The notes beneath the pieces are model-generated. The model was given only the letters and a program-made list of their open reading frames with translations, did not search any database and was not told the origin of the DNA. 64,000 bases of DNA, taken from contig CM022667.1 of assembly GCA_012295275.1 (NCBI GenBank), positions 5,645,068 to 5,709,067 on the forward strand. The letters run 5' to 3'. The position numbers were made by a program, and so were the translations under genes. The stretch comes from Chrysomallon squamiferum. Its lineage: Eukaryota > Mollusca > Gastropoda > Neomphalida > Peltospiridae. Every line of letters begins with the position of its first letter. Within the stretch, counting starts at the first letter, position 1. Shown here one piece after another: positions 1-64,000 of the stretch.

Positions 1-2664
1 ACACTCCCACACTGTGTAAACAAGCACTTTCAAAAAATAGAATACCTGACCTACATAACCTGTTAACTCAAAACACGCTTTTAGCTTTTGTGTCAAACAA
101 AAGAGATAAAATATAATTTCAAATAATTTATGATCTTTATAAAAAAAAATAATGATCATAATAATATATTGATTATACAATACACTGTGATATAATACAT
201 AAAAAAACACTTACAGATATATTTATCTGCATGAAAAAGAAATGTTCAGCAAGTAAATTAAACAGCTAGGTCTCACCCGTTGAAACGTCGATCGCTTTTC
301 GTTTTGATTCTGTGGACTCGATTTACTGGTATCCTTTCATTGACAGTTTTACCTCTTCACATTTACAAACAACTTATACCAGTGGAATTAATTTCGGTAG
401 ATTACTAAACACTTATAAATAAAATTAATACGAATATCCTTGTTGACACACAACTCGTTCGTTCCGATTTCAAACTTAAATTATTGCCATCTGATCTTTA
501 ACAGATGATTAGTTTTAGCTCAGTTTTGTCTAATTTGTAAAGTTAATTAGTCTTTAGAAATGTGCCAAACTGAACGAAGCAACCTGCACATATAAGATTA
601 CATCAACAGTGACACCTGCTGTGCTGCTATTTTATTTAGATCATTACAAACTAGTACATTTATTTTAAAATATTTTTAAATTCACATTCAACTCCTTACT
701 GTATATGATTTAAATATTTCATTAAAAGATCATAACATCTTTAATTTGGAAAGTAATGAAGAAAAAACGTTCTCATCTAAAATTATTTTTTAGAGATATC
801 TCTGATTTTTTTGTTTTTTGTTGGTGACTGAGCAGTATGTACAAGTCTCAGGTAAAGCAGACTGTTAAGTAATCAGTACAGCAACACACACACATTTATT
901 GTGTGTGGATTTAGTGCAATAGGGTCACGTTGTAAACTATAATTATATAAAATTGTGTAAAACGACAAGCTCACTTTCCTCAGCTACAGTTTCCTAATTT
1001 ATAGTCAGTGGGAATTTCAAATTTTCATACTCTTTTATAATCCTATTTTAAATTTACTTTCTTCAGATAATAACTTTTTTTTTGCGAATTATTTTCATCA
1101 GACATAGGTCAGTTTTTCAGTGTAGATACGATTCTCAGTGGTAACATTAATTGATTTCGTTTTATTGTTTCCTTTTATTTAATTACTGATGATAATGACG
1201 GACGCACTGAACGACATTTTGTCGCAAAGATAACAGTTTAGGTCAAAAAGTGAATTTTATAAAAATTAATTCGTTTTCTTTTATTTTTTTTATTCATTTA
1301 TCCACTCTTCTTATCTATTTATCTGTCTGTCTGTCTATCTATCTATTTAGATATAGACTTGGATACACACCTCCGTTCACAGACAGAGAAAGTGTCATAG
1401 GTAATTCAAACGTCGATTACTTCCCTTGGTATATAAAGAGCAGTGTGTTAAGCGTTCCAGGGTCGCGTGTTTCTGCGGTGCAGGGCCTCTTCACACAACA
1501 CATATCTCCACCGAGATTTTAAACAACTTAGCAACTGACTGACACACTTGACTAATATTTGTTATAAATGTATAGTGTCAGTATGTTATACTGATTCTGT
1601 GAACCAGTTTATTTGGAGAGGGGGGACGTAAACGACGGTCAAAAGGGCCGGAGTTGCTAGGCGGAGAGTCTAGGGTGATGCCCCCCACCATGCACGAAAT
1701 TGTTTTCAATCTACAATGCAGGAAACGTTAAAACACATTTCTGCTGTGCATTACGACACAGGCTCGTTAAGACTTAATACAGTTCACATCGTCAGACGAT
1801 TGTTTAGTTTTTTACACACCCTCGTGGACTGAACAGACTTTGGAAGCGTGAGTAAACTCAGGTTGTGTCTGTGGAATTGTCAACATTCTCACGAAATGTT
1901 AAAGAGTTTGAACTGAACTACAGTCATGTAATGAAAGATGATTTCTTTAACAAAAAAAAGGCAAACAGTGTTTCATTAGTAACTTTTTTGATAAAGTCAT
2001 TTTCTACACTGAATTATATTCATGATTTTTAATGTTTGTACATGCATGTATTAATTACTAATACAGTTTCCGTCAAATTACGAAATTCAAAAATACATTT
2101 ATTTCTGATTATGTTTTCCTATTAGTTGTGTCATTTATTGATTTTTTTAATTTAATTTTCCAAAACGTAAAACAAACATCATTCGTGTATCGGTTCTCAT
2201 AAATATTTGAAATTCGTTAACTCGAACCTCCAGATCCCTTCCAGTTAGAAATATCGATATTTATCTATCTATCTATCTAATATATATGTATGCGTGTGTG
2301 TGTGTGTATTTATGTGTGTATTTGTGTGTGTGTTTGTAAGTAAAAACAAAGAAATATGATTACTCTTTACTCAAAATTAAATATTAAATGTTATTGTAAT
2401 TCGGAGTCTAGTCATGACAACAACAAAAAAGAAAGTAAATAAATAAAAAATTATATATATATAGTCAATTTAGTAATCTTTGAAGTTAGAATATTCCTCT
2501 CTAATTCACTTACTGATGAACAAACACACACGTCTCACTATGGATGTTACTTAATCATTATCTGAAAATATCCTCGAATGTGAGATTTAGTTCAGTTTCC
2601 TTGACATCACATTTCTTTAAATAAACAAATATGATATACAATACACAAACAGAAACGTCTGAAT
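1..2664. other. 3' flank with no gene recognised; duplicated flank sequence
   Basis: No convincing exon is seen. The stretch around 840-1010 resembles 49230-49400 and more weakly 32830-32900: each carries a similar block ending in a 'tttcctaattta' segment followed by a GGGAATTTCA-like or related stretch. Each lies downstream of a last exon of the ITAM-type receptors, so this appears to be the 3' flank of a family copy. A relatively GC-rich patch occurs at about 1610-1700 and a TATATAAAG box at about 1430, without a supported gene. Short runs of TATC/TCTG and TG repeats occur near 1320-1350 and 2260-2340. Confidence 0.5.
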
Positions 2665-2774
2665 TCAGCCTCTGACTTGTGTGTTTTCATAGACGGTGAG
2701 TACAGAGTATGGTGAGTCTTTTCTAGCTTCCAGTGATGAGTAATGGTTTGCGCACTCTGTGTTATTGTCAGTAT
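2665..2774 (-). pseudogene. Orphan last exon of an ITAM-type Ig receptor
   Basis: On the minus strand a CAG acceptor just above 2774 opens a 110-base terminal exon, the same length as the last exons of the two full minus-strand receptors. It encodes DTDNNTECANHYSSLEARKD, then SPYSVLTVYENT, and ends QVRG-stop. The YSSL-x7-YSVL pair (ITAM spacing) and the following YENT are intact. No transmembrane or YDDL exon could be found between this exon and the FN3 fragment at 3786-4017, so the exon looks stranded. It could still be used as a spliced end if upstream exons exist that I failed to see, but the neighbourhood is rearranged. Confidence 0.75.
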
Positions 2775-3785
2775 CTGAAACATAAACCAGAATTTAATAG
2801 CTGGACAGCGTTAATACTACTATTAGTAGTAGGAGTACTGATAGTAAAAGTACTACGTATAGTGGCAGTAGCCACATATCTGCATGTCATCGGTAAAATC
2901 AAATTTAAACTTTTCTCTGTAATATTATTTGTTTTTACTCCTGCTTGAGAACACTGAGAGTTTCTACTGACTGTTATTTTATTTAAATAACTATTTCACT
3001 GAAATACTGTCTTTAATCTGTACCATTTAAATATTGGTATGAACTATTTAAGATGTTTTTCAAAATTCCTCTCAGATCAGCTACTGAACGCGGACATGTA
3101 TTTCTTAGATTATTGATTCACTTCTAAGGAGCGTGGTCATACTGATTTGGATTTGTTTTCTACAAAATAAATAACTTAATTTTTAAAGACTTTTTCAAAG
3201 ATGGCGTCGCCCATTTCCTGTGCTGCTCAGTGCATTTTTTTAATCGATTCACAAGAACCGTGAACTGCAATCGCCAAACACTAACCTCCCAAAATCATCA
3301 CAGTTCAACCCACATACTTTAGATAGTTCAATCATTCAACGTCATTCCATGTTGTTTTTTTCTTTCTTTTCTTCTTCTTCTTTGGGTTTCTTTTGGTTTT
3401 GTTATGAGTTATACGATGTGCAAGTTATGCTGTATTTACATCTGTCAGTGATCTTGATATGTTTTAGTCGTGTTTTAGGAGAGAGCCACGATGCTTGCCA
3501 TGGTAATCAACGACGAGTTATAATTGTTTATTATTATTATTATTATTACTATTATTAATGATTTTATTTTGATTTTGCATTATTATTTGGCAGTATAATT
3601 TATATTCAGTTAATATCTTACTTTAAGGTTTAATACAGTAAAAATATATCAGGTGTATGTATGATAACACTTTAATTTTATATTTCTTGCTGCAATATAT
3701 AACTGTTAAATTTGTTAATTCTTTATGTGTAAAATATCTAAAGAAGATTTTAACCCTCTCTCATTATTTCCTGTTCCTTGGTAAA

Positions 3786-4017
3786 CTATTTGAATCGAAA
3801 GTAGTTATAAGCCAAAACTCGAATCAGATATCTGGTGTTTGGTTGTAAACTAGAAATCTCTGTTGTGTGATTTGTGTGAAGACCTTTTTCACCAAACGGT
3901 TCAGTGAGATTTGTCCACTCAGATGTTGTGTCTGCTCGATACTGTACAAGAAATGTTTGTTGTGATCCTCCATTAAATTCTTCTGTCCAAGACACTGACA
4001 CTGAATGTGGACCTGTG
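3786..4017 (-). pseudogene. Truncated fibronectin type III exon fragment
   Basis: Reading the minus strand, this is the receptor family's FN3 exon from about its second beta strand onward. SVSWTEEFNGGSQQTFLVQY, EWTNLTEPFGEKGLHTNH and YLIRVLAYNYFRFK are all recognisable. In intact copies the exon starts with GPPTVPSDVRTW; here that beginning is missing and homology stops near 4017. At the other end a TAG follows FRFK directly, where other copies run on for about ten more residues to a splice donor. The fragment is therefore broken at both ends. It lies head-to-head with cytoplasmic exons on the opposite strand starting at 4052, which marks an inversion junction. Confidence 0.8.
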
Positions 4018-4051
4018 AACTCTTTACACGCTTTCTGTTTGTCTGTTTCAG

Positions 4052-4757
4052 ACAGGTTAAAACTGGAGTACAGGAATCATCTGTCTATGATGATCTTCAA
4101 CAAAATCAAGGTTAGTTTACTGTTACTCTTTTGTGGTTGTTTTCTTTTTTTATATATTGGAGAATAGAATCATCAGTTAAAATATTCAGTAATATTAATT
4201 TAGTTGTTTAAATAAATAATAATAATGACTGTAAACTCTCAGTGTTTTCAAATAAATGTGAAAACAAATATAACTAATATTAAAAAAAAATGTTTAAATT
4301 TGATGACACACTGACAGAATGATGCACAAATATACAGCTAATTATTTATTTTCATGTTTAGTGGTTTGCAATCATTACTACTGTTCCTGTCACCAGTACT
4401 ATAACTATTACTAGTGTTACTATTACTGTTACAAATAGTGCTACTAACACATACTACTAGTAATGCTACTACTGCCATAAAGACTACTCTTACTACTGTT
4501 AGTACTACTGCTACTGTTAGTAAATTTAAACACTTGTGTTTTGGCTGCCATCTTGTACACCACTAATAATAATACTCCAACTACTGATGCTATTATTATT
4601 CCTGTACAACTATTAAATTTTGGATTATTTTTCAGATTCTGAGAGAAACACGGATACTACAAACAATTACTCATCACTGGAAGCTAGAAAAGACTCACAA
4701 TACTCAGTACTCACTGTCTATGAAAACACAAAAGTAAATAATACCAATGCAACATAG
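4052..4757 (+). pseudogene. Two cytoplasmic-tail exons of an ITAM-type receptor, inverted
   Basis: Two exons are seen on the plus strand. Exon 4052-4110 (59 bases, TTTCAG acceptor, GTTAGT donor) encodes QVKTGVQESSVYDDLQQNQ. Exon 4636-4757 (TTTTTCAG acceptor) encodes DSERNTDTTNNYSSLEARKD, then SQYSVLTVYENT, and ends KVNNTNAT-stop. Lengths and phases match the penultimate and last exons of the minus-strand receptors, with a 12-base longer end. The tyrosine motifs are SVYDDL, YSSL-x7-YSVL and YENT. No TM or ectodomain exon lies upstream in the same orientation; the sequence just upstream is an oppositely oriented FN3 fragment. The open frames and splice sites are intact, so use as 3' exons of a chimeric transcript cannot be excluded. 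Confidence 0.75.
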
Positions 4758-4846
4758 ATCATATGTCTCTTTCTTTTATATAAAATATTATAACATTATT
4801 TATTAATTCATTGACTGACAGATGTATGGGATTTACTGATTTGTGA

Positions 4847-4907
<61 letters not shown>

Positions 4908-5086
4908 TAAATAATAACAGTAATATGAGAGAAAGGACAAGAATACACTGTACTTTAGAACTGTTTATATTCTGTTTTTATATTTCAGTACTGTTTTAGA
5001 ATATTTATCATTGAATCTGATCACTGAGCTTGATAAACAGCGTATTTGTGAGAAAGGAAACAGCTCTGTTAGAGATAAACAGACAT

Positions 5087-5305
5087 CTTATTTCAGACAT
5101 CTATTTCTTCTTATAATAATTATCTTATTTCAGACTTCTATTTCTTCTTATAATAATTATATTATTTCAAACTTGTATTTCTTCTTATAATTATATTATT
5201 TCTGACTTCTATTTCTTCTTATAATAAATATCTTATTTCAAACTTCTATTTCTTCTTATAATAGTTATATTATTTCTGACTTCTATTTCTTCTTATAATA
5301 ATTAT
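5087..5305 (+). repeat. Tandem array, six copies of a ~37-bp unit
   Basis: The unit is of the form CTTATTTCAGACTTCTATTT followed by CTTCTTATAATAATTAT. It occurs six times with small variations (one copy about 3 bases shorter) and lies inside the foldback element. Confidence 0.85.
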
Positions 5306-5365
5306 CTTATATCTGAATAAGAAAACTGAAAAAATGACATTTGAAACTGGAAGTAATAAAACAAA

Positions 5366-5368
<3 letters not shown>

Positions 5369-5442
<74 letters not shown>

Positions 5443-5455
5443 CTCTCTCTCTCTC
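5369..5455. repeat. (CT)n microsatellite
   Basis: An almost pure CT run with one GA interruption near 5438. The arginine/glutamate-rich open frame across it on the other strand is an artefact of the repeat. Confidence 0.95.
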
Positions 5456-7446
5456 ATGTATACAGTGTAATATATTATTATATATAAGATTATGAACTTG
5501 CAATAATTCCTAAACTAGTTAAATATTTGTTAAAAATCACAGATATGCTGTTTATCAAGCTCAGTGATCAGATTCAATGATATATATATATATATATATT
5601 ATAAACACGCGCACACACATATGCAAACATCCCTTTACTTTAGAACTTGCTTTAAAACATATTTTAGAAGAAATTGCTTTATTTTCTTTTCATTTTGATA
5701 TGTTTGTACAAGTGATTGATATTGTTAAAGTTTTATGATGTGTTAGATAAGATATTCCAACTACTTAAGCTTGCAAAACAAAGAAAATAACACAATCACA
5801 AGAAAATAATAAAAATAAAATACACTGATACCTAATATACAAATCATATGTTTCATATTCCTACCAAAAAATTAGTTAGCTGTCTTCATTTCAAACTTGA
5901 ACTGTTACTTTTTGTAAATTATCAAATGATTATTATATTTCATTTGCAACTAGTATTCAGTAACTAAATAAACATAATTTTCACGTACTATAAATGATGC
6001 ATGGAATAAATCCAAATCATTGTAACATTTTGTAAATATTTTTGTTTTCTTTGAGCAGTTAGGCGAACTGACGAGAACGTTAAACAACAAGGTCAACACG
6101 ACTAAGCTGATTGGTCTACGTGATCAGACCACCGCTTGCACTTCCTAGTACTTCTGTCGTCATAGCATCAAGATAAACACTGTACCGGTTTGGTGAGAAA
6201 CTGGTTTTAGCTGCTAACCCACGACTGATCGTCTGCAGTTCTTTCTTCAGATTTCTGTAGACATATAATCATAATAGTGTACAGAATAAATCTAATGGAT
6301 ATTTGAAGTTATGTTTTTACATATAATTATCATATAGAAGGAAGATCTAATTGTATGGTTTTTCAAAGCAATAGCATATACACATTTTTATTTTTATTTT
6401 TCTTTATTTATTTACTATATATTACAGTTTATTTTTGTCCTTATACATACTTATCCTATAAAAGAACGACAACTTGTATAAGATCTAATAAGATCTATTA
6501 TATAATCTATAAATAGATTGACATGAAATTAATTTATTATTTTCAACGTCTGAGCCATCTAGTTACTGCATGAAGTAAATATAACGACAGCACTGTAATA
6601 TTTATTTATTATCATAACTTTTTACAATTTATTTTCAGTGACTCATTTTGTTTGGAAAAGTGCCAATGAGTAAATAACGTTAAGTGACAACTCTGTGTTA
6701 CTTATATATTTATTCAGACCATACACTCACACATTTCGACCTCTCTCGCACTCCTCTCTGCATATATATATATATAATTATTAATCCTTACAGTTTGATA
6801 GATATTTACATAAGAATTACACAGAAAAGGTGTGTTTGTGTATGTGTCATTTATTGATTCCATTTGTTAAATTGATTGTCAAAGAATCATATCTGCACTG
6901 AATTTGTTATATTTGTTCTGAACAAAAAAACACAGACCACTTTATTACTTTATTAATCATGACAATATTTATAAATAATACATAACAGACAGGCTTATAA
7001 ATGTATAAAAATATTACTTGTAAAGTAAATTTGAATATTAATAGATCAAACATGAGAAATAAAGTGTGTTACACATATATGCAAATACTTATTTATGCAA
7101 TGTGTGTGTATGAGTGTGTTTGTTTCAAATAAAACATTCATGAGAAATAAAACACGTTACACATAGATGTTAATACTTATATATGTAGTGTGTATATAGA
7201 GCTAAACTGTTTCCTTTTTCTAAATGTGAAATTGTGATATTACACAGCATAGTCATGTAAAAACAGTTTCTGAAGAAAGGTTAGCATTGATTTCAAAACA
7301 TTTCCTGCATTGTTTAATGTGTGAATTAATTTTCTTTCCGACTTCAACAGTTTTAGTACGTGTTTTTTAAATATAATTATACTCTGATAGATAAATAAAA
7401 TGGAAATGAAAATGTAATTATGGGGGAAAAAGAAATATATATATAT

Positions 7447-7447
<1 letters not shown>

Positions 7448-7532
<85 letters not shown>
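7448..7532. repeat. (AG)n microsatellite
   Basis: A pure AG run of about 85 bases preceded by a short TA run. Confidence 0.95.
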
Positions 7533-7533
<1 letters not shown>

Positions 7534-9016
7534 AAATAACTATGTCGGTTTCAGATAGCTGTTAGATGAGTTTCTAAAACTAGTTTAATGCAGTACTGCA
7601 CATTGATAAAGAGTTTATTCTCAGGCTTTATGAAGAACGTAATAAAAGGACAAACAAAACAGTCCTGCTGTACTTGTATCTTCCTGGTTGTGGGTCAGAG
7701 ATTGTATTGTTTGACAACTGAGAAGTAAAACAAATCTGGGTCAAAGCAAATACCTGATCTGTAGTGGGCCAGACTTTGTGAACTTCCTAGTTTAAAACAC
7801 ACTTCTTTGTGTCAGCTACATGTGACTTGAATCATAAATAATCTCATGCAATAGATGTTTGCGACTTTTAAAATGTTAAGTGTTTCTGTAGAATAGCATT
7901 GACTACTTTAGAACACAAAGGAATGTATGAATGCAAGTGAAAGATTGGGCTTAACAGAAATTATCAGTGATATATGGTTTTATCTCTGAATGTAATCACC
8001 TGAAAACAAAATAATAAAATATTTATTTTATTTATTTTACATTATTATTTATTATCTGTGTTTAAATGAAGCAGCAAAAACACATAATAATAGATACACA
8101 TGTATATTTATTTAAAAGTGACAAAAGCTCATACAAAGATAGTAAAGATATGAAAACATAAATAGGTGTTTAACAAATCTAGTTAAAACACTATTAAAAA
8201 AAAATATATATAAAAAGCCCGGTGTTTACTAGACAAGAAATAACTAGCATGATAATAACAAAACAATTAACTAGCATGAAAATAAGAAAACAATTACTGA
8301 TTCAAGCATAAACAGATACATTACAATTTACACATGATTTAATGAATTCTTTAAAAAAAAATTAATACACATTTTATTTCTTTATTCTTCTTGTCCAAAT
8401 TTTTAATTCCAATATTCACAATATAAAATGGAACATACTAAAATGCAAACAAAATACGTGTAATTCTTATCATTAACATTTTAGTTTTATTACATTTATT
8501 TTAAACAGCTTGATTTGAATAATACAGTTTTGTGTTTTGTTATGATCAGTGATACTCTGATTATAAAAACAAATCTAAATTTATCTCAGAAAATAGATAA
8601 GACTAAGAATGTTTAAATGTAAAAACATATAATAGTAATAAAACAAATAAATAAATAAATAAGTATCAATTGTTACAGTAATAAGCAGTTATAAATATAA
8701 GAACTGCAAACACACACTAAGTAAGAGCAAAATAAAAAACTTACATTTACCAAACATGTTACAGAGGCGTGCCATGATTAAATACATCATGAAACAAACC
8801 ATTTAGAATATTTACTCTTTCCATAACCAACTTTTATAACCATCACTGTAAATGTTTATGTCTTTCTATTCATAATAATAGGACGGACATTTATTATGCA
8901 TATATATAAACAAATTATTATCCATTTAAATTAACACCTTTGACCATGGCGTTCAAACAAACATTAACAAGAAAAACTTGTGTCTGATTATCAACACCCA
9001 GAACAATCTCTTACAT

Positions 9017-9040
9017 TACTACTACTACTACTACTACTAC

Positions 9041-9096
<56 letters not shown>

Positions 9097-9148
9097 TAAT
9101 AATGATAATAATAATAATAATAACAATAATAATAATAATAACAATAAT
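9017..9148. repeat. (ACT)n/(AAT)n microsatellite
   Basis: ACT triplets change to a long AAT array with a few ATAATG and AAC interruptions. Confidence 0.95.
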
Positions 9149-10003
9149 CTATTGTGTTTTGAAAATGTTTTGTTTACACTGTAAGTATGAGTACACATGT
9201 TGTTGTAATCTAGAAATTAAAAACTAATGACACTTGATTTCACCGGATAATGTTTGACACTTTTGTACTAATACAGTTTATATATATCATCAGTGTATGA
9301 TAGTGTATGTATGGTATGTAGGAACAATCAAATTATCTGGCAAATGACATAATTAATTCAGTTTAAAAAAAATATATATTTTGTTACCGCATCAAAGATA
9401 TTTCAAGCGAGTTTCAACAAATACCAAGTACATACAATGTAGAAAAGAGTATAAACAGTAAATCTAGATGATTTAATAAAATGTTATATGAAATGAACAA
9501 TGGTTGTTAACGTATTATTTCTCTTAGTGTCTAGTGTTAAGCAAATCCTCTTACATTACATTGTGTAGTGTCATCTTAAATTGTGTTTGTGTTGTTCCAT
9601 TGGATTGTGATACACATGAAAAATCAATGTAGCAGTAGTTTCACATTAATTATGTTGAGTGGTTGTCCACACCACACTCCTATCAGTGTCTGGACAAATC
9701 TGTAACTTATTTTCTTATATTGTATAGTTCCATCTCTAGTTTGTGTTTGTGTATTGAATTGTGTGGTACACAAGAAAAATTACTTTATCATTAGTTTCAA
9801 ATTAATTTTTAGAGAAAAAAAGAAAAGTAAAGTATATGTTTTACACTCACATTGAAACTAAATTCATATCATGTTTTCAGAAATGAAATTAGCATAATTT
9901 TAATTACAAATCTGTTACAAAATAGCCTCAGTCTGCTTAAGTTATTAATTTTTCTTATAATTTTATTTAAAATTTTCATTTGACATCTTTTTGACAAAAA
10001 CTT

Positions 10004-13000
10004 TCATTTGTTAAGAGGTGTTCCAGTTTCATTTCTTAGTTCTTGACAATTTCCACTGACAGGCTTCGAATCCTTCTTACCTGTTTGGAAGAATAAAACA
10101 GACAGTAAACTTCAGCAGTTGAAATAAATCTTCTTAAGACTGCAGTGCTTAGACAAATGAAGATGTGCAAGTGATTGAAAAGTTATCTTTATTATCATTT
10201 TATCTTTTCATCTTTAAGCCAAGGTCATATTACATTAAAATCATCATAAAATCAATTAATAAAATAATTTAAAAAATAATAATAATAATAAAATTAAAAA
10301 ACAATTAAAATTAAAAAATTAAAAAATAATAAAATAGAATAAAACAAATAAAGCACTGTCTTTCCCCAGTCTCACAACTTTAATTTCTACTTCTAACCTC
10401 TTGTCATCAATTTCTCACTGATATGCTGGTCATAATTTTGTGTATTGTCTGCTTCTACCATAGTTAGAACTTTACAATCAAATATTAAAACAGACCTATC
10501 TAGGAAAGACATCCATTATATTTAAATAATTTTCAATTAAAACCTATTCACATGTTTTAGAAATTATTAAAAGTGTATCTTAAAACTGTAAAACCACATT
10601 ATAAAGTCACATTTTATATTTTTCATCAGTATCTGAGACCAACATCTTTGTATTATTTGTTCTCGTCTTTCCTCTTCTTCTTGTTGAACTCTTGTTGAAA
10701 TTCAGTGAAATGTAACAGGTCTTACATCTTTAGCAAAATCTGACTCAAGTAAAAATTACAGACATTCCTTATGTGCTGTTTCATTAAATAATGTATATAC
10801 TATTAAGAGAAAAAAGAAATTAAATATAAAATGTACTGTTTTGATTTATAACTAGTACAAAAAATATTAATGTTTTTGAAACTCACTGAGCTTTGACATC
10901 TTGATAACACCAACAGCACAGAAGACAGCCCCAAAGAGAAAACCAAGAGCACAGAATGCAACTGCTGCAATCCATGGCCCTTCAGTTTTGTCAACTGAAA
11001 GACAACACAAGTGTTGTAATGTTTGCTATATGAATGTTGTTACCATGTAATCAGAATAATACAATAAATTAATGCATTCCTCTTCCAGATATACCCAACT
11101 AGTTCTTAAATATAATTAATAGTGATCAAATGACAAGTAAAATATAAAACTGAAAATGTTTTTTGAGTTAACTGAAAGCAGGAAAATGTTTAATGCTGAA
11201 CAAAATGTCTACTTACCATCTGTCTTAACAGCCAAGAGAATAGCTGTAACAACTGCAGTTACGATAACACAAGCTCCAACCACTATCAAAACTATTCCCA
11301 GTGTCTTCAGAATTTTGTCTAAAATTACACAATAAATTCAATTAAACTGTAAATAATAATAATAATAAGAAGAAGAATAATAATAATTAAAAAAGATGAA
11401 ATTATATAAATAATAATAAACAAATAAATAATCAGATTGAATAATATAAAACAGCAGTAGAAAAGAGTAAATAAAAAATATAAAGAAAAAAATAAGAATA
11501 ACATAAATAAATAAATAAAAACATGTACTACTGAAAATAGTTCATTGTTAATTAGTTTCCAAAAAGTTTACTTTTATAGAAATCATTTCATGAACAGAGA
11601 AGTGGTGCACAATTTTTGTTTATGTAGAAATGTAAGATTTTACATTCGTTGAACCTATACATCTGTAAATAATATCTGTCAAAATTTGTCAAAGATTTGG
11701 AAAGCAATCTTTGAAACTCAAAGTCTCTGCAACCAATGGCCCAAACTTCATAACAAAAAATACTGGTCAGTGTTGAACTGCATCCTTCAAAGGCTTCTCA
11801 TCACTTCCAGTTATCACCTTTAGAATAAAATCTCTACCAAGTTATAATACCAGGAGGATATATGAAAAAAAAGAGAGAAAAGTCTGAGTCTGGAAAGGAT
11901 TTTTCTTTTAGCATTGACATGTTTAATGCACTGATATGTATAAACAGATCAGTATGGATTACTGCTTCAGATATACGTAATTTGACTAGGGGCTACATAT
12001 CAGGACTTCAGTGTGTGTAGCTGCTGACAGATTCATCCAATACAAAATATATCCTATGGCCTCAGACATCCATACCTTGATTCCTGACTTGTAAATCAAT
12101 TATGTCTAGATTTGTTATATTTTCTTATTGACATCCTGGGCTGAAGATCATTTAAAGGTTACATAATACACAAGGTCAAACAAAAGGTAAAATGGTTATG
12201 AATACTCGAATTCTTTACTAGAAGTAATACATTTTTTGTTTCCTATAAATTTACTTTCCAGTAATAGCAGTGGAATGAACAATTGGTTGCTGTGAACATA
12301 CATACATACAAAAGAAAAATGTATCCACACACACACACACGCACATAACACACACACAGTTTGCCACGTCAATCACCTACTAGAACAAAATGGTCCTATG
12401 CTAACTGGAAACTAGATGAAGTAGGTTACTAATATGGCAAAACACAGTGTTACACACTACTTCAATCATGTAGCACAACCCAGCCACGTTTTGTTCAGTG
12501 TCAACATTGAGTAAAATTTAATCTTATTAAGAAATCAGAAAGAAAACAAAATACTCTGATGTGACTGTGTGCCTAGCATGATGAGTTGTGGTATGTATAA
12601 CATGTTTTTCTGTGTCATTTGTATCTACATATGCAACATTGGATGAATCTCAAAGATAAAACAAACAGAAAAACTAAAACTGACCATCAAATGGCTCCTT
12701 CACCACTAGAATGAGGATGACAATTCCAACTACAATCAGAACTGCAAGTACAGCAGACACTGCAATACACCAGTCAAGTGATTCACCAGGACCTGTAATA
12801 AATAAATATACATTAACAGCCACCTTCTTCTTTCACAGAAATGTTTCTTTGTGTCAAATATTATATTAAGGTACTTTAGTTATATATGTGAAAGATCATA
12901 CAAAGTGTGAAATGGTCAACCTGAAATTTCTTTACTCATTTTCAAACAAACAAAAACTATTCTGAATTACATTAATAATAATAACAAAAATAATAATAAA

Positions 13001-13886
13001 AAAAACACAAGGTCTGAAATTGGTAATGATCTTGGAAAATTCTCATAGAACATCCAAGGCTTTCTGTTTTACAAGGTTGTCTTAGGAAGATCTCAAAGAA
13101 CCTAATCTGCTGTGAGACTGGCATTCAGATACATTGTGGAAATAGCTTTACATCCTGTTACTGTCTCTGGTGCAGTCTTACACAAGTTTACAAAGGTTAT
13201 GTTACCCTCTACTTTGATAGTGTACTTTACAACAGCTTGTTCTGATTACCAAATTAATTATTTTCACTTCATTGACTCACTACTTTGACCCAATAAAAAC
13301 TAACTACAAAATTAAGCTCATTTCAAATCCAGACATTATTATTGGCACCAGCACCTCATAAATGCACACAAGAGAGACAGAAGATATAAGGGTGGTTATG
13401 CTAGCAGCTGGCATTTTACAAGGTTGGGCATATATGGCAGTATGTGTGTGTTCATAGAAGCTGTGTTTTAAACTGTTTTATTAGAAACATTTTTATTAAT
13501 CAGTCAGATTGTTTTCCAACAGCAACAGTTTGAATGTTGGTGTTTAAAATTCTAATCATATTTATACAACTTGATGTAAAATTTCACTTGGATAGAAATA
13601 ATTTACACTTCAGTTATTGCATTCAGGAAACTATTGTTTAAACTCTTGAACATATTTATAGAAACTTGATTTAAAACTTGACTGGAATTTGAAACATTAA
13701 GTTTATAGTTAGACTTACCAATGCTTTCATAATCATGGTAATATTAATATGTTAAAATGCATTACTGAAAGCAACATTTATAAAAACGTTGTTTATTCAT
13801 TGTTGATGAGATTTTAGATTTCGTTTCCTGGTTGCATTAACAGAAAAAATAAAAATAATATAAGAACAATAATAATAACACTAAAT

Positions 13887-13936
<50 letters not shown>

Positions 13937-15097
13937 ATTTAACATGCCTCTTAGCTGATGATGAGTCAAAAACAGAAGAAAAAATCCTTAAAGGCCGAGA
14001 CTTTAATATTTTTTGTTATAATATCATATCACTAAAATGAAGTAGTAATATAACTGAGATGCTATGGTAAAGTTAGCACAGCACAAGTTAGTTATTTGTG
14101 TTGATGACAGCACCAGCAAATATCTTGATAAAGAAGAAATTGCAGGGAAGATGTGTGATAAATAGAATGAAGCAAATTAAACAGAAAGTACATGTTTAGT
14201 ACATGCAGAATATTGATCAGTGTCACAATACTTAAATACTTCAAAATTATGATTGAAAATAAATGGCTAAAAATGAAATTCTGCATTCATTGTATAGTAA
14301 ATTAAATTTAAATTAATAATTATTTTTCTTATAGTAATTTGCAAAATAGAATGACATTTATGTGATTAATATTTCACTCATACAGTCCCTTTATTATATT
14401 AATACTGGAAACACAGAATCATTACCCACAAAATTATTTAAAATTTTATTAAATTAATACATTTTTAAGTTATAAAACACAGTTTATGTATTAAGATTTT
14501 ATGACAATGATTAATTTTAATTTTACAAATATCTTACCTGTTTGTGGTGTTGTACTTTGACCTATGACATTGAAAAAAGAAAATTTAAATGAAGTAATAA
14601 TGTTCTTTTTATTATTTTGTTTATCTTATATATGTATATATTTATAGACACACACACACATACACACACACACACACACATATATACATACATACATGCA
14701 GTCTATTCAGACGTACGTAAGACAGAGAATATTCAAAATCCTAAACTACATACTTGAAAGTCGCAGGTTTCCCACCAAAAAATAGATTCACGCAAAAATT
14801 ACGAAAGACAAAGAACGGCGTGCTTCGTGGGAAGCGATGATTACCCTTGGTTACTGAGAAACCCTTTTAAGGTTGTCTCGACGGCCGAACGGTAATATCG
14901 TCCGCCTTCGGAGTGCGGGCGAATGGGTTTGAGTCTTGTCATTATATTTGACGGGGTTTGTGATGTCCTGACTTTGTCCTTCTGCGCCAGTGCGTAACCA
15001 AATATTGTCTATGTGCAGAGTCTATTCAGACGTACGTAAGACGAAAAATATTCAAAATCCTAAACTACACACAAACATGCATACATACATACATATT

Positions 15098-15129
<32 letters not shown>

Positions 15130-17169
15130 TACATACACATTTAATACGCCTCTTAGGTGTTCATATGAGTCAAAAATGATAAATACTTTTTAATTGCAAA
15201 TGACTCTGATTTTAACTTTTTTCAGGCCTTGACCTCCACTTTTTTGATTGGTAGCCCACAATAGATATTGGTAATACATTTTTAAAATAAAATAAATGAT
15301 ATGTTTTTGTTTTTTATCTCCAAACAACAATTTTATACATGGGTTAACATTTTCTTTTCTTCGTTGAACATCACCATTCAAATTCCTTTCATGAAGGCAG
15401 AAAAAGGCCTCCAGAGCCCCCTTTTTAATAGAAAAATAACTGAAATGAGCTTTACACTGTACAGACTGTATTTTTAAAATTATTTATGTAATGCTAATGC
15501 CACAAAATACAGGCTTTACTAATACCTTTATATCAATTTTTGTTTGTTTCAGGTTGTTAGGAAAACTACAAATAAAATGACAAATATATTCTTCTATTTC
15601 TGTAGTCACATTGCACAACTGCCAACATTTCATGTCAATACCAGGTTTGGATTCTGGCATCTGAGGTAGATATCAGTAGACTCGGCAATATCGGTGCATA
15701 CAATCTGTGAACAGTCGCTGTTGGCTCTTTGACTGTCTATCACATTATGAAACAGAAAACACAGCTAAGGAATATTATGCATATAAATATTTAAACCTTA
15801 ATTTCATATACTTGGATTTGTAGATTATCTATCTTACTTACATAATGACAGTAACATGTTTAGATAATAAAGATTAATTTATATCAACTTACTTTCACAT
15901 GTTACTCTGTGTTTGTTGCTTTGTGTTTTATCTTTTTGAAGTGAGCACCACCAGTCAGTAAGATCTCTATCTGCAACATTATTTATCTTCAGATTGTAAG
16001 TTTTACTTTCTGATGTCGTTTCTTCTGTTCCACTTCCACAACTTACAACATAACCTGGCGGTGGATCACCGAACACACCACATCCTCTTGTAGGAGATTG
16101 TTCTATTGAAGTAATGGCAATTGATGATGTTTGCCTATTGAACAATACAAGATCATCAAGCCCAGCAGCATCTGTCACTGTACAGGTCAGAGTGTAAGAT
16201 GGACAATTCGGTGAGCCGGACAATTTCAATGAAAAACCTACAAGACATGAAACAAAAAGTAAATAAATTAAACTTTTATTATTAGACTGTATTATTATGG
16301 TGAGTTGTTTTTCTTCAGGGTTTTTTGTTTGTTTCTTTGTTGTTTTTGTAAATTTATTAATTTTAATTTATGTGCTTCTAAAATGTATTTCATAGATATT
16401 ACTTATTGATGAAAACATTATAAATAAACAAGAGAAATAAAAAAATGAAGTAAACAATAACAGATCACAAGATCAGGTAAATACTGGAATTTCAAACTGA
16501 ACACACATTATCATGTCTAAGCATTATTTATGTACCTCCACCAATACTGTTTATAGATCACCAGTTACATGCTGTCAAATTCAAAGATCAAAATGATAAT
16601 TATTTAATTATTCATATTTTGTGTGATGTCATATGCACTGACTCAGTAACAACATTTCAGGATAATGAGAACTAATATGAAAACACAGTTAAATGTTCAA
16701 CAACCAAACATAATGTTGTGTTCATAGACAAAATACAATGCTATAATATAAAGTGGCTAAGGTACATACAGCATAACATTTTTATTTTCATTCCTCAGCT
16801 ATTTTATTTTCTTTATTTTAATATTTTATTTGTTGTTTTTTATACACATTAACTTTTAAGTCAGACAAATGAAAGCATATATGTGTCTGTGTTATTTCAC
16901 CATTGCAAACGCTTGTATTTGTGCGTATATTTTACGTTCCCAAAACCATTTATTGTATCCGGCAAAATATTCGATATCTTAGAATATACAACGGTAACTG
17001 TATCACAGTTATCTGGTGAGTGACCTAATATGCAAGATTACCTAATAATAGTGAAATCAATTATTTACACAAACACTGAAAGAACATCCCAGTGTAAAAA
17101 CTAACCTAAGCAAATACCAACATGTAGAAGAAATATCCACAGAAACAAACACCTCAAATCAGACGCCAT
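10004..17169 (-). CDS. Single V-like Ig domain protein with three membrane-segment exons
   Basis: Hand-built seven-exon model (minus strand): 17106-17169, 15893-16237, 14538-14561, 12685-12792, 11217-11318, 10887-10994, 10004-10080. It totals 828 coding bases, 275 residues. All internal junctions are phase 1 with GT-AG sites. Exon 1 is a signal peptide (MASDLRCLFLWIFLLHVGIC). Exon 2 (residues about 22-136) is a V-like Ig domain with Cys in CTVTDAAGLDDL and WWC, plus a second likely Cys pair (GCGVFG, VVSCGSG). It resembles Ig1 of the minus-strand five-Ig receptors. Exon 3 is an 8-residue stalk (SQSTTPQT). Exons 4, 5 and 6 each encode one hydrophobic span (about residues 152-174, 187-211, 222-246). 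Exon 7 is a 25-residue tail ending TPLNK, without tyrosines. Either this is a triple-pass protein, or the TM exons are alternative or skippable cassettes (each is symmetric). Function is unknown; a surface recognition role is inferred. The ATG is the first one before the hydrophobic stretch. Confidence 0.82.
13892..13932. repeat. (CA)n microsatellite
   Basis: A pure CA run in an intron of the single-Ig gene. Another, interrupted CA run lies at about 14648-14680. Confidence 0.95.
14700..15069 (+). mobile_element. tRNA-derived SINE-like insertion between 51-bp direct repeats
   Basis: A 51-base segment at 14700-14750 recurs at 15019-15069 with about three differences. Between the copies the sequence is distinctly richer in GC than its surroundings. 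At 14880-14937 it resembles a tRNA: an A-box-like GGCCGAACGGTAA is followed about 40 bases later by a B-box-like GGGTTTGAGTC. These are the internal RNA polymerase III promoter boxes of tRNA-derived SINEs. The flanking repeats are long for a target-site duplication, so they could instead be terminal repeats of a small element. No coding capacity is seen. Confidence 0.6.
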
Positions 17170-17554
17170 TTTCCTTTTTGTACAAAGAATCCTAGTTGTA
17201 CGAGTCCTTTCAAGCCAACTGGTTTAGGTGGCTGTGAGTCGGAAAAATGAAAAAGGCAATCAAAAAAGAAAAAAGAAAAAAAAGAAAAAAACAGAAAAAA
17301 ACGATATTCTGTCAAAAACTGATACTATTATAATGTATGGCATAAACTCTATTTCAAAAACATTTCTTTATTTTCACGTTATTGCTTTACTGTCTTATAA
17401 ACCATGTTTTAACCACTTTTAATAACCTCAGTCAAGTTTGCTGTTATTTACAAACCAAAACCTAATTCGGTTGTATTGAATGGTCCCGATGCCTGCTTAT
17501 TGATAATTTACTTCCTGCCCTGTGTCGTGATTCCGGGCTAACGACTCTACATCG
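17170..17554. promoter_or_regulatory. Putative shared promoter region between divergent genes, with 5' exon of the plus-strand receptor
   Basis: The single-Ig gene starts at 17169 on the minus strand. A likely first (untranslated) exon of the plus-strand receptor ends at 17554 with a strong donor (ACATCG|GTGAGTGC). The interval contains a TTACTTCCTG (Ets-like) motif at about 17509. An almost identical donor and preceding sequence recur at 18701 in the tandem duplicate, giving a second possible 5' exon. No TATA box is placed with confidence. Assignment to the receptor rests on position and splice signal only. Confidence 0.4.
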
Positions 17555-19670
17555 GTGAGTGCTTTTTCATTTTTGAATTCATTATTTCTGTATAATATTT
17601 CAGTAAAAATGTCAAACGATACAAAAAAATGTTTGCTCATATCTAACATCGTTTGCTACTTTAAGTACATATTTTATTATTTATTATAATTATGTATCTG
17701 AGAAAGAGTACAGCCGTTTTTCTCTCAAGTATTTTTTCTCTTCAATAGGGACACTGAAAAGTGAAACAGCTTTTGTTGTGAAAATTTAAGAAAGGTATAT
17801 TATTTATTTCAGTTATGTAAATTATTTATGTTTCTTTGATAAGCGTTTTCCTTCAGTAAGAATCAATCCCAACAACTGCGAACAAATACCGCAGGTAAAT
17901 ATCAATATGCAAGAATGCTATATATGTATTTAATTAAGGAAGTTTTGTATAAAGTTATGTTTTTCATAATAGCTGGGGATGTTAAATTGATTATGGCTGT
18001 TACAACTGAATGCTTAAATCCACAATCACTGATATAACCTTTGCTCACAAAGATATATGGCTTCATCTCTCCCCGGACTGTTGTATATTCACTTATGCAT
18101 TTGCATTAAACATAGATCCAGAGTTATATTTGAATTGAAGTTAACAAGCAAGTTGCTAAAAGGACAGAAATTAATGCTCATGAGACATTGTTTGTCCCTC
18201 CACCAAATCAAAATTAATATAAAAAAGTAAAAGTTTGTCACAGCATAGTTTAAGGGGAGTAAGAATACCATCTAAATTTGCAATGCAGAACTAAGTTAAC
18301 CCACATGATTAGCAGAGCAAGCGGAAACTTCAGCTTGCTGATTTTATGATTATTGCCTTCAAATAATGTCAGAAATTTGTATGGCTGCCAGAAATATTTC
18401 ATGCACCACATTGTATTGCTTTTTTTGTTGTTTACTGTTTAATATTGCATAAACATAAAAAAAACAAGAATGCTAAGGAAATAACAAAGATCTCAAGAAT
18501 TACCTACCCATGTGCAAACTTACACATGATTGCTTTACTGTCTTACAAACCGGTTTTGACAACTTTTAATAATCTCATTCAAGTTTGCTGTTATTTACGA
18601 ACCAAAACCTAATTCAGTTGTAATGATTGGTCCCGATGCCTGCTTATTGATAATTTACTTCCTGCACCGTGTCGTGATTCCGGGCTAACGACTCTACATC
18701 GGTGAGTGCTCTTTCATTTTTGAATTCATTATTTCTGTATAATATTTCAGTAAAAATGTCAAACGATACAAAAAAAAATGTTTGTTCATATCTAACATCG
18801 TTTGCTACTTTAAGTACATATTTTATTATTTATTATAATTATGTATCTGAGAAAGAGTACAGCCGTTTTTCTCTCAAGTATCTTTTCTCTTCAAAAGGGA
18901 CACTGAAAAGTGAAACAGCTTTTGTTGTGAAAATTTAGGAGACGGAGATTATTTATTTCAATTTTGTTAATTATTTATATTTCTAAGTAAGCGTTTTCCT
19001 TCAGTAACGATCAATCCCAACAGCTGCGAAAAAATACCGCAGGTAAATATCAATATCCACCAATGCTAAATATGTATTTAATTAAGTTAGTTTTGGATAA
19101 AGTTATATTTTTCATAATAGAGAGGAACGTTAAACTTGATTATGGCAGTTAAAAGTGAATGCTTAAATCCACAATCACTGATATAACCTTTGCTCACAAG
19201 GATATATGGCTTCATTTCTTCCCTGACTGTTGTACAGTTACTTATGCATTTACATTAAACATAGATCCAGAGTTATATTTGAATTGAAGTTAACAAGCAA
19301 GTTGCTAAAAGGACAGAAATTAATGCTCATGAAACATTGTTTGTCCCTCCACCAAATCAAAATTAATATAAAAAAGTAAAAGTTTGTCACAGCATAGTTT
19401 AAGGGGAGTAAGAATACCATCTAAATTTGCAGTGCAAAACTAAATTAACCCACATGATTAGCAGAGCATGCGAAAACTTCAACTTGCTGATTTTATGATT
19501 ATTGCCTTCAAATAATTTCAGAAATGTTGATGCCTACCAGAAATATTTCATGCACCACATTGTTTTGCTTTTTCTTGATTACTGTTTAATATTTCATAAA
19601 CATAAAAAACAAGAATGGTAAGGAAATAACAAAGATCTCAAGAATTACCTAGCCATATGCAAACTTACAT
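17381..19670. repeat. Tandem duplication of a ~1.15-kb unit
   Basis: Unit 1 is 17381-18528 and unit 2 is 18529 to about 19670 (offset 1147-1148). Long stretches are nearly identical. The left boundary starts at ATTGCTTTACTGTCTTA in both; the right boundary falls after AAGAATTACCTA-CCAT-TGCAA. The unit carries the putative 5' exon and donor described at 17554 and 18701. Confidence 0.9.
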
Positions 19671-19679
19671 AAACTGCTA

Positions 19680-19810
19680 CAAAAATATCAAAACGGAGAC
19701 CAGAGAAGGCACTGAGTGAAAAATAAACAATAATGCAAGCTGGAATCAGAAAAGTGACTGAACATGTTAGAAGATGGAAGTGGTCCTGGGCTGGACACTT
19801 CAGTAAATAA
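19680..19810 (+). mobile_element. Short relic resembling a non-LTR retrotransposon end
   Basis: A plus-strand frame reads KVTEHVRRWKWSWAGHF followed by a stop. This W-rich WAGH phrase is typical of the C-terminal part of many non-LTR reverse transcriptase proteins. An in-frame stop lies a little upstream and nothing else of the element is visible. It sits directly after the 1.15-kb tandem duplication. Confidence 0.4.
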
Positions 19811-21285
19811 TCAAGACTTAAAAAACCTGTGATGACAGGAATATTTACATTTTTTATAGACAGCACCCTAAAATTACATAACTGATCTTGCAGGAACTTT
19901 TACTGTTTAATACATATTCATAAATGCACTTTTTATTATTTGTTATTCAACAAATTCATAAAATCGGATTATTTTGTCTGAACAGAAATATGGGAGAACA
20001 CTGGCTTTGTTAACTCTGTTCTATTCTTGTACGTTGATATCAATTCAGTTTTGCAGTAAGTAGAAATAATACAATAACTTTGAAGTATACAAAATATATA
20101 TAGACTATTTCTTTGAATGTAAACTTGTATCTTTGGTGTATCTTCTAATCATGCATTTCTTTTCTCAGATAATTATGTTTCTATGATTTAAAAATTGTGG
20201 ATGTTCCAGTGTTAGATGCCAGTTTCGATACGTTAATGATGATCATTTCACACACACACACATACAGACACACACACACACAGACACACACGCAGACACA
20301 CACACAACACCAGCAACAGCAACAACAATAAACACACACAAATATTTTATGTAAACACAATTAATGAAAAGATGAAATAGTATTCAGCTAAATAATTAAA
20401 AGTTAATGATAAGCTGGACATGAAAATAATTAACATTAAAAAAGTTACTTTTAATCTTTATTCTAATTTTTTTTCTGCTTATTTAATATAAAGAAATTAA
20501 AACAATTGAAAATCTAAACCAAACAAATAACTGCTAATAAATGATAACTTGAAAACAGTGTTTTCTCTTGTAGTATTCATACACCTAGGTAAAAACATAA
20601 TCATCACACTGGAGTATTTCATACCTTTCAGTTAGGCCAAACAAGCTTACTTCAATTTGTCCATGATCTGAAAATGTTCCTCTTTCAGCATCAGTACCGA
20701 ATTTGCACCACTGACCTTTTTTTTATTAGAAGCATTTTTTCAAAGCGTTATTCTTGCCTTTCTATCCTGTATTTATGGAATCCATTTAAAAAGCCCAAAT
20801 AATTAATCAACTGTTATGATTATTTTGTCACGATATAGGGAGAACAGATTGAGCTCCAGGATGTAGTAGTTTTGTTATCTTTTTTTCTTTTATCAGAACA
20901 TCGTAATGGAGATTTGTATTCAAAATAAATTACAAAAATAATGATACTGCATGATGTCATTAGTTCTTCTTATCTTTTAACAATTGTTGGCAATGAATGA
21001 CAGATGTTTCATTTCCAAGAAATTGTCAAGAAATTATATTGAAAAGTTAGACAATGTGTACAATGGCCAACTGTAGATGCTGACTGTAAAATATATATAC
21101 ATACTTACATCATCCGTTTGAATTTGCCACAATAATAATTTATCAGTAAATCATTGCAACATAAAATACATTAACACCGATCCACGCATTTTGATCTAGA
21201 TTGTCCTGTTGTTGTAATAATAATAATAATAATATTAAATGATCTGAATGAAATCATTAATATTTACTAATATGACTATTTCTAG
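19811..21285 (+). other. Probable first intron of the plus-strand receptor
   Basis: No coding segment is seen. CA-rich repeats lie at about 20250-20335. A TTTCTAG acceptor at 21281-21285 precedes the signal-peptide exon, so the region is most likely intron between the 5' exon(s) near 17.5/18.7 kb and exon 2. Confidence 0.45.
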
Positions 21286-21291
21286 ACTAAC

Positions 21292-21377
21292 ATGGATTTG
21301 AAAACAATCACTGAAGTTGCACTGCTCCTCTTTCTTCCTGCTTTTAATGCAGTTAAAGGTAACTATTGAGTATTTAT

Positions 21378-21414
<37 letters not shown>

Positions 21415-24400
21415 GTATGTATAAATATGAAAAACAAAAACAACAACAGCCATAGATCACAGTGTTTTATTATTTCTTTGGTATGTCTCTATGTGGATGA
21501 TGTGATTTTAAACTATGAGTAGTAGATAACAAGTACACAGTATGTAAACTAATATAAAAAATAAGAGATATACCTGGTATTTAATAATAATTACAGGTGA
21601 AACTACTACAACACTTGAATGTATGTACAACAAGTACACAGAACGTAAAATAACTGTTTATTAAAAATAATAGATATACCTGGTATTTAATAATAATTAC
21701 AGGTGAGGCTACTACAACACTTGACTGTATGTACAACAGGTACACAGTATGTAAAATAACTGTAATATTAAAAATAATAGATGTACCTGATATTTAATAA
21801 TAATTACAGGTGATGCTACTACAACACTTGAGTGTATGTACAACAAGTACTCAGAATGTAAAATAACTGTAATATTAAAAATAATAGATGTACCTGATAT
21901 TTAATAATAATTACAGGTGATGCTACTACAACACTTGAGTGTATGGGTGATGGACAACAAGGACACAGAACACAGTTGGTGTGTAAAGTTAGTGGTACTG
22001 TCAAAAGTGGAATTACCTTCTCAGCACCAGGAGGAACACAAGTTGTAACGTGTAACTCAGACAACACTCGGTGTGTAGGACAACCTGGTTACTCTGCTGT
22101 TGTTGACTCACAAACACAGATAACTCTAACTATTCAGTCTTTCAACACTGATACAGATGCTGGAACATGGAAATGTCAGGATGGAGGAGATGGAAATCCA
22201 TCAACTTGTACCAAAACTAAATTATGTGAGTCGTTCTGTCCACTGGTCATTATCTATGTAGTGTTATATCTTCTATATGACTTTTGTATTGTCAATATTA
22301 CATTCTAGAAATATTTGAAATCTTCAATTAAAGGGAATTGATTTATTTTCAGTGAAACAGAATGGTGTTTTAATTTTTATTGCTTAATTTTTTTAATTTT
22401 AATTTTTTTATTTATTCCTTTAATGGAGTGTTTTCATACATACGTGATTTGAGACTTGATTTCTTTCTTTTATTTTTTGTTTGTTTTTAGTGGGAGGAGT
22501 GTTTTTATGTTTCTGTTCCCTAATTTTTCTAATTGTATTTATTTATTTATTTAATTTTTTTATTGTAATAACAATCTGCAAAACTATTTATATTAAAATA
22601 GATTTTAGTTCTTTTGATTTTTTTTTTTTTAATGTAATTTGTCAGTTGAACAAATAGGATGAAATTAGATAAACATTATTTTGTATCACTGACTGTTCAG
22701 TTAAGGTAGCTGGTCTATTTCACATGAAATGGTATGATGGTAGCTGTATTTGTTTTAATTTAGATTTCTTTTTTGTAAAATGCGTCAGTTGAAAAAGAGA
22801 AAAACGAAAACAACAAAACAAGATAAACATTATTTTATATCATGACTTTCTGAAATTAAATATTCTTGTCTTCTTTCGTTTAAGCAACAGTTTATATGTA
22901 TTGATATATGGTTTCCTAATCAGAAATGAATACAAAATGAAAATGGTAAGAAAGGAAATAATTGGTATGCACAACAAAACAAACAGAAATGGAGAGAAAA
23001 CTGACAGAGACACCTGTTTCTGCTAAATCTGTATATAATAATGTCAGAATTAAATACTTTCATTATTCATAATTGTAATTCACAATCCACTTATCAACAG
23101 TTTCACTTTGGTGATTCCTAAATAATTGTACAGTAAAATGGAGGCCACTGAAAAGCAGTATTGGAATAACTGTCTCACTATCTACATGAGTTAATCAACA
23201 GAAAGAATGTGATTTGTTTAAAATGTTTCGTGAAATTCAAAATAAAAACTCCGCTCACATCCTAGAAGTGGAAACAGTGTTTATAAAGTTGCCTGAATAA
23301 TATTTATTTTACAGTAAATTTATAAATTGAAGAAATGGATGAGAAAAAGAAAGGCAGAAATAAAAAGAGAATTGTAAAAATTATCTCAAACATTTATCAT
23401 TTATAATTGTGTTGGACAAATTGTAATATCAATTGTTAAGATTTTGATCACCAAATAATAAAATATTTCTTTTCATTTCATTATTTTATTACTATTTTTT
23501 TCCCAACGATTGTCTACAGATAGATATATAAATATATTTTAGGCCAGATTAAGAAAACCCAGCTTACTGGAAATATTACCAACATTTGCAAGCCTTGTTA
23601 GTTAAAAGAGCAAATATAATATCTGGTTTTAATCCGGATTTCACTCTTTAATTTTTAATTTTATTATTCATTCTTTTCATGCCTCCTTTTTGCTTTTTTT
23701 TAATTCGTTTTTCTTACTTTCTGTTTTTTAATTCTTGATTGTGTTTAAAAAATAATATCACCTTAAGTGCAATAGTTGTAATCAGTAATTGTTATTAATG
23801 TAGAACTTAAACAAAACCATTAAATAATGATGATTATAATACAATTAAAGACAAACCAATTCTAAACTATAACAGCTAAGAAATGCAGTCAGAAAATTAG
23901 TGTATTCATGCACGAAATCCTTACTGATCTGACATGGTTATAGAATGTCCCTGTTACAAACTGTCAAATGATAATCATCTTTTTTTCCTTGCCTTTCACA
24001 TTCAGATGGTCCAGACAGTGTCAGACTGAGTCCATCATCACCTGGTACAGTTGTAGAAGGTGACACACTGACAGTTACCTGTACTTCTCTCTGTAATCCT
24101 ACATGTTCCTATTCCTGGTCACTCAACAATCAAATACTTTCTACAACTTCTCAGTTAACTCTGTCATATGTCAGTAGACAGCAGACAGGTGAAATATATA
24201 AATGTACAGCAAACAACCCGACTACATCAGTGGAAAAATCTGAGCAGTTTCAACTCTCAGTTCACTGTAAGTATTGTTTAATAATGCTTCTTTGTAGAAC
24301 ATTATCTAGTTTCAAACAAACATTTAACCAAATCTTCTACATATTTAGAAGAAATGTTTATCAGAACTGTGAACTGATATATTCAAAACAAATATTACAA

Positions 24401-25455
24401 CTAAGCAGTTTCGTTAACTTCATATATTTATCTATTTATCTATGTCAGAGATCAGAAAAAATATGTTTTAAAGTGTTTGTGCTTATATGTATTTACTAAA
24501 AACGAAACAATTATTATTTTATAAGATATAGTATTCATCTAGGTGTGTATATGTGTAAATGTTTTTCATAGAAATGCAAGAACCTCCGTATAATAATATT
24601 TTATTTGTACTTTAGATGGACCAGACAGAGTAAAAGTAAACGTGAGTTCTGCACTGACAGTACAGGAAGGTGATGATGTGGCTGTGTTGTGTGAAGCAGA
24701 TTGTCGTAAATCTTGTTCTTTCACGTGGAAGTTTGAAACTCACACAAAGTCTACAAGTGCTGTGTTGACTTTAAATGATGTAGACAAGTCACAGGCTGGT
24801 GTCTACACGTGTACAGCTGTCAACACAAACTCAAACAAATCAAATTACACAACAGTTACACTGGATGTCCTGTGTTAGTTTATTTTATTAATTAATAATT
24901 TAATTTCATTCTTTAATAATACTGTTTTTATTAGGATTAGAAAAGTCTAACCACACTGTTATAATCATGCCAGTGTAAAAGAAAAATAACATTAATATTG
25001 TGAACGTGTGTGAGAGTGTGGAATGTGTGTGTGTGTGTATGTGTGTGTGTGTGTGATAGTTAAATTCTTTTCATTTTTCAAGGCAGTCTTTTGTGTTTAT
25101 TTCGTGCTGTGGACATTTTTAATATGGTAGCTGGAACAGAAGACTTTGTTTTTTGTTTGTTTGTTTGTTACGAAAAAACAGAAACAAACAAATAAACAAA
25201 AACAACAACTTATAAATATAAAAAATGTATCAAAATGTTTCTTTTTTCCTAAACTGAGAATATGTCTTTCAGTTAACATCTATGACAGTTATGTATTTAG
25301 TTAAAATTGATTGAATTTATCATTCCAAATATTACATTAGAAGTTAGATTTTCTATCATCATAAATGTGTCTCTGTGTGGATGATGTGGGTTTAAATTTA
25401 ATATTTTATTATTACTTAGTCATCAGATTTTACCTAATCATTATTTATTTATTTA

Positions 25456-25528
<73 letters not shown>

Positions 25529-28500
25529 TTAATAGTTTACTTATTTATTTATTTATTTAATCCACCTGTCTACAATATATTTTTCTATGAATTTAACTTA
25601 TGTTACAGATCAGACTTCAATAACTTCTTTGACTTTAAACTCGAAGTCTGCAGAGATAACAGTTGATGAACTGACTCCCGTGTCTCTGAGATGTGAAGTT
25701 GACAGTAATCCAGCATCTCACATCAAACTGTTAAACAATTCACACATTCTACGTGAAGTGAAAAACTCCAAGTCAGTGGAGTACAGCTGGAATGAAGCTG
25801 GATGTCTGGATACAGGATTTTACACTTGTGAAGCAGGAAACAACATCAAGTCTGATGTCAGTCAAAGTGTGCAGCTTCTTGTTACTTGTATGTAATGTTG
25901 TAATATAATTTGTACTTGTTTAATAATATTGAAAGATATCACTTAAAATATGGGTCATTCTATGTCACATCAAGTTTTATCCCATTGAAATCGGATGTGA
26001 AATGCTACATTATTTCTTGCATTGGATCATTAGTTTTGGAAATGTCATATAATAATAAAGTCTGGATTTATTCGTTAAGAAAGGGTAACAGCTCACTTCT
26101 TTCTCGGTATCCCAAGGATAAACCTGAATAAGCATGGCATCTTCAAAATATCTGTGTGTGTGTGTGTGTGTGTGAATGTGTGTGTGTGTATGTGTGTGTG
26201 TTAAAAGTTGATATTCTCAGCCTTTTCTAATTCACCTTAAATTTGAACTTGCAGTCATTTTAGCTACAACATTCAAACGAAATCCAAAATGAAAAAGTGT
26301 TATTCATTTATTTATTTAGTTTGATTTTTTCATTCCAAACCAAAAGACATTATAAGTGTTTTGCTTTAGGAATTTTTATTTTCTAAAGAAAGTAGATTCC
26401 ACATATTATTTTTGTAAATTAAATCAGCTCCAGTATTAAGTAATAAAAGATTAAAATGAAAATACTTTTTTATTTTGAAATCATCTTTATTGTTATTTAA
26501 AAAAAAAAATCAAAAATCAATAAATATATCAAAAGAAAAAAAATCTTTCATTGTTATGTCTTCTATTTTATAGTATGTTAAATTACTGCTATAATAGACT
26601 TAAATTTGTATAAGTAAATATTTGTTTCAATACAGTTCTTATTGGTAACAGTAATCACTAGTTTCACTTTTTCAGGTTCACCAAGACTTGATCATCGAGT
26701 TACATTTCAGGACAAATTTGCTTCTGTAGAAGATGGAAATGTAACTCTACACATTTCTGTGATTGCCAAACCAGTTCCAACATTTTTCTGGTATAAACTC
26801 ACAGATGTAAACAATAAAAGTCTTGGATCTACACAACCTGTACTCATTACAAATGTGTCTGTTATAGGTGAATATAAACTGACAAAAGTGAAACAAGAAG
26901 ATTTTGGAATCTATCAGGTTGTTGTGTCAAACAGGGAAAAAAGAACAGATCTTTCTGTGAAACTAAATCTTACTGCAGAAGGTAGCAATACGATACTGAT
27001 GCATTGAATTATTATTATTATTGTTATTTTAAAACTAGAAATTAATTCCTATTGATCAACTCCAATATTAATAGACAGAGGAATACTATTTATTTACTTT
27101 ATATGTATTATTTTGTTTAAACGTACTAAATATATATATTTTTAATTATGTAGTTTTCGGAAGTACGTACTAAACAGCTGCATGTTTTCATGGATAAACA
27201 GATTCTTACAAATATTACTTTTCAGCTTCAAGCTTAATTTTACTCTTTGCTGTTACACTTTTTAATGTTTACTTATCTGCCTTGAATGAAAAACATCTGA
27301 ATTAAACCTTTTTTAATTTATTTTTTTATATAAAATAATTGTTTATATTTTTTAATTATCTTATTTTATTATCTTTTTTGTTTTCACTAGTCAGTAACCT
27401 TTAGCTGCCTGCTGAACATATTTATTAATTGCTTAGCATTTGCATCTCTTTTTCAAACCCTTGATAACATTTCCTCATCCTCTTTGCCACAAGATGGGAA
27501 GTTTTTAGAAAACATTTATCGAAACAAAATTATAAATGTAGAGAACAAAATTATAAATGTATTTAACAAATTTATAAGCAGATCACTGCTGACACTATTT
27601 AACAATTTTGTTACGTTCTAAACTCAAAGGTCCTCCAACTGTTCCCTCTGACGTGAGAACTTGGATCACTGGTTCACATTCAGTGTCAGTGTCTTGGATA
27701 GAAGAATTTAATGGAGGATCACAACAAACATTTCTTGTACAGTATCGAGCAGACACAACATCTGAGTGGACAAATCTCACTGATCAGTTTGGTGAAAAAG
27801 GACTTCACACAAATCACACAGCAGAGATTTCTAGTTTACAACCAAACACCAGATATCTGATTCGAGTTTTAGCTTTTAACAAATTTGGTTTCAAAAATTT
27901 TACTAAGGAAGAGGAATTCTTGACAGAAGGTAAATTACCATCATTGCTCTTTATTTTACAGTTTTAAATTTAAAAATAATTTTAGTATTAATAAAAAATA
28001 AAAATATAATTTTAAGTGTAAATGACACACATTTGCAAAGATACAAAGTGTATTTGTTGCCTAACTAGTGTGGATCGTGAAAATGTAGCTATTCTTCTGA
28101 AAATGCTATTATCAGCTCTCAGCAGTTTTTACTGCAATTAATTCTAGCTTGTGTTTAACCAATTTATTAGACATTCAGAGAAACATTTCATTACGAAAAT
28201 TTACATTTCTGTTATTTGTAAATTTGTTAGCAGCAAAAGATCCTGTGGCAGTTGCAGCTGGTGTTGCTGGTGCTGTTGTTGTTGTTGCTGTGGTTGTTGT
28301 CCTGCTTGTTGTCCTGCTTGTGTTGTTCCTCAGACGAAGAAAGCAAAACAAAACACCATCTGACAGAGCTGTTACAGGTAATTTACTTTTAATGTTACAA
28401 TGTTAACTTTTGCTTATTAATCACATTAGTGATCTGTAATGCTTTCACATTAATAGGAAAATCAGTGTGCAGAGATTGATATGAGTTTTGCCAGAAAGGC

Positions 28501-29313
28501 TTAACATTTCTTTAATGACAGGTAAGATTTCTCCAAGAGTAATTGAATTTTATTCAGTCCTTTATTTACTTAATTAAGACAAAAAAGAAAAATGTATAAT
28601 TGTGTACCAAGTTCTGTAAAATTGCATTTGATAAATAATTATTCCAAGGAATTTCTATTAGAATGAAATTTTTTGTTATTTTCATGTTATTTTATTTTTG
28701 TTATAGCTAATGCTGTCCTTATGACTACTGACTGATATTATTGAAAGAGACCAGTAATTCCCTCTGAGTTTATATTGTTATACTACCATTTTATGTTTCT
28801 GTTCATTACTTTCTAAGACTAGGAAAATGATGTTAAATGAAAAAAAAACAGAGAAAAGAAATGAAATAACTACTTATTTTTAATTTTACTTTAAAACACG
28901 TAGATGGAAAGCACATCTATGGAAATGACAATATGGCCTTTGTTGAGGACAAGAAGCCAAAGAAGCCACAAAAAGAAAAAACTGAGGTACGTAAAATATA
29001 TTTCCTTTATTCTTAATTTAATTTAATTACATATTTCTTAGTTACAGTTATATCAGAATCTCCACCAAATTGTATTTAAAGGAACAAAAAATTAAAAATA
29101 AATAAAATAAAATGAATTTCATTGTTTTTACAGCCAGCAACAGCTAAAAGAAGAAATGAACGTCAGCTGGTTTACACTGAAGTTGAGTTTACAAATGAGA
29201 AAATGTCACAGCCCATCCACAAAAGAGAAGAACCCACAGTGTACATTCAGATTGACTTCTCAAAGAAAGCACCACCCTTGTGTGATGATGATAATCAACA
29301 GAACACAAAATAA
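21292..29313 (+). CDS. Five-Ig + FN3 transmembrane receptor with ITIM and ITSM tail (inhibitory type)
   Basis: Ten coding exons: 21292-21358, 21917-22225, 24006-24266, 24616-24873, 25609-25887, 26676-26981, 27630-27929, 28231-28377, 28904-28986, 29134-29313. This is 2190 bases, about 729 residues, in frame throughout; internal junctions are phase 1 except the last (phase 0). Signal peptide MDLKTITEVALLLFLPAFNA. Ig1 (23-125) is a cysteine-rich V-like domain; Ig2 (126-212) and Ig3 (213-298) contain CNPTCSYSW, YKCTA and YTCTAVN. Ig4 (299-391) ends FYTCEAGN. Ig5 (392-493) lacks both canonical cysteines (VTLHISV, IYQVVVSN). FN3 spans 494-593. TM is about 599-627, made almost only of A/V/L/G, followed by RRRK. 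The tail has IYGN, then LVYTEV (ITIM, Tyr684) and TVYIQI (ITSM, Tyr707), 23 residues apart. Known ITIM/ITSM proteins recruit SH2 phosphatases (SHP type); that role here is inferred. Ig4-FN3 nearly match the minus-strand ITAM receptors. An alternative acceptor at 28234 would drop one residue. Confidence 0.88.
21597..21916 (+). repeat. Tandem copies of the intron/Ig1-exon boundary
   Basis: Three upstream copies of the real exon start (acceptor TAATTACAG plus GTGA-CTACTACAACACTTGA) begin at 21597, 21703 and 21810; the true exon begins at 21917. The period is 106-107 bases. Each copy diverges after TGTATG into TACAACA-GTACACAG, so none encodes the Ig domain. Confidence 0.9.
25457..25526. repeat. 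(AAT)n microsatellite
   Basis: A pure AAT array in the intron before the Ig4 exon of the plus-strand receptor. Confidence 0.95.
25600..27929. repeat. Block shared with the minus-strand receptor at about 51.8-53.97 kb
   Basis: The exons for Ig4, Ig5 and FN3 and much of the introns between them match, in reverse orientation, the corresponding part of the intact minus-strand receptor (51794-53957). Intron examples: the sequence at about 25915-26045 reappears reversed at 53530-53650, and that at 27390-27510 reappears at 52145-52260. Homology ends sharply after FGFK in the FN3 exon. This is best explained by an inverted segmental duplication maintained or refreshed by gene conversion. Confidence 0.8.
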
Positions 29314-29946
29314 AACATCCTGATTATGTAAAATATGCATTCATAAAAATTACAGAAGTATTTTAAAGATATCTAAGTAATGTTACTCGTTTTAGACAAA
29401 AGTTGAAAACTTTATATATTTAAGAAATATAAAGTAAAAGACACAGACAAAAAATAAAATTATGCATTCTGTACTGATGTGAATATAACACAAAGTATGA
29501 AAATAAGAAATTTCTGAAAAAATGCTGCGGAGAATTATTAATTCACTTACAGAGATTTAACAATTCAAACTGTAGAAATTTCTACATGTATCCATCCTGA
29601 TAGCATTATAAAAAAAAGTAACAGTAAAAAGATTTCAAAACTTTTGTGTAAAACAAAAATTAAGAACTGACAGAAAACTATTGAAAAGAGTTCAAAATGG
29701 ACAAATGATTTCAAATTTGGAAAATCTATTTATACAAGTTTTGTTGTATTTTGAAGACACCTATACAATTTTATTTAGTGATTGGAAAACAATATAAAGA
29801 CCACACAGATAGTTTAGGCAAAAGTATCTCATACTGACTTGTTTTTATTTCTCTATTCATTTATTTGTTCTTGTCTTTTTAAAAATATTTTTTTTATAGA
29901 TTACATTAATTATTTTAGATTTTTTTTATTATTAATGTTATTAATT

Positions 29947-29996
<50 letters not shown>

Positions 29997-32900
29997 TATA
30001 TATATATGTATGTATATATGAATTATCAGAATATAAAATCTTTTAATACTTTTAATATACATTTATGTTACATTTGAACTATGCAGATGTTGCATGCATT
30101 ACTTTGATAATTTTGTTTGTTTACTGATATATCTAAATTTATAATGTTCAAGGTTTATTTTGAAATAACTAGTTCAGATTGTTTTATATTACAACCACTT
30201 AAATGATTTGGTTTTATTAGTTATGTATAGACATGTTTCTTGGTTGTTGTTTTTTGTTTGTTTTCTTAATTATTATCAAGAGCTTTTTATTTTTCTCTTA
30301 ATTTCTTTTTAAATTTATATATACAGTATATAGATGGATAGATGTCACAAACAATAGATTATAGCATTTTTATCTTTTAATTATTAATATTATTATATTT
30401 GTTTTCAATATATATATGTTGATTTTTTATTTGTTTAAAAATATTTTTAAATGTTATTTATCATGAACTACTTAAAAGCTTTTTAGAAATTTTCAGTTAT
30501 GTTTACATTTTCATTAATGATCAAAATTGTGTAAATATAATAATTTATATATGTAATTGTACTTTTCTCCGGGTTTTTTCATAACTGAAATTTTTAATAT
30601 TTGAATTTTTTATATTTTTATCTATACATTGTTACAGGCTTGTTATTTAATTGTTCTGTGATAATAACATAGTTTTATAGAACTTGTCTCTTACTTCATT
30701 TTCCTTTAAAAAAAACTTTTTGATCTATTACTTAATGTGTCTGTCAACCTCTCATACTTTCTGTCTGTAAATAAACCTTTTTCATTTTCTGAATTGTTCA
30801 TAATAAAACTCAAATCCGTTAAAATTGTTTAATCATTTTATCAATATTTTTATATGATGTGATAGTGTACTACAGAAAATATATTTGTTATACCACTTTA
30901 TAATTTGTTTGATGTTTTGTATGAATGAACATTCCAGATATTTTTATTTTTTATTTAATGTACAGCAGTTATTTTTGGAGATAGTAAACTTTACACAGTG
31001 TTTACACTATTTGTTATTTTTGTAAAGTAGTTTTAAGTACTTTTCAAAATTATAAAACTGATCAAAACAAACACCTGAACCATTTTGAACATTAAGTGTC
31101 AGTTTGTTTTTGTTTTGGAGACACTATTTGATTACAGTTATTTAAAAAGATAATATTTTAATACATTCCTGTTTCACCAACATGTTGAAACAAAAAACAA
31201 AAATGTCTCTATAATGTCAAATCATATATATTTGTACATAAAATTATGTCTGTTACTTATAGAGAAATCCAATATATGAAATATTCTTCAGTATTTTCTC
31301 TATAATATTTCATTCTCAGATTTTATGAAGTCATGATCAGATTGTTCTAATCATGTCATATTACATGTTTTGATAATCAATTTTTTTCTACACATTCGTT
31401 ACGTATTTTATTTAAAACGAATAAAAATATATTAAATTCTAAATTATACTAATTTATTTGATTCTTAAACAGGATTCTTACATTGTTTATTTATTAATTT
31501 ATTCTGTAATATTATTTTTATTTTCACTTTCATTATAAATTTTGCTTGTATTTATTTTTATTCAAAGATTTATAACACAAATTACTAGTGATTTTGTACT
31601 GTTTCAGCTTTGATTATTTTGTATAGAATGTCTTTAATACATAATAAAAAATATAGTTAACCAGTTCTTCCAAATAATTATTTTCTACTGATAATTTTGA
31701 CTAATTTGAAATTTTGTATAAATGGCTTAATAATAACTTAGCAATTTTTTAATAAAGACATATATTTTCAGTTATTTTGTGTTCTGTTTATTGAACTCAT
31801 TTTTTTTTTTTTTTTTTTTTTTTTTTATATATATATAGTACAACTTATTGCATTATTCTTAAATTTAAAGAACAGTGAAACACATTTTCACTCAATCAAG
31901 ACAGATAGATATAAAAACAAGTATCAATCAGGTAATATTAACTAGAATTACTAAGCAGTGAATTTTAAAACAAATTTAAATTTGAGTTAATATGAGTTTA
32001 CAGGTCCACATTAACAGAATATGTAACATTTAAACTATATTTATTTATTAAAAAAAATAATGAGAACCTGTATTATAATAATATTTGTAGGATGTGAGTA
32101 TCCCTTAGTTATGATCACAAAAAAAAAACACACCAAGAAAACAGAAATCTTTATTTGCTAAACATGAGATAAACAAAAAAGAATCATTAGAAACAGAATT
32201 AGACAAATGTTTTCTTATACCTTGCTATTTATTTGCTAAACATTGTTTATAAATATCCCAGTTAAAGTCTTTCCATTCAGCTTGGTTTTCCTCTCAGATA
32301 ATTTTCTTGAGATAATTGTATTAAAAAAATGTTTTTCAGATTTGTTGAAAATTAATTAGGTGTTTTAAGCAGGTGACGTAGTAAACATGATACGATATGA
32401 TATATGATATATGATATTATAGCATTAGGTTTCTCTCATTGGTCTTGTTCTGGTTTTGGTTTTGGTTTTATAAATTCAATCTACACTTTCTGTGTTAATC
32501 TAGTTACTATAACAGTTTTTGTGCTAAGATTGCAAGCGCTATGAAGAATTAATTACTTTGATGTACTTTACACCGGTGAAGTTAGTAGGAAGAAGAAAAA
32601 GTGCGTCGATAAAAACATTCATTTAGTAGGAAAATATTCACTAATTATAGCAGATGAGCTGGATTTTACTACTAAAAACACACAAAAAATAAAAAAAATA
32701 AAAATGAAATAAAAATGATTAGTTTTAGTCTACTTTGATGTCAGCTAGATTTTGTGACGAATATGTATATATATATATTACAAGATCCATAATGAATTTA
32801 AAAAAATTCTCATATAAACTATTTGTCATTTTGAAAACCATCACGCTATCATTTCACAGCTACACTTTTCTAATTTACAACAGCTGGGAATTTCAGATTT

Positions 32901-33224
32901 TCTAATTCTTATGCATAAACTGTATCTGTATGTAATTCAAATACTGACAAACAGGCGACATTATATTTACATTTTTAAATATATATTACTATTTAGACGT
33001 AAGAATAAATAAAGTATTGAAGACAGTTCACAAAATCATCCACTTATCTGGTCTTTATTGTTTCATTTTAAGTATAAGAGTGTACAAAAAAAAATCATGA
33101 AGTGGCACAATTTTCATTCATTCATTCATTTATCTTCGTTTCTTTTTTTTTATTCTTTTTTTTCTTTATTGCATTTTAATATTTCATTCTTATTTATTTG
33201 TTTGTTTGTTTGTTTGTTTAATTA

Positions 33225-33274
<50 letters not shown>

Positions 33275-33462
33275 ACACTCAAGTCACAGTTCGTATAATA
33301 CTGTACTAGAGTTCATAAGTTTGTATAGAAATGATGAAAGAAAACGCAATGTATAAAAATAATCTTTATCTGAAATTAGATATTAAACCCATTTTATTAA
33401 AACTTTTCTATGAATATTAAACACATTGTTTAGATTTTATATATAATCTCTCTCTTTCTATG

Positions 33463-33514
<52 letters not shown>

Positions 33515-33648
33515 GCATACGAAATTCAGGTTATTTGTATGGATGTTACTTAATTATAATTTGAAGATATCATCAAATGTCAGACATCAGTTCAGGTTCA
33601 TTCAATAAGCAAATATGAAATACAAGACAGAAACAAAAACGTCTGAGT
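29314..33648. other. Intergenic region between convergent genes; 3' untranslated sequences
   Basis: It lies tail-to-tail between the ITIM receptor (stop at 29313) and the minus-strand receptor (stop at 33649). Possible polyadenylation hexamers for the plus-strand gene include AATAAA at about 29453. Repeats include a TA run (29950-30007), a poly-T run (about 31800-31826), a TTA run (33234-33272) and a CT run (33448-33511). The last lies about 190 bases past the stop of the downstream gene and has a counterpart past the stop of the other minus-strand copy. No other gene is seen. Confidence 0.6.
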
Positions 33649-36600
33649 TCAACCTGTGACTTGTGAGTTTTCATACACAGTGAGTACAGAGTATGGTGAG
33701 TCTTTTCTAGCTTCCAGTGATGAGTAATTGTTTGTAGTATCCGTGTTTCTGTCAGTATCTGAAAAATAGTCTTGATTATAGAGTTACACAGTAAAATGGA
33801 ACTGTAGTTCCCACAATATTACTAATAGGATAAAAATAAAAATAATAGTAATATCAACATAGGCAGCAGTAGTAGCATTTTGTGTTGCTTTCGTTGTTTT
33901 TATATAAGATTATTGACAAAACATAAAATAATACTTACATTACTTTTATATAAATTACGTCTTATCACAGTTACTGTTAACATGTAATAACCAAGCTGTA
34001 CACTTTCACCGATTATTTTCTTTCTTATTAAAATGTATCAATGGAACTTTATTTTTTACCTTTTCAAGCTATATTTTACCGTAAATTCTGATCACATCCT
34101 TTACTGATAATAAAGACGATATTATTACTGTAATACGACCAAAAAGGGCATTGTATTTCTGTACATGATTTCTTAGAAATTTTGAAAACAAAAATTACAG
34201 GCGTGTTTCTCATTTAACTGACCAGCATCACAGAAACTCTTTAACCTGTTACAATTTGTATTTATATAACATAAACAATGTATACTTCTACTGATTATTT
34301 TCCTTCATTTTAAAAATATCAGCTAAATCATAAAAACAAATGAAGTGTAAACATTTATTTTTATTATTTTTTATTTATGTTTTGCTGTAGATTTACCACT
34401 TTATTCTTTACCACAATTCCGGATCAAATCCTTCATATGTTAGGTATTTAATATTAGAACAATAAAATAAGACTTTGTACTTTAGGTATGTCTCAGTTAT
34501 TCTGTAAACAAAGAAAGCAGACACACAGCATGTCTCTGATTTAACAGGCAGCATCACAAAAACTCTTTAACCTGTTACACTTTGTATGTATATACTGACC
34601 TTGATTTTGTTGAAGATCATCATAGAGAGAAGATTCCTGTACTCCAGTGTTAAACTGTCTGAAACAAACAAACAACATCAAGAACAAAAAGAACAAGAAC
34701 ATAGCAACAACAACAAGAACAGAAACAAAAATCAATCAGAAGTGGAGAATTCTTGAATTTTAGTTTATTTAAAAGTTTATATTTGTGTGTGTCTGCGTGT
34801 ATATATTATTATAATTATTTTTAAATTACCCATAATATTAAGATATCAAAATGATATTGTTTATGCAGAAGTAAATCAGGGTTGAATTGTTGAGAAACTG
34901 ATCAGATTTTCAATTATTTTTTTAATTGTTCATTTTTTATTATTATTATTATTATTATTTTTTTTTTTTTTTTTTTGTAACTTTCATAACTTACCTTGAT
35001 ACGTACGTGCTCTCAGGTTTAGATTGATCTAAAATGAGAATAATCTTGACAATCTAAGAAATATAAAATAATTCCTATTGATTTTTGTTTTACAAGAATT
35101 AAATATGAATTTTGTTTCTTTATTTATTTTGATAAACAAGATTTATAAAATTGAAAAATTTAGGAGAAAGCTAAGAATGAACATTGTTTTTTTATGTAAT
35201 ATTTTAATGACGGCAGTGTATTTTTAACATTTACCTTTTCTCTTCCAGCAGAAAAAGAAAACGATTGCCCCAATGAAAAGTTCTGTTGCCAGTAAAATTC
35301 CAATTCCAATTCCAATTCCTGCTCCTAGCAAAGTATCTTTTCCTTGCGTACATTCTGAAGATGACAAAACTGAAAAAAAGAAGAAAAAAAAGAAAAGAAA
35401 CAAACATTTGTCAACTGCACACGTAAATACAGTCACAGCAGGTTCCATGTATCATGATACTAAACAGGACTTCCTTTTATTTATTTATTTATTATTGTTA
35501 ATTATTATTATTATTATTTTTATTATTATCATCAAATGTATTAAACAACAACAATGATAGTTGAGATTTACTATCATAAAGGGAAGGGTTATTTTTTTTA
35601 TACAAATAGTCATAAACACTCCAATATAGTTGTTTATTAAAGTTTTAAATTAATCACATTTTAAATGAAGGTTCTTTGTTACACGATTCTGTTCTGAAAT
35701 ATCCTTTTAATTTTTACTTTCTAAAAATCATTAACGAAATTATACAGGGCAAGGAGAATAGAAAGCCATTTTTATTTGTTTTTGTTGTTTTATATTGTAA
35801 AACTATACAATATACATTAGATATACATCGAGAGTATTTGAAACAGATTGGACTATTATTTCAGGAAAAATCTGTTAAAAGCGAAAAGTATTTTTATTAG
35901 TATTTCAAGTACTTCACATAGATAAGTAATTTAATTCATTTTTCTTACCACAGATACAAATCTGTTGTTCTTTCGTTGAGATTTTGAATCCAAACTTATT
36001 AAAAGCCAAAACTCGAATCAGATATATCTGGTGTTTGTAAACTAGAAATCTCTGCTGAGTGATTTGTGTGAAGACCTTTTTCACCAAACTGTTCAGTGAG
36101 ATTTGTCCACTCAGATGTTGTGTCTGCTCGATACTGTACAAGAAATGTTTGTTGTGATCCTCCATTAAATTCTTCTGTCCAAGACACTGACACTGAATGT
36201 GGACCAGTGGTCCAAGTTCTCACGTCAGAGGGAACAGTTGGAGGACCTTCAAGTGTAGAACATTACAAAACTGTTAAATAGCACCAGTAGTGAACTGTCT
36301 ATAATATATAATCTACATTTATAGTCTGCTTTGAAAAACAGTAAAATATTATCAAAATTATCCTATTAGAGGAAACAGTAGGAGAACTTTCGAGTTCTAA
36401 AATGTTATGAAAGTTTTAGAAAACATTTCACAATGCAAAACACTTCACATTTATTCTTAAATAGCAGCTAAGAGCTACAAGCATTTCTGATTAAGAAAAC
36501 AAATAGAAGAGGAAGAAAAAAAAGAATTTTATTTCTTGGAATCAAACCACACAGCCAAATATTGAGAGATATAACAGCAAAAAGCAGAAATACACTTGAA

Positions 36601-36702
36601 GCTGAAACTAATACATATGCCTTTAAATACATTTTCCATCAATCCTAAATATGATCACTAGGAAGCAAATTTTAAACATTAAAAAATATAAAACATTTTT
36701 TA

Positions 36703-36705
<3 letters not shown>

Positions 36706-36754
<49 letters not shown>
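36706..36754. repeat. (AAT)n microsatellite
   Basis: A pure AAT array just downstream (in gene sense) of the Ig5 exon of the broken receptor. A shorter run sits at the matching place (52582-52613) in the intact copy. Confidence 0.95.
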
Positions 36755-37241
36755 TGTCAGTGCATCAGTTCAGTGATTTTACCTTGTTGAGTAAATCTTA
36801 GTTTCACAACCAGATCTCTTCTTTTTTCTCCATTTGACACAACAACCTGATACATTCCAAAATGTTCTTGTTTGACATTTGTCAGTTTACATTCACCTAC
36901 AGCAGACACATTTGTAGTGTTTACAGGTTGTGTAGATCCAAGACTTTTATTGTTTACATCTGTGAGTTTATACCAGGTAAATGTTGGAACTGGATTGCCA
37001 ATCACAGAAATGTGTAGAGTTACATTTCCACCTTCTACAGAATCAAATTTGTTCTGGAATGTAACTCGATGATCAAGTCTTGGTGAACCTGAAAACAAAT
37101 ATTAGTTATGAATAAGGAATTTATTCAAGCATTTATTTTTATCTATAAATTGAATGTTTGTGTCCTACAGTAATATTTATCTAGCTGTAAGGCCTTATTA
37201 TTTATAGGGCTCAATAGGCTAAACGCTACTGGACTGTCAGT

Positions 37242-37438
37242 TTTTTTTATTATTTTTATTATTATTATTATTATTACGATTATTATCATTGTTATTATTA
37301 TTATCATCATCATCATTATTATTATCATTGTTATTATTATTATCATCATCATCATTATTATTATCATTATTATTATTATAATTATTATTATTATTATTAT
37401 TATTATTATCATTATTATTATCATTATTATTATTATTT
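37242..37438. repeat. Compound (ATT)n/(ATC)n microsatellite
   Basis: Alternating blocks of ATT and ATC/TTG triplets, with two nearly identical sub-blocks of about 50 bases. Isoleucine- and methionine-rich open frames across it are artefacts. A GATA run follows at about 37579-37610. Confidence 0.9.
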
Positions 37439-37577
37439 GTTTAGTCTTGTTTTTGCTGAGACTCAATTACTGCTACAGGCTGGTAAAAGACTGAAAGACT
37501 AAAAACAGGTGTTTGGGTTAAAATCATCCTGTTATTTTAAGTAAATAACATTTTAATCATTTAATTATGAGTATTAT

Positions 37578-37611
<34 letters not shown>

Positions 37612-40600
37612 TTGTGTTTGTGTGTAATTATGTACATCTGTGAAAGCTGTGTAAGATAAATCTAGGCCCAAGCATTGTTATTATCAACTAATAACAAAAA
37701 AATTAAAAACAATGCTAATATATTTAATAATCACTATATATATATATATATGTTTCAGTTTGAATAATAAGGACACGACAGAAATTGAAAAAAGGAAATT
37801 AGTTTATATATATATAGTAATTTTTAGCCAGCAATACTAACTTTTCAGTGAGGTAATAACTACACAAATTATTCAATATAAGAAATATTTGAATATTCCC
37901 ATTTATAATAAACAAAACAGACAGTTATAGCAAGTACCAGAGAGTTTGGACAAACCATTTTTAATTTTAGATTGATCTGATTCATATGTTTTCTTACTTA
38001 TATCTTAGAAATACTTGTTGAATATTCTGAAATAAAATCTTAATTTTTTTTTTTTTAAATCAAATGTAAAAATAAAATAATGCTTATACAACATAAATTA
38101 AAGATAATACACATCTTTCTTTTTCTTTTGTTTTACCAGATTAATGAAGAAGTCTATATATAATGTTTTTTCGGAAGAAGACAAAAACAGTGCAAATAAA
38201 GTTACAACATTACATACATGTAACATTAAGCTGCACACTTTGACTGACATCAGACTTGATGTTGTTTCCTGCTTCACAGGTTTAAAATCCTGTATCCAGA
38301 CATCCAGCTTCATTCCAGCTGTAATCCGCTGACTTGGAGTTTTTCACTTCACGTAGAATGTGTGAGTTGTTTAACAGTTTGATGTGAGATGCTGGATTAC
38401 TGTCAACTTCACATCTCAGAGACACAGGAGTCAGTTCATCAACTGTTAACTTTGTAGACTTTGAGTTTAAAGTGAAAGATGTTATTGAAGTCTGAACTGT
38501 AACAAGTAAAAACACTGCAAAGTATCTTGTTAAATACATTTGAACATTAAGTAACGTATATTTTTTGCACATAAGTAGATTTAATCATTCATATTGGGTT
38601 GTTAACAAATCATTAAAATATTTGATATGTAGCATGATATGGTTAAAAACAATTTTAAAGTTCTCTTGAAAGCATATGTATTTATTTTAAAAAGCAGAAA
38701 ACAGTTTTACTTTTCACAGATTGTATTTCTGTATTAAAAACCAAATCAATACTTTGAAGGAGACTCTGAATTTTAGCAGACACAGAAGTATGTGGATGTC
38801 ACACAGTGAAGCAAATTTGAAAGAAAAAGAATCAACTAATTGAAATTAATCAACTGAAATTAATCATGTTTATAAAAAACAAAAAAAATGAAGCCCTTGA
38901 AGGAAAAGCATATGCAGTTAATGAATTGATGAAGAATGTTCTAGAGACGATGTAGTTAGAAACAGAGTCTACTAGATAACAACTGAAATTCTCCTGTGTA
39001 ATATCAGACTGAAATAGAAAAATAAATAAATATGATGTGAACACAACCTGAAAATAATTATGTATGTATGTATGTATGCATGCATGCATATTTGGCTGTT
39101 TATACAGCCTGAAATAAAGCATAAGTCACTTTTAAATTATTTACATTTAACAGTGATTAACATATAGTAAATTTATTTCATCTACTGTTATCTTTGCAAA
39201 CTGAGTCTAAAGTCAAAGATATTACTAAAGCATGATCTGTAACAAATAAACAATTACTGAATTTATTATGTTCGATAGACAATTCTCCAACAGTTGAACT
39301 GATTTATGTTGATGAAGAACTACTGAGCTAACAGGATGACGTCTGAATTTAAAAATTGTTATAAGCTCCTCTTTGTTATTTCTCTTTGTTGGTCTTTTTT
39401 TCTATTCTTTTATGTTTGTAATATAACCAGTCTATATTTATTTATTCATTTATTTATTTATTAAATTATCTATGTTTTCAAGTAGGTAAACTGAACATAA
39501 TTACCCTTGTAACCTTATTATAAATGTGTTTACATTATGTTTCTGAATGTATTTGATTTTGAAAACACATTTAGAATTGAAACTTTTGTCACCATTTTCC
39601 TGTCTTTATGTTTCTTTTTTCCCCCTTTTTCTCCTTCGTTTTCTTCTTTTTAACTTCTATATATATATATACACATATATATTCTTTTCCTTTTTATAAA
39701 CTTTCCCTCTTTCTTTAATTTTGAGTTTTTAATGTGTATAAAATACAGTACTTTTATTCAAGAACATCATTCATGTCATTATTTATTTCTATCTTTGTTA
39801 AACAAATATTAAAGTGCAAATATAAATCCTGTTTGAAAATCAAATTCTCTAAGTTTACTTACACTGAACATCCAAGGTAACAGTTTTGTTTTTTGACTTG
39901 TTTGTGTTTACATTGGTGACAATATACACACAGACTCCAGCCTCTGTTCTGTGTATTTGTGTAAAAGAAAGTACAGCATCGTTTATTTCCTTTGTCTGAC
40001 ACTTCCACTTGTAAGAGCAGACTTCATCACAGTCTGCCTCACACGAAACAGCCACGTTTTTACCTTCTACTATCTGTACTGGTGAACTTCTGTTCAGTTT
40101 AATGTTTTCTGGACCAACTGAAAATGAAAATAAATCATTTGGTTTGATTTTTTTTTATATGATAATAGTAATAGTGCTAATAATAAAAAAATAAATAAAT
40201 AAAATAATTGTGCTTTCTCTCTACATTAACTTAATAAATAAAATTAAAAAACAAAAATAGTCTAAATTTTATAATACTTATTACTAATTCTTTCACACGC
40301 ACACATACCGAAAATTTACCTTTAAATTATTAATAAAACATATGTTTAATAGTTCTTTCATTCTTCATATTTTTACTCTTTAAAATAAATGATTAAAATA
40401 TGATAATTTGCAAGAAAAAATGTTAAAATGTACAATTGTTCAAAAATGCCAATTTAGTTCAAATTACTTGTTTAAAATACTGAAACTAATCTTTGTTTTA
40501 TACCAACATACATACATACATACATACATAAAACAGTATTTCATAGATTTATTCTGCAGATTTATCACTCTGCTAATAGTAGCTAATAATACAAAGATAA

Positions 40601-41207
40601 TTAACAATTTAGCACTGACAATAATAATTTAAAATAATTTGAAAACATAAAAAATGAATTTAGATCAGTTATAAATAAATAAATTTCTAAGATTATTTTT
40701 AAGTAAAACTCACAGAGTACTTTGAGAGTGAAACTTTTAGTGAGAGATTTGGCTGAGACTCTGTTAGTCACAGTATATGTGTACTTCTGTCCTGTCTGGT
40801 TTCTTCTCACATTTGTAACACTGAGCTCAGACCCTGACTCAGACTGTTGATTGTTAAGAGACCAGGAAAACAAACATGGCGGCTTGCAGACAGCAACACA
40901 GTTTACATTCAAATCATCTCCTTCTTCAACATTTCCTGGTGAAGTCAGCTCTACACTGTCTGGTCCACCTGAAAAAAAAATAATAACAACAAATAAAGAA
41001 ATAAAAACATGAATAAATATAAGTATGCACAATGAATAGAACACAACCTTGCCCGTCTGAAACAATGTTATAATTTATATACTTTTTTGTCAATCCACGT
41101 GATCTAAGCAATTAAAGTAAAGTCAACAAAATATTGTAAAGTCAGAACAGTATTTTATGTGGAATGTTTATATATACAAAAAATATATACAAAATGTGAT
41201 AAATAAC

Positions 41208-41227
41208 AATAATAATAATAATAATAA

Positions 41228-41258
<31 letters not shown>

Positions 41259-41282
41259 CAGAAGAAGAAGAAGAAGAAGAAA
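41208..41282. repeat. (AAT)n-(AAG)n microsatellite
   Basis: AAT triplets change to AAG triplets in an intron of the broken receptor. Confidence 0.9.
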
Positions 41283-42703
41283 TAAAAAGATAAAAAATAA
41301 ATTACTTAATTAAAACATTTCTAAACAAATTTACAATTTTCTCTTTTATTGATTTTAATGAACTCAGTTATGAAATAAAGAAATAAAAGAAACAAAAAAT
41401 AAAATTCTGTATCCTGGTAGATGGTAAATAAAATATTCTATCTCTGCCAATCTTCATTACAAACCTAATGAATCTGTTTATATATTTAATATTTTATAAT
41501 TATTAATCCATCATCTATTTTATTATAACCTCACTGAAAGTTACATGCAGCAGGTTTCTCAAATTGTAAAGCCAAGGTGTTCTTTTGTTGGATCCATGTT
41601 CTGTTTCAGAGAAATACACTATTCATATTTGCAGTTTTGAGATTCATCATTAGAACAAATGGAAATTCAAGTTTCCACTGCATTTTTTTAATTATCTTTC
41701 TTACAAAAGACCCATAATATTTGATAAAATAAACATAAGATAAACACATAAATTTGCATAAAACCAGTTAATTTATTTTAGAGTTTTTTGGTATTTATTT
41801 TTTAATGAATTTTTCCAACCTTTCAGGTTAGAGAAGATTTTGGCCCAATCTATATGATTATAAAAGGTTAGAGAAAACCAGAAATATAGATACATCAAGA
41901 CATGTACACAGTAACTTATTTCTGTGGTATAAAAAATATAATTCAAATAATACAAGAATGTTTAATATATATATATGTTATATAAGGTATATCTTTTTTC
42001 TCAACTATTTTAATTTTTGATTCCAGAAATGCAGTTACATTAATAAACTAGGATTTATATAAATTCTAAGTAAAATATCAATACATTTTATTTTTTTACT
42101 ATCAATAACATCTTTGTTATAAAAATATAATTATTTACTTACTGCTCATTTCTAATCTCAGTGTGTTACTGGACTCTCCACCAGTATTCAGTTGACAAAA
42201 CCAGACTGTGACATCCTGATCTGAAGCTTTGTTAATTGTCACAGAATAGTTCTTAGTGGTTGACAGTCTGCTGTTTGTCCCATCTACACACTCTACAGAA
42301 TAATTCTGTCTGTCAGCTGGAGCATTCCACACAGAACACTGATCTAGTTTCTGTTCGAGTGAAGCAAAACTCACACTACCACCAACTTTAAAAAACACTA
42401 TTCTGTCATCAAGATTTTCAGCACCTGACACTGTACAAGTCAGAGTAAACTGTTTGTCTTTGACTAAATGAGATGAAGATCCAGACAAAGTCAGTGAAAC
42501 ACAATCTGTAAAATAAAAGATAAAATCTTTGTTTTCAGTATATCTGTTTCTTAGTTTCTCAGGGTTTTTTCTTCTTCTTCTTTCTAATAACATTATTATT
42601 CAATTTTTAATTTGGAAACTATTTAGTATCTGGTGATTTGAAAAAATAAGTAGTTGGAGGGAGTTGTTCGTTTACAATATTTCATTACACTAAATCCAAT
42701 TAA

Positions 42704-42756
42704 ATAATAATAATAATAATAATAATCATAATAATAATAAAAACAACAACAATAAC

Positions 42757-42806
<50 letters not shown>
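42704..42806. repeat. (AAT)n microsatellite
   Basis: A long AAT array with AAC and ATC interruptions in intron 1 of the broken receptor. Confidence 0.95.
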
Positions 42807-42808
<2 letters not shown>

Positions 42809-43414
42809 CCTCTTTTATGTCTAAAATGAATACATTTCTAGAATGACAACTGCATCAAGTAGAACATTTATTACAGAGATATATGATAGAGTTCAGTGTG
42901 TGCACTTTGATCAGGTGGCAAAAATACTTTTCTTACATTACTGCACGATGCCAAATATTTTTAGATAGTTAGCTATCGTCATGCATACATTTTCAACAAA
43001 TGCAGAACAATGATATTAGAGGAAGCTGGTGCTTGTTTGTCAAAGGAAAGAGCTTTTTCCTCTTATATATCCTTTTGAAGAACTTCAACATAGGTAACCA
43101 TGGAAGTTCTGGTAAATGGGTTTTGAGGTTTGTATGTGAAATTATTAATTAGTCTTTTATTAAAACAAGCATTTTTCTATGAATTTACTAACACTACTAA
43201 TTTTATGTAATGGATATGTGTTTTAGTATGAAAATGACACTGATTAACATATAACAGTGTAAACTGTTTTATTTTTAAACAAGTCTGAAATTTTATTATT
43301 TTCTAGTTTTATAGAAAAGAGTGAACACATGATTCAGAAAGAGTGAAACTGAAACTTGACTACTTTGTGCTGTATCCTCCCATCCCACTTGTCACACATC
43401 TTTAAACAACACAG

Positions 43415-43574
43415 CTGAGTGCACTCCTAACTACCTGAGTGAACTCCTAACTACCTGAGTGAAATCCTAACTACCTGAGTGAACTCCTAACTACCTGAGT
43501 GAACTGCTAACTATCTGAGTGAACTCCTAACTACCTGAGTGAACTCCTAACTACCTGAGTGAACTCCTAACTAC
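43415..43574. repeat. 20-bp minisatellite, eight units
   Basis: Eight consecutive units of CTGAGTGAACTCCTAACTAC with few substitutions, in intron 1 of the broken receptor. The intact copy has a single related unit near 60124 (CTGAGTGAACTGCTGACTG), so the expansion happened after the duplication. Confidence 0.95.
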
Positions 43575-44175
43575 ATAGAAAATGACACTGAACTCCCGTC
43601 TATTACACAGTCAGCTTGGGAAATTATTAAGAAAATTCCTATTAACAATTAATAGAGAAGAACAGGAATCTGTATTCTTATCCATTTATTATAATATAGT
43701 CAGCCACATAACACGTTAGTGGTATGAATTATTAAATCATATTTTTTAAATATAAAAAAGACACATCTAGCACTAGGATGTATATCAATATATACAAAGG
43801 TCAGTTGTTACATTAATGTTACAGAGGTTTGATTAGTTAGATCCTAGGCTGAGTGTGGGAGATAACTCTTTCTACTGCCTGTCAGTATATTTATCCCTAG
43901 ACTGTATACAGGCATAAGAAAATAGTAATTAAACTGATTCGTGTAATATCATTAAAAGATTATTCGATTAAATGGTTATACATCTTTAGAACATAATAAA
44001 TTTGAGACAATTAAGATGAAATAATAAGCACATTATTTGTTATTAAAGTTATTAAAGACTAAAGTTCAAAAGTGTATCAAAAATGGGCTATATTTCTATG
44101 AAGATTTGCTAAGTAAGAATAAAGAAATTATCAATGGTGACTAATAATATTATTTATTTATTTACGTATGTTATT

Positions 44176-44177
<2 letters not shown>

Positions 44178-44247
<70 letters not shown>

Positions 44248-44250
44248 TAA
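44178..44250. repeat. (AAT)n followed by (ATT)n, self-complementary
   Basis: The AAT array turns into an ATT array at about 44220, so the two halves can pair as a hairpin. Confidence 0.9.
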
Positions 44251-44801
44251 TTTGTGTTGTTGTTGTTGTTATTACGTTACTGATGATGATGATGAAAAAA
44301 TTAAAATATCAACAAAATTATGCTTGATCAGTAATAGATGTTGTTTAAGTATGATCAGTTGAGTAGGCTTAAACAACATCCGTGACTCAAAATGAATAAA
44401 AGTATCTAAACTGCAATCAAAGAGGAACACTGGTCTGAGTACGTGACACACGAAATCAGATTTTAATTTTTACTTTTCAGAGAAATATCTTTTAATCAGA
44501 AATATGAGACCGATAACTGATAGTTTTTATTTAAATGTCAGAAATGTTTCAGTTTCATATGTTTCAGTATAACTCTATTCACTAAAACATTAACAAAAAT
44601 AAAATTAAAATAAGGAAAAGGAGGTAGCTATCGTGAGTCAGAATAAAAGTAAAATAATTTTCACAGTTGATAGGCAATCAAGATTGAGCTTCAAGAAGAT
44701 TTTTTAACAGTTTCTGTAAATTTACCTGAATACGCAACACTTTTCAAGAACAACACGACTAAAATCAGTTTCTTATCGACAGCAGAAAATATCGCAGACA
44801 T

Positions 44802-47084
44802 AATTTATTAACTGTAAACAGTGAAAATGTTTCAGATACAAAATCCCGTTCTGAGAAGAAACGACGCTTTCACTTGCTGTAAACTTCCTCGTTTGTTTCT
44901 GTCAACAATGCGTACTTTTATCCTGATTTAATTAATGCAGTAAGATTCCATTATAGATTTAAATTAAAGTTACAGTATTATAGTGACTAAATATCATACA
45001 AATCCTTGTTTTGATGTTTTATTAAATTACTGGCGATCATTTGATAGCACAGACTAACTCACAGCGAACTTCCACTAAGTTTACAGTATTGAATATAAAC
45101 TCTAAAACGAGGCTACGTCCTACCTCTGCTGTGGGTGGGTACAAAGGGATATGTCCCGGGTGAGTGAGTGCTAAGCAGAGCGAGTTGTTGTGAAGCACGT
45201 CTGGGTCAGGCACGCTATTTAACAAAGACTTGAAATGTGTAAACTTGTATAAATTGTCCTGAAGTTAGTTCTAAGTCCCCGTACTCCTTAATCGCCTTAG
45301 ACGTAGAGTGACAGGTGTGTGCAATCAAACGTTTAGAACGAACTAATTCTGTAACACAGTTATTAGCGCTAAGAACTTGTTTTACAGGTTATACTGGGAC
45401 TGTTACAAAGTTTCATACTTAGGAGAATACTTCTTTATTTTTTATTTATTTATTTATTTTTATTTTATTGTGCTTGCTAGTTATTTAATTTAGGTATCAG
45501 TAAGCAGGAAGAAAATACAGGAATGTATAATTTAATTAAACACAAAGACAACTTTTAAACATTTTCATTAATTACTAAATTAACATTTTAGTAAATCTGT
45601 ATTGATACGAGAAAATCCGCTATTCTTCTTTTATTCTTATTCTTAGAAGTTAATAATTTATTAGTTACTGAATACGAGCGTTATTTCTTTTATAACTGGT
45701 CAGTCTTTGTCCAGATTAATGTTTGTAAACAGCTCAGTAAACATCACAGCACCTGAAATGTAACTTTGACATATTATGTAGAAATTGTTATGAAATTAAA
45801 ATACTTGTAACTGAGACACTAATATATTTTTAACAAAGTTGTCTAGAAAGCATACTAGTGAAGGTTATTTAACGTTTATCTGCAATATATCTATAGAAAT
45901 AGGTTACAGAAGTGGTCACTCTCGTCCTTCAGTTGAAATGAAATTTTTAGATTTTGTAATAAACAGCGCATTTTGGAAATTTAATAATTCCCTTTTATAG
46001 TGTAAAAATTCTGTTTTTACGGTGAAAGAAATTATTAAAGACACTGTAAAATAATAAATTCCTCCTGGCTTTCATACTCTATCTAATAGCGAACCTTTTT
46101 ACCTAAAATTAAATATTACTGATCCGCTATTTTTCGAAATTGTAAGGATGGAAATACGAGGCGAAATACTTTTAACTGAAGGTAAATGATTAATTTCAAA
46201 ATATAATGATTATTCTAGCAAACAGAAATATAATATTAGCAGTAAGTGTTGTTTTTTGTTGTTGTTGTTTGTTTTCGTTCTTTTGGGGTTTTTTGTTTTG
46301 TTTTGCTGTTGTTGTTGTTTTTATTCAACAACTATTAGGACATCTTCACAACGTATAGTGATGACGCAGAATGGTTAGGATAGACATTAAATTACGACTG
46401 AAAGATATTTATGTTTTTAATTTATTTTTTCATTTTACAAATTAAAACAAAACAATATGGATACAAAGTAAAGAATCAAGTTTGAACGGGTATTCGGTTT
46501 TCTGAAAAAGTTTAAAATTCAGATTTTGCTTTTATGTGGTAAACTTTACATATATAAAAACAAAGTTTGATTTACAGGTGAAGTGTTAAACAAATTTACA
46601 AAATATAGTTTACTGTTTCTGTTTTATATTAAACAACACTGATAATACATTTTATTTCTATACAATTTGATTATCATTTCGATATTCAGAGAAGAATGGA
46701 TTCTAGAGAATTTTAGCATTTAATTTATTCAGTTGACCACGTTAATTAATTATTTCGTGTAATTCCAGCTTAGTGAAAAGTTTGACAAAGCTAAATTTCG
46801 CTCCGTTTCTGAATTTCTACCAGAAGCAGAGTAACATATCGTAGTAAAATAACAATACGTTTATCTAAATTTAAAACACACGAGAAATTCAACAACCTTA
46901 CACACACATATCATCCCAACAAATGTCTAACAAAACATTTCTAGCAGCAAATTCATTTTATTTTCGCTGTAACCAGTTCATTTGCAGAAGCCCATTGTCT
47001 ACAGCCTTTAACATTTTCATAAAATATATATTACTCAAATCCAGCAGCTACTTGCTTGCAACATATTATTATTATTATTATTAT

Positions 47085-47133
<49 letters not shown>

Positions 47134-48241
47134 TGTAGCAGTTGTAGTAGTTGTAGTAGTAAAGTGTGTGCGTTGTTGCTAGGATGGTTCTCTAGTTCTG
47201 CTACAGAGATGTTTCCTAGGATCTTGACACCTGACTCTGTTGTTGCTCTCATCTCCCGTATCTTGCTGATCAGACAGACAGACAGAACTAAATGTAACGT
47301 GCTAATCAGACAGACAGACAGACAGAACAAAATGTAACGTGCTACTCAGAGTGATAGGTACGCTGTCTGACAAAGCCAGGGGTGTGTGTATGTTCTGATC
47401 TGTATTTCAAGTCTTTTACTCAACTTTTTAACTTCCTTAGTTGACACATTTCTCTCTGACTCTGTGGTCATAACTATGTGAAGGCAGGTCGTTTTCTTCT
47501 CATTCCTGACAATGATATTCTATGTAGGCATACTTAGTGCTCCGATTACCCATAGAAGGAAAACTTTGTGATTTCAAAATAACAATAATATAGAAGAAAA
47601 TCTGTGAAAACTGAGTTAATCTTTTAAAACATACATATTAAATACTTTACACATTTAATCTGCTACCTTAGTTAATACTGAGAAAACTCAGATATAGTGA
47701 ACACTCATTTCATCTGTCGTGAGAAAAACGATGTCATCAAATGACACGCATCATGTCGGAAAACACTGCTCTACTCTGATCAGTGACAGATTACCGTTGT
47801 TTGATATTATTCAATAAAAACAAAAACAAAAATGAGGTAACAACTTGTGATATATTTATTGTTATGTTATTATTTTGTTATTTTTATTATCACGTACATT
47901 AGATTTGTGACAAAATAATTATATGAATAAATTTAAAATAAATTCAATGAGTCATGTTGCATACCAACTTTCCTTGAAATTAAAATAATAATATTTATAT
48001 TATGTTCATTATTCTAACTGAAATGGCATGATTACGATACGATACAGTTTGATAAGAAACAGTTCAAAGTTTATCTGTCGGTATTGCATAATAATTATAA
48101 TAATTATAATGATCGACTGAACTAAACAGATGTTATAAATATTCGGATTATTTTACGTTACGTCAGTTCCAGATAGCCTACTACTTAGTTACTTCAAAGT
48201 ATACTATAATACACACCGTCATATACCAAGTATGTTGTACT
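44802..48241. other. Upstream region of the broken receptor and spacer; no gene recognised
   Basis: To about 46.4 kb the sequence matches the 5' flank of the intact copy (61.5-62.6 kb). Both flanks have an ACTTCCT-GTTTGTTT stretch about 80-90 bases above the start codon, a candidate promoter element. A GC-richer patch at about 45110-45230 is absent from the other copy. Further on are a GTA array, two copies of a 33-base CAGACAGACAGA unit at about 47268-47345, and AT-rich spacer. Confidence 0.5.
47067..47160. repeat. (ATT)n/(GTA)n microsatellite
   Basis: ATT triplets change to a GTA array with TTGTAGCAG interruptions. Serine-rich and leucine-rich open frames across it are artefacts. Confidence 0.9.
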
Positions 48242-48603
48242 AGTTTAACCTGTAATTATTATTAGATATCAGGTATATCTATTGTTTTTAATATTACTGT
48301 TATTTTACATACTGTGTACTTGTTGTACATAAAGTCAAGTGTTGTAACAGCCTTACCTGTAATTATTCTTAAACAGTAAAACAGGTATATCTATTATTTT
48401 TAATATTACAGTTATTTTACATACTGTGTACTTGTTGTACATACACTCAAGTGTTGTAGCAGCCTCACCTGTAATTATTATTATTATTTTAAGTTTTTAT
48501 TCGATTTATCTATTGAAACAGTTTTACATTTGAAGATTTTACCTTTAACTACACTCACGAGTGAAATGAAGAGGATAACTCCACTGAAAACGCTGATAAC
48601 CAT
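48242..48603 (-). pseudogene. Orphan signal-peptide exon plus repeated Ig1-exon starts
   Basis: On the minus strand, 48603-48543 encodes a signal peptide (MVISVFSGVILFISLVSVVK) ending in phase 1 at a GTAAAA donor. This is the same layout as exon 1 of the ITIM receptor, whose leader also ends in AVK or VVK. Beyond it follow three copies of the boundary found at 21.6-21.9 kb: TAATTACAG acceptors with exon-like starts at about 48475, 48357 and 48252. The first reads G-EAATTLECM after splicing. After the third copy the homology stops and no Ig domain follows. This looks like the 5' end of a lost ITIM-type paralogue in opposite orientation. Confidence 0.7.
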
Positions 48604-50050
48604 TGCAACCTAAACAAAAAGGATAAGTAAATAAGTAAATAAATAAATAAACTAATAGTACTATCTGAGATTTAAGAAACTTTATAATAGTTTATAACAG
48701 ACCACGATTTATTCAAATATTTGTTAGTTCACTCAGTATCATATTTGTAGAATACGTATTAGAAAATTAATATCTCTTTAGTTGTTTATCGTTTTAACAT
48801 TTACTCCTGTTCAGATAGTATTAAAAAACATGACATTAGGGATACCTAAATTTCATACCCCCATTAACCCCAAAGTATTATGATAAATTACACAAGATAC
48901 AGATATTCCTTTTAAGTTTTTTTTATCTCTCTCCTTTTGTAAGACACTGTTGAGTCACAATTCATTAAAATCTAAACGGAATGAAACGCTGCTGTCACAC
49001 AATTTTGTCAGTAACAAATTCTGCTTATCACAGACTAGAAAATACATACCAGGACTTCTGAAAACTTTTCATCGAGTCTACGAGAAACAAACGCAGTGAT
49101 AGGGAGAATCTATGAAAACCGGAATTTATTGATATTTATTTTTTCAAAATTATCGTTGGAATCAGCGCCCTAGTCGGCTGCCTAGTTTCTAAAGCAGATT
49201 TATTTCTTTACAACATAAATATAAGTCAAAGCTAAAGCAAACTGTTAAGAAATCAATACAAGAACACACTGTACATAATTTATTACGTGGAGAAGTAGTG
49301 CAGTAGGGTTACTTTGTAGTCTGTTTGTGATTTTGTAAAACATCATCCCAACTTTCCTCTGCTACAATTTCCTAATTTACAGCCAGTGTGAATGTCAGGT
49401 TTACTACGTGATCTAATTTTACCCACACATTTTGCCCATTTCTCTTATAATTCCTCACGTTTTAATTGAACTTTTTAAATTATTATAATTTTGATAGGAA
49501 TTCTTACGTAAAAACAGAATTGAATTATGATAAAACTTGAATGTTTAGACAAGTAATTAATGAGCATATTCTGTTCTGTTTATTAATTACTAAGCACATT
49601 ATGCTGTTGTTGTTTTTTGTTTTGTTTTCTTGACGATAGCATATCTATATATAATTCAAATAGTGACAAACAGGTGATATTGTATTTATGTTTATAAAAT
49701 ACTTATTAATATTCAGATCAAGATAAGAAATCAAAAGTATTTGTGTTGTAGATTACATGTGAAATCATTCATTTCTTTCCTCTCTCACGTAGAATGAAAG
49801 ATCACAGATAAGATCATGAAATAAATGTAAAAAGAAAAACTCATTCATTTATTTATTTCGTTTATTTTCGTTTCTTTCTCTTTTTATTACACTTTGTTAT
49901 TTTATTATTAGTATTTCTGTTACACACTCTTGGGTCAATTATTAATAGGGTTTGTGAATCTACATAGTAATAACAAAACAAAACGCGATACATAAAGATT
50001 CTCTTCATTTGAAATTACATAATAAAGCCGTTTTACTAATATATTTCTAT

Positions 50051-50104
<54 letters not shown>

Positions 50105-50266
50105 ATCCAGGCACAGACGGAGACACGGGTACAATTCAGATATTTGTGTAGATGTTACTTAATCCGAAAATATCCTCAATTGTCAGACATTAGTTCAGTG
50201 TCATTCACATCACTGTTCTTTATATAAACTAATATGAAATACAAAACTCAAACAAAACATCTGAAT
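48604..50266. other. 3' flank of the intact ITAM-type receptor; no gene recognised
   Basis: From about 49.2 kb on, the sequence matches the flanks at 0.84-1.0 kb and 32.8-33.6 kb. A CT run at 50056-50100 corresponds to the one at 33448-33511. No exon is seen. Confidence 0.55.
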
Positions 50267-52581
50267 TCAACCTGTGACTTGTGAGTTTTCATAGACAGTG
50301 AGTACAGAATATGGTGAGTCTTTTCTAGCTTCCAGTGATGAGTAATTGTCTGTAGTATCCGTGTTTCTGTCAGTATCTGAAACATATTCTTGATTATACA
50401 GTTACACAGAATATAATTATACTAGTAGTTGTAACAGTATAAAGAAGTAAAACAGTAAGTAACACAGTTTCTTCTCGCTGTACTAGAGATCACTAATAAT
50501 ATTTAAAATAATAACATGTGTTGTGTTATTTTATTTTGTTTGTTTGTTTGTTGTTGCTTTTTTAATTCTCACAAATTACATTTCATGAGCAAATTAAAAG
50601 CAATAAATGTTAATATAAAACATAAACAATGTATACTTCTACTGATCATTTTCCTTTAGTTCAAAAATATCAGCTAAATCATAAAAACAAATGAAGTGTA
50701 AACATTTATGTTTATTATTTTTTTTAATTTTATTTTTTTTGTAGATTTACCGCTTTATTCTTTACAACAATTACTGATCAAATCCTTTATATGTTAGTCA
50801 TATAATATTACAACAATAAAATAAGACTTTGTACTTTAGGTATGTCTCAGTTATTCTGAAAACAAAGAAAGCAGACACACAGCATGTCTCTGATTTAACA
50901 AGCAGCATCACAGAAACTCTTGAATCTTTTACACTTTGTATTTACATACTGACCTTGATTTTGTTGAAGATCGTCATACAGAGATGATTCCTGTACTCCA
51001 GTGTTAATCTGTCTGAAACAAACAAAACACTGAGAACTCGAGAATTATTGAATTTTGGTTTATTTAATATATTTCACATCTGTGTGTGTGTACGTGCATG
51101 AATACCTATGTGTGTATAGTTTTTCGTCCGTAATAATTTCTTTTCTTTTCCAAATACCCTTTTGACTAATTAGCATAATATCTATTTTTCAGTTAAAACG
51201 AAAACGACTTACACATTGTGTTTCTATTTCTTCCTTAAATTTTCATAGCTTACCTTGATGTGTACGTGTTCTCACTTTTAGACTTTTCTAAAATAAAAAA
51301 TAAATATTCAGAATATTAGAAATGCGAAATAAATCTTATTCATATATGTTTATATATGTTACTTCTTTATTTTGATAAAGAAAATTTATAATATTAAAAA
51401 TGTTGACAGCTCAAAGCAAAGAACATTATTCATTATTGGTTATACAAATTTTTTCAGTGTACTTGTAAAGTTTACCTTTTCTCTTCCAGCAGAAAAAGAA
51501 AACGATTGCCCCAATGAAAAGTTCTATTCCCAGTACTATTCCAATTCCAATACCAATTCCTGTTCCTAGTAAACTATTTTTTTCTTGCGAAAATTCTGAA
51601 TATTAAATAAATGAAAAAATATATTAGACATGTACAGTATTAGCTGAGATTTACTATGATAAGATGCAGATTACTTTTTATGTAAACAATTACAAACACA
51701 CCAGTATAGTTGTAAATTAATCACTTTTCAGATGAAGGTTCATTGTTGCACGAATCAGTTCAAAAACATGAATTCAGGTTGTTTTTTTATTACCATAGAT
51801 GAAAAGATGCTGTTCATTCGTTAAGGTTTTGAATCCAAATTCATTAAAAGCCAAAACTCGAATCAGATATCTGGTGTTTGGTTGTAAACTAGAAATCTCT
51901 GCTGTGTGATTTGTGTGAAGTCCTTTTTCACCAAACAGTTCAGTGAGATTTGTCCACTCAGATGTTGTGTCTGCTCGATACTGTACAAGAAATGTTTGTT
52001 GTGATCCTCCATTAAATTCTTCTGTCCAAGAAACTGACACTGAATGTGGACCAGTGATCCAAGTTCTCACATCAGAGGGAACAGTTGGAGGACCTTTGAG
52101 CTTAAATATGTTGACTGCATTTATAATTTTGCTTTGATAAATCTTTTCTGAAAATGTCCCATCTTGTGGCAAAGAGAATGAGGAAATGTTATCAAGGGTT
52201 TGAAAAAGAGATGCAAATGCTAAGCAATTAATAAATATTATCAGGCAGCTGAAAGTTACTGACTAGCTGACAGCAAAAACAAAATGATAATAAAATAAGA
52301 CAATTAAAACAAAACTATTATTTAGATTTTTTTCACTCAAGGCAGATAGCTAAACATTAAAAAGTGTAACACCAAAGAGTAAAATTAAGCTTGAAGCTGA
52401 AAAGTAAGAATCTGTTAATCGATTAAAACATGCAGCTGTTTAGTAGGTACTTCCGAAAACTATATAATAAAAATATATATTTAGTACGTATAAACAAAAT
52501 AATATATATAAAGTAAATAAATATTTTTCCTCTGACTATTAATATTGAACTTGATCAAAAGGAATTCATTTCTTGTTTTAA

Positions 52582-52615
<34 letters not shown>

Positions 52616-55600
52616 TACAAGTTTGATGTTTTTACCTTCTGCAGTAACACTTAGTTTTACAAAAAGATCTGTTCTTTTTTCCCTGTTTGACACAACCACC
52701 AGATACATTCCAAAATCTTCTTGTTTGACATTTGTCAGTTTATATTCACCAACAGCAGACACATTTGTAGTGAGTACAGGTTGTGTAGGTCTAAGACTTT
52801 TATTGTTTACATCTGTGAGTTTATACCAGGTAAATGTTGGAAATGGATTGGCAATCACAGAAATGTGTAGAGTTACATTTCCACCTTCTTCAGCAACAAA
52901 TTTGTTCTGAAATGTAACTCGATGATCCAGTCTTGGTGAACCTGAAAAAGTCAAATTAGTGATTACTGTTATCAGTAAGGACCATATTAAAACAAATATT
53001 TACTTATACAAATTTAACTCTATTATAACACTAATTTAACATGATATAAAATAGCAACACATAAAAATGACATTTTTTTTAATGTACTTATTGATTTTTG
53101 ACTTCTGTTAAACCACAATAAAGATGATTTCAAAATAACAAAGTATTTTCATTTTAATCTTTTATTAATTACACTGGAGCTGATTTAAATTACAAAAATA
53201 AAATGTGGAGGCTACTTTCTTATTATTTCTTTATGAATAATAACAAAAAAGACTACTAAAGCAAAAACACATAATTTGTTTTTCATTTTTGATTTCTTTT
53301 GAATGTTGTAGCTAAAATGACTGCAAGTTCAAAATTAAGGTGAATTACAAAAGGCTGAGAATATCAACTTTTAAAATATATATATACACACACACGCACA
53401 TAAATACACAGTCAAACACATTTTGAAGATGCCATGTTTATTCAATTTTATTCTTGGGATACTGAGAAAGAAGTGAGCTGTTACCCATTCTTAATGAATA
53501 AATCCAGACTTTAGTGTATGACATTTCCAAAACTAATGATCAAATGCAAGAAATAATGTAGCATTTCACATCAGATTTCAATAAGGTAAAACTTGATGTG
53601 ACATAGAATGACCCATATTTTAAGTGATATCTTTCAATATTATTAAACTAGTACAAATAATGTTACAGCATTACATACATGTAACATTAAGCTGCACACT
53701 TTGACTGACATCAGACTTGATGTTGTTTCCTGCTTCACAAGTGTAAAATCCTGTATCCAGACATCCAGCTTCATTCCAGCTGTACTCCACTGACTTGGAG
53801 TTTTTCACTTCTCGTAGAATGTGTGAGTTGTTTAACAGTTTGATGTGAGATGCTGGATTACTGTCAACGTCACATCTCAGAGACAAAGGAGTCAGTTCAT
53901 CAACTGTTATCTTTGTAGACTTAGAGTTTAAAGTGAAAGAAGTTATTGAAGTCTGATCTGTAACAAGTAAAAACACTGCAAAGTATTTTGTTAAATACAT
54001 TTCAACATTAAGTAACGAATATTTTGGCAGATCCAGTAGTTTTAATCATTCATACTGGGTTGTTAACAAATCATTAAATGTTTTTATATGTAACATGATA
54101 TGTTTAAAAACAATTTTAAAGTTCTCTTGAAAGTATATGTATTTATTTTAAAATGCAGAAAACAGTTTTACTTTTCACAGATTGTATTTCTGTATTAAGA
54201 ACCAAATCAATGCTTTGAAGGAGACTCTGAATTCAGGTGGCATTCTTGTTGTTTTAACTCTAAAAACCAGTGTTGAATTTTAGCAGATACAGAAGTATGT
54301 GGATGTCAGACAGTGAAGCAAATTTGAAAGAAAAGAATCAACTAATTGAAATGAATCATGTTTATAAAAAAATTGAAGTCCTTGAAGGAAAAGGATATGC
54401 AGTTAATGAATTGATGAAGAATGTTCTAGAGACAATGTAGTTAGAAACGGAGTCTACAAGATAACAACTGAAATTCTCCTGTGTAATATCAGACTGAAAT
54501 AGAAAAATAAATAAATATCATTTGAACACAACCTGAAAATAATTATGTATGTATGTATGTATGTATGTATGTATGCATAATTGGCTGTTTATACAGGCTG
54601 AAATAAAGCATAAGTCACTTTTAAATTATTTACATTTAACAGTGATTAACATATAGTAAATTTAATTCATCGACTGTTATCTTTGCAGACTGAGTCTAAA
54701 GTCAAAGATATTAATAAACCATGATCTGTAACAAATAAACCATTACTGAAAATAAAAATTATGTTTGATAGAAAATTCAGGTGAAACTCTTTTTAAAAGT
54801 GTCCAACAGGTGAACTGATTTATTTTGATGAAGAATTACAGAGCTAAAAGGATGATGTCTGAATTTAAAAATTGTTATAAGTTCCTCTTTGGTATGTTTC
54901 TGTCTTCGTCTTTTTTTTTTTCTTTTTTTTTCTTTTTTTTTTTTATCTTTGTAATATAACCAGCCTATATTTATTTATTCAATCACTTATTTATTTATTA
55001 CATTTTCTATGTTTTCAAGTCGGTAAACTCAACATTATTAGAAATGTATATCTCAGATAATATAAAAAGTTTAAAATAAGTAAAACTATTATAAATGTGT
55101 TCACATTATATTTCTGAATGTATTTGATTTTGATGAATCGTTCAGAATTGAATCTTTTGTCACCATTTTCCTGTCTTTATGTTTCCTTTTATCCAAATTT
55201 TTTCTTTCGGTTTTTTTCTTTTTAACTTGTATATATACAAGTTAAAAAGAAGAAAACGAAAGAAAAAACCTGGATCTACATATATATTCTTTTTCTTTTA
55301 ATAAGCTTTCCTGCTTTCGTTTTTAATGTGTATAAAATACAGTACTTTTATTCAAGAACATCATTCATACCTTTATTTATTTCTTTGTTAAACTAATATT
55401 AAAGTGCAAATATAAATCCTGTTTGAAAATCAAATTCTCTAAGTTTACTTACACTGAACATCCAATATAACAGTTTTGTTTTTTGACTTGTTTGTGTTTA
55501 CATTGGTGACAATACACACACAAACTCCAGCCTCTGTTCTGTGTATTTGTGTAAAAGAAAGTACAGCATCATTTATTTCCTTTGTCTGACACTTCCACTT

Positions 55601-58600
55601 GTAAGAGCAGACTTCATCACAGTCTGCCTCACACAAAACAGCCACGTTTTTACCTTCTACTACCTGTACTGGTGAACTTCTGTTCAGTTTAATATTTTCT
55701 GGACCAACTGAAAATACAGATAAATTAATTAATAATGATTGCTCTCAGTACTAAAATACTATACATTAATATATGTGTGTGTGTGTTCCCAAAGAAGAGA
55801 GAAATGTTTTATTTAAGGATGATGATGACAAAGAAAAGAAAACAACATACTTTGAATTGATTCATTTGTGTGTTATTTTATTTGTATTTTTATTTTTTAC
55901 CAATTTTAAGTAACAAAGTAAAATGCATAAAAAGGATTCAGCTACCAAGGATCTAGTACTGTTATTATTTGTAGCAGAGGAATACTCTATTAGAAAGTGG
56001 ACACATTTTGTTGTTCATTGAAAAATATTTTGTTTCAAAGTACGTGCATTTCTAAACAAAGAAGTATGTTATTATCCATTTCTCTAATAATCCTGTTTTA
56101 ATACAAATTAAACAAAAATCAGATTATTGCTGCTTCTGCAAACAACCTTGAACTTTTTGTTTTGCTTTGTAAATATCAAGCAAATTCAAAGAAACATCTA
56201 CAACTGTCAGTATGTAATCTTAATTAAATTCAGTTTGTGACGCAAGAAAACTGAAATATGCGAATATTTTTAACAATATTATTTTTTGTTTTATTTTGAA
56301 TGCAGCTATTACTGGTCGGTCATCTATCAACAACAACAACAACAACAATAATAATATAAAATAATTTGAAAACATACAAAAAATTAATTTAGATCAGTTA
56401 TAAATAAATACATTTCTAAGATTTTTTTAAATAAAACTCACAGTGTACTTTCAGAGTGAAACTTTTAGTGAGAGATTTGGCTGAGACTCTGTTAGTCACA
56501 GTACATGTGTACTTCTGTCCTGCCTGGTTTCTTCTCACATTTGTAACACTGAGCTCAGACCCTGACTCAGTCTGTTGATTGTTAAGAGACCAGGAAAACA
56601 AACATGGCGGCTTGCAGACAGCAACACAGTTTACATTCAAATCATTTCCTTCTTCAACATTTCCTGCAGAAGCCAGCTCTACACTGTCTGGCCCACCTAA
56701 GAATAAAATTAAAATAATAATAATAATAAAAAAGAATTCTGCTACTGCTACTAATAATAATAATGATAAAATTAAGCATGTGATCTTTTAATTTGCTAAA
56801 TATAACTTCCATTAATGACCATGTGTTAAGGTGTAAAATAAAAAAACATTAAAAAAACAATTTCCGCTTTTATAACAAAGAAATGTTTTCTAGAACTATG
56901 CTAATTTTTAATTTCAATGATGGTTTAACCTGAGACAAAAGTTGCGTTAGAAATGCGAGGTAGGACAAAGACCCCAGTTAGAAAACAATATAGGACAAAA
57001 GACACTCCATACTGTTTCTCATCTGAACTTTTGAATTGTTTCCATTCTGTTAAATCTGTCAAGATTTTATCATTAATATTTTCAATTTCCTTTTTTGGGA
57101 GTGACAATCTATATATTATTTATTTGCTTTCGGAAATTACAGTCTGTTTTCAAACATACATTATTTCATTATGCTTTGATATAACATGTCATTTGAAACT
57201 GTATCCTTAATCCTAATTATGATTATTACTAATTAATTATGTTGGTTAAACATATTAAATTGATAATCATGCCATTATTATTCTGATTTCGATAAAGAGA
57301 TGTAGTATGTATAATTTAAGCAGTTTGTAGCAGAGCTGTTTTTATCTTTGGGTGGGCAGTTTGTCAAACATTGTTTTCATGCTGTTTTTCTCTGGGGGCT
57401 TTTGTTCTACAAAAATCCACTGGGGAAGCTTATGTCCTACAAACTATTTAATCTTATCTATACACATCTCCTTTGAATTACACAATCACAGACAAACAAG
57501 ATTTTCAGAATGGCAGATTTTTTTAGCTGGAGCCACAGGTTTGTAGTCAAGAAAAGAAAAATAAACTATTTCACTGAAAACTAGCACTATTTGTAAATAA
57601 GAGATTATTAGGAAGTAGATCTAATCTTCTGAAATGCACCGTTAATTTTCTCATTATTTAATGTATTTCAACCTAGTAGTTAATAATACAAATTAAACTT
57701 AACACTAGCATAAACTAAACTATTAATAAACCTAAACTCTGATTATTCACCTGTGTTTGTTTGGTGATCAGCTGTTTTACTCCTGTACAGGTATTAATTA
57801 TATTGTACACCTAACTATTTTTTGATTCTTTAATAAAATAGCAAAATAAATATCAAGTGTTTATCAGCTGATACAATTTTCTTTTTTTCTTATCTTTGAT
57901 CTTCTTGCAGTATTTGAAATTTATCAAAGTGCAATTAATACGATAGCTAAAAAATTAAAACAATAATTAAGTAATTAATAAATAATAATAATAATAATAA
58001 TAATAATAGTAATAATAATAAATAACATTAAAATAATTATAAATAAAAAATGTCTTTCTTCCTTGTCCGTTTGATTGAAACTGTACAAAGAAATGTTCAT
58101 TGTTCAAAAATATGTACAATATAAATAACCAGTTATATGTACATTAACACTGCAGAAAGAAATAATGTTGACATTACACAGATGTATGTACATCAACATT
58201 GTATAAAGATATTTTCATTATAAAGTAAGCAATGTATTGGTCATTTCTCTTCAAAGCAAACAAAAAAATAACACATCAAAACAGTACATGACAGTCTATG
58301 ATTTTCAATTTTAATAAGGATAATAAAAATAAACATAATAAAGAAATCTTAAAACAAATTACATTAATAAAAAGTGTGATTCTTTCAGTATATTACAATT
58401 AAACTAAATTTGTGCTGCCAGTCAGATACACTAAATTTAATTGTTATATTTATCATTCACTGTTTCAGGGAATATAGTTAAAGTTTAAATTTGTTTATGA
58501 ACAGATTTTATTTACTTACTATAATTAACATCTTTGTTATAAAAATATAATTATTTACTTACTGCTCATTTCTAATCTCAGTGTGTTACTGGACATTCTA

Positions 58601-61475
58601 TCAGTATTCAGTTTACAAAACCAGTCTGCGACATCCTGATCTGAAACTTTGTTAATTGTCAGAGAATAATTCTTAGTGGTTGATAGTCTGCTGTTTGTCC
58701 CATCTCCACACTCTACAGAATAACTCTGACTGTCAGCTGGAGGATTAAATACAGAACACTGATCTAATTTCTGTTTGAGTGAAGCAAAACTCCCACTGCC
58801 ACCATCTTTATAAAATAGTATTAAGTCATCAAGATTCTCAGCACCTGACACTGTACAAGTCAAAGTAAACTGTTTGTCTTTGACTAAATGAGATGAAGAT
58901 CCAGACAAAGTCAGTGAAACACAATCTGTAAAATAAAAGATAAATTTGTTTCTTTTCAGTATATTTTTGTTCCTTTGTTTGTCAGTTTTTTTTTTACTTA
59001 ATTTTTATTTAATTTTTAATTCTAAGGATTCTTATTAACATTTTACTGCCTTTCATTTTTGTTTCACTAAATACATATTTTCTTTCATGATAATATTATT
59101 TTATTTGTAAGTGAAAATGTCATTGTTAAATAGCACATTCTGGTTGCTCTTAATAATTTTCCTTGAACATACAAAGATAAAAATTGATAAGAGATTTAGA
59201 ATTTGTATTTTTCTAATATAAAGTCATTTTCTAAATAACATTTCTTTTTTTTTTATCAGAATGAAAAGACGTGTATGAAACTTAAGACTTTATTTTTAAT
59301 GTTGCATTTCACTGAACCAAATCAGAGACACAGATTACAAGTACAAAGTGAAATGATCAGAAACTAGAAAACTTAAGTTGATGTTACTGACTAATGTAAA
59401 TGAATTTTAAAAGCAGATCTTTACAATTTATGTTTTAATGGGCACTGGTATTTAGTGGGAATAACCCAGTGGGGGTTGTCCCCCTTCATACAAATTATTT
59501 CCTTAAACAAAATCCTGTTGAAAAAAACAACAGCAAAAAAAAAAAAGTAAACAAATAAAATCAAACAAAATAAAATAATGTTAACAATAATAATAATAAT
59601 AAAGTAACCCTGGTTCGATATCTAAAATAACCAGATTTCTAGAATCACAGCTGTCACATTTGGAAGACAGATTTCAGTGAGATTTGCCAGAGTTCAGTTT
59701 GTGCACATTTTTGTTTTATTTTGTTTCTTCCTCTTCACCTTTTGCAGTTTGCTTTAAATATTTTTTTAAGAACTTTAATAGCAGTAACATTGAAAATTTT
59801 GGTGAAAGGGGTTTCAGATTTGTATTTCCTTCTGTGTTAAATTATTAATTACATTTTTTTATTAAAACAATCATTTTTCTATGAATTTAAAACATAATTA
59901 GTTTTATCAAATGGAACACATATACTTTTGAAAACAAAAAAAACCCTATTAACATATCACACTCTAAATTTAGATTTTTGTAAACAAGTCTGAGACAATT
60001 ATTTTTAATTTTATGTAAAAGATAAACTGAACATAACAGGATACAGTGACACTGAAACTCATATGTAACTAATTTCTACAGTGTCCTCTCATTTGTCACA
60101 CATCTGATAACAACACATCTCATGGCTGAGTGAACTGCTGACTGTATTGTCTCTACCTAGTACGGAATAATGGACTCATCTTCCTGTAGGTTATAGAGTC
60201 AGCTTAGGGAATAATTAAACAAACCCCTACTAACAACTGAACACAAACACTGAACAGATATTATGTTAACATCCATAACATTACACATTCAGACACAACA
60301 CAAAGCTAATATGAATGATACATGGAGCTCTAGGGCATATATTAGAGTGTTAGAGTACATATCAGTTTATACATGTGTGCAGCGAAGTTAAATTATAGTG
60401 GTTTGATTACTTAGTCACTAAGCTGTCTAGGGGAGACAATCCTTTCTAATGCCTGTGAATATATTTATCCCTAGACTATACACATTGATAATCAAACAAC
60501 AATTAAACTTTTATCTAAACTGTGCAATATCTTTAAAACCTTCTCTTTTAAATAATATTTTTAGACAATTAAGATGAAATAATAAGTAAAATATGTTTTG
60601 GTATTAATTATTAATTCTAATAGAATATCAAAAATGGCTTATATTTTTGTAAAGATTTTATCAGTAAAAATAAATAAATTATCAATGATGATAGACATAA
60701 AATTAAATATTTATTTGTTTTTCATGTTATTTTAGTCTTAAAAATAATAATAATAATAATAATAATCAAATCAAAAATTAAAATGTAAAAAAGTGTATCA
60801 AATCTTTTATAAATATCAGAAGTTTGTACTAATAAATAATTCTTTTCTGCAATTTGTGAATATTTTAAAAATTACTACATAACAATTAATTATTTAATAA
60901 CAGATAAAATGTTTTTAGCTAAATTATTTTCACAGGCAGAAGTATTAAATGTAATTATGTATTCATAATTTAAATGTGACCAAAATTATGCCTGGTTACT
61001 AACAGATGTTGCTGAATCCTACAAAACTCATATTTATCTCAAAATTAATAAATGTATCGAAAACTGTAATCAGAGAGGAATATGTCAGAGGATGTTACAG
61101 ATCAAATCAGATTTTAATTCTTACTTTTCAGAGGAATATCTTTAAACCTTGAAATAATTATAGAACATTTAATTAATAGTGTTAATCTTATTATTATTAT
61201 TATTTTAATATTAAATTAATTTTCAATTTCACATGTTCTACTTTAATTCCATACTTCAAAAAAAAAAAATAATTATAAAACAATAAATAAATAAATTAAG
61301 GAAAACGAGGTAGCTACTGTGAATGAGAATAAAAGTAAAATAATTTTCACAGCTGACAAGCAATCGAGACTGAGAGTCAAGAAGTTTTAACAGTTTCTGT
61401 AAATTTACCTGAATACGTGACACTGTTCAAGACGAACACCATAAAAATCAGTTTCTTATCAACCGTCGAAAACAT
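50267..61475 (-). CDS. Five-Ig + FN3 transmembrane receptor with ITAM-spaced tail (activating type)
   Basis: Eleven exons (minus): 61409-61475, 58563-58925, 56442-56696, 55453-55707, 53679-53957, 52636-52941, 51794-52093, 51476-51595, 51254-51287, 50954-51012, 50267-50376. This is 2148 bases, about 715 residues, fully open. Signal peptide from MFSTVDKKLIFMVFVLNSVT. Ig1 V-like (23-143) has CTVSGAENLDDL and WFC plus a second Cys pair (DQCSVF, VECGDG). Ig2 (144-228), Ig3 (229-313; extra Cys in GVCVCI), Ig4 (314-406), Ig5 (407-508; no canonical cysteines), FN3 (509-608). TM has GTGIGIGIGIVLGIELFIGA with a mid-membrane Glu, then CWKRK. Tail: YTS, SLYDDL (Tyr672), DNYSSL (Tyr691), SPYSVL (Tyr702), TVYENS (Tyr708). 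Tyr691 and Tyr702 form YxxL-x7-YxxL, the ITAM consensus that binds Syk-type tandem SH2 domains; SLYDDL and SPYSVL also fit the looser ITIM pattern. An activating role is inferred. It is the intact twin of the broken copy at 33.6-44.8 kb. Confidence 0.9.
55197..55270. repeat. Imperfect 74-bp palindrome
   Basis: The sequence is centred at 55233/55234 on AACTTGTATATATACAAGTT, with purine/pyrimidine arms extending to about 37 bases per side and few mismatches. The matching intron position in the sister copy (about 39628-39665) has only one arm. Confidence 0.85.
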
Positions 61476-63928
61476 AGTTTATTAATTATAAATACTGACA
61501 AAGTTTTAAATTAAAAATCTCCTTCTCACAACAACAAACGATGTTTTTTGCTGGCAGTTCACTTCCTGGTTTGTTTTTGTCAAAATGCATACATCTCTCC
61601 GGATTTAGTTAACGCAGTAACATCCGATTTTTCATCTGAAGTTTCTGAATTATGGTGAATAAATAGCTTGTGAGTCCTTGCTTTTTGTAACAGTTACATG
61701 TGATCTTTTGATACCAGAGACTAATTCAACGCGAACTGCCACTGTTTACATTACTGAATATGAAATCTAAAGTATTATCTGCACTGTGTGTAGTAGTACA
61801 AAGGCTTATGGCCCTTGAAGTGTATAAACTTGCACAGTTATTAGCGCTAAGAATTTGTTTCACTTATTGTGACTATTACAAAGTCGAACGCAACATGATT
61901 GTTTACCCTTACTTATTTATGTATTATTTCCATTTTATTTATTTATATATATATATATATATTCTTACTTTATTTTTCTTACTCGTAATGTAACTTACTT
62001 TATAAAAGTGAGCAGTAAAGTATGCTCTTCTTTTAGCCATACCAGGAATGTATAATTAAATTAAACACAAGACAACTTTTAAACATTTTGATTAATTACT
62101 AAGTGAACCTGTTGGAAATCAGTAGTGATATGAGACAATTGGTTATTCTTCTTTTTACTTACTTTTAAAAGTTAATAATTTATTAGTTACTGAACACGAG
62201 TGTTATTTCTGGTATAACTGGTCGGTCTTTGTTCAGATTAATGTTTGTAAACAGCTTAGTAAACATCACAGCACCCGAAATGTTACTTTGACATATTATG
62301 TAGAAATTGTTATAAAATAAAACACTTATAACATAGACATATATATTTAAAGGAGAAATGATTTAATTTGAATATATTATGTTTTTTTTTTTTTTTTTTT
62401 TTTTTTTTTTCAGCTTAGCACTCATATAATCTTAGTAGCTCACTTTTCTTCTTTTGTTTTTCTCTTTTCTCAGCGACTGTTAGGAGATTTCACAATTTAT
62501 GTGATGAGGGGGATTGGATAGAAAAGAAATTAACAAACTGACGGAGAACAAAACTTTTATTTGGCTACAATCACTTTATACAAATCAAAAACTAAAACTG
62601 CACAGTATTGGTTATAAAGCAAGTAATCAGTTTTCTCTGTTTTAGAATTCATAATTATTTTTATTTGGTAATCTTTATAAAATTATTGTTATACCAATTA
62701 TTCTTACTGTTATTATTATTTCGTATTTTTCTTGTTGTTTGTTTAGGTTTCGTTTAATATTAATATTAATCCATGAGCTAGACAATTGAAGCTGAATACC
62801 AAACTGGTGAACAGATCCAATGAAAATGTTTTGTTAGTGCAAATATCCGACATTAGCTGACATTTTTGACTGGTAGCGTTGTGACGTTTTTCCTACCTTC
62901 TTAGTAAATACGAATTTAAAAAATCAGAGTAATAGAATTTATTTATTTTTTTGTGATAAAATTTTAGCTATCTCTGAAATAAAAATAAAATGAAATGAAT
63001 GAAAAGAAAAAAAAAAGAAAAGGGTACAAAATAAAGAAAAGAAAAAAGTCAGAGTAAATGATTTCGGTAAACTAATTCAGTATAGATAAATGATTTCAAC
63101 ATATTTTATCTACCAGTGTGTTGTTTCAGGTATTTATTCTGTAAATGAAGTCTGGCGTTTATATATTAAACTAAACAAGGTTTTTACCCTCATATATATA
63201 TATATATTAATTCTTCATTTCTTGTTTTCATCATCATCAGTATTTTTTCTTGAAATAAATTATGGTAATTTAAAAAGAAAAGTATATATATATGTTCTTT
63301 TAATCAGAAGAAAAACTTTTATGAAAATATACCAGAATAAACTGAAATTTAGATAAAAAAGCAATTAATGTTAAAACTGAATCACAGTGAAACACTCTGT
63401 GTATATGCATGAAAAGGAGTGATTATTCAACAAATAAATAAGCAAATAAAAATAATCATCGAATGTTATGAAAACAAAAACAAAGAGTACGTTTGTTAGA
63501 GGAAATAGTTCTCTTTATTACTGTATACGGTGCATGCTCCTTTGAACAAAACTGCATGTTCACTTAGCCAGGAGAAGATGGCAATTTTCAGCTGATTTAG
63601 GCTTTTCAAAATTGTAGAAGAAGAAAAAAGGAAGACAAAATGTCAATTATTATAACAGTACCCTGATTTAAACAAGATATATTAAAACTGAATTGAAATG
63701 GAAAGGACATAAACACCTTACCTGTCAGTATTTAGTGATTTTATAAAAGAAAGTTCATGTACTTATACAACCTTATTTAACAAAATAAATAAATAAAAAA
63801 GTGACATATAAGCTAATCTGAACAAAAAAAACTTAAAATAAAAAATGCAATTAATAAATAAATAAGTAAAATAAAATAATAGTAAAATAAACAAAAAAAA
63901 TGAACAACACAAAGAGATATATCTAGTT
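61476..63928. other. 5' flank of the intact receptor and spacer to the next copy
   Basis: The sequence to about 62.6 kb matches 44.8-46.4 kb. An ACTTCCTGGTTTGTTT stretch at about 61561 is a candidate promoter element. A poly-T run lies at about 62383-62411 and TA runs occur near 61940 and 63200. No exon is seen before the last exon of the next paralogue at 63929. Confidence 0.5.
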
Positions 63929-64000
63929 TCAACACTGTCTCTGACTTGTGTTTTCATAGACAGTGAGTACTGAGTATGGTGAGTCTTTTCTAGCTTCCAG
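63929..64000 (-). CDS. Partial last exon of a further ITAM-type receptor
   Basis: The minus strand from the window edge reads LEARKDSPYSVLTVYENTSQ and then RQC-stop (stop at 63929-63931). It is the end of the same tail exon seen at 2665, 4636, 33649 and 50267: the second ITAM half (YSVL) and YENT are present and the first half (YSSL) lies beyond the edge. The C-terminus differs from the other copies. The gene continues outside the window, so at least one more tandem copy exists. Confidence 0.8.
   Translation of the reverse strand: MEARKDSPYSVLTVYENTSQRQC

Follow-up and report, generated by a model that had tools for sequence, protein, structure and literature searches.

Do clustered immunoglobulin-type receptors in an invertebrate genome form inhibitory/activating pairs that read similar ligands with opposite outcome, as vertebrate paired receptors do? 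The question is raised by a locus within the 64000 nucleotides of DNA analysed here (“the window”), for which an initial annotation had proposed such pairs. That interpretation is partly supported and proved about half right: opposite-looking tails, ITIM/ITSM versus ITAM-like, are indeed carried by one receptor scaffold with an alike stalk, while the vertebrate pattern of similar ligands does not fit the domains that are shared. The modestly favoured reading of the sequence is a modular gastropod IgSF receptor family with exchangeable heads, stalk and tails, with putative ITAM-like and ITIM-like outputs and without a head-matched pair.

The gene models of the cluster were assembled manually, guided by open frames and splice sites (Table 1). 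Both the plus-strand gene and gene A on the minus strand are free of stops in every exon, have GT-AG introns and enter all Ig and FN3 exons in phase 1. The plus gene comprises a leader, Ig1 to Ig5, FN3, a transmembrane segment and two cytoplasmic exons, and gene A has the same layout, ending in a tyrosine-containing tail, in agreement with the five Ig domains and one FN3 domain first described for both strands. In Pfam comparisons of the plus gene, Ig2, Ig3, Ig4, Ig5 and FN3 score above the curated cut-off and Ig1 below it. Gene B is damaged by a premature stop in Ig4 and a frameshift in FN3, and lacks one cysteine of gene A's Ig2 and one of gene A's Ig3. The rearranging character attributed to the cluster is supported. 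Rfam and tRNA scans of the window gave no match. The G+C content of the window is 28% (18021 of 64000 bases); the literature gives 34.48% (Chrysomallon) and 37.45% (Gigantopelta) (PMC7736800).

Table 1. Receptor genes, exons and fragments located in the window.
Feature	Positions	Strand	Remarks
Plus-strand receptor gene	21292..29313	+	10 exons, 729 aa; open spliced frame, GT-AG sites
Plus Ig1 exon, head class alpha	21917..22225	+	36-54% identity to Ig1 of G. aegis P0003, P0004, P0005, P0007, P0017
Plus Ig2 (24006-24266) and Ig3 (24616-24873) exons	24006..24873	+	Pfam, gene model, comparison with gene A
Plus stalk: Ig4 25609-25887, Ig5 26676-26981, FN3 27630-27929	25609..27929	+	Two homologous introns in common with gene A
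Plus transmembrane exon	28231..28377	+	Hydrophobic stretch, then RRRK
Plus cytoplasmic exon 1	28904..28986	+	HIYGNDN
Plus cytoplasmic exon 2	29134..29313	+	LVYTEV (ITIM), TVYIQI (ITSM/ITIM-like); similar to nemertean P0037 tail
Gene A	50267..61475	-	11 exons, 715 aa, frame open throughout
Gene A leader exon	61409..61475	-	Gene model
Gene A Ig1 exon, head class beta	58563..58925	-	44-51% identity to nine G. aegis proteins, 31% to Haliotis P0032
Gene A Ig2 (56696-56442) and Ig3 (55707-55453) exons	55453..56696	-	Pfam cut-offs: Ig2 above, Ig3 below
Gene A stalk: Ig4 53957-53679, Ig5 52941-52636, FN3 52093-51794	51794..53957	-	Two homologous introns in common with the plus gene
Gene A transmembrane exon	51476..51595	-	Gene model
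Gene A 34-nt cytoplasmic exon	51254..51287	-	Sets ITAM frame; matched by G. aegis tails
Gene A cytoplasmic exon 2	50954..51012	-	SLYDDL
Gene A cytoplasmic exon 3, ITAM-like	50267..50376	-	YSSLEARKDSPYSVLTVYEN
Gene B	33649..44801	-	Exon set as in gene A; broken; tail exons open in own frame
Fragment C, further ITAM tail exon	2668..2775	-	Sequence match
Fragment C, FN3 exon fragment	3753..4016	-	Sequence match
Two inverted tail exons (4053-4109, 4635-4736)	4053..4736	+	Adjoin FN3 fragment
Orphan Ig1 exon, head class beta	15891..16316	-	50% identity to P0012; no Pfam match at E 0.1
D, start of further ITAM tail exon	63941..64000	-	Window edge; sequence match

The tails of the two open genes carry opposing cytoplasmic motifs, taken here as sequence motifs only. 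The ITIM and ITSM first read in the plus-strand tail both stand in its open spliced frame, as LVYTEV and as the ITSM/ITIM-like TVYIQI. The YxxL-x7-YxxL tail that had been ascribed to the minus-strand receptors at large holds for gene A (YSSLEARKDSPYSVL); gene B, although its tail exons are open in their own frame, is a broken gene. When each tail was shuffled 200,000 times, 0.26% of the shuffles contained an ITAM and 0.13% contained two ITIM/ITSM-type motifs, with patterns that had been picked after the motifs were seen. However, two stretches of the gene A tail also fit the ITIM consensus (SLYDDL and SPYSVL; at least two such matches occur in 1.7% of its shuffles), and thus the motif alone cannot fix the sign of its signal. 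YxxL can, moreover, act as an endocytic signal, and for the ITAM-like tails of the CEACAMs the choice between internalisation and activation is left open in the part of the literature considered (PMC2832619).

The ITAM frame of the last exon requires the 34-nt exon of gene A, which has a counterpart in gene B (35028-34995). A frame that skips it (ILTETRILQ..., devoid of an ITAM) was rejected because Gigantopelta aegis proteins carry the ITAM frame together with matching extra residues, as found in P0003 and P0004. Across four exon copies, dN/dS was 0.17-0.84 for the ITAM frame and 0.58-0.97 for its rival; the ratio does not discriminate between the frames and was therefore not used as evidence.

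The closest relatives found support the invertebrate nature of the cluster, as they are gastropod. In a search with gene A, with scoring limited to the 8000 candidates that had the most words in common with it, 21 of 31 matches were predicted G. aegis proteins (P0001-P0021) with 39-58% identity. They share the domain order and are similar over most of the protein, with best E values of 8e-206 for gene A (95% of the query covered) and 2e-210 for the plus gene (89% covered), and by similarity and domain order both genes belong to one gastropod Ig5-FN3 receptor family. Being predictions, these models may have joined tandem genes wrongly; Ig1 is shortened in P0007, and several lack one or more domains (e.g., Ig3 and Ig4 in P0013, Ig4 in P0016).

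The tail class of gene A, YSSL-x7-YxVL-x2-Y[ED]N, which the plus gene does not have, recurs in four of the 21 G. aegis models. The strict form YSSL-x7-YDVL with a YEN/YDN site is retained in P0003, P0004 and P0013, whose tails match at E 5e-22 to 5e-17 within the 47 fetched proteins. A second ITAM-like class, YEGL, is not a strict ITAM, having YAKM in its second half; the tails of P0005, P0008 and P0019 are altered further, and Haliotis P0032 has YSSL and YSQLKIYEN without the seven-residue spacing. An ITIM/ITSM tail was found neither among the 21 G. aegis matches nor in a tail-only search, which yielded five candidates and no match at E up to 10. The plus tail does resemble that of the nemertean Ig-FN3 protein P0037, which has a double-motif tail (E 6e-5 within the 47 fetched proteins; score reached by none of 2000 shuffles); given the empty tail-only search, this match comes only from a small set preselected as relatives.

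The family could also serve in adhesion or in the nervous system, with receptors akin to nephrin, NCAM or contactin that work via Grb2/Nck-type adaptors or endocytosis, so that the likeness to ITAM and ITIM would be incidental. We consider this rather unlikely. The sources name relatives nephrin-like, NCAM-like and hemicentin-like, the plus protein and its FN3 domain match contactin, titin, Dscam and NCAM chains, and the gene A tail combines the potentially endocytic YxxL with a YEN site. However, the many copies in G. aegis and in the window, the mosaic introns and the broken copies would suit an immune-type family rather than a single-copy adhesion gene; furthermore, the ITAM spacing is retained in three G. 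aegis proteins, and a double ITIM-like tail occurs also in a nemertean.

What the plus gene and gene A have in common is the stalk. Amino acid identity is 93% in Ig4, 81% in Ig5 and 88% in FN3, a correction to the “nearly identical” of the initial annotation, which was right that these domains are shared; it is 44-48% in Ig2 and Ig3, two domains on which that annotation was silent, and the Ig1 domains, said from the start to differ, show no significant similarity (E 0.28 and 0.11 in two comparisons). Ig1-Ig3 of the plus gene are 54-60% identical to the best fetched relative, each time from G. aegis, versus 25-48% to gene A, whereas Ig4, Ig5 and FN3 are 81-93% identical to gene A versus 59-75% to the best G. 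aegis match. Since global alignments of introns gave misleadingly high identity in this AT-rich DNA, they were replaced by three-way alignment and BLASTN. By BLASTN, the plus gene and gene A share two of nine comparable introns, both within the stalk, and these two introns of gene A are only 4% and 14% covered by matches to gene B. In the three-way alignment, sites upstream of Ig4 unite A and B (448, versus 35 uniting plus and A), those of the Ig4-Ig5 and Ig5-FN3 introns unite plus and A (284:47 and 145:23 over A and B), and after FN3 the A and B signal returns (138:34). Sites within the three stalk exons show no such particular link between plus and A (plus=A/A=B/plus=B of 7/8/3, 16/13/10 and 13/16/4), and no significant sign of diversifying selection was found (Fisher P 0.81, 0.38, 0.22).

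These data bear on the reading of true pairs, in which plus- and minus-strand genes would bind the same ligand via the shared Ig4-Ig5-FN3 stalk and signal oppositely. The stalk being the alike part, and the tails appearing opposite, a pathogen or self-protein might indeed bind there; nonetheless, this reading is improbable. The similar distal domains of vertebrate paired receptors are missing between plus and A, whereas in CEACAM pairs, as far as described, the N domain is kept alike (PMC2832619). Seven G. aegis models have an Ig1 that can be assigned to a class along with either of the two ITAM-like tails, and among them each of the four pairings of head and tail is seen, both heads thus occurring on both tails; with the plus-type head on the ITAM-like tails of P0003 and P0004, head class is no predictor of tail class. 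It is very unlikely that these are decaying duplicates with gene A alone functional and the plus tail a chance fusion: gene B is broken, fragments lie around and G. aegis matches lack the ITIM/ITSM tail, but the plus gene has ten clean exons with matching phases, and its two tail motifs are rare in shuffles and have a nemertean likeness.

The modular receptor family would work as follows. The head Ig1, in two classes that probably predate the split from G. aegis, would contact the ligand at the tip of a rod built from Ig2-Ig5-FN3; among solved structures, both heads match variable domains of antibodies best (E 1e-4 and 1e-3), a weak likeness that is biased by the abundance of antibodies in the PDB. 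If expressed, each receptor would signal in cis through its own tail, without an adaptor. In gene A, Src-family kinases would phosphorylate YSSL-x7-YSVL with the YEN site, Syk and Grb2-type SH2 proteins would be drawn in, and activation or phagocytosis would follow, while the ITIM and ITSM-like motifs of the plus gene would recruit a SHP-type phosphatase and restrain the cell. As the heads differ, different ligands are predicted, and the cell would add up the two signals instead of having both receptors contest one ligand. Exon-sized exchange, in whichever direction, may keep the stalk alike, with heads and tails staying distinct or being re-joined.

A tentative extension, plausible though held with some reserve, treats head, stalk and tail as separately exchangeable exon cassettes, with a common stalk on both strands, two old heads and at least three tail classes (ITIM/ITSM, YSSL-type and YEGL-type). 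Being separate, such cassettes could let a lineage turn an activating head into an inhibitory one through the relocation of exons. The balance of ITAM and ITIM is the control logic of vertebrate NK cells and phagocytes, and G. aegis is a vent snail that houses intracellular symbionts. In the present gastropod-type cluster, a single shared scaffold bears tails of both kinds; the vent snail has related proteins, and a nemertean protein has an ITIM-type tail like the one seen here. If the modular reading is true, the family would allow tests of two points: whether this logic is ancient within Lophotrochozoa or evolved a second time, and whether it serves symbiont acceptance.

Among known systems, oyster CgIgIT2 is a molluscan receptor with five Ig domains, a transmembrane segment and an ITAM, reported to recognise microbes and to signal via ERK, but the review's account mentions no FN3 or ITIM counterpart (PMC11999971). 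Hydractinia Alr and Botryllus fester/FcoR are likened, again by description, as receptors of invertebrates whose tails contain ITIM and ITAM or hemITAM motifs; at some FcoR loci the motifs are exchanged through splicing, but the FcoR ectodomain consists of a V-type Ig, sushi and two C2 Ig domains and serves allorecognition (PMC12065747). The snail GRC/PTC2 clusters comprise polymorphic single-pass transmembrane genes tied to parasite resistance; the main text of the source (PMC7494358) contains “immunoglobulin” once, in a general remark, and “fibronectin”, “cytoplasmic” and “tyrosine” nowhere. Arthropod Dscam is an Ig-FN3 receptor whose tail may include an ITAM (ITIM or ITAM in Daphnia), yet its diversity comes from alternative splicing of one gene, not from a gene cluster (PMC6851185). 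An expanded “CEACAM5” family stands on an immunity-related list for G. aegis (PMC7895826, whose main text has the name once, in a figure legend, and “ITIM” and “ITAM” nowhere); matches P0010 and P0014 are named CEACAM5-like, and that family may be the same as, or overlap with, the present receptors. CEACAM1/CEACAM3 are likewise single-chain Ig receptors with an ITIM/ITSM versus an ITAM-like tail, and gene conversion has moulded their cluster, but there the N domain is alike, whereas here the stalk is alike, the heads differ and the ectodomain contains FN3 (PMC2832619; PMC5112662). Of 65 solved-structure sequence matches of the plus protein, a CEA chain is the best, with titin, FCRL5 and contactin next; this might reflect orthology to vertebrate CEACAM, but general IgSF likeness can also account for it. 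In vertebrate paired receptors, as portrayed in PMC2832619 and PMC5112662, it is the distal, ligand-binding domain that the partners have in common, and gene conversion maintains its similarity; the cassette reading would invert this scheme of retained heads and differing tails.

In both the plus-strand IgSF receptor gene (plus gene) and the minus-strand gene A, the leader exon is followed by five exons for Ig domains, one for FN3, one for the TM segment and two or three for the cytoplasmic (cyt) tail, with phase 1 entry for every Ig and FN3 exon. Ten stretches were compared with Pfam. Of the six plus-gene ectodomain exons, Ig2-Ig5 and FN3 reached a curated cut-off and Ig1 gave an Ig match below it; of the A exons Ig1-Ig3, Ig2 reached it and the other two gave Ig matches below it; an orphan Ig1 gave zero matches. 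Upon tblastn with 24 relatives (21 predicted Gigantopelta aegis proteins and three others; E ≤1e-3), no exon was found beyond the plus, A, B and fragment sets.

Positions of receptor genes, fragments and repeats in the window
Feature	Position	Strand	Description
Plus gene	21292-29313	+	Hand-built model, all introns GT-AG
Gene A	61475-50267	-	Hand-built model, all introns GT-AG
Gene B	44801-33649	-	Exon set as in A; stop in Ig4, frameshift in FN3
Fragment of further copy	2668-4736		Minus-strand FN3 fragment facing two inverted plus-strand tail exons; further tail exon beyond
Fragment of further copy	15891-16316
Fragment of further copy	63941-64000
Tandem units	21528-21945	+	~107 bases each
Tandem units	48220-48483	-	Similar array, inverted; 3' of gene A
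Tandem duplication	17372-19669		~1.15 kb, 92% identity

The plus and A proteins share 25% identity in Ig1 (the head), 44% in Ig2, 48% in Ig3, and 93%, 81% and 88% in Ig4, Ig5 and FN3 (the stalk). The initial annotation had described the Ig1 domains as different, which holds, their similarity not being significant, and the stalks as nearly identical; these are alike, yet at the protein level they stop short of near identity. In Ig1-Ig3 the plus gene lies closer to G. aegis, in the stalk closer to A; of nine comparable introns of plus and A, two are homologous between these genes, both within the stalk (100% and 84% covered). Among the ten introns of A and B, Ig3-Ig4 is shared completely and leader-Ig1 (58%), FN3-TM (77%) and cyt2-cyt3 (64%) partly; coverage is 35% for cyt1-cyt2, 20% for TM-cyt1 and just 3-14% for Ig1-Ig2, Ig2-Ig3, Ig4-Ig5 and Ig5-FN3. 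Despite non-homologous introns in several places, the Ig and FN3 exons (35949-42505 in B, 51794-58925 in A) are 91-97% identical at the DNA level, as if copied into different gene backbones. Aligned sites change pairing in introns at either end of the stalk, whereby plus-A agreement where B is non-homologous shows only that plus and A are homologous; sites within the three stalk exons single out no pair. The simplest reading is that the opposite-strand genes exchanged a stalk block, in one direction or the other, with exon-sized exchange elsewhere.

The ~107-base units copy the start of the Ig1 exon of class alpha, the plus-gene head (A carries class beta), from its splice acceptor through its first codons, with acceptor-like words at 21584, 21690, 21797 and, ahead of the exon itself, 21904. 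The similar array 3' of gene A is inverted, and no full Ig1 exon was found there by tblastn. The fragment at 2668-4736 is a local rearrangement.

ITAM, ITIM and ITSM are tyrosine patterns for which Syk, SHP and Grb2 are likely partners; YxxL is also an endocytic motif. The motifs originally proposed are present: a strict ITIM (LVYTEV) and an ITSM/ITIM-like TVYIQI, once each, in the plus tail, and YSSL-x7-YSVL in the A tail. The A tail also has a YEN site after this motif and SLYDDL further upstream. Across 200,000 shuffles per tail, an ITAM arose in 0.26% and two ITIM/ITSM-type motifs in 0.13%, the patterns having been set only once the motifs had been seen. Since the A tail also matches the ITIM consensus twice, the sign of its signal is not readable from the motif alone. 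Its reading frame depends on a 34-nt exon, which is backed by G. aegis proteins.

With scoring limited to the 8000 candidates sharing most words, the A query gave 31 proteins, 21 from G. aegis, and the plus query 29, of which 13 were from G. aegis, all within those 21, and the rest mostly from fishes (Haliotis and Lineus once each). YSSL-type tails occur in 4/21 models (P0003, P0004, P0013, P0019), YEGL-type tails in six (P0001, P0005-P0008, P0016) and another tail in P0017; ten have an absent or short tail or an unrelated end, and none has the ITIM/ITSM tail. The YEGL type is ITAM-like, not strict, because its second half reads YAKM; P0005 has lost the second tyrosine and P0008 is altered in both halves. 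The P0019 tail comprises four repeats, three of which have Phe in place of the second ITAM tyrosine and retain a hemITAM-like half together with a YEN site. Seven models combine a classifiable Ig1 with either tail: alpha with YSSL (P0003, P0004), beta with YSSL (P0013), alpha with YEGL (P0005, P0007) and beta with YEGL (P0001, P0016). As predictions from tandem genes these models may be misjoined; P0013 and P0016 are without some domains, and Ig1 of P0007 is cut short. Searching with the plus tail alone gave five candidates, none at E ≤10. Among 47 proteins already fetched, a nemertean Ig-FN3 protein (P0037) with several additional YxxV-type motifs matches the plus tail over 39 residues (38-41% identity; E 3e-5 or 6e-5 in two settings), a score reached by 0/2000 shuffles.

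Invertebrate Ig receptors with such tails are already known: oyster CgIgIT2, with five Ig domains, TM and ITAM (PMC11999971), Alr and fester/FcoR (PMC12065747), and Dscam (PMC6851185). For the gastropod Ig5-FN3 family, no description of the tails was found in the largely open-access literature searched. CEACAM5 is listed among the expanded families of G. aegis (PMC7895826), and 251 "H-2 class II A-U alpha-like" genes are reported only in this species (PMC7736800); the latter may owe their name to weak similarity and may encode Ig-domain proteins of the present family or a related one. Vertebrate paired receptors have a common distal domain, differing tails and N-domain gene conversion (PMC2832619, PMC5112662). 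The initial annotation had likened the cluster to such receptors. In the window the first half of the vertebrate rule, the common distal domain, is broken: Ig1 shows no significant similarity between the plus gene and A.
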